Shown here: positions 1 to 64,000 of the stretch, piece by piece
Layout: every line of letters begins with the position of its first letter
Numbering within the stretch: the stretch's first letter is position 1
Origin: Utricularia gibba
Lineage: Eukaryota > Streptophyta > Magnoliopsida > Lamiales > Lentibulariaceae
NCBI GenBank assembly: GCA_002189035.1
Contig: NEEC01000002.1
Coordinates: 434,001-498,000, forward strand
Direction of reading: 5' to 3'
Length of the DNA stretch: 64,000 bases
The notes under the pieces: generated by a model
Databases searched by the model: none
What the model saw: only the letters and a program-made list of their open reading frames with translations
Told to the model about the DNA's origin: nothing
Made by a program: the position numbers and the translations under genes

Positions 1-679
1 AAGTTTCAAGCGAGTGCGTGGGTCTGAGGGAAACTTACTTCAATTGTAAAAGAGGGCAGGCATGTATTCTTTCAAAGTTTGTTTTTCCCCTTCCTTTTTT
101 TGGGAGCATTAATTTGATTTGCTGTTTTCATGAGAATTGCAACATGTTTTTTTAGCCTCCAATGAGATTGCTACTTTATTGCCTGGATTTGCCTCTTCTT
201 GATCTATGTTCTGTTTATTTCATATTGTTGGAGGTCGAGTACGTTGTTCTGAGATCTAGAAATGTAAGGTATAAAGTTGGGAAGTGTATAAAAAGACTGG
301 CTTTATACTTATGGCCGGTCATAGAAGCTAGCTACATGCTGAGCCAGTTTTCCTTGTGTGGAAAGAAGGAATGCCCTTCTAGCTAGAGCCCAAATTCATT
401 GCCAGCGCGATCTTGGTTCAAGCTTTTTGAATTTCATGGAGGAAATATCACTTCTTTTTGTTTCTTACCTCTTGTTGGGAACCCTGAATATGATATAGTG
501 GCAGCATCTGGTAAATAAACATGCTAACTCGTTTTGATCTTGAGAAGTGGGAGAGGATGTGTGCTTGCTCTCTTTCTTATGCCCCAACTGACGAGTTCAT
601 TCTTGATTCATATCATAAGCTTGCCTGGTCCTTGCAGGTCGATATGAGAGCTCGAATCCGTGGAAACAAGGGCTACTAA
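1..679 (+). CDS. PET191/COA5-like cytochrome c oxidase assembly factor, 3' end only
   Basis: The window opens inside this gene. Bases 3-59 encode 19 residues ending ECVGLRETYFNCKRGQ, and the last exon (638-679) encodes VDMRARIRGNKGY and TAA. Joined in phase 0, they match the end of PET191/COA5, a small twin-CX9C protein of the mitochondrial intermembrane space needed to assemble cytochrome c oxidase; human COA5 also ends in a basic stretch followed by GY. The second CX9C pair is visible as C-9 residues-C in the first exon. The intron (60-637) begins with GC rather than GT. The 5' part lies outside the window. The identification rests on about 32 residues, but the motif spacing and C-terminus are distinctive. 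Confidence 0.72.
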
Positions 680-1343
680 TTCAAGGGGCGCACTTAACAC
701 TGCCCCCGGGGCTAGATAGCCAGGGCCTATATCTGTTAGCACCCCATGAATCAGAAAACAGGAGCGCAACCTTTGAATGTGTTGCATGGTCGTGGGAAGA
801 GAATGAACGATGTTAATCGCTCTTACAGATACATTTCCTGATCATTGGCTCAAATTTTTCTTCTCAAATTATTTGCCCCCTTCTTCCTTGTTCATTATGT
901 TTCCGATCAGAACTTACTGCTCATTGAACCACGATAGTGACGATTGAATAATCTTTCGTATACAGTGTTTTTTGGACATTGTTTGAAAATTAGATTTAAT
1001 TTATTCTTCAATGTAAGTTGAATTTCTTTTTTTTTTATAATGGATTAAATCAAATTTAAATAAATCAAATAAAAAGTAAATTGGAGGAGGTCTGTTTATT
1101 AAAGATCACTTAAATAGTGTCTGGGGATGAACGTTTGAAGTGGGTTTAGCACGTTGAAAAGCCCACTAAAATAAAGCCCAATTAAATGGGCCCAAAACGG
1201 TTCCGGCGGTTGCTAAACCAGAAGCATTTGGTTTTTTGAGTTGCAAACGCGCAATGAAAACCTTGTATTCGCAAAACCATCTGTGAAACTTTGGCAGCTC
1301 GCGCCGAGAAGAAGTCCTAGCGCGGAGGAGACAGGGAGAGGAA
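680..1343. promoter_or_regulatory. Spacer with U2A' promoter: site II-type motifs
   Basis: No coding frame is supported here. The left part should hold the 3' UTR of the PET191-like gene and is followed by AT-rich DNA around 960-1080. Between about 1159 and 1195 there are three GCCCA/TGGGC motifs (AGCCCAC, AAGCCCAA, ATGGGCCCA), roughly 150-185 bp before the U2A' start. In plants such motifs (site II, TCP-binding) mark promoters of housekeeping and ribosomal or mitochondrial protein genes. Function is inferred from position. Confidence 0.45.
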
Positions 1344-3135
1344 ATGGTTAGGTTGACGGCGGATTTGATATGGAAAAGTCCTCATTTTTTCAACGCAGTT
1401 CGCGAGCGCGAGCTGGATCTGAGAGGTATCCTGTTCTAACCAACTTCCGTGGCCATTTCTTTTCCACTTTATTGAATTCATGGGTATTGTTAGTGTGTTC
1501 ATTTTAAATAATGTACAGGGAACAAGATTGCTGTCATAGAGAACGTTGGTGCTACTGAGGTAACTGTGTTGTGTAACTTAGTTCTTTTTTCTTGGTTGTG
1601 AGCATTTTTTTTGTTGATTTTTTTTTTCTTTAGAAACCTTTGTTTTTTTTCTTTTGTTGTTTCGTTGGGTTTTCACTTGTCTTGCTGCTTTTGGTTGGGT
1701 ACGTACAAAACCCTAAACCCTATACTGCTGCTTTTGTTTTTCAAGAACGTTTTGTTGGCTACAGGATCAATTTGACACTATCGATATATCTGATAATGAG
1801 ATTGTCAAGCTTGAGAATTTTCCATTGATGAACCGGCTCGGTACTTTGTTGGTTAACAACAACAGGATTACTCGCATCAATCCCAATTTAGGAGGTACAA
1901 GCTTTGTGATTTGGGAGTTGAAATACATTCAAAATGTGTGTGGCGATGTTTAGATTAAGTTTCTTCTACATTGAAATGCTGCAGAATTTTTGCCCAAGTT
2001 GCATACGTTGGTGCTGACTAACAATAGGTTAACTAACCTGGTCGAAATTGATCCACTTGCGTCCCTCCCAAGCTGCAGTTTCTTAGCCTGCTTGACAACA
2101 ATATTACTAAGAAACCCAATTATCGCTTATATGTTATTCACAAGCTCAGGTCACTTCGTGTGCTGGATTTCAGGAAAGTGAAACAAAAGGTCAGTATTGG
2201 TATAAGAAGTTTCAAATGTTTTACAAGATAGGTTCTGCCGTAATAGACTTATATTTTTATACGGCATAGACCATTGGCACTTGCTGTCGGAATGGTCCCT
2301 ATGATGAGTTTCATTTTAGTTTCAAATGAAGGGTGTATCATGTGGACGTCAGAGTCCATGCTTTGTTTAGTGTACGTTTGTGAATGTTGCTAATACGCTG
2401 CTTCACATGATAATAGGAGCGACTTGAAGCTGATAAGTTGTTCACTTCTGAGGAAGCCGAAGAAGAGGCCAAAAAAGAATCTGTTAAGACATTTGTCCCT
2501 AGTGAGGTTCCTAGCGCCCAAGATTTGGACAAAGAGGAACAGATTTCTAAACCAGCTGCTCCAACACCTGAGCAGATTTTAGCTATCAAGGTATTTGGTT
2601 CCTTTTTGTCAACTATTTTAACGCTTCCTTGTCAATCTTTCATTCTCGAAGATAATTATGCTCTGTGAGTTCTAATTTCATTTTACTTCCACGTAGGCTG
2701 CCATCGTTAACTCACAAACTCTTGAAGAGGTCGCTAGGCTTGAACAGGTAAATTTCAACTTGTACTCCAGATGGGAAGTGCGATAAACTTTTGACTGAAA
2801 CAGCGATCTCATGAATGAGGACAATATAGTTCTGCTCAATGATTTCTCCAAGGGCTAACATTCAATTTTCTCAATTGTCATTGTATGCAGGCACTAAAAT
2901 CAGGACTACTTCCTGCTGATCTCAATCTCATCAGTGAGAGAGTTAGTGAACCAAAATCCGACGGCAACCAACATGGAAAAGTATCTACCAACGAGAAGGA
3001 AACAAATAGGGAAGCCCAAAACAAGGAATCTGAAGCAGGGGATGAGGCTGCAGAAATGGAACAGGTATATCTGACAGTAACATACCCAAGCATTTCTTAC
3101 AACACCTTTTTATTTGTTCCTTCTTTCAGGATTAG
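1344..3135 (+). CDS. U2A': U2 small nuclear ribonucleoprotein A' (leucine-rich repeat splicing protein)
   Basis: This subunit of the U2 snRNP binds U2B'' and U2 snRNA through leucine-rich repeats, in the nucleus. The start MVRLTADLIWKSPHFFNAV, the repeats DISDNEIVKLENFP and LVNNNRITRINPN, and the later KLHTLVLTNNRLTNL are family hallmarks. Exon 1 is 1344-1425. Later exons carry the acidic C-terminal tail, with the last exon reading GAT-TAG after an intron that starts at 3065. Predicted length is about 250-280 aa, normal for the family. The exon at 1985-2190 is broken: the frame reads IDPLASLP up to about 2067, then the conserved continuation KLQFLSLLDNNITKK is found one frame over, so one C appears to be missing at 2067-2069. 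The 3' end converges with ClpD. Confidence 0.9.
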
Positions 3136-3726
3136 GCTGGTCATCATATCTCCATCGCCACTTATCGAATCCAAAATATCTGAGTTGCGCTTGACTAATG
3201 CCGTCAATGTCCTCTGCATTTGATGTAGCATAGTAAAGCGTTCTAGTTTGATCCAGAAATATGCCTTATCTCATGTTCAACTGGTAAGTTACCAGGTTAA
3301 CTGTGGTTCAGCATTAGTTACATTGACAGGAAAAGTTGCGATCACATTTTTCTGCTTCTTGATTGAGTTCCTGTTTGTAGTAGTTGCCATGCCTCTAAAC
3401 TGGATGCATCTCATTTTGAACGCTTGTAATATGATCAATTGAAGTTTTTACAATTTTCATCTGACACCTTCCCGCTTCACCATTTCGTTGGTATTACAAA
3501 TACAATCATGTTACTGCATAGCAGCGCTAATTGAATTTCAGTTCAGGGATTGCTGCTGTAGCTACAAAGAATAATGATACAGGGGCCATATACACAACCA
3601 TCATTTACTTGATCCTAATGCAAGCATAGTGCAGGAACCTCCCTCCATTCAGGCAATTCTGTGCCACCTTTTGAGCCGCACCATGTGATCAGTACTCTCT
3701 CTTGGTCAATATCTCAAACTTGTATC
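3136..3726. other. Convergent spacer, 3' UTRs of U2A' and ClpD
   Basis: The two flanking genes end towards each other. Short open frames here have no recognisable protein features, and the sequence is consistent with 3' UTRs. Nothing else was seen. Confidence 0.5.
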
Positions 3727-6700
3727 TCAGGCTACTTGACTGTGTTGTGAACCTTTAATCACCACTGGATTACCAGAATCATCCAAATGCAGTGTTGCAA
3801 CATCTCCGGGTTCATAGTTGCCAGAAAGTAGAGACTCACTCACAACATCTTCCACCAGAAGGGTTACTGCTCGCCGGAGAGGCCGAGCACCGTAGCTCCG
3901 GTCGTAACCCTGTTCACATATGAAGTCCATGGCTGCTTGAGACACCTCCAAGCTGATCCCATACGAGGCCAGACGTTTCCTAACATCGCTCAACATTGTA
4001 TCCAGGATTTGCAGCATCTGAAAACACAGGAAATTAATGAAGCACTTGGAACAGAATCTCTGGTATGGTTTCTCATAAGCAGTCTCACCTGAGATTTCTC
4101 CAGAGGATGGAAAACAACTACTTCATCAATCCTGTTAAGCAATTCAGGGCGAAAGTACAGCTTCAGCTCCTCCATCACCAGTGCTTTCATTCCGGCATAG
4201 GATGTTGAGACATCTTCATCAACAAGAAAGCCAATGGAGTTCTGTCTACCCTTCACAATAGCAGCAGATCCCACATTGGAAGTCATTATAACGAGTGCAT
4301 TCTTGAATGACACTCTTCGACCCTGTCGGACAGACGACCCGCAATGTTAGCAGGTGCCGGAGGCGGTTTAAAATGGAAACAGAGAAGTGAAGAACCACCA
4401 ACCTGAGAATCTGTCAAGTGGCCATCTTCAAACAGCTGAAGAAGGATGTTGAAAATATCAGGATGAGCTTTCTCAATTTCATCCAGCAGGACAACAGTGA
4501 AGGGCTGTCTTCTGATGGCTTCTGTGAGAGTGCCGCCTCCTTCGTAGCCGACGTAACCAGGCGGTGCTCCGATTAACTTGCTTACGGTATGGCGCTCCAT
4601 ATATTCGCTCATGTCCAGTCTTAGCATTGCAGACTCCTGGGAGAAGGAAGCACAATCAGATCATGTGCATACAAATGAAGCTGATTTAAAAGAAGGTATG
4701 GTTCCAAAACCAAGATCAGAAAAGCACTCAGAAAGTCACAATTCACTTCAACAGTGCCATGAATCATTGTACCTTTGTTGCTGAACATTGAATATCAGGT
4801 ATCCAATTTCATTTTAACTCCAGGATGCAACACAGCGCATTAAGTGCAGAATATAAATATCATGAGATGCACAGACAAGAGCAGTGTGAAGGAAAATAGA
4901 GGGAGATGATGACTTACCGAACCAAAGTAGCAAGCTGCAAGAGATCTGGTTAGCTCAGTTTTCCCTACACCGGTTGGACCACAGAAGAGCATGGCAGCTA
5001 TAGGTCTGTCAGGGTCCTTCAAGCCAACCCGGGATCGCTTCACGGCTCGGCAAATAGCATCAACAGCTTCATCTTGACCAATTACTCTTTTCTTCAACTG
5101 CTCGTTCAGACTCACAAGAAGCATTCTCTCATCAGCAGTAAGCTTATTCACTGGGATTCCTGACCAGAGTGAAGCAACAGCAGCTACATCCTCAGGTCCA
5201 ACAGTCACAGATCTGGAATGTTGTAAGTATTCAGATTCTAAACATCTGCATAAAACTCTTATGATTTTAGGCAAGGTACATACTCATTAGAGAATGGGCG
5301 TGATGAAGATTGGTCAAAGTTTGGCCATGTGCCCTTTTCCAGAACCGAAATGCAATCATTGTCCCTTAGCTTCTTCGCCATTGACTGCTCAAGGAGCAAT
5401 GGGTCAGATATATGAATTTGCAGGTACCTAGAGAAATAAATTTAATACCGCTTGATGCCAGGCTTGCACAGCTCTGATTTCTTTCCAGTAATCACTTGGT
5501 GACTTCGAAAGCACTATACTTTGATTTTCCCTCCTCTTTTTATAAGCTTCCATGTTGGCTCTACTCCCTGCTTCATCTATCAGATCAATAGCTTTATCAG
5601 GAAGATGTCTGTCTGGAAGGTATCTTGCTGACAAGTGCACAGCTGCGTTTATAGCCTCCAGAGTGTATACACATCCGTGATGGGACTCATATTTTTCGCG
5701 CAAGCCCAGTAGAATTTCAATTGCATCTTCCTAGTTTGGGACAACAGAATTAAACCAATGCTATACAGAACAATAAAGAGGCAGTGTCTGCAGGTCTTGA
5801 GCAGGGAATTGTACCTGGCTTGGTTCATCAACATAAACAGGTTGAAATCTACGGGCCAGAGCTTTATCCTTTTCAAAATGTAACCGGAACTCATCCAATG
5901 TGGTGGATGCAATACACTGCATACAAAGTATGGTTTACATGATTACTTATCAATGAATGCAGGGCATTTGCATATGAACTAAGAGAATAGGGCCTTTCAC
6001 TAAACTAATCATGAGAAAATATGCAGGGTATTTGCATATGAACTTCAAAATGGTATAGAAGGGTTTCTTCCCACCTGAAATTCACCCCGCCCAAGAGAAG
6101 GTTTTAACAGATTTGCAATGTCAAGGCCACCTCCCTTAGACCCCGTGAAGCTGTGCCAGAACCAACAAGTGTGTGAACCTCGTCGATGAAGAGAATTACA
6201 TCCCCTGAAAGGTTGCTTCATCAACATGAGCTTGATGCATATCTAAGTTAACTGACCAAAAGATAATCAAACAACAACCCACCTGATTTCTTGATCTCGT
6301 TTAATAACATTGTAACACGTTCCTCTAATTCACCCCTCTCCTTGGCACCAGCTATTAGCAGCCCAATATCTAGAGATAAAATGCGCTTATCCTGAAGAAA
6401 AGAAAAAAGTTACAGGTTTCAAGATTATTCACCTGCTTCAAACTGACCAACTTCAAGAGAATCCTCATGGTTTTCTATTGAGCTACCGCACCTCAAGAAA
6501 TGAAGGAACTTTTCTATCACTGATGCTCAAAGCCAGTCCTTCTGCAATGGCTGTCTTCCCAACGCCAGCTTCTCCAAGAAGAACTGGATTACTCTTGGTT
6601 TTCCGGGCAAGAATTTGAATAATTCTTCTAATTTCAGTGTCCCGGCCGATCACCGGATCAATAGCTCCAGCCAAAGCACGTGCAGTGAGATCCACACAGA

Positions 6701-7727
6701 AAAGATCAAGCGCATTTTTTTCTGTGGATTTAGAAAACGTCATGGTGCTGGAGATTTCTATAAACATCCTAAGCTTTGCCCTGCAAGCAATCACAAGTTC
6801 TTACCTTTCCCTTTACCAGCAGATCGTGCAAGTCCAGCCTTTTCCTGCTGCCTATTTTCACGAGACCGTCTTGATTTTGTGGAAGCTGGTTCCCTTCCAT
6901 CTTTTGCAAGCTCCGCTTCAAGTCTAGCGATCGCCACATCGGCCAAATAATTCATGTTCACCCCTAATCTGAAACCATTCGATTCGAGTTCAAAAAACAT
7001 AACTCAGAAACTCAGGCAGTCAATGCAATTCATGTTTAAAATGATACCTCTGGAGCACACGAGTCGCATTGCCATCATCAACTGTGAGTAGCCCGATAGC
7101 AATATGCTCAGGTGCAATAAAATTATATCCCATGCTCTTCGAATACTCAACTGCAGCCTCAAAAATACGCTTTGTGCCAGCTGAAAACGGCACATCCGTT
7201 GCAGAGGTTTCTGACTGCTGAAAACTCTGCGTGCTTCCATTGCTCTGTCTCTCTTCTTCCCATAAACTCTTCACGGTTTCTCGCGCAAGATCAATGTTGA
7301 TTCCAGATCCCAGAAAACCCTCAGGAGCACGATCCTCCGCAATGAGACCCAGCAACAGGTGGTGAGTATGGACCATGTCCCTTCCTAAAGCCTTGGCTTC
7401 TCTCTGCGAAAACATCACTGCCTTGATCGCTCTCTCTGTAAATCTTTCGAACACACCAGAAACAACAAAAAACGAACGCTTTGCCCTCTTGTTCGGCAAA
7501 GAAGAGGTCCCAGAATTTCGAGAGACCGAGATCCCAAAATAGGAGGATGAGCTACTAGTGCTACAGACGTTGGACGGAGCCACAGAAGAAGAAGAAGAGG
7601 CCGCGGGAGCGAAACGAGGACAGAAAGAAACAATTTTCCGGCATCGGCGTCCGGTGTCGTGTGACAAAATAGGGGGCAAACCCAGGGAGTGATTCACCGA
7701 GAGCGGCGGCGAACAAGATAGCTCCAT
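3727..7727 (-). CDS. CLPD: Chloroplast ATP-dependent Clp protease chaperone subunit ClpD (ERD1-like)
   Basis: ClpD is an AAA+ HSP100 unfoldase that feeds substrates to the stromal Clp protease. The N-terminus is Ser-rich and transit-peptide-like ([11 protein letters not shown]), then a Clp-N domain follows ([34 protein letters not shown]). Nucleotide domain 1 has Walker A GEAGVGKT and Walker [12 protein letters not shown]. Domain 2 has [19 protein letters not shown] and sensor motif TSNVGS. The C-terminus shows [13 protein letters not shown]. The features [10 protein letters not shown] and [11 protein letters not shown] fit ClpD better than ClpC. The ATG at 7727 is chosen because the open frame upstream begins with TTG. 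One exon is broken near 6141-6144: after GSGTASRG the frame shifts by one before [19 protein letters not shown]. Its promoter is shared with the amidase gene and carries ACGT elements, fitting the stress and senescence induction known for ERD1. Confidence 0.95.
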
Positions 7728-8358
7728 CAACGGCAGAAGATTTCTTCGAACACAATCGGGGATTCGCTGCAACAACGAAGTTAAATGGAATTACAGAAGA
7801 AATAAGGGAGAATTCAGAGACAGATGGCGGAAGAAATGGGGAAGAATGTTCCTCCGGTGGCGTGGCGTGACGATTGAAGTCTCCTATTGGAGAAAGTTGA
7901 CACGTCCAAGCCAAATCATACTTCCCCTCATTTCGTCAACGCACACGAAATCCTCGCCTCTCCATTTTCTTTTTTTACCACGTGCTTCATACCCCTCCTG
8001 ACGGTCCCCGACAACCAGACAGATCCACTCTTCTCCGGCGGTTGGTCCGATCACCGATGCCCATTTCAGTAAAACCTGTCTAAAACAAACAAATTTAAAT
8101 CATTCACTTATTCAATAATCTGATTTGAGTAACATGTTTAAAGCGACGGCACCAATCAGCTGTGTCTCTTTTCGGCCTCATCTCCACGCCACTTCAATAC
8201 CTCTACCTCTGCGGCTCCGAAAAGAAACAGAAAAATGGAGAAAGCAAAGCTATACCTAGTAGACCGCCTGTAGATTGGGTTCCATTTTATCTTCTGCCGA
8301 AGAAGGAGACACAAGGCAGAAGATTTAGGCCTCAAAGTGGCGTTCCTGTGTGAGCAAC
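7728..8358. promoter_or_regulatory. Shared promoter of ClpD and amidase, with ACGT (ABRE/G-box) elements
   Basis: This 631 bp spacer separates two divergent starts. A perfect G-box, CACGTG, lies at 7979-7984, about 250 bp upstream of ClpD. A second element at 7901-7906 reads, on the ClpD strand, GGACGTGTCAAC, which contains the ACGTGTC ABRE consensus. A CATGTG (NAC-type core) lies at about 8358-8363, overlapping the amidase start. ERD1 in Arabidopsis is known to be driven by drought- and senescence-responsive factors, so these sites are plausible, but binding is inferred. Confidence 0.5.
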
Positions 8359-11123
8359 ATGTGTCCTGTACTGCTTGCCCCATGGATATTCATTGCCCTG
8401 GTGATGTATCCCTCGGCGGTCTTGTTCAATGACGAGGTTTATTCGGGGAATCACTGGCTTTGCCAAACGCCGCGCCATTCCCTTCCATGGGTTCGATTCT
8501 ATTTTTCGCTATAACTTCTGTGGAAATTCTGGATGAAAACCTTTCGTTTTTAAAGTTTAATCATGGGCTCATGTTTTTTGGCAATGTTTCCCGGCTCTGG
8601 TGTGTCTAGTATATTTCTTCTGTATTCTTCTTTGCTTTTTCTGTTCTTGTGAGACACCCATCTCCGTTTATAGGACAGGGGGCAAGTGAACTCAAGGAAT
8701 AACAGCGGTGAATGCTCTGGTACCCCTGACTATGGCTCATTATGTCATGGTTTCAGAATGCTGGATGCTGGCTTCTTCTCCGCCGAAAAGGTAACTGCAG
8801 AAGTTTCTAACCTTCGGCATCGTCTGTGTATTCGACTTGAGAGATTACCTAGTAACAATTTCAGGCTCAATACCCTGTGTAGATGCTTGAGGTTGAAAAA
8901 GGTGCGGTTGAATTAAATATTCCTATTGTTGAATCCAATCGGAAAATTGTCGCATCAGAGGATGGAGGACTGCGAAATCCCTCACCGTTGGTATTTAACC
9001 CTTCATGGGGTCATCATCTTGATAGAGAAGAAAGCAAAAGATTCAAGTACCCTTCTCTATCCGGTGTGGAAAGGCCTAACAGTGATGAAGATATTGCTTT
9101 TATGAGTGTAAGTTTGCTGAGATTTGGCCAAGTAAATGTAAAGATCTGTGCTCTGAATATTGTTATTTGTATATCAGATTCTTGAACTGGGGGAGCTGTT
9201 TAGATCCAATAAAATCACCTCCGTTGAGCTTGCGAGTATCTTCTTGAGCAGAATGAAAAGGTACAGAGACTAAACTGTTAAACTAGGGGAGTGGAAAATG
9301 GACTTCATCTAGCTATTGACCAATGCTGCAGGTATGGGCCAGTTCTTGAATCCGTAATCACCATTACTGAAGAATTAGCATACGAGCAGGCAAGAGAAGC
9401 TGATGAGCTTCTTGCACAGGGCATATACTTAGGTGATCTCTTTGTTTCAAGCTTCAGTCTTGAAGCTCTCTCTTGCTCCTAACCAAATATTTGCGAATGC
9501 ACTGGAACTGAGGTTATGTGATGCGTTGATCTAGGCCCACTCCATGGAATTCCATATGGTCTGAAGGATACAATTGCAGTGCCTCATTACAAGACCACTT
9601 GGGGCTCAAGAACATTCAAAAACCAAGTCCTTGACATCGAAGCCTGGGTGTATACCAGGTACCGAAGTCAACCAACAGGACATAAGAAGGTGTGGACTAC
9701 ATACATTTCTTGGATCTTTTTCAGGTTGAAATCAGCTGGAGCTGTCCTCCTTGCAAAACTGGTCACCGGGTCTTTGGCATATGATGATATCTGGTTCGGG
9801 GGTCGAACAAGAAACCCATGGAACATCGAAGAGTTCTCCACTGGCTCATCAGCAGGACCTGCTGCTTGCACTTCAGCTGGTACCTCATAGTGGTGTTCCT
9901 ATGTTCCTGTTCACATGATTAGAACTCTTCCTTTGTGTGCAGGTTTGGTGCCATTTTCAATTGGTTCAGAAACTGCAGGGTCCATCACTTACCCTGCAGC
10001 ACGCTGTGGGGTAACCGCACTGCGACCAACTTTTGGAGCTGTGGGGCGAAGTGGTGTTATGAGCATATCCGAGAGTTTGGTAATATTAATATCCCTGTGA
10101 TAAGCTTCTGTAGATCATGATCGCCCTTTTTGCAACCCCCCCTGTTGGCAGGATAAACTTGGCCCCTTCTGTAGAACCGCTGCAGACTGTGCAATCATTC
10201 TGGATGTCATCCGCGGCAAAGATCCCGATGATCTTTCGTCAAGAAACATTCCTTTCGGTGATCCCTTTTCCGTCGATGTGACAGAGCTGACCGTGGGGTA
10301 CCTTGAGGATGCTGAAATGGATGTGAGCCAAGCCTTTTGATTTTTGCCCATCCCTGAACCAGCATGTACTGATGACTCGCCATGGAAATGGATTGCAGGT
10401 TGTGGAGAAGCTTCGGTTGAAAGGGGTGAAGATGGTTCCTTTTAATCTGAACTACAGTGTTAACTCGGCTCAAGGTATTCTGAACTTCACCATGGACGTC
10501 GATATGCTCGCCCATTTGGATGAGTGGCAGCGCGCTGGCTTGGATGATCAGTACGAAGCTCAGGATCAATGGCCTGTCGAGCTTCGCCGTGCTCGTGTCA
10601 TATCCGCTGTGGATTATATCCAAGTATGTATAACTCAATCCGACGACGAAAAGCTGTTCGATTTGTTAAACTAAGTTGATGCTAATCGGTGCCAGGCGCA
10701 GCGAGCAAGAGGAAAGCTGATCGGTGAAGTTCGTCGCAGCTTCACGGTGGATGCCTTCATTGGGAATGCGACTGACTGGGAGCGTGTATGTGTTGGCAAC
10801 CTCGCCGGCATCCCAGTCATCGTTGTCCCAACTGGGCTCAAAGAAGTGCCCGGCGCCCCTGAAAGTAGCCGGCGAAGGACAACGATCACCACCGGCATCT
10901 ATGCCCCGCCGGAGCACGATCACATCGTAAGTTCGTAATGTATTCATGTCATGTCGTCGGCGTTTCTTAGCCCGTTTCACTGTAGGCATTGGCGCTAGCG
11001 ATGGCGTACCAATCCGTGACGAACCACAGCCGACAGCGGCCGCCGATAAATGACCTTGGGCCCGAGGCTGATATTCTCAGACAGCCGGCGACAGAGATCC
11101 CTCACCGGCTTCTACGAGGCTGA
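8359..11123 (+). CDS. Amidase-signature family protein (GatA-like amidase)
   Basis: Amidase-signature enzymes hydrolyse amide bonds with a Ser-cisSer-Lys triad. The Lys is in PYGLKDTIAVP, the cis-Ser region is FSTGSSAGPAA and the nucleophile region is GSETAGSITYPAARCG. About nine exons give a continuous frame: ILELGELFRSNKITSVELAS, VLDIEAWVYTRLKSAGAVL, FTMDVDMLAHLDEWQRAG, GNATDWERVCVGNLAG, and the end RLLRG. This matches the plant amidase group similar (from memory) to Arabidopsis At5g07360. The proposed start MCPVLLAPWIFIALVMYPSA is hydrophobic and signal-peptide-like. The exon after HGFRMLDAGFFSAEK is ambiguous: acceptance at the nearest CAG (8864) puts TAG in frame at 8880, whereas using that TAG itself as the acceptor continues in frame with MLEVEKGAVELN. 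Substrate unknown. Confidence 0.88.
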
Positions 11124-11393
11124 GAAAGTATCTGTTGATACGGGGAGATTATGCAAATAAATGTACAGATGGTCCAAATCAGAAGCAAACAGAGATCATG
11201 CATCAAGCTTTTGGTTCCGGTTATTGCATTTACAGCATCTCAAGCTTAATCTTCATCTCAGGCGGAGGCGGGCCGGGAGGGCTCTACTCCGGCGTCTTTA
11301 AGCGTCTCTATAGGCCATTCCCTATGAAACCCAACGGCATTTTAGGACCTTCTCCTAAGGCACGCAAACTATAAGATTCAAGGGAACAATGGA

Positions 11394-11859
11394 TTACTTC
11401 GCATATGCATCGCCTCTTATGGGATCGGACATGACTTCCTTTCGGTCGGAATCCTGAACATGCGCCACGTTGCGGAAGAATGAACGTTTCACGAACTTGT
11501 CCGCCTTCTCCGCAACCTCCTCCGGCGCCTCAACTTCCGGCAAGCTCTTCCTTGTCGACTTACTCACTTGCACGTTCGGTGCCCACTTCAGCTGGTGCGC
11601 CACCGTGAGCAACCCGAATCCCACAGACATCGTTATCATACCAACCGCCACAAACACCGGCGCATATTCCCCTTGAACATCCTACACACCGTAGTATTCA
11701 CACATTGCCGTGAACAAGAGATTGTGGATAATCTACTTACTGTGGTTTCACACGTTCGTAGAAGTGACGGGCCGTGGTGGAGTAGGGTTTCAGCTCCGGT
11801 GATGAAGGGGGTTTGAGCGGAAGCAGAAAACTTCGCCGTAGAGTGGCTGCCGGCGACAT
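11394..11859 (-). CDS. B12D/MLRQ-like small mitochondrial-type membrane protein
   Basis: Two exons. Exon 1 (11741-11859) encodes MSPAATLRRSFLLPLKPPSS and ends HFYERVKP; it is Arg- and Ser-rich and looks like a mitochondrial presequence. Exon 2 (11394-11681) encodes DVQGEYAPVFVAVGMITMS, one membrane segment, then APNVQVSKSTRKSLPEVEAP and KFVKRSFFRNVAHVQD. The pattern of a membrane helix followed by P-x-V-x-V-x-K and a charged helix resembles B12D, related to the MLRQ/NDUFA4 family, but the match is distant. The 5' donor reads CCACA-GTAAGT, where CCACAG-GTAAGT would be expected; without that G the two exons do not join in frame. The ATG follows a probable 5' UTR intron acceptor. Confidence 0.6.
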
Positions 11860-13142
11860 TCTTGAAACCTGAAATTGATATTGAGGCTGGGGCGGTAAAC
11901 CAAACCGAACTCTGTTATCAAGGATTTAAACTGGCCGGAGAAGGTACCCACATGAGCCTCCGTCCTCAAAGCCATTTCCGGTTGACTGCACTGTTGGTTC
12001 TTCCAAGATCCAACCACCGCGCGTCCCATGTTAATATACTGGAGCTTGGTGGCACTGCAGCATGAGCTACGTGTTGTGAACATGGAAGCACACGTCATCA
12101 CAGAAACTCCACTGGGCGCCATGTTTTTTCCGGCCAACCCCTTCTCGATACGGGAAGATTCTCAAGTAACCCAGGAACCAAAGAAGCCAGCCAAACAAAG
12201 GTTCTATTCCCGAATCCCGCTCCTCCTCTGTCTCCTGCAGAGTCAAGAACATTTCTGGGTTCTCAACCGGGTTGCTCCCTGGTCGGGCTTCAGGATCAGT
12301 TCATCCAAATCTTTGCGATCCAATTCGCAAATGATCAAGAATGAAAAGCACAAAACAACGTAGGAAGACGAGCAACCCAGAAAACCAAATGGAAAACCCT
12401 TCGCACCCGGAGGAACTGCACTAATGAATCGGAACTCAGATACAAAGCGGAATAAACAGTCATCGCAATTCGCCCAACGCTCACAGGATCATCATCACCG
12501 CTAAAACATCAACCAGATTTTACTCTAGTCAGTCAAATTGGCGAAAACCAGTGTATTCAACAGCGTTGGTGATACCTCCGATTCGAATTCCGAAGTTCTT
12601 CCCACGACCGTTGCTGTGCTTCGCGTCTTGGGCTTATATATTCTTGTGGGTTGTCACCTCGCATCGGACCTCCGTTCACTCACTCGCCGCTAGCCCAACC
12701 TTGTGCAGAAGTTCGTCCGACATGGGCCTCAAAAGATTCGCCCACAGCGAAGCAGAAGATGGGTTGGAATGGAAGATGACAGTCGTCGTCACCCCATTAC
12801 TAAAAAAGTAGTTCTTGAATCTGCGTTCCCCCGCCCACAAGAAAACCGAGATGAAAAGAAGAAGAAGAGGAAGGAAAAGAGAGAACTGACGATGGTAATG
12901 GCGACCTGAAAATTCACAGTAACTAGACCTTCATAAGAGAACGTTCTGCACCATTTTGTATGCGAAAATGTTTGTTCTTGAGATGAAAGAAGACGATCAA
13001 AAACCAAACTCAAGTCATTCAGTATTGTGGTAACACCCTACTACAACTACCCATCTTTGCATTACAATTCACACAAACGTTCTTCTGAAATCTTCTTAAA
13101 AAAGGATTTCAAACTCGATCCATCCAGCTTGCGCCTCTCTGA
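11860..13142. other. Non-coding stretch, probably 5' leader and promoter of the B12D-like gene
   Basis: A likely acceptor (TTTCAG just before the start codon at 11859, minus strand) suggests a 5' UTR exon further right, perhaps within 12500-12800. Several open frames occur on both strands, but they start with non-ATG codons or lack recognisable features. No gene is supported. Confidence 0.4.
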
Positions 13143-13283
13143 CTAAACCTTGGGATGCAGCACCGCCCTGACGAGCACCGAGGAGACGGCATGGAAGGCA
13201 ATAGAAGCGATTCTGGACTTGATCTGGCCTCTCCTCGGGACAAGCCTCAAGCTGCTGCCACTCATCATCTTCTGATGATCCAT
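13143..13283 (-). CDS. Possible small basic protein, 46 aa, function unknown
   Basis: A 47-codon frame including the stop begins MDHQKMMSGSSLRLVPRRGQ, continues IKSRIASIAFHAV and ends HPKV. It is Arg/Lys- and Ser-rich with a mildly hydrophobic middle. A TATA element (13373-13380) with a CT-rich tract just upstream lies about 90 bp before the ATG. Taking a transcription start about 30 bp after the TATA, this ATG is the first one in the transcript. I do not recognise the family with certainty. It is too short to exclude chance, so the case rests on promoter layout. Confidence 0.4.
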   Translation of the reverse strand: MDHQKMMSGSSLRLVPRRGQIKSRIASIAFHAVSSVLVRAVLHPKV

Positions 13284-13372
13284 TCAACTTCAAGGAAATG
13301 GTGTGCTGCTAAAGCTTCTATATTTGTGACTGCTGCCCGCCAATGAATGCAGATATCCAGAGTGCCATGTTG

Positions 13373-13394
13373 TATATATACAGAGAGAGAGAGA
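13373..13394 (-). promoter_or_regulatory. TATA box and adjoining CT/GA tract
   Basis: On the minus strand a CT dinucleotide tract (13382-13394) is followed immediately by TATATATA (13373-13380). This is a good plant core-promoter arrangement for the small ORF at 13143-13283. Inferred from sequence only. Confidence 0.5.
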
Positions 13395-14000
13395 GCGACT
13401 CGGGGACACCGGAAACGCGTCCCAAACTCAACAAAGTTGAAAGTCAAAGACTGCGGGCATTGATTTGACCCGGGTTCAATGTGAACGGGTGGCGGTGGAC
13501 CGGTCTGACAAATGTCAGAGGATTCAGTGAGCGTAGGTGCACGCACCATTCAACCCAACGGCTGCCACCGCTGAATTCAACCCCGGGCCGGGCTCCTTCA
13601 CCATTTTAATTTAAATTCTAACTTTTGACCTTTTTTATCAATTTTTTTTTTATTCTGAAGAATAAAATTTGAAAAGATATTTATATTACATAGTTTTTCA
13701 AGTCAATGAATGTATTATTTTATATTAATTTATATCTATTAATAGTTCGTTCATAAATTATATTTTTTTAATATTTACGATGATAAATGTTTAATTTATT
13801 TGAAATATTTTTTATTATTTATATTCTAAATACAAGATATTTATAATTATTTTAATGAGATATTGTTATTTATTTTATTGCCTTTTTTAGAAATATTGTA
13901 CTGGCCTTTAAACGGGAGGTTCTCTCGCATATTACCGCGAAACAGAACAGTTCCTTGGCTTCCGCAGCTCCTCCGATTCAGCTTTCTGATCTCCTCCGCC
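13395..14000. other. AT-rich spacer and SDR promoter
   Basis: Bases from about 13600 to 13900 are strongly AT-rich, without gene features. The last 100 bp are richer in GC and should hold the leader of the SDR gene. No motif stands out. Confidence 0.4.
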
Positions 14001-15202
14001 ATGGAAAAAAAAGAGAAGAAGGAGAAAAGAGAAAAGCGCCGCCAGCAGGTCTCGCTTCTCCGCACCATTCCTTACTCCGATCATCAGAGGTATTCGGCGT
14101 CACGCTCGGTTTTTTTTTTTTTTTTTTTCCGACGAGGAAAGGATTCTACGGTTGCATGATATGTGGTGATCAGATGGTGGACATTGGACACAATTGCGGT
14201 GGTTACCGGCGCCAATAGGGGGATCGGATTTGAGATCGTGCATCAATTGGCGTTGCATGGGGTGACGGTGGTGCTGACCTCGCGAGAGGCCGCCGTGGGC
14301 GAAGAGGCGGCGAAGGTGCTGACGGAAGGAGGTCTGAACGTCGTCTTTCATCAATTGGATATCATTGATCCGGAATCGGTTGAAGCTTTCGTGGCATGGA
14401 TTCGAGAAACTTACGGCGGAATCGATATACTGGTAAATGCGGACGCTTCTTCTGTGATCCGGTCCAACTGTAAACCTGATTTTGATGATTCCGTATTCCC
14501 CTGTTTCCATGAGATTTAGCTGAATGAATCTGCAGATAAACAATGCTGGGGTGAATTTCAACACAGGATCGGATAATAGCGTGGGGTTCGCGGAGAAAGT
14601 TATCTTCACCAACTATTTTGGCACCAAAAGAGTGATTAAAGCTATGGTTCCTCTCATGAGGAATTCTGAAGCCGGAGCTCGTATTGTCAGCGTCAGTTCC
14701 CGGCTGGGAAGAATCAAGGGGACAAGAAACGTGATCACAGAGCATTTTACAGATAAAATAACAATGCTTCTACAATCTCTGAAAACAATTTCTTATCTTG
14801 TTGCAGAAAATTGACAACCTTGAGCTGAGGCAGAGGCTGGAAGATGAAGAAACCCTGACCGAGGAGATGATCGACGAGACCATGAACACATTCTTGGAAC
14901 AAGTGAAAGATGGAACTTGGCAGGAAGGTGGATGGCCTCATATCTTCACAGACTACTCCCTGTCAAAACTTGGTGTCAATATGTATACAAGGGTGATGGC
15001 AAGAGAATTCTCCAGTCGACCGGAAGGGCAGAAGATTTACATCAACTGCTACTGTCCAGGCTGGGTAAAGACTGCTATGACCGGCTGGAATGGCCATGTC
15101 AGCCCGGAGGAAGGGGCTGACACCGCCGTCTGGCTTGCCCTTCTCCCTGATCAGTTCATCAGCGGCAAATTTTTCTCGGAGCGACGCGAGATACATTTCT
15201 AG
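14001..15202 (+). CDS. Short-chain dehydrogenase/reductase, carbonyl reductase or neomenthol dehydrogenase-like
   Basis: A classical NAD(P)H-dependent oxidoreductase of the plant SDR group that includes neomenthol dehydrogenase and salutaridine reductase. Exons join cleanly. Exon 1 encodes a Lys-rich leader (MEKKEKKEKREKRRQQ) and IPYSDHQR. The next exon gives WWTLDTIAVVTGANRGIGFE with the TGxxxGxG cofactor motif. NNAG is in INNAGVNFN, the catalytic Ser in IVSVSSRLGRI and the YxxxK pair in DYSLSKLGVNMYTR. The charged leader followed by SLLRTIPYSDHQRWW is typical of one plant subgroup (At5g51030-like, from memory). It ends FSERREIHF, about 310 aa. Substrate cannot be told. Its 3' end faces the PPR gene 165 bp away. 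Confidence 0.9.
14110..14128. repeat. Poly-T tract of 19 in SDR intron 1
   Basis: An uninterrupted run of about 19 T lies in the first SDR intron, 30-50 bp before the acceptor, and could serve as a polypyrimidine tract. Length in the assembly may be unreliable. Confidence 0.8.
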
Positions 15203-15366
15203 ATTCAAGCCCCATGGTAGAATGACAGACATCAAAGGACAAGAGCTGAAGCTGTTTTCTTATAGAGCTTCTTTTACTTTTCTTATTCATGTCTTCAATT
15301 CTTTGATTTCTTTGGTAATAACAGATTCTTGTCCATTTTCTACACAAGCTGCAGTCTCAGAGTTGG

Positions 15367-16926
15367 CTACCAGTAGTCTCCACATGAACAAACACCTTTC
15401 TCAAATCTATGAAATCGAATCCGGTCTCTCAATATTATCACCCTATGTAAAACCTTGGATACAATCTTCATCCAGAGATGGCAGTCAACGCAGGTACGCA
15501 GATTCTTATAAATCAAGATGTCTGAGCCAGGACTGGACCTCAGAACCCCAAATGCTAATGCAAGCTTCTCACTGTGAAAGCTCAAGTTATTCTCCTTCTC
15601 TTCTTCTAATATGTCCATCAACACTAAATCAGACGAATATGTATACCCTTCCATTACTGTGCGCTGGATCAAAGCTTCCAAGACATTGTAGATTGCTTCC
15701 AGTGCCGGATGAGATCGATCACCCGCCTTGAAATGATGAATGGAGCCATGAATATCTACCCAACTCTTGCCGGTACACTTTTGAACTCCCTTCTCTTGCA
15801 TTGCTTGCCTCACAGTTTGTGCATTGCTCCATTTCCTGGTGGAGCTGTAAATGTTGGATAGCAAGACATAGTCTCCACTTCCCAGATTCTCTATTTTGGC
15901 AACAACTTCTTCACCCAACTTGTGATCTCTATGAAATCTACAACCACTGAGCAGAGCCCTCCATATGACCACATCCGGCTCCATTGGCATGTCCTTAATC
16001 ATCGAATATGCTTCTTCTAGGAAACCAGCCCTCGCAAACATGTCCACCATTGCGCCGTAATGCTCAAGTTCTGGCTCGATGAAATACTTCCTTTTCATCA
16101 AATTGAAGTACCTGCGGCCTTGTTCAACAGCACCACAGTGGCTGCATACAGTGAGGAGACCAATGAAGGTCACAGAATCAGGTGAAATACCTTCCTCCTC
16201 CATTTTTCTGAACACAGAAATCGCATCGAATGCAAGACCATGCATTGCGAACCCGTTTATCATAGCATTCCATATGGAAACATGAGTTCTTTGACTGGCA
16301 TCAAAAACAGATTTTGCCATTTGTATCCTCCCACATCTGGAGTACATATCTACAAGTGCAGATGACAGTATATAGTTGAGATCCATTCTCCACTCTCTCA
16401 TTAGACTGTGCACCCGATTCCCCTGTTCGAGTGCTCCAAGCCTGGAGCATGCATTGACAACAGAAGAAAAAGTGTATCCATCTGGCTCAACTTTAGCTGC
16501 TAACATATCATTGAACATGGAAATTGCCTCCATTAGAAGACCATTCTTCACATAGCCTCCAATTGTTGAGTTCCAGGTGACTACGTCTCGATTTGGCAAC
16601 GCACAAAACAGTGTCTTTGCAACATGGACTTCTCCATTCTTCATGAACCTATCGATCATTAGATTTGCAGAGACAGTGCTACAGTTTGAAAGCATAGTTT
16701 CAGCAACAAGTTGACAAGCAATGAATGGCCTCTCACAGGATATATATACCTTCACCAACATGGACAAAATTAGTGGACACACTCCAAACCCCTGCTTGAT
16801 GATCCTACTGTGCACAGATATTGCAGTTCTGTACTTGGAGGGCAGCTTGCAAGATTCGAGGGTGCGTACAATGAATTGATAATTCGAATCTATAGGCATG
16901 GAAGGAAAATAGAAGACCTTCAGCAC
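15367..16926 (-). CDS. Pentatricopeptide repeat protein, PLS class with E and DYW domains
   Basis: A single-exon frame of 519 codons. PPR motifs run from about residue 85 to 380 (for example DVVTWNSTIGGYVKNGLLM, YTFSSVVNACSRLGALEQG and MVDMFARAGFLEEA). E motifs follow (VIWRALLSGCRFHRD, YVLLSNIYSSTRKW). The DYW deaminase domain carries the zinc-binding HxE (FHSEKLALAFG), a CxxCH (CVDCHLWMK) and the terminal CSCGDYW. DYW proteins target mitochondria or plastids and perform site-specific C-to-U RNA editing. It resembles, from memory, At5g50990. The N-terminus (MLKVFYFPSMP) is short for a targeting peptide, so an upstream 5' exon is possible. The frame is intact over 1.56 kb, unlike many neighbours. 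Confidence 0.93.
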   Translation of the reverse strand: MLKVFYFPSMPIDSNYQFIVRTLESCKLPSKYRTAISVHSRIIKQGFGVCPLILSMLVKVYISCERPFIACQLVAETMLSNCSTVSANLMIDRFMKNGEVHVAKTLFCALPNRDVVTWNSTIGGYVKNGLLMEAISMFNDMLAAKVEPDGYTFSSVVNACSRLGALEQGNRVHSLMREWRMDLNYILSSALVDMYSRCGRIQMAKSVFDASQRTHVSIWNAMINGFAMHGLAFDAISVFRKMEEEGISPDSVTFIGLLTVCSHCGAVEQGRRYFNLMKRKYFIEPELEHYGAMVDMFARAGFLEEAYSMIKDMPMEPDVVIWRALLSGCRFHRDHKLGEEVVAKIENLGSGDYVLLSNIYSSTRKWSNAQTVRQAMQEKGVQKCTGKSWVDIHGSIHHFKAGDRSHPALEAIYNVLEALIQRTVMEGYTYSSDLVLMDILEEEKENNLSFHSEKLALAFGVLRSSPGSDILIYKNLRTCVDCHLWMKIVSKVLHRVIILRDRIRFHRFEKGVCSCGDYW

Positions 16927-18087
16927 AAAAGAAAACCATTTACAGAGACAAGGGCTTTCTAAAACTTATACAGGGAATGACAATCCAACATGGATACATG
17001 AACAAGAAGAATGAACATAAGGTCCCAAGTCAGTTTCCCTAATCAGCAGCAAAAGTTTGCACATTTACCAATAATTTCAGAATTTTAATCCAACAGGATG
17101 ATGCATAAATCAATGTTCACATCCATGGAACCCAAGAACATCATCTAACTTCTTGACCCCAAAATTAAAAGAAACCCAGACTACTCCAATTCAAAAACGA
17201 CAAATTCAAGAACCTGATTGTGAGCAAAGAGTGCGATGCGAAGATGCGGGAAGAAGAGGAGATGGATTCGAAATAGGATTACGAGGACAACGGTAAAGTG
17301 CTCGTCTTTCAGAAAAGAGCCTTCTATTCCACGCTCCCATGCTCTAGGTTTTCATTCCCCTGTTTATCCAAAAGGTGCTGCTTTCTATTGAACAAAACCC
17401 ATGACACGGAAGCTTTTTAACGACGCCGGCGAGGGTAATAATCGAGAGTTTTCGCCTACACAGCGTCACCGAAAGTTGCTCTAAGCCGTGCTCCGGCTGG
17501 AAATGTGCCTCGAGGGCCGCCGCCGTGCATTCGGTTATGTTGGTTTTAGTGAGACAAATCAAATTCTTAGAAAACCCACCGAATCTGGAAAGGCTTCGTG
17601 TTCGGACTCGTACCGGCACAGCGAATTCATAAGGAACGCCTGAGGCATGGACATAACAACGTTGAAGTGTATACTAGTAAAAGACCAGTCTCTGTTTCTG
17701 AGCATGATTTGGAAGACGATGGGGCCTGGGATTAATCCGGCGCTAATCCTCCAGTTGATAGATTTGCTGGGGAATCCAATGCTCCCTTGAACCGCCTCAT
17801 CAGCTCTTCTGAGGGGCCTATGCTCTCATGAAGCTTTCAGGTGTAATCTAAAACGAGATGTGGTTGAAGTACATGTACCTTCTACTTGCAAAGAATGGAC
17901 ATTTCATTGAAACTGCAGCTAAGCATCAACATAGATATTTCACCCTCCTGACAAGGGGTCACAAGTTTTTGAGTCCTTTGCGTCCCTAATCACCAAAACA
18001 AGATCATGCATGGAGTTCCACATGTGCTACAAAATCTCCTGGTACCTTGTATATGACACACGGTGTGGATGCGAGTCAGGTTTAATG
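16927..18087. other. Non-coding stretch between PPR and FIP37 genes
   Basis: The left part is probably the PPR 5' leader and promoter. A 92-codon frame at 17344-17619 (minus) begins with GTG and is not supported. On the plus strand, about 17560-17830 reads as two open stretches separated by one stop, with a segment EVYTSKRPVSVSEHDLEDDG that could be a decayed exon. The right end holds the FIP37 3' UTR. Confidence 0.35.
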
Positions 18088-20719
18088 CTACTGAGCTTCA
18101 GTTTTCTCTTCATAAGTAGTGACTTCATCCGGATTTGCATTGGCTTCAGGGGCCAGTGGAGTGTGCTCCTCCTCTTTGGGGCTGTTCTCCCGCAGTTTAC
18201 TGTTAAGTCTCTCAAGCTCAAGATTTGCTTGCTCCAGTTTTTCTTGCATGATGCAGACCTATAGTGTCATGATGTTTCAGAAAACTTGACGTAGATTCTA
18301 TAATGGAGTGAAGAAGGAAAGGAAGAATCACCAATTCATTTGATCGATCAACATCGTCAATTTGTTTCTCCATACGTTTGCATAGTCCTGCACAGTAAAG
18401 AAAGTCAAGTACAATATTAAAGCCACAGCTGCTGTCCAGACAAACGATGCATGGGGCCACACTGATATAACCACCTACACAGTGTCAACTGGAAGAAACA
18501 AAACCAACCTAAAAATTGGCTTCTCAATTCAGCATTTTGGGATCTTTGTAGAGCAAGTTTCATGGTTAGCTCATGCATCTAGCACAAAGAAAAAAAAAGC
18601 GGGAACGTGATGAATTTCTGCAAGCAATGGGCATGTGGTATGAGTAAGAAGATCTTAAAATACATTCAATAATTATAATCCACTACCTTTCCTTCGTTAG
18701 CCAGGTTACCAATCTCTTCATTCTCAGCCTGAAGAGTCCTACATTTCGACATCAACATTGTCCCCATTTTACTTTGAGGGGTGAAACTCACTGCGGCAAT
18801 GTTGTCTTGCAGATCTTTAATTTTTGCTTCCTTCTCTTCAACCAAGTTCTAGCAATCACCCAAAAAAGGAGTTACATCACAGCAAAACGGCACATACATA
18901 TGCTTCATGTTAGAAATTTTCTATGGGGCATTATCACTATTTTACGATAAAAACCACCATGGAAGGAAAACCAAAAGGTTTACATCAACATTAAAAAAAC
19001 ATTCTAAATGAAACACCTTCAATCGGGTAAACTCTTCATGAATGGCAGGGTCAAGCAATAATCGTCGTGCCTGTGATTTTATCAAATATGGTCAGACACA
19101 CAGACTCAAGAGAATGTGAAAAGGAACTCCACAAAATTAGCTTGCACGTATTTCTTAAGATAGGAACCTGCATTGAAGGCGGTTTAAGCTGGGCTCTCAA
19201 ATCTCGAACAGCGGACTACATTAAATTTGAAGAACAGAAAGTCAGGACAGGAATGATAAGCCTGAAGGGGAAAAAATTACATCTGTTGAGTACCCAGGAA
19301 AATACTAAAATAAGTAAACAGCTACTACACAAGATATCTATGACCTTCAACTCAGCTATCTCTTGCTCACGCTTGGCAAATGTGACAATCAGTGCAGCTT
19401 CCTTCTTCTTAGCTTTCTCAACCTGGTTTCATGAAACAAATGCTAATTACACCACCATGAGAAATATTTATGCAGACTGATCTTGAGAAACACACTTGCT
19501 CCCGTAGTGATTCCTCAGAAGACTTGAGAGACTGAAGGTAGTTGATGATAAACTTTGGTTCTGATCACAAATAAATGGAAAAGAGACCAAAAACACATTC
19601 TTATTAATTGTTAGAAAATATATTGAAAAGTTAAGGGCAGAACAACAAACCAGGAGTTGTGCCCGCCGGAATAAATGACTCATTTTGAAAAGACGAGTGC
19701 CACTTTTGAATCTCAGACTTTGCATCTTCAAATTGTTTCTGATGTAAGCAAATACGAAGAATCACGTAAACAATTAAGCTGAAGATTTTAAATACTACAA
19801 AACTAGCCATGTGTTAGTTTTAACCTGGCATTTAGAGAGCTCATCCTGACTGTTTTGCAAACTAAAAAAAGAAACCAAAAGCAATGAGACCATTAAATCA
19901 TGCATAGGCCATAAGTTCATACATGTGGTTAATTAAAAACGTAATTCTAGTCATGTAGTACCTCTCCCGGAGTGACAATATCATCCCAGTTGCGACTCCA
20001 GGTGCAGTTTCCTCTACTTTCTTGTTAATCTACGCGACCGAAAACAAAAGTAGAGGCTTAATTAAAGCTTAATGATCACTTCCATCGAAGAGACGACAGA
20101 TGGCATACAGCATGAGTTTTTTAAACCAAATTCCATTCAGAAAGCGCCATGTGAAAGAACTCAACTTAACCATGCTTTGAAATCAAACTAAATATACATC
20201 TTCCCCTTCTAAACGTAAATGTTGGCTGAAACTAAAACAAGGACTTAGAAATACGCGCACCCAAAGAAAAATGCACCAATCAAACTCACAACTTCTAGGA
20301 CTCAACACAATCCAATCTAAAAAAACATAACAGCAAACATTCCAAAGAGAACATTTGACAGTCAACAGGCACATTTAAATATCCAATTATTTTTTTCAGA
20401 ATAAGTAAGTAAAAGATGCCTTTTTTGAGCCAAAAATATCGTCTTCATCGTCGTCAAGGTCTCCAAAATTTCTCTTAATCCCTGCATCCACAACGCACCA
20501 AAACAACCGACTCCAATGAACAAAACGCGATGTCCAAGAAGTAACATTGAAATCAATTCACGAACCTACACCCCTAGCAGGCTTTCTATTTGAAAATTCC
20601 CCGCCGAAAACATCTTCCTGCAATTTCACAAAAAGTAACAATCATCCGCAAACGAACTTCGCCATCAATAGAACATAGTGTTGACAACTTACATCGTCAA
20701 GTTGATCATTTGACGCCAT
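18088..20719 (-). CDS. FIP37: FIP37, plant WTAP homologue, m6A methyltransferase complex subunit
   Basis: FIP37 is the WTAP-like nuclear scaffold of the MTA/MTB mRNA N6-adenosine methyltransferase. About a dozen small exons give a continuous coiled-coil protein of about 340 aa. They read FGDLDDDEDDIFGS, APGVATGMILSLRES, AKSEIQKWHSSFQNESFIPAG, AALIVTFAKREQEIAELK, SAVRDLRAQLKPPSMQ, ARRLLLDPAIHEEFTRLK, DNIAAVSFTPQSKMGTMLMS and KCRTLQAENEEIGNLANEGK. The order and sequence are family-diagnostic. The C-terminal tail is acidic and ends EEKTEAQ. The exon ending GSKK is followed by GC, not GT (20418-20419), suggesting a GC-AG intron. Start MASNDQLDD at 20719. No frame break was found. Confidence 0.94.
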
Positions 20720-21415
20720 TGCTAGCTTGAGATTGAACCCGGCGCGAAACGTTGAGCCCTAATCAACGCCAGGAGACAGATGCCTCCAGGCTACTGTAGG
20801 TCGATGTTCAAGGGGTGAAACGTACGTCGCACTGGCCCCGTAAAAGCATTTTAGAAAATCAATTTTAATTTCAAATAATTGTTTATTAATTATAATATTT
20901 TAAAATCCATTTTTAAAAATATATTCTCTCACTAATTCACTTCATATTCATGTAATCTATAATTTAAATTGCACTCTAAATTTTACAACAAAAATCAATC
21001 GAAAATATTTTTAAAGTAGTTTTGCTATAAAAAAATGTCACCTCCTTTTCAAAAAAGAACATAAATTTAAAAAATAATGTTTATTTTTTAAAATTTACAG
21101 ATCCCCGATTTTTACTTACTTTTTTTTTTCAAATTATCCTTGAAAATTCAACACTAAGCAACTCATGCATGTACAGTAACAAAATTTCCAACATGTACAA
21201 ATATAACGCAGATGGTGCCCAGGCCTGAAAGCAATGAGCCGTTTCTATTTGTGAGTGGCACCCAAATTCTGTAGATCAATCAATTGGAGTTTCTCTGGTG
21301 TCTGTGTGACCAACAGGAGGAGATTTAACAGAGGGTCGAACCCAAACAACGCTGCTGCTGCTGCTGCAGTGGAAGGGATGCAGCAAATGTTGATATAGTG
21401 ATGGTTGCCATGAGC
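20720..21415. other. AT-rich spacer with FIP37 promoter and SCD1 3' UTR
   Basis: Both genes are on the minus strand. Bases 20850-21170 are very AT-rich. A GCT trinucleotide repeat (21351-21366, five to six units) lies about 50 bp beyond the SCD1 stop, in its presumed 3' UTR. No gene is supported. Confidence 0.45.
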
Positions 21416-24400
21416 TCAGATGTTAATAGTTGCATCCCATAATCTGAGTAGCCCATTGCGGCCCCCGGTACAGATTCTCTTCCTTTCAAGGTCTGAAGCA
21501 ACACATCTGACCTGAAGCCATCAGGAAGAGATAGTGTGTTCAGTTGGTGATATTGTCCTAAACTGGAACCAATCATCTCCCACAAGGTAAGTGAAGCAAG
21601 GTTAGCTAGGGGTGGGTGCGCTAGAGAACATTGGTGCAAACTAGCAGACCATCCTATGGAGGGTAGCACTTGGAAGCATTGAAATGTGTATGATATTAAC
21701 AAAGCATTAAGAGTAGATATCGTACCGTTGCCACTGTCTTCTGAGGGGTTCTGTATAATTGCCATCCAGTGATCTTTGAGCCTGAGGCGGAGAGTCCACC
21801 AAGTCTTTCCTGAGGCCAGTGGAATAGGGACATTGAATTGTCGGCAGCACCAACCGCGAGCCATTGCTCACCCGCATTTATTGACAAAATGGGAGCACTG
21901 TGTATGGTGACATTCTTGGTACACCTCAATGCACCTAGAATTTGATTGAATTTGAGCGTCAGTTGTCAGGGGATGGAGGATGAGGGCAAAACTGCCTTTC
22001 AATAACTCTCAGCTTGAAAAGGCAGTCTGTGCAAACTATGGAGGAGAGGAGCTGAGCATTGCCAGCCTTACCATCAACATTTTCCCAAAAGCGAAGAAGT
22101 CCATCATTTGAACCTGGAAAAAGAAGAGTCCTCTGATAATAAGACTTGTGACTTGCATAGACAGCCATAAACCTCTTTTTTTTTTAATGAGAACAGATAT
22201 TTAAATTCCAAGTCATTTATTTTTTCCACAGAAAAAAATATCAGATGAACCTGTAATAACCCCTTTGTCCATCATAGAGTAATCCACACATAAAACCGGA
22301 CCATCATGGCAAGCCAGAACAGCATCACATGATCCTCGTGAGACAGACCATATCCGAGCAGTCCAATCATCACTACCTGTCAATAAAGTGTCGCCTGCCA
22401 TTCTTATGGACCTAGATGGCAAACACACTTTGCTTCATACACTGAAACTGTGCATCAGTGTACTGAGACTCACGTAATTACCACTCACCTGATCCATCTT
22501 GAATGGCCTACAAGTTTATGCATTTGCTTTCCAGCTCGAATGTCCCATACGTATGCAATACTAAAAAGAAATGCATCAAAGGTCATGTTTCAAGAAAATA
22601 ATAACGATGAGAATTCACAAGGGTTGGGAACACACGAATCTCTGCCTCCAGAAGCCAGGATTCCAGTGGAATCATCATAATCTATGCAGAGAACTGCACT
22701 TGAACATCGACCTACAGTAGCAACACAGGTGTCTGTTCTCACATCCCACATCTTCACAGTTCCATCATGTGCTGCTGTGAGGACACGCTCACCAGAGAGC
22801 ATACGAACAATGCTAACCTGAAATTATCTACAGTAAGCACAACTATGCGCACAGAGCTGCATCTTGATTCCTTTAACATTGTATGTGATACAAATGACAC
22901 TTTACAAATCTTCTTCTAGAAGGAGATAATGTAAATATACAGAAACAGAGAATGCCATTTGACAACATAAGACAACTTCTACTGTCACAGATAAAAAACA
23001 GAAAGGGGACAAATATAGCTAACCTGGGCATCATGCCCCTTGAGTTCCTCTAGAAGCTGAGATGTCTGCTTATCCCACACAAGAACAGATTGGTCATCGG
23101 ATCCTGATACCACTTTCGCTCTATCAGAGCTTATCGCCCTCACAGTTCTTCATCACAAAAGATACTTTTAAAAAACCAAAATACTATAGATGTGAAATAA
23201 TTAAATGAGAAATCCACTTGCAAAAGTAAGCGCATTTCTTCAAAGCTGCTATATCATATAGATGCTGATAAAAACGCACGTCATGTGTCAATCAATTCCA
23301 AAATATTAGAATTCCGTGTAATATAATACCTGGTATGACCCTTCAAAGTCGCTCTGAGTTCAGAACCACGAATACTGGGATCCCATACCTTCATCTGAAA
23401 CATAAAATCAAGGCGGTAGGATTTAAACTTAATCACTGTATAAGTTATTACGCCATTGCAATTCTCATGTTTGAAATATGCAATGCAAGAGAGAAAAATG
23501 AGAAATATGGCTAGCTCGCCCAGAATGGATCTTTTGACATAAGATCCTGAATCTAAGACGCAATCTTACTGTGCAGTCGGTACTTCCACTGATAAAGAAT
23601 CCAGCATCTTCACGATCTCCAACCAGATCCCACACTTCCTTTTTGGTAACACAATGCAGAACAGTCACTGCCCCACTATGACCTCTCAATACGCGCATGT
23701 TCGTCTGCACCTTTTTCTGTGCCACTGCTGTCGCATCTTTCTTGTTAAGAGATCCTGGATCAGAGAATTCAACGTCAAAAATTAGTCTAATTTTTACGAT
23801 ATATGATACCAAGATTTGCACATCCAGAGTCTTCTTACCAACACGAGTAAAAGAAGTAGTCCTGTCCCTACTAAACATGCTCTGTACCCAGCTCCTTCCA
23901 ACTACTGATGCCTCTGAACCTTGCTCATTGCTGTTGGAAGAATTCTGTGGACGTGGAGAAGGAAGACCAAATGAAGACAATGGCTGAGATTTTCCAGCAT
24001 GGATCCCCAATAACCAAAGCATGTTTGCCGTATATGCGAGAAATACCCCCTAAGCCGTATCTGAAACAGTTTAGTAGCCAAACACAAGTAAAGGAGGAAA
24101 ATGTTAGCAAAACAAGCTACAAGGTGCAAAATTATAACAGTGATTTTTCCTTTTATATTATAATTTTATAATATAGAACCCAAACATGAGATCACAAAAG
24201 GTTAATGCAAGGTTTTACGCACACAACACTTTCATTTGTACATAATTTAGAACAAAAACCACCATAGCAAAGTATTATTGTGTCCATTTCAAGAAATATA
24301 TGTGACGCAAAAAGAAATCCATCTAAAAAACTTAACAAAAAAAAACAGAGTTATACATTTTTGTAGAGCCAAATCCAACAAGCTTATGTGCCTATTTCTA

Positions 24401-27400
24401 GATGCGAAAGAAAGCAGTTTTTTTTACTAATAACCAAAACCTACGCATCTACCATTTAAAAAGAAAAAGCAAGTTACTGACTCACTATTTGCTTATAACC
24501 GATGTTGTTCTTTCCAGCAATTGTTTCAATCATGTGCCATGCATCACTATCAGGGAGTCCAAGCCCGGCCTGGGTAACATAGTAAAGAAAATGGTTGGCA
24601 AACAAGAGGGGTTCAAATTAGAGTTTTAAGAAACAAAAATATAGTAGAGGAACAATTAAACAGAAAGAATAGGTACCATGTGTGTAGCCATAATAATGAG
24701 CTGAGACGCGACTAATGCAGCATAATTAGCCGACCTAATGAAAAATTAGCTTAAAGATTTCAGCAAATACTTTAGATTGCACAAACGCTCATCCTCAAGT
24801 GCCAGTTCATGCATTTCATGATGAAACCTAATCAAGAATGAAAATACTAAGTTCACTGACTTGCTAGAGAAGCGGTCAAGCAGATAGTCAAAGTACCCTT
24901 CCCAGAACCTGAAAATTATCAGAAACCTCAATGCATGGTAAATTCCTATAAACCAATTGATGATGTGGAAAATGCATTGGCATACCGTGGATCTTCCCAT
25001 ATAGAAAGGGTACGCAGATGCCTCTGAACATAATCAGGAACATTATTGACATCCTTTTTGTACATTTCAGAAGACACTTCAAGAGCATCTCTAATGGTTG
25101 CAACATCATTCCTCACAATAGCACGCATAACAGCAGTTTTCACCTATTTATTAACAAAGTCACTCAGGAAACACCTACACTTTAAAAAAAAATCTAATTC
25201 CTAAAGCTGTAATACCAAAATTGACATACTAATGATCCACAAAGGCCTCAGTTTACTTTAAAAACATTAAGATAAAAGGTAGCACACATACAGCAACATA
25301 ACTTTGGGAATAGCCTGAGTTGCTTCAGCCAAAATGTGATAAAAACGGTAGTAACATTAATTTAACTTTACTAATTAAAAAAAATAATAACAGTAGAAAC
25401 TGGGCATCTTCAAAAAGTTTAAGTGGTAGATAGGTACCAGTTCTTTCACTGCAATAAACTGCTCTTCGGTCAACTGGCAGCTCACTCCCTAAGCAACAAA
25501 ACTTAATATTCAGAAAGATAGTGCGGAAAGCGCAAACCTGCTTCAGAGGCAGTCGATTTTTGTGATGCAGTATTCAAATTACCAAATTAATGTGCTCTCT
25601 TATGCATTCAACAAAGCCACTACCACCAATTCCTTCAGCATCAGACTCTATCAAGGCTGTCAAGAGATCAAAGGCAGGGGGCAGAAAATTATTCATCTTT
25701 ACACTCCAATAAGACAGTGAGAGGAAGTGTTAATTGTGCTTATCCACAAGAAATAATGAATCAAAAACATACCAAGTATGGTACCATACTCAAATGAGGA
25801 AAGAGGATCCTCGGTTGTTTCCAATTTCAAAAGCCGCAGCCATAATCCCTGTTAAGTGGGAAAAGGATAGATTTTGAGACGATTTTTTTTTTTTTTTTTT
25901 TTTTTTTGGTATCAAAGAGGAATGCGCCATCAAGACAACACACCTGCAGCTTTACTTTAATGTCTAAAACCATGCGCTCTCTTTCTGCCTGTAGTTCAGA
26001 AATAGTTAGCTCATAGATACCATTAAATAAACGGACATCAGTATGAAAAGCACAGCATCAGTAGTAAGCAAAACTCACAGCTCTCTCCCTTGGACTCAGG
26101 CTTTCTGGGATATCTTTTCCAGACAGTACAGAAGGAGAGCTGCATAAGAAAATGTAGGTTCTACTTATATAACTATAAAATAGTATCCAAAGCTTATGAT
26201 GTTGTCATTATTCTAATAGTACCTCAAATTATTAATCCCAGAGTACTCTATTACACCACTTGCTGCAGCTAGAAGCTGTCTTCTCTTTTCTTCTTGCTCT
26301 TGTGTTCTGTTATGCGAAGGAAACCTATCATAGCGATACCTCATACCTGATTAACACAATAAAAAAATGCTTCAGCTTCACAGCACAAAGTCGATGAATT
26401 ATGAACTATTGCCCATGTAAAGTTTGGAAAATTTTCTTGAAACCTGTGGCGCCTGCAGTTGGATCAGATATCGTAATAATCTCATACTCAGAAGAATGTG
26501 GTGGTAGAATAGATGTAGGGTCTTGTCCTCTTCCTATAGCATCTTGTAACTTATCCAGAAGATTTTTCCCATTTCCCTCATGACCAGCACTCTTTTCCAG
26601 ATAATCCAAGAAACCTTGGGAATCTAAAAACTGGCTTATCTGTGTCAAAATAACATATTGATATAGATGAAATGACTGTTAGGATCTTACGCTTCATAAT
26701 GATCATAAATTAACAAAACTCAAAAAAGCATCAAAGGTTTAATAAAAACTGAGAGGTAGGTCACCATTGGATCTGGGGGGAGGTTTGTTGACCGAGATCT
26801 CATCTTCAAAAAAGCTTGAGCATTGAAGGAATGACTTGCAGTATTTTCCTATAAAAATGACGCCAATGTTTAATTTCTACACAGTTCCAAAGCATCTATC
26901 CAATAACGAACAGGATTGGTGAAGCTTCATACAATAAAGTTGCGATAGCCACCTAGAATTGATGCAAAGAACTTGAGGAATATAAACCTGAAAGAATAAT
27001 AGATAGTTACAGATAAACCAGGGTACGAGATTAGAAAGCTAGAAGCTGCAGAGAGTGGAACATTTTTTGAGCCTTTCAGAAAGGACACCTTGAGATAGAG
27101 GTAGGTTTTGCCAAGAAAATAGCAAATCTTCACAAACTCATTAAGAAACCTTTTTTAAATAATATACTTTCCACAAACACAGCTCAGTAATAAAGCTAAT
27201 TAGCAAGCAGCCAATCTAAAAATAAATGATTCATCCAGAGGGCTTTGCACTAGTGGCTAAAAATCACCTAAGGCAGATATCATGAGCATCTCCCCACGCA
27301 CGTCTACTAACTGGAAGACGTTGTTGCTCAGCTAAGAGGTTGCCTTTCATCAAATCTATGCCTACAACATTTTGATGTAATAGCATCCGTATCTGACTGT

Positions 27401-29780
27401 GTAAAGAACTACGCTCTGGTTCTGGAATAGGAGGAATTTCCTCTGATGTGGTAATAAGATTATGTTCAAGGTCAACTACCACAACCTGCAAGATTATTCA
27501 AATGGCGTATGTAAAAAAAACGCATGAATTCCACAGACAGAACTGTGGTTTTTTTCATTATTCAAATACTTACTGTCACCATGCTAAATGTACAAATGGC
27601 ATATCTAAAAACCAAGTCTGCCTGGAAAAAAAAATAAATATACATAATAACTTACGCCATCCATGACAAGGCCAAAGGTGTCAACATCTGAATGCAGGCC
27701 CATCATGTATGGAGTTGGAGCATCAATGTAGTCAACTCCACTGAAAAATAGAATGGGTATGTACACATGCTGCAGAATAACAAGAAAAAAGATGGTCAGT
27801 AATTGCCTTGATATATTAAAATAATATCAATCAATATATTAAGACACCTTTTCTCTTGACTCAACCAATAAAGCAAATAACTCAAGAAAAATATTACCTG
27901 CCACCGGAATGGATATATTAGGTGGCATATTGCCTCAGATACAAGAGTTAAAAGAGAATATCTGCATAGAAAGATAACCTAGCTTTAGCTTGAAGTGAAG
28001 ACTAAAACCATTTGCATAAATGTTTCTTATGATGCAAATGAAAAGACGAGGGATAGAAAATGAACATTCCATATACAGTACTGGATAGCTATTCGGTAAA
28101 CGAGTAAAGATTCTTTTTGTAGAAATATAACACTTTGTGAATTGAGAAGTGGTTTAGCCAGATTTAGGAAAATATTAACCACATATTTTCCTTTTTCAAC
28201 AAAAAAAAAAAAAATTCACATGCACAGCTTGATCTGTACGCATATCATAGAAATGAACAGTAGCAAGACATAGGGTTTAATCGAGCCTCAGGAATCTGTG
28301 CTTCTTGTAACACAAACCTTTGTACATATAGTGCATCCCTGTATAAGACAGTTGAAACCACATTTTCGGAAGTACATAAAGCCTACCTTGATGAGAATTT
28401 CAAAGAGGTAAATTGTGAAAAACAGGCAGTTACCAAAACACATTAAATAATGAGTTCCGTGATACTAGGCAAAGTATACTTCCTAAATAACACTCACAGC
28501 TGCTGCTGCTGTTTCACAATGACACAAAGATATGCAAACGTCCGAGCAACCAGCATATTGGAAGCTAGAGTTGCCGTTAAAGAAAAGAAAAAATGGACCC
28601 ACAAGGTCCTAAATTACAATGGAGGATAAAAACCAAAATCTAGAAGATAGCATACTTATTGGAGCGAAGCAAAATCCTCCTTTCAAGCAGGACAGCTGTG
28701 AATAGTTTAATAAGATTATCAACATCCAAACACTGAACCAGAGGTTGAAATGAAATCTGCCACCATGTACAAATGGAGAATCAGCTAGAAGTAAACCAGA
28801 CAACAAAGCCTTAATTCAGAAACAGACCCCAAAATTTATAAAACAATAGAATAACAAAAACGCTTACATCAGCATGTGGAAGAGTATCTGGTGGCGGTAT
28901 CTCCAAAGCAAGCAGGCTGTTCTCAATCGCAAACAAGACACGTTCCTTTCCAGATGTAGGCAAACAAACATTGGAAACTACGAATGCTATGACTTCCCAT
29001 AGAGGCTTGCTGAAAATATATTTTTAGACTTAGTACATACTCTACCTTAATACAACATATCAGTAACCACTCCGGATGGAATGAAAAAAGCATGCAAGGA
29101 AAAATTATCCTCTTCATTGGAATCAACGGGATGAACGATTATACTGTCATTAGAAACACCAATAGCAGCATCATGGGGATCATAAGAAAATAAATCAAAA
29201 CCACAGTGTGTACGAGCTCGTTCGCACCCCATTTGTTTCTTTATTCACAAAAAACCGTGATCGGACTAACCATTTGCGGCAGAAAAGTTTTATTTACAAC
29301 TTCAACAATACCTGCCACCCGCATCCGAAAAACAAAGTTGGAATATTTCCTCCAGAGCCTCTCGAAGAGCGCGAAAGCATGGAGAACGCGATACAAGACA
29401 AACGCACTTATCAGCAAAGGAATCCCCAGGAATCCGATAAGCCCCGCATATATCCAAGCAAACAGGATCCCGGAACGCAATGCAAGCTACATAAATCTTC
29501 GAACCATCGCCTTCGGTCAAAACGATGGGATAACTACGCGGAAACGTAGTTGGGTCACGGGAATCATATCCCGATGTGTAAAACTGGAGTCCCGCCGGCA
29601 ACACGCAAGTGGGAAGTTGGGGCGGAGGCGGAGGATATAGCGACTGATTTGTGGGGGGTACTGATCCAGCAAAGACGGTAAGTACATGGTGGAAGTTCCA
29701 TGGTATCCTCGGCCGCCGTCGAGAGTTCGAATCTCGGGGCCAACTCCGCACACCACGAAGTACTCGAAGATGTGAGGCAT
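21416..29780 (-). CDS. SCD1: SCD1 (STOMATAL CYTOKINESIS-DEFECTIVE 1): DENN domain plus WD40 protein
   Basis: SCD1 acts in clathrin-linked exocytosis and cytokinesis, probably as a Rab exchange factor. Exon 1 starts MPHIFEYFVVCGVGPEIRTL and carries the upstream DENN part (FPRSYPIVLTEGDGSKIYVA). The core DENN region reads PLVQCLDVDNLIKLFTAVLL and RRILLRSNK, then DLEHNLITTSEEIPPIPEPE. The middle has KLQDAIGRGQDPTSILP and VPDYVQRHLRTLSIWEDPR. The C-terminal WD40 propeller has VLRGHSGAVTVLH, VLTAAHDGTVKMWDVRTD, LLTGSDDWTARIWSVSRGSC and the end GLLRLWDATINI. It spans more than 8 kb with long AT-rich introns. Two exons are broken by one base: in a G6 run (29653-29658) after LDQYPP, and in a C4 run (24005-24008) between CFGYWG and IHAGKSQPL. 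Confidence 0.94.
25883..25907. repeat. Poly-T tract of 25 in an SCD1 intron
   Basis: An uninterrupted run of about 25 T. On the coding (minus) strand it is poly-A, as in a retroposed tail or simple microsatellite. No flanking duplication was recognised. Confidence 0.8.
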
Positions 29781-30593
29781 TTCGAAGATCCGGAGCTTTG
29801 CCCTTCTTTCAGATCACAACAACCCTTACAACTCCATCGGATTGACTGGCTGTCGCAGAGGATCAAGCACGACGCGCTAGATAACCGTTGGCGTTACCGA
29901 ACACCAACACTCGGAAATTGATTTGATTTTCTCTTTGCCCCAACCTGGAAATGAAAAACCGTCTAAAAAAAATAAATAATCATTCTATTTTAAAATAGAA
30001 CACTTAAACAGTGAAGCCCCCTCGCGGCGAAGATGTGGTTTCTGGGAAATGCTCGGTTTCCGGTTGATTCCTGAACTCTTCTTCCTTCTTTGGAAATAAT
30101 CTGCATTCATTGACCAGACCAGACTACGAGAGAACCCCAGAGAGGTAGTTCCATCTGGTTTCAAACCCTATTCAATCATTTCATTGTAGGGAAATGATCG
30201 CCGGATTCAGGAACCCACGTTTCCCAATTGGGGTGAGTATGGAGAATAGAAGGCGCTTCAGCCGTGTAAAATCATGCTTGGATATCTGAACACGTACACA
30301 ACTCTTCCAGAGATGAACGGTCAGTCCGTTGAGGACTTGCGTCGAACAGGTGGCGGGCAGGCGATAGAAGCGAATGAAGTGACAATCTTGGTGACGTAAA
30401 ATGGGTCGCAACGAAGACGGCTTTTGGTCATCTGGATTCTTGTTGTCCAGAGGATGATTAGGCTTCGTGATTCAGCGAAAAACAATTTCGGAGTAGTGTT
30501 CATTAGCTGAGAAAGAAGATGCGATCATTTGGAACAAGAATTTGAGCAGCGTCGAAGAAGGTTAAACAAGAAGTGTGAAAAGGGAGATGCAGT
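29781..30593. other. Spacer: SCD1 promoter and 3' flank of the methyltransferase gene
   Basis: Both flanking genes are on the minus strand. No TATA box or coding frame stands out. A short perfect inverted repeat, ATTCTATTTTAAAATAGAA, sits at about 29981-29999. Nothing else was seen. Confidence 0.4.
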
Positions 30594-31570
30594 TTACCGG
30601 AGCCGGCGATCCACCGTCCTGCTTGTATAGGGTTCCCACAGATCAACGTGGACCTTAAGTGGACCTTTCAGTGCCTTCTTCCATTCATGAATATTCGGCA
30701 GTGTACCCGTAAGCGCCAGTGAGCTCTCGTCTTTCCGGTCTTCGATACGCAGTACAGAAATCTCCCCAGGGAAAACCTCATTCATGCTTTTCAAGGTCTC
30801 CTCCATTATAGTACCACCATCTGTCTGTAAATCCTCCGGTTCCACACAGCTCCCCCCGATGTTCACCATCATTCTCCCGCCACTCCTAAGATTCCTCCTC
30901 AATTTCTCCCAGGTAGCGGCGTCTTGGAGTTCCGGAATCACGCGCCCTTTGCTGAAAAGATCGACCAAAATCCCGGCAAACCCGTCTCTCAATCCTGCAT
31001 TCAACCCGTTTCCCGTGTGGATATGAAGTCTATCTTTGAATTTCTTCTCCATCTTATCTAGCCAGAAATACTCCCTCGCCACGGCGATGACGGATGGGTC
31101 CAGTTCCCAGCCGTGGATCACTCTGTCGGGGTAACGTTCGAGGATGATTCGAGCGGCTGTCCCGGCTCCAAACCCGAGCAATCCTATCGGTCCCGGCGGG
31201 AGAATCGGGGCAACGTAGCGAACACGTCGTAGTAGGCATCGGTGAGCGACTTAAAGAGATAAGAAATGCTATGAATGTTGCCAGGAGCGTCGAGCAACAG
31301 AAGCCTGGAGCCGGCGAGAGGGTGGTCGGCGGCGCGTGAGACTTGGAGGACACGGATGTAGTTGTGCCTGGACTTGAACTTCACTAGTGTTTTGACGTGT
31401 TCGATGGGGATTCCAGACTCATCCACAGCGGCGGACGCCAGCGCATACCGATCATCAAGCTTTGAAAACTCGCAGCGAGGAAACGCGGCGGAGGTCGGAA
31501 GCGATATTGTCGGTGAAAGCCTGTGGTGGAGACGGATCCCGGGACTGAATTGGGCCGCGAAGAGCTCCAT
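30594..31570 (-). CDS. Spermidine-synthase-like SAM-dependent methyltransferase
   Basis: A Rossmann-fold protein of the spermidine synthase-like methyltransferase superfamily, about 325 aa. Motif I is GLLGFGAGTAARIILERYPD, followed by the acidic loop VIHGWELDPSVIAVAREYF. Further on are AGILVDLFSKGRVIPEL and LRSGGRMMVNIGG. Whether it makes polyamines cannot be told. Start MELFAAQFSPGIRLHHR at 31570; the upstream in-frame codon is TTG. The single exon is broken near 31207-31210: DVFATLP runs into a stop, while the conserved LPPGPIGLLGFGAG continues one frame over, so one G/C of a four-base run seems lost. Confidence 0.8.
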
Positions 31571-32049
31571 AGTCAGAGGATAGAACTCCGCAGTTTGTGA
31601 AAAAGGGCAATGAGGCAACCTTTATATGCAGAGGCAATTTCGGCATCGCCTCCGCCATATTAGGCCCTTCTGATAAGCGATGGAAGGAGCACTTGGGACG
31701 AAGATGGAGAACTGCCTTCGTTTAGGGTCACAATTTGCTCAAGGACTGCAAAACCTTGACTGCTCTCTTCGTACTGCTAAAACGCATCATCAATGATTCT
31801 TAAGCTAACGCCGAATCAACCAGCAGTCTCTGCAGAACTCTCGCAATTGGAGAAAGGCTAAGCGGAAGAATGGAAGAAATTCCTCCAATCAAAGCCATGA
31901 ACACAAGGCAAGCCATTTGAAAATGAACCGAAGGTAAAAGCAACGAAGTTTCAGAGACAGAATCACGAAATCAAATCTCTGCTTCAGGAAACTGAACGAT
32001 AACAATAACATGAGGGATCTGATACTAATACCAATTGAATGAACTTCAA
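31571..32049. other. Spacer with RPL27a 3' UTR and methyltransferase promoter
   Basis: No coding frame is supported. The right part should be the RPL27a 3' UTR. Nothing else was seen. Confidence 0.45.
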
Positions 32050-32341
32050 TCACGCAGTGAGCACAACGGCACCTCCAGCCTCCTTAATCTTCTTCTCAGC
32101 ATTCTTGGAGACAAGCTTCGCCTTCACCACCACAGGCTGATCCGCCGGCAGGGTTCCCTTACCCAAAACCTTGAAATACCCAAATTGCGTGACGTCGATC
32201 AAGGGCACTTCATCCTTAGACGCCTTCTCCTTCACATCCTCCGGCACCAGCGACCACAGCTTGTCGACATTGACGGTCGGACAGAAGAACTTGTTACGAA
32301 GCTTATGGAAGTATCGCATACCTACTTTCCCGAAGTACCCA

Positions 32342-32373
<32 letters not shown>

Positions 32374-32490
32374 ATGCATGCCTCCCGCGTTTCCCCGACC
32401 TCCGGGATGCTTCCTGTGCTTACCGATACGGCCGTGCCCGGCGCTAACGTGACCGCGCTTCTTCCTGTTCTTCCTCAATCGAGTCGTCAT
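32050..32490 (-). CDS. RPL27A: 60S ribosomal protein L27a (uL15)
   Basis: A single-exon gene of exactly 146 aa, the usual length for this cytosolic large-subunit protein. It starts [20 protein letters not shown], carries the Gly/His-rich loop [20 protein letters not shown], and then [14 protein letters not shown] and [16 protein letters not shown]. It ends [11 protein letters not shown]. The open frame extends 44 codons upstream without an internal ATG of the right type, and the conserved MTTR start is clear. The promoter has ribosomal-gene motifs. Confidence 0.97.
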
Positions 32491-33101
32491 CCTGGATCGG
32501 CCGCCGCGCTGGGGAGGAAACCCAGGTGAAACGACACTGAGAAGATTAATAGCAGACAGGCTAGGGTTTCCCGAGGAATGGACCCCAAGGCCCAACTTAA
32601 TTCCTTCAGGGAAAAAGCCCAATTAATTAAAACACATTTTTTTTATCTTATTCAAATATGACTTTAATTTAAAATATAAAAATAAAAGCAGTGGAGAACA
32701 AGGAACAAGTCCAAGTCCAACAACGCACGTATAACGCGGACCAGTTTGGTGGGCTAAAAAGGGAGTTCACATGGGCTGTGGGCCCACTTGTCGAATGGAA
32801 GTTTCCCTTTCGGGTGACGTGTTGCTCAAAGGCGATTCCCGTATGGATGGAAGCATCACACGTCATCGCGTATTCTTTGGAAACTTTTATTTATTTAATT
32901 TGACCAAATTATGGAATATTCGGAATAATCGAATTATGAAAATTCAAGCACTCTGACTACCCCGCGTTGGAGTGGTTTATACCTGGGCCTGAATGCACAT
33001 TCTATAAATACCCCTAAATCAGGCATTGAATTGTTTCAGGAAGAATTTCTGGTTTCTTCCTGTCTACTCTCTCGCGGTGGAAACCGTTTACAATCTGAAG
33101 T
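32491..33101. promoter_or_regulatory. Divergent promoter of RPL27a and the PB1 gene: telo-box, site II motifs, TATA
   Basis: On the RPL27a side, TAGGGTTT (32562-32569), the reverse of the telo-box AAACCCTA, lies about 75 bp before the start. It is followed by AGGCCCAA (about 32588) and AAGCCCAA (about 32615). Telo-box plus site II is the classic arrangement of plant ribosomal-protein promoters. On the PB1 side, TATAAATA (33003-33010) lies about 95 bp before that start. A heat-shock-like GAATATTC is at 32914-32921. Confidence 0.6.
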
Positions 33102-33716
33102 ATGACTTCGAAAGTGAGCGACAAGATTCCGATCAGATTTCTTTACAGTTACGGCGGTCAGATTGTTCTCCGTCCCTCCGATGGTAAACTGCGCTACGTC
33201 GGCGGCCACACGCGCGTTCTCTCCGTCGATCGATGTATCACGTATTCAGGTGAGGGTTTTACCGTCGATCGATGGTAAACTTATTCTTGTGGATTTTCTT
33301 GATTTGCGGTTTCACTGATGCGAGTCTTTTGTGGTTTCTCAGAACTGATGGCGAAATTGGAGGAAGCTTGTGGTTCTGCTGTAGTTTTGAAATGCAATTT
33401 GCCTAGCGAGGATGCCGATGTGCTGGTTTCCATCAGATCTGTCGAGGAACTTCGAGGTGTGATCGAGGAGTACGAGCTCGCTGCGCCGGAAGCGAAAATA
33501 AGGGCGTTTCTTTTTCCGTTGAAGAAACTTTCTCAGCCGTCCTCTCCTATGTCCTGTTTTGATTTCCCTTCGGTTCCCAAGCGCCGTCCCAAATCCTCTT
33601 CGAGTCGCTGCTGCTGTCATCCGGCTATCGGATATCCCATCGCGGCCGTCAAACACCACTACTATGTTTCCAGGAATCCAGCGCGTGATTACCACGCTCC
33701 GCGCTGCAACCAATAA
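33102..33716 (+). CDS. PB1-domain protein, small, plant type
   Basis: Two exons (33102-33249 and 33343-33716) join in phase to give about 173 aa. The PB1 fold is visible: KIPIRFLYSYGGQIVLRPSD, LRYVGGHTRVLSVDR, then the acidic strand-turn SEDADVLVSIRSVEELRGVI. PB1 domains make head-to-tail protein contacts. The conserved basic Lys of the first strand is present in the KIPIR segment (SDKIPIRF). The rest is a Ser-, Cys- and Arg-rich tail ending ARDYHAPRCNQ without a known domain. Partners unknown. The gene diverges from RPL27a. Confidence 0.85.
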
Positions 33717-34086
33717 CAAGATTAGGAATTTTAGGGTTTTGAATCACCGAAAGAAACATTCGTTCGTTCATTTACTGTAAATCACCATATCATCATCGTT
33801 GATGCGATGAACAAGATGGGTAGTTCTCGTTTTGCTACCCCACTCTCATCGCTTTTCGAGATTTCCCATGTGGAGTCGTTATTCTTTCCAGGTAGCTTCA
33901 CACATTCTAAGTGAAATAAATCCCCCGACGTGTTATTTGTGGTTCAAGTTGCATGTTTAGATTCTTAATGCATTATTGCTATTTTGCAGTTAATACAAGA
34001 AACGGTGGACGGCACAAGGGCCTACCAGCAATAAGGTTGCAGTGAACATAGGCACCGTCCTGGAGAACGAGTTTGGTTAACACGAT
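33717..34086. other. Convergent spacer, 3' ends of PB1 gene and NRPD2
   Basis: Probably 3' UTRs of both genes. No other feature was seen. Confidence 0.45.
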
Positions 34087-37000
34087 TCAACAGACTTCTG
34101 TATCGAACTTGAGAGATATCCCCATGCTGAATAGCTCCTGGCACAGCAGCTTAGCCCCGTAAGGCACATTGACTCGGACAACATCCTCGATGGACTCACA
34201 AAAGCGGCAGAAAGGTCCTCGAACTTTCCGGCCACCGAAAACAGGGCGCTGGATCACGTTCACCATGTTCTGGCATTTCCTGCAGATATGCATCTGTGAG
34301 GAGTCACTCAGGGTGAAGAGACGCTCGTGAAGGTTTGCTGCTGCGCCGTGGGCGATCAGGCAGTCGCGCTCCATCTCTCCGAACTTTATACCGCCGAACC
34401 GCTTCCGATCCGCGACAGGCTGTCGCGTCAGTGGGTGAACGGGGCCCGTGTTCCTGAACTTAACCTTGTCTTCAGCCATGTGAGTCAGACGCTGGTAGCA
34501 CGTTGGCCCCATGAAGATGAGAGACTGCACCTTCTCTCCAGTCCGCCCATCGTAGACTCTTTCAGCACCCCACCGCGAGAATCCACGCCTGAAATATGAA
34601 CCATCTGTTCATACCCAGAAGGCAGCGGATTAGGAGAATCTGCAGTGAGAAAAGAAAAGGATGCTTACTTGTGAAGCTGAGCAGTTATATCTTCGACTGC
34701 CGGCGAAGAAAAAGGTGTGGCATATTTCAGTCCCCCTCCAAGTGCGATCCCTTTCCCCAAAGCAGCCTCCAAAAGCTGACCAGGAGTTTGTCGAGAGGGG
34801 AAGGCATGGGGATTTATCACAATGTCCGGAACTATTCCTTGCATTGTAAAAGGAAAATTCTCTTGGGACTCCAGGAACCCCAAGACGCCCTTCTGCCCGT
34901 GCATGCTTGAAAATTTGTCTCCCAGGCAAGGAGAACGAACCTGCACCAATAAGTATCAACCAAGGGATCAATCTACCAATAAAGAAAGAGGCAGAGAAAA
35001 CGGCAAAACACCTAGACACTGGCAGTTTGATGCGAAGTGACATTACCTGACGCAAGGATACAACAGCATGATTATTTCCATCATCATCTGCTGAAAGCAC
35101 AACCTTTTGAACCATGCCTCTTTCCGTATGCTTGAGCTTGATGCTGTGATCCACACCGGTGGCGGAATGCTTACCAATGACGATATCACCGGTTTGGAGA
35201 TTTGCGCCGACATATGGAAGCCCATCATCATCAAGACTGTCAACACGCCCTATCTTGCTTGGTATCTTTCCAAAGCTGATCAAATCATCACCTTTGACCT
35301 TTTTTTTGGTCGATGGATTTTCCGGGTTGTCAATTTTGGCCTTGTAACTCCTAATATGTTCAGATCTGAACATGCCACGCTCCAGAGAAGCACGGTTCAT
35401 GACCAGAGAGTCCTCTTGGTTATAACCAAGGTGAACATTGACAGCAACAATAGCACACTGGCTGTTGAAAAACTGGGGTTGGGCCGTCACTCCTTTGCGA
35501 CGATCAGAGTGATGTAAGCTCTCAAGGCATTCTGACAGTACAGTCCGAAAAAGGGGCCTTTGAGGATAGTACAACTGATGGGTGTTCGTGTCCACTCTAA
35601 TGCTTGGATTGGTGGTTGAAAACCCAATTGCTTGATGAGAATGCTTCTCGGACTGGTATAGAACTCTCCTGGCGTGATCATGATTTGCGAATGGTATAAG
35701 CCCGCAGCTCAGTCCTAACAAGAAGGAGCTATCAAGTTCACAGTGAGTGTACTTGACAGGAGGATTCTCTAATTCGGCCATGAACAGGTACTTTGTTCCC
35801 CATGCCGTTTGGCAATCCTCTTCCTCTTCAGGCCCGATAAGCTCCACTATCCATTATCAAGAAGAGATTGGAAAATGAAGCCCCCCTTCAGATCCTTGAT
35901 TTTCCTCAAATTCTGAACAACTAAAAGAGGACGAAGAATTCTCCAGCATCTGCAAATACACGTACTTCACCATGATTTTTGTCTCTTTTAATTTCAACCT
36001 GAAAGGGAAAAGGCTGAGAAGCTAGAGAACAGCAAGCGTTATTTACAACTGGAGTAGGTAGGAAGGGGGTGATCAAACCTGACAAGGCACCTCCATTTTC
36101 CGGCGTTGACGCCGTAGCTTAGAAACAAATGATGATGAATCTTTGCAGACACCAACTATGTCACCATCAAGAAAGATCTTATGCCTTCCGTCAAGCAAAC
36201 TTGAAGCATCATCAGACAATTGTTCCATTCCACATTCTTGAAATTTTTTAAAGAGAGATCCACGCTCAAGAAGATTAGTACTGACAAGGCCCAGGCTTGC
36301 AAGATTTTTGACCAGTCCACAATTCTCTCCATCCGGTGTAGACAGGAAGCAAATCTTGCCCCAGTGTGATGGATGGCTTGTACCCATGCAAAAAAGAAAC
36401 AAGTAAGATGGCCAGGAAATTGGAAATAAAATCTAATGCATCAAGAAGATTGGCTTCAGAACGTGGTATCCTTAAAACATGAAGGAGTCAAGACTTGAGA
36501 GTAGTTTGTATGTATATCATGAACTTTATAGAGCAACTCACGGGTATCTAGCATCGCCAACTTTTCCAGTGTAAGTTACTTGTTGACGCGTTTTCCTCAT
36601 ATCTGCAACTGCTTGCAAAGGATTTGTCCTCCTAAGAGTAGCCACTACACCTGAAATTCTCTCCATCCTCTTGTAAGGATGAGACCAGGCACCGGTAGAG
36701 AAGGCTCTGGAAAGCCCACTGGTGATGATGGATGCATCCCAATAGTGGTCCATCGACTGCACATCACGTTCCTTGTGCAGATCTCTCTGCATAGCTCGCA
36801 TCATGCGTCTCTCTGCATGCTTGATGTGAATTCTAAGTTCCCGCTCAAGAAGTTCTCCGGCCAGCTCTAACCTCTTGTTCCTAAGGTCATCCCGGTTATC
36901 AACTTTCCTGCGACCCATATAGGCCTCCAACAAGCATTTCACCATGTATCCAAGAAAGCATGCTTTCTGCACTGAGGTTTTGAGATGAGGAAAAAGAAAA

Positions 37001-38642
37001 GATTTCAAGCATTCATCTATTGGCTCTTTTGGTGGGTACTTGCATCTGTCGAGATGCTCCTTTATGAACTTAATTGCATTGCCTGCCTTACGAAAACCAT
37101 CACATTCTTTATCAGCCTCATGAATAGATGCAAGAAGTATGTTCGCAACTGCAGTGTTTCCAACATCCAAATCAATCATCTTTACCACTTCTTTGTCATT
37201 CTTAGCACCCAAGGCAAAAAAAAGAACCCAGATGGGCATTTCTGTGATGAAGTGGACTGTAAGAATCTTTTCCCCATCTACGAAATTGTTTACTCTGGGA
37301 CCCAACTTCAAGTAAACTCTTTTTCTTTTATCACTGCCCGATATGCAACAGTCCAAGTTGGTTCTTTGGAGATCCACAGTCGTTTAAGACATAATTGTTC
37401 CTGGGCAATGAATGTCTGCAACAAAAGTTTTTGAAACAACTTCAGTATTCCATAACAGCTGAAGCCTACTTATTAGTCCACTTTGGGATCAAAGGAACAA
37501 GTAGAAGAATTCTGTTCACCTGAGTTATTTTAGTAACGACATAATTAACAGGAAAAGAAGCCCATCTCTAGACCCTCACCTTCTCAGCACCCTTAATTAT
37601 GAAATACCCACCGTTGTCGAAATCGCAATCCCTTTTCCACTTCGCTTCATCCAGCACAGAACTGAGTTCACCATGACGGGCAGACTCCCAATCATTATTT
37701 CACCATCATGCTCATAAAGTATTTTCTTCTCAAGAAACTCATTTTGGCCAGTTTTGAACTTGTCACTTTTAGACATACCTTCAGTATACACCTGAGATGA
37801 AGTGTATATGAAAATCAATAGAAAAAAAAAGCATGGGAAGCATCTCAGCAAAAATGGGTGCCTAGATGAGGGGATAAACGAAATATCTTTCTATAGCAAA
37901 TAAGAAAACCATAAAAAGTGAAACCGGGGGTAATGATTTAGATTTGAGAAATAATCCAATACTACGAATTGAGAGGAATGATGCCCTGTAAATTCAAATG
38001 CTATTGAAGTTAGGACAGTGTACCTGAATACACATCACATCAAATGCTGACAACATTGTTACACAAGACATCAAGGTAGGTTCCATGAATATGTGAATGA
38101 GAAAATAAAAGAATATGCAAAACATTCACAACCTGAAGATGAGCCTCTACTTTAATCTTCGATGCATAGGTCATGTTCTGAAGACGGGCATGGTGTGGGT
38201 GAAGCTCCAAGATATCTTTAGCACCATCAACCGATACACCTGGCCAGAATACAGGTGGTTCCAGAGTGACCTTACCAAACTTGAGAGAAGCCCTCTTCCA
38301 TTCTCCCTCGCCCTTCTTTGATGGTTCATAGCTCGGATCGATATTAATTTCACCTAGAGACTCAAACAGTTGGTGAATACCATGTTTAATGAACTGATCA
38401 TATGAATTCAGCTGGTGGCTAATCAATCCATGTTGATCAAAAAAAGCTGATGCGGCCTTTCTACAGAAAACTTTAACAACCCCTTCATCCAATTCCTGCA
38501 TGTTATTCCCGAACTCATCATCTGAATCAGAAAAATCAAACTCAATATCTTCATCAATGTCCATTGTAGTGGTGCCATTGAAGAAAATTCCCTTGCTGCC
38601 ACTGGGTCCTGCATCTTCAACTAAATCGTCCCATGCACCCAT
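34087..38642 (-). CDS. NRPD2: Second-largest subunit shared by RNA polymerases IV and V
   Basis: NRPD2/NRPE2 forms half of the active centre of the plant polymerases that make siRNA precursors and scaffold transcripts for RNA-directed DNA methylation. The N-terminal region reads ISHQLNSYDQFIKHGIHQLF and LQNMTYASKIKVEAHLQV. Then come GLSRAFSTGAWSHP, FLSTPDGENCGLVKNL, AVNVHLGYNQEDSLVMNRAS and GDKFSSMHGQKGVLGFLES. The C-terminus has VADRKRFGGIKFGEMERDCL, the zinc-binding CRKC and CRFC pairs, and PYGAKLLCQELFSMGIS. These variants fit Pol IV/V rather than Pol II. At least four exon frames are broken by one base: at 37630-37632, about 37326-37329, about 35942 and about 35850. This could signal a pseudogene, but the same fault affects unrelated neighbours. 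Confidence 0.93.
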
Positions 38643-39332
38643 CTAGCCTGACAAAAAATATTCAGTTTTTCCAGGATAGGATCTTAGGAACGTGAGAGCG
38701 AATTTCAGGGAACAAAATAAGCATGGTAAATAGCTCAGAGGTAACTCACTCTACCGGTTACTTCCCTTCAGAGCTTTCAACAGACTAAACAAGTGCAAAA
38801 AAATGCTAAAAACTCTACAATAAACTCAAATATATTGAAAAAAGTGGCATGCATTTTCAATACTAAAGGAAAAAAGATTTCTAAACACAGAATCATGCAA
38901 GAAAAATCACGACCCATAAACATCGAACAATTGCAGCAGCATTTTAAAATGAGAAAAAACCTACTTAGGAGTGATCACCCAGAATCATCCTGGTTCTGGA
39001 ATCAGAAACATCAATACGAGAACATAACTTACCAGTTTCACGCTCCGTTGGCGGAAGCAGTGAGAAAAGACGAGGAAAAGCCGAGAGATATTTTACTATT
39101 CTACTTTTTCTTCTTCACCTGGAATATTTTCGAAAATGCAGTTTTATTCCCAGATTATTCCCTAAATTACATTCACACCCATGGGCCATTAAGCTATTTA
39201 GAATATGGGCCCACGAAATCTACTCTGAGGCCCATAGCCCACCAGCCTCACCTATAAATTCATGATTCATCGGACTTGGAGCAGAGTGGTGGGTAAAACG
39301 GGACTCTCCTGATCGTTGAGGGCATCGAAAAC
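38643..39332. promoter_or_regulatory. Divergent promoter of NRPD2 and PIRL genes
   Basis: Between about 39182 and 39240 there are four GCCCA/TGGGC motifs (ATGGGCCA, TATGGGCCCAC, AGGCCCATA, TAGCCCAC). TATAAAT (39253-39259) follows, 74-80 bp before the PIRL start. The order site II cluster then TATA is typical of constitutive plant promoters. The left half is AT-rich and should be the NRPD2 leader and promoter. Confidence 0.5.
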
Positions 39333-41270
39333 ATGGATCCCAATCCGAAGAATTTCCCGATTCTCTCCTACGTGATGTCCAAGGTTCCTCCAGTCCTCAA
39401 ACGCTCGCTCTCTGGCGCGGCCAATGCCTCTGATGTGGAGAATCCACCGGAGGTGGAGCTCAAGCCGAAGGAGCCTTATTTTGAGATCACAGAACGGATG
39501 CCTCACCTCAAGAATCCCTCTCTTATTACCGCTATGCGAAGCGCGGTGAGTGACGTCGTGCAGAGTCGATCCACGCTCCAAGCTCTCGGCAAGAGGCCCG
39601 ATCATGAGACCGTCGAGGCGGCGAGGCTCAGGTTATCGCAGATAGAGGCTCATTCGTCGCAGGATTCTGAGGAAATGATGCAGGAGATTGAGATGTACAA
39701 GGCGGTGCTTTCGCTTGATCAGATGCACGATGCGTACGGGAAGATGCTGAGCGAAGCGGAGACGAAGTTAGAGAAAATCTACGAGGCGGCGATGGCGGGA
39801 AGTGAAGTGATCGAGGAGGAGCCCGTGAATGAGGAAGTGGAAATGGATGAGGAAGTGGTACGCATTCTTAAGGAGGCGGAATCGGGTAAAGAGATCAAGG
39901 CTGTGGATTTGTCTGGTAGAAAGTTGAGGATTTTTCCCGAGGCGTTCGGAAAAGTGAAGTCCTTGGTTGTACTAAATTTGTCCAATAATCAGCTGCAGGT
40001 TCATTTACGATTCCAAATTTATATGATTATCGAGATTCTACGCTTAGTTTTCTTGCTTTCCTCTGCTTTTCTCCTCTATCCATTGTGAGGATGACGTGTT
40101 GTTGGTGAGCATATTGCTTCAAGTATGAATGCATGGGCAGCTGCATTTGTTTGCTCTTTGTAGGGCTTCTGCCAAGTTTGCTAATTTGGTTCTTTTCTTT
40201 AGATAGAAAAAAGCAACCATTGCATCCGCAATACCTGAAACATAATTGCAATTTTCTGTTCGAAATCTCGTAAAGGTTGATGATATGCGTTTATACTCTG
40301 GTTTGAAAGTGGAAATTGATGTTTTTGGCATTCTGGAAACTTATGTTGGGGATTGACGTTTGAATCTGATGTTAAATTGATAAAAACAGGTGCTTCCTGA
40401 TTCAATTGCTGGTTTGGAAAATCTCGAGGCACTCCTTCTCTCAGGAAATCTTCTCGAGTCATTGTCTGATTCCATTGGTCTCCTGTTTAAGCTAAAGTTC
40501 TTAGACGTTTCAGGGAACAAGCTTATTGCACTGCCTGACAGTATTTCTCAATGCAGGTGAAATTTTTCCAGTTAAAAATTTACATCTACATCTTCCTTCA
40601 AATTGCTGATACTTGTCACTAACAGGATGCTGGAGGAATTGGATGCAAGCTTCAACAGGCTTACCTATCTTCCAACCAACATTGGGTATGAACTTGTGAA
40701 TCTGAGACGGCTGTCAATCCACCTCAATAAAATTGGCTCTCTTCCTGCATCTATTGGTGAGATGACGTCTTTGCGTGTTTTGGATGTGCACTTCAATGAG
40801 CTTAGTGGACTTCCAGATTCAATCGGAAAGCTGACATGTCTAGAAACCCTTAATCTCAATGGCAACTTCAGTGACCTGACAGAGCTCCCTGATACAATAT
40901 CTGAACTGATCAACCTCAAGGAACTTGATCTGAGTAATAACCAGATTCATGCCTTGCCTGACACCTTTGGATTCCTCCACAGTTTATCAAAGCTGAACTT
41001 GGACCAGAACCCTCTTGTTATACCTCCCAAGGAGATTGTGGCTGAAGGAGCCGATGCTGTTAGGTCTTATATGGTGCAAAGATGGGAAGACATATCCAAG
41101 GAAAATGAGCGCAAAAGCATTGAAATGCAACAGCAATCCGAAGCCGGTTTGTTGATGCGGAGTACCTCGTGGCTGAATAACCTGGTCACCAATGTCGCTG
41201 GTACCGTTTCTGAGTATCTAGGAAGCCCAAAAACGCTAACATGGATCCCTCTCTGAATCAGCAACTGTAG
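39333..41270 (+). CDS. Plant intracellular Ras-group-related leucine-rich repeat protein (PIRL)
   Basis: PIRLs are plant-specific cytosolic LRR proteins related to Shoc2/SUR-8, with roles in pollen development. The N-terminal half is a charged coiled coil ([39 protein letters not shown]). About ten LRRs follow ([57 protein letters not shown]). The C-terminal GVYW-like box is represented by [16 protein letters not shown]. Three exons. As written the frame stops at 41256 after [10 protein letters not shown]. One more A in the A5 run at 41229-41233 gives instead an ending [10 protein letters not shown] with TAG at 41268-41270, which matches the usual PIRL ending. The end coordinate assumes that. 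Confidence 0.92.
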
Positions 41271-41833
41271 CAACTTCAGATCAAATGCTTTTCTCCCATT
41301 AGCTCGGTACAAAAAGATGAAAACCAGTTGTTTCCAAAAGATTCTTCACCGGCGCTCCTGCTTTACCCCTGTAATAAGGAAACCGAGGCACTGGAAGCAT
41401 CCTGTGCTTCACCCTTCGTCCACCGTGCCCTCAAGGTTTGTGTTTTTTGCACCCAAGATCTTGCCCAGTTTTGGGCTATAACTAACATCTTGCTGCCTGA
41501 TTCCTTGTGTTTGTTGCACTTGGTGCGAAGAGATTGATATCAAGAGTCATCCTTCCATTCCGATAGTTAACTGGTTCGTGTCCCGTCATCTACTTGACTC
41601 TTTGATTCTGGGTGTTCGTTTTTGCATCCATCCATCTATCTGTTCCCGGAGGGCGCCGCCCCCGCTTCGAGAACACGATGATGCATTGAGTGCCGTCAGT
41701 GTATCAGTTCCGAAACTTGACCATGAACAGTGCCACCGTTAACCTTAAATATACACGTGATGAAAATGAAATTCTGCGGTTATTATTTCCTATTATTGAA
41801 AACACGTAGACAGGTGAGTAACATGCAAACGAG
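41271..41833. other. Convergent spacer, 3' UTRs of PIRL and CYP71 genes
   Basis: No coding frame is supported. Consistent with two 3' UTRs meeting. Confidence 0.45.
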
Positions 41834-43370
41834 CTAAACCGTGGCAGGTTTAGCAACCAAGCGAAGGGGCACTTTCTTGTGTACTACGATCCCTACCGCT
41901 TCCTCCATATCCACATCCTCGGGCCTCATCCCCACCGGAAGCGCCCAGTCGTACCGCAGGATAAGATTGGCCAGCGCGAGCTCCACGATCTGCAACCCGA
42001 AGTTGATCCCGGGGCAGATCCTCCTACCCGCCCCGAACGGGAGATACCCGAAATGGTGCCCTCTGTAGTCGATTTTGCTCTCAGTAGCGAACCTCTCCGG
42101 CCAGAATACCTCCGGCCTTTCCCAGTACTCGGGGTCCAGGGACAGCGCAGTCGCGTTGATGATCACCCTGGCTTTCTCCGAGATTTCCCATTTTCCGGCG
42201 ATGGTACACCTCCTGGTGGTTTCCCTAGGGAGCAACAACGGCGCCGGTGGATGAAGTCTTAGCGATTCCTTTACCACGAGCTGGAGGTACGTCAGCTTCG
42301 GGAGGTCCTTTTCTTCTATCGCTTCTTTCCCGGTCCCTATTTCTCGGACCTGCTGCTGTAGTTTCTCTAGGATCTCAGGATTTCTCATGAGCTCCGCCAT
42401 CGTCCACACGACAGTCGCGGAGGAGGTATCAGTTCCGGCGACGAAGACGTCCTGCAGGTAAAACCCTGTGAAAACATTCTGTGCATACAGTGAGAAGATG
42501 ATTCTACTCACTACCACTTACGAGGAGAACGCTCTTGATTTGATCCATGTTGAGCTCGATCGTGCGGTGAGGATCCTTTTGGAGCCTCAGCAACACATCC
42601 ACGATATCTTCCTCCGCCGCAGGTTTCTTCCCGCGATGCTCCTCGATCACCTCATCGAAGAACGCATCGAGCTCCTTCTGACATGCAGCGATCTCCTTGT
42701 CCACGCCGTTGACCCTGTTGATGACCCTCAGCCACGGGAAGAAATCCGCGATGTTGAACTCCCCAACCAGCGCCTGCAGCTTCCTTAGGAGCGCCTCAAA
42801 TCGAGCATCGAATCTCCGGCAGAACGCCACGTGGCACACCACCGTGTTGCTGAGGCGGAACGCGGCGGAGCTCAAGTCGACCGGCTTAGAATCTTCTCCT
42901 ATTTTATCCACCATGCTACGCACTTCCCGTTCGCGAACTTTCCCGAAGGACTCCACTCGTTTCACAGTCAGCAGCTCGAGCAGCGCGAGCTTCCTGACCT
43001 CGCGCCAGTACCCGCCGTAGGGCGCGAATGCGATGTCCACGTTTTTGGTAATCTTCTCGAGGGTGTACAACGAGGGCCTGCTAGAGAAGCTCAGATCGTG
43101 GTTCTTGAATATCTCCTGAGCCATTTCAGCCGAAGAGACGACTAGAGTCGGCACGGAGCCGAGCTGGAGGAGCATCAGGCTGCCGTACTTTCTTGAAAGC
43201 TGGAGCAGGGTTTTGTGTGGGGATTTCGTTCCCAGTTGGTGGAGGTTCCCTATGAACGGGAGCTTCGGAGGCGCCGGCGGCTGCCTGGTTTTGCTCCGGC
43301 TGCTCTTCGACCTGAAGAACAGCAACAGCAGAAGCGTGATGAAGGAGATGAAGATGAAGATGGCAGCCAT
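41834..43370 (-). CDS. Cytochrome P450, CYP71 family type
   Basis: An ER-anchored haem monooxygenase of 488 aa, near the usual 500. Exon 1 (42522-43370) starts with a membrane anchor (MAAIFIFISFITLLLLLFF) and the hinge PPAPPKLPFIGNLHQLG. Exon 2 (41834-42451) begins DVFVAGTDTSS, the I-helix oxygen motif. It also has the ExxR region VVKESLRLHPPAPLLLPRE, the PERF motif FWPERF, and the haem loop FGYLPFGAGRRICPG with the Cys ligand near residue 429. The one-intron structure and position match the CYP71 clan. The subfamily and substrate cannot be set from sequence alone; specialised metabolism is likely. It is the only obvious specialised-metabolism gene here, and the frame is intact. Confidence 0.95.
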
Positions 43371-43410
43371 TCTTTGGTGATCCGTGGATGAAGATGCACG
43401 AATTGACAGG

Positions 43411-43418
43411 TATATATA
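43411..43418 (-). promoter_or_regulatory. TATA box of the CYP71 gene
   Basis: TATATATA on the minus strand, about 40 bp before the ATG at 43370. The leader would be very short, but the position and sequence fit a core promoter. Confidence 0.45.
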
Positions 43419-44591
43419 ATCAATCGGCCAAGACGTTTCCCGTAGAGTTTGATTTTTCTTGCAAAAATATTCAAAAAAGTAATATTTTCAATTTGTGGAA
43501 AGTACCGACAACCTTGATCGTGTTTGGTTGCATTTGAGCCTCCATCCATATCCATATATGTTGTCAACGCATGCACCATGTTCTAAGTGTTTTAAAAATA
43601 TATTATTTAATTTAAAACATACATTTATATTGAATATTTTTTTAATAAATTGAAACGGTTCAATAATTTTATTTTTTTAAAAAAATTCAAGTACATAAAA
43701 AGTATTATTTAAATAGAATGCATCCATTTTCTGATTTATTTATAATTTAAATTGAATCGTATCTAGTATGAATTTAATTTATTAATATTTTTATGTGATA
43801 TTCAAATCAAGATGGCCGACTTCAAACGAGATTTCAAACAATATTTAGTAAGCCATGTGAATTATGATGATTTGAATATGAGTTAATGGTGCGCGAATTC
43901 ATCATTTACTCTTGGGATTTCTTCGGGGATTTATTTTAATTTTTTTGATATAATATTTTTTAAATAAAATGACATAAGATATAGTAGGGGAAAATAACTT
44001 AATAAAATTTCGTAGAACCTAAGCTGGTGTTCCAACATAAATCATATATTAGATAATAAATATTTTATATATTAAATATCGAATTTGTATTAGTACATGT
44101 TATTTGAATATTATTTTTTAATACCAAGATCTGGGATAATTTAATATATCTAAATGCAGTTTGGCAGAGGGTTTCTGGTCGTTGGGAGGAAGCCAATACG
44201 CGATGAATCTCAGGCGCCGTGCCGTGTGTGCCGCTGCCTGTGGACAGGAATACGAGGTCGAGGATTGTAGTCGCACCTACATGAATGGACGTGCGACAAT
44301 GCTCCATTGGCTGGCATCATCGCCGTGGTCGCCAGGCAATCGGTTCGGTTTTATGATCATTTGTTTTTCAGTTTGATTTCCTGGATCTGCCGACTGTTAA
44401 ATAACTATGAATCATTGCGATGTGAAATGGATTTACGCTGTGCGGTGGATTGTGGCTTGTGATGCAGATTGAGAACATGGCTGCTTGTAATCTTGTCGGC
44501 AAAAAAAACTGAGGGGTATTTGTTAATGGCGTGTTGCAAGAAAAATGAAACAGTTGCTTGTAGTAGCTTGGGCCCTGTATATGCCTCTTCC
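43419..44591. other. AT-rich spacer between CYP71 and quinolinate synthase
   Basis: About 43590-44160 is highly AT-rich with many T and A runs. A frame at 44161-44376 (plus) starts with TTG and shows no recognised features. No gene is supported. The right end is quinolinate synthase 3' UTR. Confidence 0.4.
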
Positions 44592-47498
44592 TCATGGGGC
44601 ATCCTGGTGGCCATGGATTGCGTGGATCAGCGCCTCCGGCAACCTCTTTGTAGCCTTGAAGTATCCGGCAGTCGCACAGATCAATTTCCCAACACAAGAA
44701 GTATGTATTTTGTTTCACAAAATGAAGGCTGACCTGAAAATGGCGCATGTGAAGAATGGGCTCACAGCCAACATCTGCAACTGCCTTGCCGTTGGGAGTT
44801 TGCAGACTGAAGCTTCTTGCTTTGAAGGCTGAAAGGCTCTCTGTTTCATCTGGTAACCTGCGGCACACATCCAGCAGACTGTCGAGAGAATTCATCTGTG
44901 GGAAAAGCCATACGAAGCCGGGTTAGTTGAGTGACCATTGATTGGCAGAAGGAAGCTCAGGCTGACCTTCATGTAAGGGCATGATGCGCAGCCCCCATGA
45001 ATGGAGCACCCTTCTCCACTTGCAACACCAGGGACTACCTGGAATTCGAAAGACTCACCACCTTCTGATGAAAAGGAGCTTGGAGTTCTAGTTATGGACT
45101 CCGATGAAACAGGGAACACTATCTCCACTGTCACTTTAGCTGCACCATGCAATTCTACAGAGGTCAGTAGCTTCCGGACTGTTGCAACGATTGAAGTCAC
45201 CATTCCTGATTCTGTTCCAAGAACGAACTGGAGATGCTCATCCACATTTCTGTGGATGGCTTCTGTCACAGTCTCTTTGATGAAGTCTAGTATGTTTTGA
45301 GTCGAGCCCACAACCCCTGTTCCTCTTCTCTTTGCCTCCATCGCAAGGGAGAACATCTCACCAGGAACCTCAAAGTGTGCAGTTAAAAATGCATCACAGT
45401 AATGCTCCTTTATTTTGGCAACAACTTCATGTCCAAACAGGTGATGAACAATGCATGTGCCATCCTGGTGATGGAGACAGATTGGAGTAATGTGAAGAGG
45501 ATATTCAAGATGCCAGCATTGTCTAGAATTGCATACAAAAATCTATGCCCTCACCTGAAAGTAATGGAATCTGGGTATCAATGATGCTATGGAGCTTCTG
45601 TTGTGCTGTGGATGCACTTCTGCTATTTCTTCATCACTCATCAGAGCCATCTGACTCAGTAAGTCCATTATGTTTCTCCCCATGTAGGTATCAGGGCCAT
45701 ACCACACGTGTAAATTGTTTATCTCGGAAAAAGCCTGAATGAAGGGTTCATGGTGGGATCTGGTCAGAAACTAATGGCAGCAGTCTTGAGAAGAGCAAAA
45801 CCAACCTGGAGAATGGTTTGCATGACATTGGAGGAGGTACATGTTATCGTTGGAACAACTTCATGAGAATACGCCTTAGTTTCCAGGGAGGTATTTATGT
45901 AAACAACATGGAGAGCAGGGGAATGAACAGAAGCTGCTGCAGTTGCAAGATAGTCAACATAAGCAGGGCTGGCTGCAGCATCAGCCAGAGAGCAGCCAAT
46001 GCGTTCATTTGACATCCTGTAGACACCTACCTGAACAGAATCCTGGTTACTGAATATGCGAGAGCCAAAAGAAACACACAGATCAGGGCCATGCTGATTA
46101 CCTCTGGATAGCCAGCATGATCGAGGATAGCGCGAACATTTTCTGACATAAAGTCTACACCAAGCACAGCGATGAATTTGCAACCAGATTTAGCCATTTT
46201 GACAGCAGAATCAGCCATGACCAAGGAATCAGATATGTGAATATGAGGCCAGAGTTTCTGTGCTGCTGTCAAAATGCCTTGCACCTCAGGGTCCATGTAA
46301 AAATGTGCAACAATACCAATCTTCTTCTCTTCCAGCAAATTTACCAGCTCCATTATTTTTAACTCATCAGGAAGCAGAAACCTTGCCTGCGACACACTTC
46401 AAGGAGACTTAAACATGTTCAACAATACAGGTGGCCAAATCTCTAAACTACTTGCATTGTTTTTCAAGAATGGATAAACTAGAGATTCACTTGAAAAGTC
46501 AGATGAGGACATGTTTTATGAATGCTACATCTCTATATTACCATGATTTTTTCTTAGCTGTATCTACCAGGAATAAAGACATGTGAACAGAAAAAATTAC
46601 TCTGTTTCATTTACACATTTTATAATAAAAAACAGCTACAATACACATAGGAAAGCACCTGAAAAACGCCAAAACTGACTAGAAACCATTGCAGATTACA
46701 GAGTGTAAGTGGTACCTGAGCTTCTGCATAGCTCCCTTTGGCTTGTATACCATCAGCACTGATGATCAGAGATGGGAAGAGCTCACCCCAAGGCCGTCCC
46801 TCAGCCCGGGCCAACAATTCCTTGGCCTTCTTCTGCATGGTCATAAGAACATTATGCCAAGAATTAGCCCTGCTACGAGAGGAACCACTTTGGTTCCCTT
46901 TCAATCCCACAATGTTTAATGCTTCCAAATCCTCTGTCTTCACTGCTATAACCTCCTCAGGCGTGGCGCCGTCAAGCAGGAAAATCAAACAGGCACAAAA
47001 TCCCTTAGTAACCTCTGAATCACTATCAGCCAAAAAGGTTAACTTGTTATCACCGTCCATTTGTACATGCAACCAAACCCGAGAAGTACACCCAGGGACA
47101 CGATTGTTGGTGCCTTTAAGAGAATCCTCGAGTGGAGGAAGAAGCTGTGCATAGTGCAACAGCCTTCTAAACCGATCCAGGGGGTCTGTTAATGACTGGA
47201 ACTCATGAACCAGGAATCCCAGTTTCTGTTTGGCTGTCATATTGTTTGCTGGGGTGGCAAGATTGTTGCTTCCAGAAGCATCGGTGTGGCGAGAAGCCAC
47301 CGCGGAGCAGGAAAAATGAATCCCTGAAATGGATTTAAGCGGAAACGGAAAGTGAAGCCATGACTTGGAAGAGTAACCGCGATTCTCCAGGGGATGACAT
47401 GTGGGTTCACGGTTCAACAAAAAGTTCACTTTTGGAAGACGGGAAACATTCATCGATGCCGAAGAAGCAGCCCTCGTTGGAATCGAAATAGGCTCCAT
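44592..47498 (-). CDS. QS: Quinolinate synthase, plastid, SufE-NadA fusion
   Basis: This enzyme condenses iminoaspartate with dihydroxyacetone phosphate to quinolinate in NAD synthesis, using a [4Fe-4S] cluster. After a transit-peptide-like start (MEPISIPTRAASSASMNV), the first domain is SufE-like (LGFLVHEFQSLTDPLDRFRR, with the persulfide Cys in NNRVPGCTSRVWLHV). The NadA domain follows: ELVNLLEEKKIGIVAHFYMD, ISDSLVMADSAVKMAKSGCK, FMSENVRAILDHAGYPEV, VYINTSLETKAYSHEVVPTI, VWYGPDTYMGRNIMDLL, FLTAHFEVPGEMFSLAMEAK and GGCASCPYMK. It ends ADVGCEPILHMRHFQATKRL and HQDAP. The fusion is known for plant quinolinate synthase (OLD5). Exons checked join in frame. Confidence 0.95.
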
Positions 47499-47956
47499 CT
47501 TCTGTTACAAAAGAGAGAAACCAACAATAGAAACAGCAGCTTTGATCGGAGACGTGATCCCAGAAAGGCGATCAACACGCCAAGAAGGAAGAAGGGGATA
47601 AAGATGCAGTGGAGAGGAGTCCACAGCTCACAAGGCGCCAAAAAGTGCAGTGGCCTTTTGGCTTTATGACATCGTCAGAAACCTAACAAATTCTCAACCT
47701 TTTTTATTTCCTCTTACAGGAATGGTCTGGTTATGGCGGCGTGTGGGATGGGATGATGGCACCAGTTGGCGACGCCTTGAGGAGATGGAAAATTTTAATT
47801 TTTCCTGTTCTCTTTTTATTTCTAGTAAACAGGCTACACAAGTGGCTGCATTGGGAACATGTCTCTACACACAATTCAAAACTCAAAAGCGTTTTCCCGT
47901 ACTAAGATGACACAGGGACATGCAAAAACTCATGCTTCCTTTGCTGCAAGTTTGTA
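47499..47956. other. Spacer: quinolinate synthase promoter and STR11-like 3' UTR
   Basis: Both genes are on the minus strand, about 460 bp apart. No coding frame is supported and no strong motif was seen. Confidence 0.4.
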
Positions 47957-49914
47957 TCAGTGAGATCTCACGTCTTGGAGGTAATGGCTCAACTGCTGTG
48001 AGGCAAGAAACAACGCGTCTGCGGCAAGGAAGAGTCCAAACTGCCAAAAAGGTATGAGCCGTTTCTTTTCATAAACATCTTGGAAACTCTGAACAGGGAA
48101 GCATTGTGAAGGGATCACAAGAACATCATACCAAACGAGCCGTGAAAACTAAACGGTAAGCCCAGCCTTCCTTTGCAGATACAGCTCGTTGTTGATCCGT
48201 CAAACTATCACATTTTAGGAGATGGGAGGCAGTGAAAAGTATTTCGCATGGAAGAGAGGATAAAAAATGTGAATGCAAAAGGAAACTCACCCGAGAAATT
48301 CAGACAGGCCTCCAATCCCTGCAAGCTTGAAGGGTTGAGGGCCATCTCTTTGAAGATCCTGAGATGATAAACCGCAGCCAGAATGTAAAGAGAAGGTACA
48401 AGCAACAGTTGAAGAGAAGTTGAAAAAAAAAATAACCTCTTCCTCCGCAGACTCGAGACCTCCTAGAACCCAGAAAAGGTTCGTGTAGCCAGCATTGTAC
48501 AAAAGATCACAAGCTGCAAGGGATCTGCTTTTTATCACAAAATTATCATCATTCATCTAGGGGACTCTTGAGATGCAACTGCAGACAGACTTTTAAATGC
48601 TAGCAGAATCATGCATGGAATGATTCGTTCTTCAAACATTCTAACAAGTACCGATTTGTTCAAATGATAATTGAACAAACAGAAGCAGAACCAAGATGTT
48701 GTGAGTATGATGCACGATGGATACATATCTCACCGGAAACCTTTCTGGCATGCAACAATGAGCTCCTCATCTCTCGAAAATTTCTCCTCAACTTGCGACA
48801 AGAAGCCCCTATTGAGAATATATGTTACTGCAACCAGTTTAAAGATGCAAGTACTTGGGAAAACTGGAAAACGATCATACTGATTGTAAGATAATGTGGG
48901 GATTCCAGTCCACCATCCACCTGAAAATAAATGATACAGAAACCATTGATGTCAACTTCAGATGCTCCAAGGAAAGGGAAAATTGTAGTGCTTAAAGGAT
49001 AATATGCTTTTTCATGATATATGGGTCATACCCATTAAAAACTCTGTGAGCTTCCTTGGAAGAACACCAGGATCCAGCCGGTTATCAACCTCAAATATAG
49101 GGATCCAAGTAGAACCTTTAACAAATGCCTTCAAGATATATTCTCATTGATCATCCATGAAAACCGCAAAAACATATCCAGCAATTCCATCAGAAAGTTC
49201 ACCTTTTTACGCTCGGTGGAGGGGCGGACATCGAGCAAAGGTTTATTTGAGAGCTGAATGGCATATCCAGCTTCTCGTGGAGATAAAGCTTGAACCTTCC
49301 CATCCCTCACCTTAGATAGAAAATGAAAAGCTTCATCAGCAGGCCTTTTGAAGCAGCCAAAGGAGACACCTCACAATGGATATAGTCGCTAGTAGGCGAT
49401 ATTTCAATCTAACCCGCAACCAAGAAATCTAAACTCTTAATTTGTAACCTATGCACGCAGAAAACCAATTGAATGATAAACTCCTTACATTCACTGCAAG
49501 CGAGTAAGATTATCTCCTTTTTCAGGTCCACCATTTCTAAACACTATGTTCAGGTTAGGAAAAACTCAGCACAATACTAAACACACGAGAAGAAAAGGGC
49601 AAGAAAATATCACCAATGCCTCCCATCTCTTTCTAGCAGCAGCCATATCTTTGGCTTGCTTCACCTCGTACTCTTCCCCGACCACTTGCATCTTTACGCA
49701 AAACCCAAACTGAAACAGCACCGAAGCAATCATAAACTCGATACATTTCATCTCGATACTCGACCCACAATAAAAAAATAACAAACGAAATATTCATGTT
49801 TACATTCCGACGGGTTCCCGAGGCGCGAACGAAACCTGGATAAATCCGGGCTCTTTCTCCCAGTGGCAAATGCGAAGCATTGAGGGGTGAATAATGAAGG
49901 CTCAGGGTACCCAT
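47957..49914 (-). CDS. Rhodanese-like domain protein, STR11 type, chloroplast
   Basis: A single-domain rhodanese with a C-terminal membrane segment. Exon 1 starts MGTLSLHYSPLNASHLPLGE, transit-like. Then come KQAKDMAAARKRWEALVRDG, SNKPLLDVRPSTERKKAF, KGSTWIPIFEVDNRLDPG and GWWTGIPTLSYNQGFLSQV. The active site is IVACQKGFRSLAACDLLY (CxxGxR type), which needs splicing at CG-GTGAGA. Then NAGYTNLFWVLGGLESAEEE, PFKLAGIGGLSEFLG, AKEGWAYRLVFTARLFGLFL and the end SHYLQDVRSH. From memory it resembles At4g24750. Catalysis (sulfur transfer) is possible since the Cys is present. Its presumed promoter holds the odd GC-rich hairpin block. Confidence 0.9.
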
Positions 49915-50593
49915 TCATTCAAAACCAATCTCGATGCCGGATCTTTAGGCAACTACGACGTTTGTGTTCTTAATCTCATAATTTTTCACCAACGTCTGCC
50001 TGTCTGGATCTTGTGGGGCAGGGGAAGAGTTCTTATCCACAACAGCTTCCGCAATCCACAGCGGATAAGGTACTGTTCATAGACCAAGCACGGCCCAGAC
50101 CGTGCCCACCTTTACATATGCCCAAAGCGTTCAGGCCCGTGGACCGCGGGCCTGGCTCGTGCCCTTGACCCGCAGGGTCCGAGATGGCCTGCCGCAGGTG
50201 CTGTTATAAGTCGGGGGATCTAGTGACAAATCACCTAGCCCACAGAAGGGCCGCGTACCAGAACGGGGGGTGGGATTGATCAGGAGGGAGAAAGCGGACA
50301 CCGGCCAAGAACTGGCATGCCCAGACCGGGTCGCGGCAACGACGTGGCCTGATTTTTTGTGGGGCCTAAAAAAAGAAACTAGCACGATAAGCCTACGAGG
50401 ACAGTGGGTCACGCATGGCCTTCCTATTTGCTGTAGAAATAAGACTTGATTCGAAACTAACACAAAGTGAAACTACTTCAACACGAATTAAAACATGAAC
50501 ACATGGAGAATCCTCCTTCGGTGACATAAGCAGCACATATTGAATTATCAAGCTATATTCCACCACAAGGTGCCATGTACCGAGGGAGAAAGT
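49915..50593. other. Spacer: STR11 promoter and MORF 3' UTR, with GC-rich hairpin block
   Basis: Both genes are on the minus strand. The middle (about 50085-50420) is unusually GC-rich and described separately. The flanks are ordinary. No coding frame is supported. Confidence 0.45.
50089..50328. repeat. GC-rich block with four short inverted repeats and a 10-bp direct repeat
   Basis: Perfect inverted repeats: CACGG/CCGTG (50089-50104), CAGGCCCG/CGGGCCTG (50132-50154), GACCC/GGGTC (50167-50179) and CCTG/CAGG (50188-50198). GCCCAGACCG occurs at 50093-50102 and again at 50319-50328. The composition differs sharply from other spacers. It may be a fragment of a repeat element or a structured leader, but no family is recognised. 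Confidence 0.6.
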
Positions 50594-51860
50594 TCATCGC
50601 ATATTATTGTCACGACGTCTGACATACCGAGTTCGGTCATTGTATCTAGGCCTGTCTTGGGTTCTCTGGGGCACCGGCTCCACCCTCCTTTGCCTCTCAG
50701 GAGAACGCTTCACAATTTCACCATTTACAAAAAGCTCAGCTGCAACAATGACGGAAGTTAGAAATCAAAGAACCATATACACAAAATCAACAACCCTTTT
50801 ACTCTTCAGCCACCAGAAAACACACCCACACCTAGACTAAAATGGTGTAGACTGCTCTTTTGGAAACCAAAAGCTACTTCATTTTATTGCAAACCAAGGA
50901 GAACACAAACACGAACTTCAAATAAAGTGGTAGTTGTCTGATTTTGACGACTCTCTTCCCATCGATAAAAACAAGTCCGTTCATTTGTTGGAAAACCAAT
51001 TGAGAACCGATTATCGCATTTAGGCAAGAACAAGGAAACCTACCTCCATAATCTTTGTTTTCAGCATCAACATAAGAATCAGGGAGAACGAACAACACAC
51101 CAGGCAAACCTGCAAATGGCCAATTGTGTAACCAATGCGTTAAGAAACACATATCTAATTCCAAAACCTTGGATTGAAGAAATCAACAAACCTTCAAGTT
51201 TTTGCGAGGTTTCTTCATCAATTTCACACCCGAATCCAAAGTATCTTTCGCACGATACATTATATATCTTTTTCTTCGCCTCCTCTTCACTATACACACA
51301 CATTTACGACAAAAAACATCGTCAATGGAACGAATACCAGGAATTCGACATACCAGATATGGTTCAACGATTTGTAATGCTCATGGAGATTTCGGTAGGG
51401 CTAGTTTCAAAAAAAAAAAAAATGGTACTTTGAACACGTACCTTCCTAGCACTTTAGCAAGTGTTTGAATATAGCATTCAATCATCTGCTCCTTCGTTGC
51501 CCCTTCTCCTCCAGGCTTATCCATCACTATAAGCCAGTGCTCATAGTCGCAGCCAGGGAAAAGCGGTGCCATCTCCGTCGGAGGGCGGTCGCTGAAGTTA
51601 GAACCAGAGTTCAGCGGAGAATACGCCGACCCCGATCGATTGACTCTGCATCGCACAGTATTCAGTCTCGCTGGAACCATAACACGCATTGAGTGAGATA
51701 ACGCTGGCACAGCAGAGCGAGCAGCCGATGTTTCGAATCGAAAGAATCCAGCAAGACGCTGCGGTTCCGAGATCGTGGACGACAGAAGGCGCCATCGTAT
51801 GAGAACAGCAGCACCGATAGATCGGACGGCAAACATTCTTTGGGTTACGGCGGAGGCCAT
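50594..51860 (-). CDS. MORF/RIP multiple organellar RNA editing factor
   Basis: MORF proteins bind PPR proteins and are needed for C-to-U editing in mitochondria and plastids. Start [20 protein letters not shown] at 51860 is presequence-like (Arg- and Ser-rich, few acids). The MORF domain follows: [47 protein letters not shown], then [54 protein letters not shown] and [20 protein letters not shown]. The tail [15 protein letters not shown] matches the mitochondrial MORF subgroup (MORF1/3/8-like). Which member cannot be told. Exons join in frame. It is paired head to head with PRP39. Confidence 0.93.
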
Positions 51861-52469
51861 TGCCTTCGGAGGGGCGATTTCGAACCCTAGCACAGGGAAT
51901 AATGCTTAACTGAAGGGTTTAACAAGTCAAGATAAGAAAGCCCATTTTGCTCTTGCTACATGGCCCCCATCATAGGCCCATTTTCTACCATAAAAGGCCT
52001 TTCTTTTCGGTGGGGAGGCCCAATTGAGAGCCCAACAGGAAACACCACATACAACTACACTCGTATTCCGGTCGATGAGCCCTAATTTTCGCAATCCTCC
52101 TCTTTTTCGGAAACGCTTTTGGGTTCTCTCGCAGGTGCTATACGAAGAGGTTTTCAAATAGACGAGAAACAACCAAGGAAGAATCGCAGTTCTTGGTGGA
52201 AATTCTTCCAAGGATTCCTGAAGCCGTTCCAGCCCGAAGGTAAACTGATGTTTCTCCATGAATAATTCTGTTGAGTTTCGTCGGCTCATTCGCTTGAACA
52301 GTCGGATTGCTCACGTCCTATACCTGTTGGTTCTTCAAATTGAACAATTATATGCCGCTGTTTTTCTATCCGTATGATATATTTTTTTCTCCTTCATGTA
52401 ACTGGAGTTGCTCTAATCCCCCAAAATTTTCTTTTCCGTGATAGCTTCTCCCTTCAAACCGGGGACTGC
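51861..52469. promoter_or_regulatory. Divergent promoter of MORF and PRP39, with four GCCCA motifs
   Basis: Within 51938-52035 there are AAGCCCAT, AGGCCCAT, AGGCCCAA and AGCCCAAC, all of the site II/UP1 type. The PRP39 transcript likely starts near 52100 and has a leader intron, because the first in-frame ATG (52470) follows a plausible acceptor. Activity in both directions is inferred. Confidence 0.5.
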
Positions 52470-55400
52470 ATGATAATGATTGCAGACTCTTACGCAGTAA
52501 ACCGCGGCGCGTCTGATGTTTATGCCGCTGATGGTTCTAGCGCTGAACCTTCTCAGAACTCAGCTGTTTCTGCAAATGAAAATCTTGCCGTTCTTGCAAG
52601 TTCTTCTCTAGAATCAGAGACGGAGGGCTATGACTCAGTTACTAACAATAATGCGGCTACTTTGCATGGGCCTGAATCTAGTGCAGCAGAGAATGGAGTT
52701 GCGTCTTCTGATCGTTCAGGATCTGCTGCATTGCATCAGCCATTGGATGGATCTGGTACTCATAAAAATATTTCCTGGTGTTGAGAACATTAGGCATTTT
52801 TTGTGTATTTTTGACTATATGTACTCTGGATGTGACCTGAATAAATTCCATATAACGAGTCCAATAATCTAAGACTTTATATAGGTTTGTCAGCAGAGGA
52901 AGAAAAATTATGGAGCATTGTCACTGCAAATTCACTTGAATTTGGAGCCTGGACTGCGTTAATTGAAGAAACAGAGAGAACATCAGAGGTGCTCCCAGCA
53001 CATTCCGTATATTTGCATGTTTCATTCACAGCTGCGAACCTGTTTTCATGTATCAAATTATGTTCTAGTCTTTCCTTTTGGTTCGAAACTTACTTGCACA
53101 TTTTCCCATTTAAAGGGGAATATTTCAAAAATCCGGAAGGTTTATGATGCTTTCTTGGTGGAGTTTCCACTGTGCTACGGTTACTGGAAGAAGTATACGG
53201 ATCACGAGGCTCGACTCAGCTCCGCAGAGTGTGTTGCTGGGGTTTATGAACGTGCTGTTCATGGTGTTACCTATTCTGTTGATATGTGGCTGCACTATTG
53301 TGCCTTTGCTATTGGAACGTATGGAGATCCTGACACCATAAGAGGGTAAACGTCTTTGCCTACTGACTCTAGTTACCAGGGGGGAGGGGGGGCGGTAGTT
53401 TATTTTGCTAGAATTCTGGAGTCATTTTATTTTAAATTGTTTGGTATCCTGCCACTTTCTAGACATAGTTGTTTCTTAATGAGTTCCTGACCTGGGATGC
53501 CTTGTTTCAGATTATTTGAAAGGGCATTAGCATACGTTGGCTCTGATTATTTATGCTTTCCTCTCTGGGACAAATACATTGAATATGAAATTTCCCTTCA
53601 ATCCTGGAATCGTGTTGCTGCAATCTACACAAGGGTCTTAGAGGTTCCAAATCAGCAGCTGGATCGTTATTTTGAAGGGTAATATAACATAAGAGTTCAA
53701 TTTTGTTAAAAAATAAATTTCTACCTCCATGCCAGTTTCTTTTGTTCCTCTTTGAATGTACTGATGTGTATTCATGAACTCTGTCTAACATTTTTTAATG
53801 GTTCTTTGGTCGGTGAACATTAACCATTTCCCTGAATTGGTCCTCACTAATCATTTCATTCGGAATGCCATAGTTCATTCACTCTAGTGCGTCCTGCAAT
53901 TTTACACCTTAGTTGCACCAATGTTTTTCTTTATGGAGTTTTGTGTGTCGGGTTTTTCTATTACAGATTCAAGGAACTGGTTGCGAGTCGGCCTCTTTCA
54001 GAGTTGCAGACACCTGAGGAAGCTTTGGCTGGATCTGCTGTGATTACTGACGGGGTTGATAACGAGAATGCAGAGGAGACTTCTCCTGATGCGATAGATC
54101 AATCATCAAAGGCTGCAAGTGAAGGCATAAAAGATGCTAAGAAGTTGGAGAAGTACATTGCTACCAGAGAAGAAACATACAAAAAGGCTAAAGATTTTGA
54201 TTCAAAGATCATTGGTTTTGAAACAGCTATAAGGAGGCCCTATTTCCATGTGCGCCCCTCAATGTTTCTGAGCTCGAAAATTGGCACAACTATCTTGATT
54301 ATATTGAAACTGGAGACGACTTCAATAAGGTACCTGGATTGTTGTCAAAGAAATCTCCATTTTTTCTCGTCACTTAGTTTTAGTCGCACTCTTTATACAT
54401 TGACTTACAGTTAAGTAATATCTGCCGCATCATTTGCTTTATTGGCTAAACGATTGGAGACGATGTTTTAAAACGGGGTATTGAACTTGGACTAAAGCAT
54501 GGACCTTCCATTTGCTTTCTATGAGGCTAAGTACTTCAATCTCTCATTTTTCAAGTCGAGATTCTGGGTACCAAATGTGTGGTATGGTTTATAGTGACAA
54601 TGTTATGCATGCAGGTGTGTTCTTAGCTTCCTAACCATCTATCTATCAGCATGGAGACCCCCTCACATATCGGGGCCTCCTGTTCCACCAGCGGTGTAGC
54701 TTTTTTAAAAAATATTGTCTTCGTACTTTACTTCTTCCTCATAAAAAATTGAATTTCTTAACCAATTACTTGTTGTGAGTTTTCAGATTGTCAAGCTGTA
54801 TGAAAGGTGTCTAATAGCATGTGCAAACTATCCTGAATACTGGATACGCTATATTTTGTGCATGGAAGCCTCTGGCAGTATGGAGCTTGCTGAAAATGCA
54901 CTGGCGCGTGCCACTCAAGTGTTTGTAAAGGCTAGTACTCCATTTTGCTGTCTACATCTGCAGTATTCATGTTCTTCAGAAAATTTTAATATTGCTCATT
55001 TCCAAAGCCTTCTTCCATGCAGCAGCATCTGACTTTGTGCTTGTTTTGTTCAATATTCATATGCTTTCTTATATTTATGTTAACAGAGGCAACCAGAGAT
55101 CCATCTCTTTGCTGCTCGTTTCAAGGAGCAGCGAGGTGATATATCTGGAGCACGGGCTTCTTATCAACTTGTGCACACTGAAATTTCTCCTGGCCTTTTA
55201 GAAGCAATAATCAAGCATGCAAATATGGAGAAGCGGCTTGTAAAATTGCTTGTCTCAGGCTTTTTCTTTTTTCAGTTATAATGAGTGTAACTAAGTTCCC
55301 TGTTTTTAATTGTCCAGGGAAAGCTGGAAGATGCATGTTCCTTGTACGAGCAAGCAATTGCAATTGAGAAAGGGAAAGAGCACTCACAAACATTGCCCAT

Positions 55401-57003
55401 GTTGTTTGCTCAGTACTCACGGTTTATTTATTTGGTACATGTCTTCCTTCAAGATGATCCCTGTGTCAGTGCTTTCCATTTTGTGCCACATGGTTGTAGA
55501 TCTTGTGATGACTAAGTTATTTCCTCTTTGAAGGTTTCTGGAAATATTGACAAGGCAAGGGAGATTCTTGTGCGAGGTGTTGAGGTCGCGAATTTATCCA
55601 AGTCTCTTTTAGAGGTTTGTATCGATTCTTTGTCCCACTCAAAGCACTTCCTACTTTATACTGTAGACACTTTTCGTGTTTGATTAGTTTATCCCTTCCT
55701 CTCCAAATGCTAAAAGAGACAGATTGCATATGCGTTCAAAATTAATCATGTTGGTGAGTTCCATTAACATTCAAGTGCTTTCCTCTTTGGAAGGCAATGA
55801 TCCACCTGGAATCTATTCATCCACAATCAAAACCAGTGGACTATTTAGATTCATTGGTTGATAAATTCTTGGCTCCGAGTTCTGATAATCTTCCAAGTGC
55901 AAGTAATGAGGAAAAGGAAGAGCTTTCGAGCATCTTCTTGGAGGTAATAAACACAGGACAGCTGCTTCTACATTCTCATAAAACTGAGTTAGACTTTTGT
56001 TTGGTTTTGGTAGATTATAGGTTTCTTTTGAGCCCCACAGTTCTTCTATATCTTTCTTGTATATGCATTATTTGAGCTCTTTTTTGTTTATTTACGTTCA
56101 TTTTTCTCCTGGGCCTGGCTGGCATTGTTATTAAAAACAATTGTTTGAATCCGCTTTCTGTATTTTTTTTCGACTTCTTTGATGTTATGCTTAGACGACT
56201 GGTCTTATGATACAGATGATTTTCTCATGATCTGAACTTTTTTGCATCTGTAGTTCTTGGATCTCTTTGGAAATGCTCAGCTTGTTAAAAAGGCTGACAA
56301 TCGACACTCAAGACTTTTCTTGCGCAATAAAAGCACCTCGGAGTCAAAGAAGCGACATGCAGAGGACGGTTTAGTTTCTGAGAGAATGAAGTTTTCAAAA
56401 TCTATTATTCCAGCCGCCGGTTCCTCAGCTGTGGGATCATATGCCGGAGCCCAGAACCAGTGGGCTGCAGGTTATGGTGTGCAACCTCAAGTATGGCCTC
56501 AGGCTATGCAAATGCAGGCTCAGCAGTGGAATCCAGGCTATCCCCAACAGGTTTTTGTTTTACCTTTATTTCCTGTCGGTACCTTCACTGGCCAACTATG
56601 TCAAAAAGACTTTACTATTGGCATTGACCAGCAATCTTTGTTACTCCTACGTGCGTACCATGATGAATCTTCAGTTGACTTTTCCGTGTTTTTTTTTCCT
56701 TTCAGGCTGCGTATGGTGCGTATGGATCAGGGTATGTGCAACCCCAGATGCAAACGTCAGTGCCCCCAAGTGCTGGTGCATATGGAGCTTATCCTCCCTC
56801 TTATCCATCCCAGGTGATTCAGCAGATTCCGGCTTTTAGTATGTTCGCACCTTTTTGTGTAAATTTAGTTTACCCCTTCTTTATTCGAACAGCCATTTCC
56901 ACAACAAGTTTACGCACCACCTACTGCTAGTCCCGCAACGCTGACTTCAGCCCCCCAGCCTGCCGCCGCCACAGCTGCATCATATTACACCGGTTACTAC
57001 TGA
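52470..57003 (+). CDS. PRP39: PRP39-like U1 snRNP splicing factor (HAT repeats)
   Basis: PRP39 is a U1 snRNP-associated pre-mRNA splicing factor built of half-a-TPR (HAT) repeats. After a low-complexity start ([20 protein letters not shown]), HAT repeats read [100 protein letters not shown] and [20 protein letters not shown]. The tail is Gln/Pro/Tyr-rich and ends AASYYTGYY. About 14 exons, total about 800 aa. The exon ending near 54330 is broken: after RRPYFHVRP the C4 run (54255-54258) needs one more C to continue [17 protein letters not shown]. The start could also be the second ATG at 52476. Confidence 0.93.
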
Positions 57004-57798
57004 GTAGCGGAAGGGAGGTGTTATTTTTGTTCAACATATGCGTCCAGTAAAACCCGGAGCTTTAGATGGTACCATGCGTTTTCCCTCTTCCTGAAGGAGA
57101 TGTTGTAGCTTGCGTGGTGGCGACGTGAGTTCGCATGAGGATTATGTTTCCGACTTGCATGTTGTGCAACCTGGTCTGGGTACTTGTTTAGAGATGACAT
57201 GCTTAGATTTTGGGACTCGAGATCGAAAACTACATGTGTAACTCATGTTTCCCTTCAGCAAGTTGCCTTCTTTATCCATACTCCGCAGGGAAATTGGCGT
57301 GCAGTTGCATGTACAGGTACCGGGTTCCATTCTAACAGCAGTTTTTTATACCGTTTTCCCAACAGTTCTGAGTTCCAAACTAACGCTTGGGTTTTCTTCT
57401 GATGGTGCGGTCCCATGCCCATTCGATTCGTAAGGTTGCACTTCTTGCAACTTCGCTCCAAAGCCCTTGGTGGAATCCATGATGGTTCTAAAGTTAATAA
57501 GCAGATTTCCCTTGTCACGGTGTCTGTGGGCCCGGGAAAGACGGGCGGCCCGTTATGCGTTGGCCCGCTTTACATTGTGATGGGCCTCTCTAGAATACCG
57601 TACCCGGCCCACATTTTTGAAGCGGTTGCGCACCCGAAAATGTGAGTGGATGGATGGCTATACACCACACAAGCACTCCTCGCTCTCTCCAGTCTGCGCT
57701 CCAGTTGCCATATCTTGATATTATTATCTTTTCAATCCTGCGTAATATCTGATCGGCGCTTCCTATCCAGTGTGTCCACCAGAAGCTTTTTGACGGTT
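57004..57798. other. Spacer: PRP39 3' UTR and PSB28 promoter with GGCCC cluster
   Basis: The left half is PRP39 3' UTR. Between about 57527 and 57612 there is a dense group of GGGCCC/GGCCC/TGGGCC motifs about 190-270 bp before the PSB28 start. No coding frame is supported. Confidence 0.45.
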
Positions 57799-58478
57799 AT
57801 GGCGGCATTGCATGCTCTGGGTCTCCTTTCTCCAATTTCTCCATCTCCGAAGCTGAGGTCTTTACCGGGTCCGCCTATTTCCCTGTTCTCTTTTTTTTTC
57901 CGAAGCTGGCGGACTTGTTAAATATGGTAGCTTGAGCAACACCCGTATTGGGTTTTACTTGTCTTGATAAAAATTCTAATGCTCGGCATTTGCGGATTCG
58001 TTTTGCCTTTTCAGGAGGAAGTGTTCGGTCGAGTTCGGGCTTGTTTATGACTGGGGGCCAATCTCTGCGTTTGCCGCCTACCATTTCGAAGCATAATCGA
58101 GAAGTTTACACATCTGGATTCAGAATAGTAATGATGGCAAAACCAACAATTCAGTTCATCAAGGGGGTTGACGAACAGACAGTCCCTGATGTGAAACTAA
58201 CGAAATCAAGAGATGGAACGAACGGAATGGCCATTTTTACATTTTCTGAGCCCTCAGTTTTTGATTCATCCAGTGTTCTTGGTGATATCACAGGATTCTT
58301 CATGATTGACGATGAAGGAGTCCTCGAGTCTGTTGATGTGAGTGCCAAATATGTCAATGGGAAACCTGCTGGAATTGAGGCCAAGTATATCATGCGAAAT
58401 CCGAAACAATGGGATCGGTTCATGAGATTTATGGAGCGATACGCCGATGCCAATGGACTGTCTTTTGTTAAAAAGTAA
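57799..58478 (+). CDS. PSB28: PSB28, photosystem II assembly protein, chloroplast
   Basis: Psb28 binds PSII assembly intermediates (CP47/RC47) at the thylakoid. Two exons: 57799-57868 encodes the transit start [20 protein letters not shown], and 58015-58478 the rest. They join in frame to 177 aa when the donor after CCG-G is used. The mature part reads [78 protein letters not shown] and [20 protein letters not shown], which is the whole Psb28 family. The frame is intact. Confidence 0.97.
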
Positions 58479-58776
58479 TGTGCATTCTCATTTCTTCTTA
58501 GAATTTTCAGCATCTTTCATGTGATACAATCTTCGTTCTAACATGTGAAGGATTCCATTCAGCCATGTTATTATGTAACCACTTTAGTCTTTCCTGTGCA
58601 CATGCTGAAAGTCTCACGGATACTTGAACAAGTTTGTATGTTGAAGGTTTGTTTATGATGCAAGAACCTGGAACCAATCTTCCAATTGGGATTTTAAATG
58701 CAAAGATCTGCAGTTTAAGGCTTATTCAACTGCTTTTTCTTTCTTGTAAGGAATGCTAATCTGCTGCATCTGTTCC
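58479..58776. other. Convergent spacer of PSB28 and exostosin gene
   Basis: About 300 bp of presumed 3' UTRs. Nothing else was seen. Confidence 0.45.
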
Positions 58777-60388
58777 TCATCTCTCTCTCTTGGGCTTTGT
58801 GAAAAATGGATCCCATTCATGAGGCCCCAGCTTTTGCCCTTCTTCTAGCAAAGCATACTTCCAACTGATCTCCTCAATGACATTGTCATCTCTTCTTCCA
58901 TTCACGATGTCTTTCCTCAGCTTGGTCACCTTGCTTATTACTCCATCAAGAGCTATATCAAAGGCGTCTTTCAAAGTCTCCAGCCTAGAGCGAGGATCAG
59001 CATATATAATCCGAGGGATGAGATTTATCACAGCCTCTCTCATTTTCTTTACACTATCTACAGGAATCTGGCTGAGCCTTCTCTCTATGCTTGTGTTGCT
59101 GCGTACGTCGTTCTCAGGTATGAACACAGAGTACAGTGAGAAATTCTTAGGCAAGTGCCATGTGTACTGGGTGTAGGCTGATGCAGGATGGAAGAACACA
59201 GGTATACAACCAGCGAGCATCGCATCGAATGCAGATCTTCTTGTGTATGAATCTCCCTGAGGTTGCAAGCAGAAAATGGAGCTCTGAAACATCTGCATAA
59301 CACTTCCAGGAGAGTGGCACTTGCTCTCCCCGAAATCACACTCTAAAAGTTCACAAACCTTGGAGTTTCTACACTGGTTTATTATCTGGCCCCTGATGGA
59401 CTTTTCATTCCCCGGCCGGGGTGCTCCGGCGAAGCAGAAGAGGTACGGCCTATTATGTTTTCGCATTCGGTCTTGCCATATGTAGACATCAGCATCACTT
59501 GATGGATGGAAGTATGTTGGATAAGGAACAGCATAGTCATTAGAACTCCATGGACTAGATTCCACCACAAGCATGGTCATGTTCTTTGCTGCAGGCAACA
59601 GGAGCAGCTTGTTCCCCCAGTCCGACTCTCGGTCAGTTAATCTCCTAAAATCCCATGTTATCCTCCCTGCAACAAGGAAATGATCCTTTCCACCCATAAC
59701 ACTCCATTCTGGCTTCTTTACAAGCCAATCAACCAGAGCAAGAGAGGCAGCATCCCTCACAGATACACTGTGCCCCCAGAGATGCCTTGCAACATCAAAC
59801 CCCGCATAGAAGGGAACAAAGACCGCAGCAGCGAGTGATGAATCATTTGTCAAGCACTCATATTGCTTCATCCTGTTGAGGAATATGAGATCCACAGCAA
59901 ACTGGTTGGTGGCATACCAACCTGTGTCTGAGAACACACCTTCAACCTTTTCCAATGGTGGACCAAGACCAGCATTGGTTGTGAACTTGCACATGTTGGT
60001 CCATGGACTAAGACTCTCACACTCCTCCAGCATATCCTCGTTGAATGCCGGGGAAGACGATGAACATATATATATCTTCCCCACATGGATCACTTTTGTT
60101 TCCCACAGATCTCAGAGCCCTCAAAAAAGGGTAGCTCTGTTTCGCCGCCGTCTGTTGCCGCGGCTTGAGCGGAACGGGCGGCGGATGATAATCCTCCTGC
60201 TTATAGGCCACAGTTTCAAGTAACTGCGAGGCGATTCCATCGCCACCTCCAGAGTGGAAGAAGATGAGAAAGAACCAGAAGAAAGCTGACAGCGAGGCCA
60301 ACAAGCAAATCCGGGAATGGTGGTTTTTCCCATGCCCCCTCTCCATGAACTCATTCAACTGCGCCACTGTCACAGGCCGACGCCGCAT
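58777..60388 (-). CDS. Exostosin-family xyloglucan galactosyltransferase, MUR3-like
   Basis: A type II Golgi membrane GT47 enzyme. MUR3/KATAMARI1 relatives add galactose to xyloglucan side chains. Start [20 protein letters not shown] at 60388, then a signal anchor ([20 protein letters not shown]). The catalytic part reads [93 protein letters not shown] and [20 protein letters not shown]. Which glycan it makes is not decided. The single exon is broken twice within 35 bp: a C4 run at 60079-60082 and a G4 run at 60050-60053. Adding one base to each gives [20 protein letters not shown]. An upstream ATG at 60532 is in frame and cannot be excluded. Confidence 0.88.
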
Positions 60389-61745
60389 CTGGGAAACAGC
60401 TGCAAATCTGAAAAATCTCGTCTTTTTGTTGGATTTCAGTGGATCATACGAAATGTAAGGAAGGACTGCTGCGCGAATGAAGTGGACAAACGGTAAGAAG
60501 TGTGCACTGAGACGTAACGGATTCGGTTGCATATGATGCTGATTTCAGGGGAACAGAAGCCGCCGCAACTTTGGAGGTGGCGATACTGAGATACCAATGG
60601 TCACACTACCATTATTATTTTTCATTATTTATATTACTCGAAATTTACTTTCCAAAAAAAGTAAATACTCATTAATTTTAAAATACAAATCAATGGTGTT
60701 TAACAATAATAAATATATTATGACTAAATTCCAAAATTCAATAATAGCAAGAAGTTATTTAATCACAAATAATTAATTTCAAATTATTAGAGAGTGAAAG
60801 CATTCAATGATAAATACATTTTATTGTATCCACAATCGTATCTTTTTCATGTATTAAGATAAAAAATTACTATATAAGATGATCTTTTTTTTTTGGATTT
60901 GAAATGTCCGTAGTGAAGGCAAGGCAACTACCCAAGGAAGGAACCTTGAGGTTTGGTGGGGCGGGTTACTCCACATTTGGTGCGCATGGACCACATCCCA
61001 TTCCATTGGTGCGAGCTTGAAACGCCGCCCCACTCTCCGTTCTGCCACCTCCGGGTCCGAGCAGGGACTGGGAGGGAGGGGAGGGACCCTTTATTGCTCC
61101 TCACAGCTGTAGCCTGTATCGTACCGCCTTTTCACATGTCTTCCAAAAGAGGAACTCCGTAGCTGAGATTAAGCTCATCTGTGTGCTGCTTTGCAACGCC
61201 GCAGAAGAGCTTGGAAACGCTCACCGGGAAAGGGACAGTTAGTTCCTGTTTCGTTCGTGTTCATACGTGGAAGGAGAAACAGGCATGATACATCACTTCC
61301 TACTTCAGTTCTACTGATCATCACTTCCTACTTCAGTTCTACTTTTTCTGTGCAGACACCGTCCAGTTTCATCGGAAGTGGCGGCTCCAACTCCAAGCAA
61401 GGCCCACGGGTCCTGAGCTCGGATCACCAGCTCTGGTCGGGCCATTTAGAAAAGAGATGACTTTCTATCTCACATATTATTATCAAATTTCTACATATCA
61501 GATGCTCACTTTAGTTTTATACATCCGGTCCGGAATGAGAAGGGCCTTTCTTATTGAATGAACCGGACGAATGAAAAGTATTATAAATTATATTGAATTT
61601 CTTTGTTAAATACATTCAAAACAATGAGTATTTAGTTTAATGGGCCAGGCCTCCAGGGAAAGGTTAATGGGCTATAACTGGATATTTGTCTAAATACTGA
61701 CGGGTTAACCCGACCCGAAAATAGAAGGTGCCATTACCACCAGAA
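60389..61745. other. Spacer: MUR3-like promoter, AT-rich DNA, unassigned GC-rich stretch
   Basis: Bases 60600-60900 are AT-rich. Bases 60950-61460 are GC-richer with short frames that I cannot assign, and include a tandem duplication listed separately. TGGGCC (about 61640) and TGGGCT (about 61667) lie upstream of the LPA1-like gene. No gene is supported. Confidence 0.4.
61291..61343. repeat. 28-bp tandem duplication
   Basis: CATCACTTCCTACTTCAGTT plus CTACT occurs at 61291-61315 and again at 61319-61343, a period of 28 bp with 25 identical bases per copy. It looks like a recent replication slip. No function is implied. Confidence 0.85.
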
Positions 61746-61781
61746 ATGTGTCGCTGGGGAGGATGGTCGAATCCAACGGCT

Positions 61782-63092
61782 ATGGCGACGGTGGCGAGGC
61801 TCCCGATTGTTGCTACTGATCGTCCCATTGCAATCCGGCGCATAACTCACTTGGAATTTTACGCATTGTTGAGAATGGATGTAACTTCTCCTTGAGCCGT
61901 CGTTCGTTACGGTTTCGCAGGACTCGGCAATCGTTGCCCCTCACCTGCTTCGCTTCCAATGGGCCTTCTCCTTCGGAAATCAGGTTCCTGCTCCTAGAAT
62001 ATGATTCCAAAAGTACTGATAGCTATGGGAAAATTGTTTTTGCTTACTTGTTTCCGTTTTGGTTAGATTTGGTTGTTTCGTTTTAAGGTGAACTGATTTT
62101 GGTTATGGGAGGATTTGCCTTAGTATTTAATGCCTCATCGTTTTGATCATCATCGTTGTGATTTTGCTTAGTTCTACGGCTAAAATTCGAAGTGAAGTAC
62201 TATCTCCCTTCCGTTCGGTGCGCATGTTCTTTTATCTTGCCTTCATGGCTAGTGGGTCTCTTGGAGGATTGATTGCCATCAGTCAGCTGATTGGTGCCCT
62301 TTCGGTTCAATCCAGAGCCGAACAAGTTCCTGAAATTCTCAAGGGTTTAGGAATTGACTTTGGAGCAGTATCTATCTTTGCATTTCTGTATTACCAGGAA
62401 AACAAGGCCAAAAACGCCCAGGTGGCTCGGCTTTCAAGAGAGGAAACCCTCTCAAATCTTAAGATTCGTGTGAAGAACAAGGTTCTTCCTTTAAGTACTT
62501 TTAGGGGAATTGCTCGCCTCGTTATACTTGTTGGTCCGGCGTCTTATATTGAGGAGTCTTTCAAGCGAAGCATACCTTTCTCAGAGGCTCTCCTGGAAAG
62601 AGGAGTTCTTGTTTTACCGATTCTGACTGATAGTGTTTCACCGAAATTGGAGTTTGAGGAAGCAGAAGAAAACGAGGATATCATTGCTAGAAGAAAAAAA
62701 TTATGGCAGTTGGTTCCTGCTTCTACGGCTGACTGGAGCAAGTAAGTTTTTTTTTTCGTTTCTTTTAGTTTTTTGATATTGGATTGCTCTTATTTCTAAA
62801 GCTGACAACAGGTGGTTAGATGAACAAAAAAAACTGGCTAATGTCACTCCGGATTCTCCAGTGTAAAGCTAGTTTTTTCTCTCTCTTAAATAAAAGGCTT
62901 AGTATTTATCGAGTGATGGTTTAGTGAATGTAGTTTCTATTTAAATGAAGGTATTTGTCTCTCCGCATGGATGGTCGGGTTCGGGGCAGCGGTGTTGGCT
63001 ACCCTCCCTGGAATGCATTTGTGTTGCAATTACCACCTGTGAAGGGAATGTGGTCTGGTCTCCTTGATGGAATGGATGGAAGAGTTCTTTGA
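61782..63092 (+). CDS. LPA1-like protein (LOW PSII ACCUMULATION-related, DUF3493), chloroplast
   Basis: Exon 2 onward gives a clear protein: KIRSEVLSPFRSVRMFFYLA, a membrane pair (ASGSLGGLIAISQLIGALSV and DFGAVSIFAFLYYQENKAKN), NLKIRVKNKVLPLSTFRG and VLPILTDSVSPKLEFEE. The end is WLDEQKKLANVTPDSPV joined to YLSLRMDGRVRGSGVGYPPW and MWSGLLDGMDGRVL. The helix pair is the DUF3493 region found in the PSII assembly factor LPA1, and the protein resembles At4g28740 (from memory). Exon 1 should encode the transit peptide, MATVARLPIVATD onward then SLSRRSLRFRRTRQSLPL, but these are one frame apart. A missing G at 61853-61854 would join them. An in-frame ATG at 61746 is also possible. Confidence 0.82.
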
Positions 63093-63689
63093 GCTGTGAA
63101 TGGATTGTTCAGTAGAATTGTTCTCCTCGATTTTGTGCCAACTTCCTCTTGTAAGAACGGCAGCAAAGCATTTCTGGCATATCTTTACATTTGATGCAAA
63201 TCAGCGGAAAAATCGGTTCATTTTCTCGGACACATTAGAGCTGGATGCTAACAGATCCGCTACAAAAACTACCATGGGAACAAAATGCAGCCGTCTTATA
63301 CACTGAAAGACAAAGTGTGCCTTACACAGGTATGTTACAGAACACCATTCCTCTGTTTCCTAAAGTTTCTTTTTCGTTCTGCCATGTGCTTACAGATTGC
63401 ATGAAGTCTTTTATATCATGTACTTAACCTTTATGTGGGAGCGTGTCAATCGATATTCGGTTATGTGGGAGAAGTTTTATATTGATGTACATTGAAGTAC
63501 TTCACTTGAAGGACATCCAGCTACCATAAATCTTGAGAGATTCATTGCATACATTGGCGTGGTGAGTAACTCAAGGACATCGCAAGCTACTCCGCGGGTG
63601 CATAATGGAAGCACTTCAACTTCACCTCACTGAACTGCACAACTGGATACCGAGCCTTGGTTCCTGAGGAATCAGACTACGCACCAGAT
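63093..63689. other. Convergent spacer
   Basis: 3' UTR of the LPA1-like gene and 3' flank of the gene on the right. No other feature was seen. Confidence 0.4.
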
Positions 63690-64000
63690 TTATGTGCAGG
63701 GAATCCCCTTTATATCAAAAAGATTCTGTGGCAGGAAATTATGTGAGCATGCCCACCTAATCCAACACCCTTCTACGTCTCCTTCCTCAGAATCCTCACC
63801 TGCAGGTGCAGTGTCGGTCATTCATTTTCGTCAGTAATTGATGCAAAGGAAAAAAAAAAAAACAGAAGGCACTCTTTTGATTGTCATTTAGTCATAATCC
63901 TTCTTGGTATTTGCAGTTGATCTTACTTTGATCATCTCGGTAGCCCAGCAGGTGGACGCTTGGCGACACTTGGAGCTTCTTAGGTTGCGACAGCCGGTGC
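63690..64000 (-). CDS. Unidentified gene, last two exons, continues beyond the right edge
   Basis: On the minus strand bases 64000-63927 read HRLSQPKKLQVSPSVHLLGY then RDDQ and end at a consensus donor (AAA-GTAAGA). The next exon (63799-63690) begins after CACCTGCAG and continues in phase: SEDSEEGDVEGCWIRW, then ACSHNFLPQNLFDIKGIPCT and TAA. The phase match, good splice sites and a T-rich tract in the 127 bp intron support a real gene end. I do not recognise the protein. Confidence 0.45.

Follow-up and report, generated by a model that had tools for sequence, protein, structure and literature searches.

In the uncorrected PacBio assembly of P. falciparum, 25,352 indels were present, of which 5,857 were left after Illumina correction (PMC5964635). 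Before iCORN2, one-base indels in homopolymers break reading frames there much as described below for the bladderwort Utricularia gibba, and they vanish with short-read correction; tracks of more than 14 bp hold 98% of the homopolymer errors in that AT-rich genome (PMC5964635). Work on Utricularia draws evidence from lost genes, from truncation and from the decay of duplicates. U. gibba is reported to have NRPD1, NRPE1 and NRPD2 and to make 24-nt small RNAs, although at a reduced level (PMC8333044). A literature search found no report of such errors in the U. gibba genome.

The assembly analysed here comprises 100,091,633 bases (100.09 Mb) in 516 contigs. It agrees with the published long-read genome of U. 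gibba in size (101 Mb; PMC6265445), in contiguity (an HGAP assembly at 88x with a contig N50 of 3.4 Mb; PMC5793159) and in having a contig of 6.8 Mb (Unitig_8; PMC8333044), and differs from it in contig number, which is 581 in the published genome (PMC5793159). The window, i.e. the whole stretch of 64,000 nucleotides under analysis, is G000:C451:434001-498000 and lies on a contig (C451) of 6,822,880 bases. Its gene content is that of a flowering plant; scanning the window for Rfam families and tRNAs yielded no matches. HGAP polishes with Quiver, and we infer that the present assembly is a PacBio RS II/HGAP/Quiver assembly of U. gibba.

In this study, we report that conserved reading frames in this assembly break by the loss of one base within a G or C run, in the window and genome-wide. 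The broken frames are almost certainly an artefact of assembly over ordinary genes and not a real feature. A preliminary description of the window had listed 15 positions for at least 13, probably 15, one-base losses in exons. These are given below by window position and strand, with earlier placements in brackets where they differ. Names other than NRPD2, ClpD/ClpC and Pfam domains are our reading of the translations; C2 is the contig that carries the duplicated block described thereafter.

2067..2069, plus strand: U2A' (LRR) exon, CCC, one base missing; C2 reads CTCCCGAAG against CTCCC-AAG in the window
6141..6144, minus strand: ClpD-like AAA exon, CCCC, one base missing; the flanking frames align to adjoining ClpC residues
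11669..11672 (earlier 11740), minus strand: short unnamed conserved gene, CCCC, one base probably missing
24005..24008, minus strand: WD40/DENN gene (SCD1-like), CCCC, possible missing base; an alternative acceptor also keeps a frame open
29653..29658, minus strand: first exon of the SCD1-like gene, GGGGGG, one base very likely missing
31207..31210, minus strand: methyltransferase-like intronless gene, GGGG, one base very likely missing
35851..35852 (earlier 35850), minus strand: NRPD2 exon, CC, one base missing; LLDNG / IVELIG against structures 7eu0_B and 8hil_B
35943..35944 (earlier 35942), minus strand: NRPD2 exon, CC, one base missing; FADAG / RILRPLLVV against 7eu0_B
37337..37339 (earlier 37326-37329), minus strand: NRPD2 exon, CCC, one base missing; WTVAYR / SDKRKRV against 7eu0_B and 8hil_B
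37630..37632, minus strand: NRPD2 exon, CCC, one base missing; VMVNSVLCWM / DCDFDNGGYF against 7eu0_B and 8hil_B
41226..41228 (earlier 41229-41233), plus strand: LRR gene, near the stop codon, CCC in the window against CCCC in the C2 copy
54255..54258, plus strand: PRP39-like exon, CCCC, one base missing; C2 reads CGCCCTCTCAATG against CGCCC-CTCAATG in the window
60050..60053, minus strand: exostosin-type glycosyltransferase (MUR3-like), GGGG, one base missing; C2 is one base longer
60079..60082, minus strand: the same glycosyltransferase, CCCC, one base missing; CCCCCC in C2, where the frame is intact
61853..61854, plus strand: first exon, probably of a transit peptide, GG, possible missing base

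Searching the genome with the window DNA yielded one duplicated block, on C2, in which gene order is kept and of which 40 kb (C2:4,468,001-4,508,000; L034-L037) were compared. Where exons align, C2 carries exactly one extra base relative to the window at 2067, 41229, 54255, 60050 and 60079, and its glycosyltransferase is a single intact frame of 557 aa. The letter missing near 41229 is a C of CCC 41226-41228 and not an A of AAAAA 41229-41233. The PRP39-like copy on C2 has a one-base loss of its own, CATGG-GTTAC, elsewhere in the gene, where the window copy is intact. The C2 block is heavily thinned and has no aligned match for ClpD, the amidase, the SCD1-like gene or NRPD2. Two genes of the window are decayed on C2, the gene at 11390-12000 and a short-chain dehydrogenase; the latter is intact in the window (14160-15260), and its C2 copy has several frame-breaking gaps, as in the ordinary loss of one duplicate. 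C2 was not taken as a clean reference throughout, because some of its copies are pseudogenes.

The minus-strand gene at 34600-38660 is that for NRPD2, the second subunit of both RNA polymerase IV and RNA polymerase V. All three of its frames, read through, align in turn to the structures 7eu0_B and 8hil_B, and the frame shifts inside exons near 37630, 37337, 35943 and 35851, in every case by the apparent loss of one base. Restoring that base to the G/C run gives the junctions KGDCDFD, YRGSDKRKRV, DAGRILRP and DNGIVELIG, which closely resemble the structures; CCC at 37337-37339 fits better than TTTT at 37326-37329. Genome searches found no near copy of NRPD2, of ClpD or of the SCD1-like gene. 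With four breaks in NRPD2, a single-copy gene, and one in ClpD, the earlier observation that unrelated single-copy genes are affected holds.

Ten of the 15 losses are in this way confirmed by the C2 block, by the structures of the second subunit of Pol IV/V or by ClpC. The other five, at 11740, 24005, 29653, 31207 and 61853, fit the pattern as judged from the window sequence. Five sites move to a neighbouring G/C run. A deletion at 11740 itself was rejected, since these letters recur unchanged in the decayed copy on C2 and a GT-AG junction works: splicing at 11740 yields ..VKPQ MFKG, and one base in GGGG then reaches EYAPVFVAVG, so that CCCC at 11669-11672 is the better explanation. The restored reading would be VKPQ-MFKGEYAPVFV, as judged from the sequence and from the family to which the gene probably belongs. 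At 29653 the start Met and conserved start stand in one frame and the uDENN domain in the next, too close together for an intron to fit between them; at 31207 two overlapping ORFs read ..YDVFATLP and then PILPPGPIGLLGFGAGTA.. A missing base is very likely at both. At 24005 and 61853 it is possible; at the latter one added base opens the frame as far as the splice donor, in a stretch without conservation.

GRAS, HSP70 and PPR genes, together with the duplicated block, served as a sample outside the sites of the preliminary description. Here 22 one-base losses and no gains were found (p ~5e-7), which upholds the claim that the breaks run in one direction; within the window, too, no compensating insertion was found. 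The PPR genes, which have few introns, gave five breaks in 24 loci and 46 kb of open frame, each as one base missing. The GRAS genes are mostly single-exon and gave, read at base level, 11 single losses and one pair of losses. Two further GRAS splits (L089, L090) were rejected as breaks, being real introns, and a break on C414, about 1.5 kb from the contig end, is either an insertion or the loss of two bases and stands outside the 22. In HSP70, three breaks arose independently and each is a loss; one recurs in a near-identical small contig. At C241:17670-17910 (L088) this contig of 31 kb repeats C304:2236150-2236390 (L087) letter for letter, with the same broken HSP70 frame, and it is probably redundant. 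Base assignments in the three families were made by reading translations by eye, and a few strongly degenerate GRAS fragments were left out of the counts. Break density is about 1 per 4 kb in GRAS (some 46 genes assumed) and 1 per 9 kb in PPR; the window seems denser in breaks, but it was picked for them.

Every break with a clear run lacks a G or a C, and none lacks an A or a T; at a few sites (e.g. L076, L051 and window 2067) the lost base could also be A. The share of G/C among runs of at least 3 in intact coding sequence is 41% in GRAS and 29% in PPR. Because just these shares of the runs are G/C, the finding that 15/15 and 4/4 clear cases, respectively, lie in G/C runs is not due to chance (p ~2e-6 and 0.007). 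Length matters as well: a true length of 6 or 7 was found for 6/13 truncated GRAS runs, compared with 2/407 intact runs of at least 3 (p ~3e-9). Some breaks lie in runs of 2-3 bases, shorter than those usually blamed. One and the same C-rich stretch is short of a base in the closely related GRAS genes L072 and L073 and again in L075, and the error therefore depends on sequence. In an intron of the window 25 T stand in a row (25883-25907), so long A/T runs survive in the assembly; G/C runs in the window stop at 7. Since positions have been corrected, all window sites, including those first placed in A/T, lie on G or C. The earlier attribution to homopolymers thus holds for runs, narrowed from homopolymers generally to G/C runs. 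In P. falciparum the errors are mostly in long tracks of an AT-rich genome, in contrast to runs of about 2-7 G or C here, and for this reason the restriction to G/C is not accounted for by that work (PMC5964635).

Strong selection acts to either side of the breaks. dN/dS around the two glycosyltransferase breaks is 0.15 below and 0.26 above; it is 0.14 in the LRR gene and 0.10 in U2A'. A plastid control was sought in the sole psaA/psaB match of the assembly, on C515 (267.5 kb; L068-L071). There psaB is open and psaA is degenerate, with stops from substitutions and mixed indels; the same contig has cox1, which contains an intron of about 1 kb and whose frame is unbroken over 1.3 kb, too little sequence for inference. 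C515 looks mitochondrial with a plastid psaA-psaB insert and was for that reason rejected as a control.

In all probability, the breaks are consensus errors left behind in an assembly built from long reads only, and the genes would be intact in the plant. The fault would thus lie in the reads and the consensus, not in the DNA: the consensus would come out one base short in a G or C run, increasingly so as the run lengthens, no accurate short reads would have been used to restore it, and the genes underneath would be ordinary. The breaks show what marks long-read error, namely one-base indels in one direction, in homopolymers and especially long ones, genome-wide and whatever the function of the gene. 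Uncorrected long-read homopolymer error, as already proposed in the preliminary description, is hence by far the best explanation, given that the breaks are genome-wide, one-directional and bound to G/C, that duplicates are intact, that selection continues past the breaks and that the genome agrees with a PacBio/HGAP assembly.

Real deletions in duplicates decaying after whole-genome duplication would be the most natural alternative in a genome that is duplicated and fractionated and in which some C2 copies, those of the dehydrogenase at 14160-15260 and of the gene at 11390-12000, have truly decayed with stops and larger gaps. The real pseudogenes on C2, however, combine lesions of different kinds (stop codons, variously sized indels and lost splice sites), whereas the genes reported here show lone G/C losses only. 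Neither relaxed selection nor mixed lesions were found at the breaks, which are flanked by strong selection (dN/dS 0.10-0.26), the lesion is of the identical type across unrelated families, and genome searches returned no near copy of NRPD2, ClpD or the SCD1-like gene. We regard decay as very unlikely. The same small credence is given to the idea that a few breaks are real, for example that NRPD2, which Pol IV and Pol V have in common as second subunit, is being lost in a plant with a shortened DCL3; a true loss is unlikely given how closely the four NRPD2 breaks follow the general error pattern.

That no base is missing and intron/exon boundaries were misjudged is marginally less plausible again, even though 11740 coincides with a normal splice junction, another acceptor could be used near 24005 and two GRAS splits proved to be real introns. 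At least ten sites match a homologue in both frames and leave no gap that could hold an intron, which excludes misjudged boundaries for the ten confirmed sites. There is hardly any likelihood that the DNA truly lacks the bases and that programmed -1 frameshifting or insertion editing of RNA makes the protein. A -1 shift would bypass a missing base, and some sites do lie in runs, but no shared slippery heptamer conserved in homologues was found, plain GG is among the sites, and the sense strand misses both G and C. Moreover, the corresponding exons on C2 have the extra base and keep their frame unaided, most members of the GRAS family are unbroken, and such a mechanism would have to act on unrelated genes with no common signal.

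If residual consensus errors are indeed the cause, gene lists drawn from this assembly would wrongly present many genes as broken. Extrapolation of roughly one coding break per 4-9 kb in the sampled families to a plant gene set suggests thousands of false frameshifts. This matters for U. gibba, because studies of the species draw on gene loss and truncation. Not every broken gene is an artefact, since the shortened DCL3 has been confirmed by transcripts and 5' RACE (PMC8333044). A simple filter would be to distrust lone one-base losses in G/C runs, and calls of gene loss in Utricularia that rest on a frame break in such a run merit checking with short reads or RNA.
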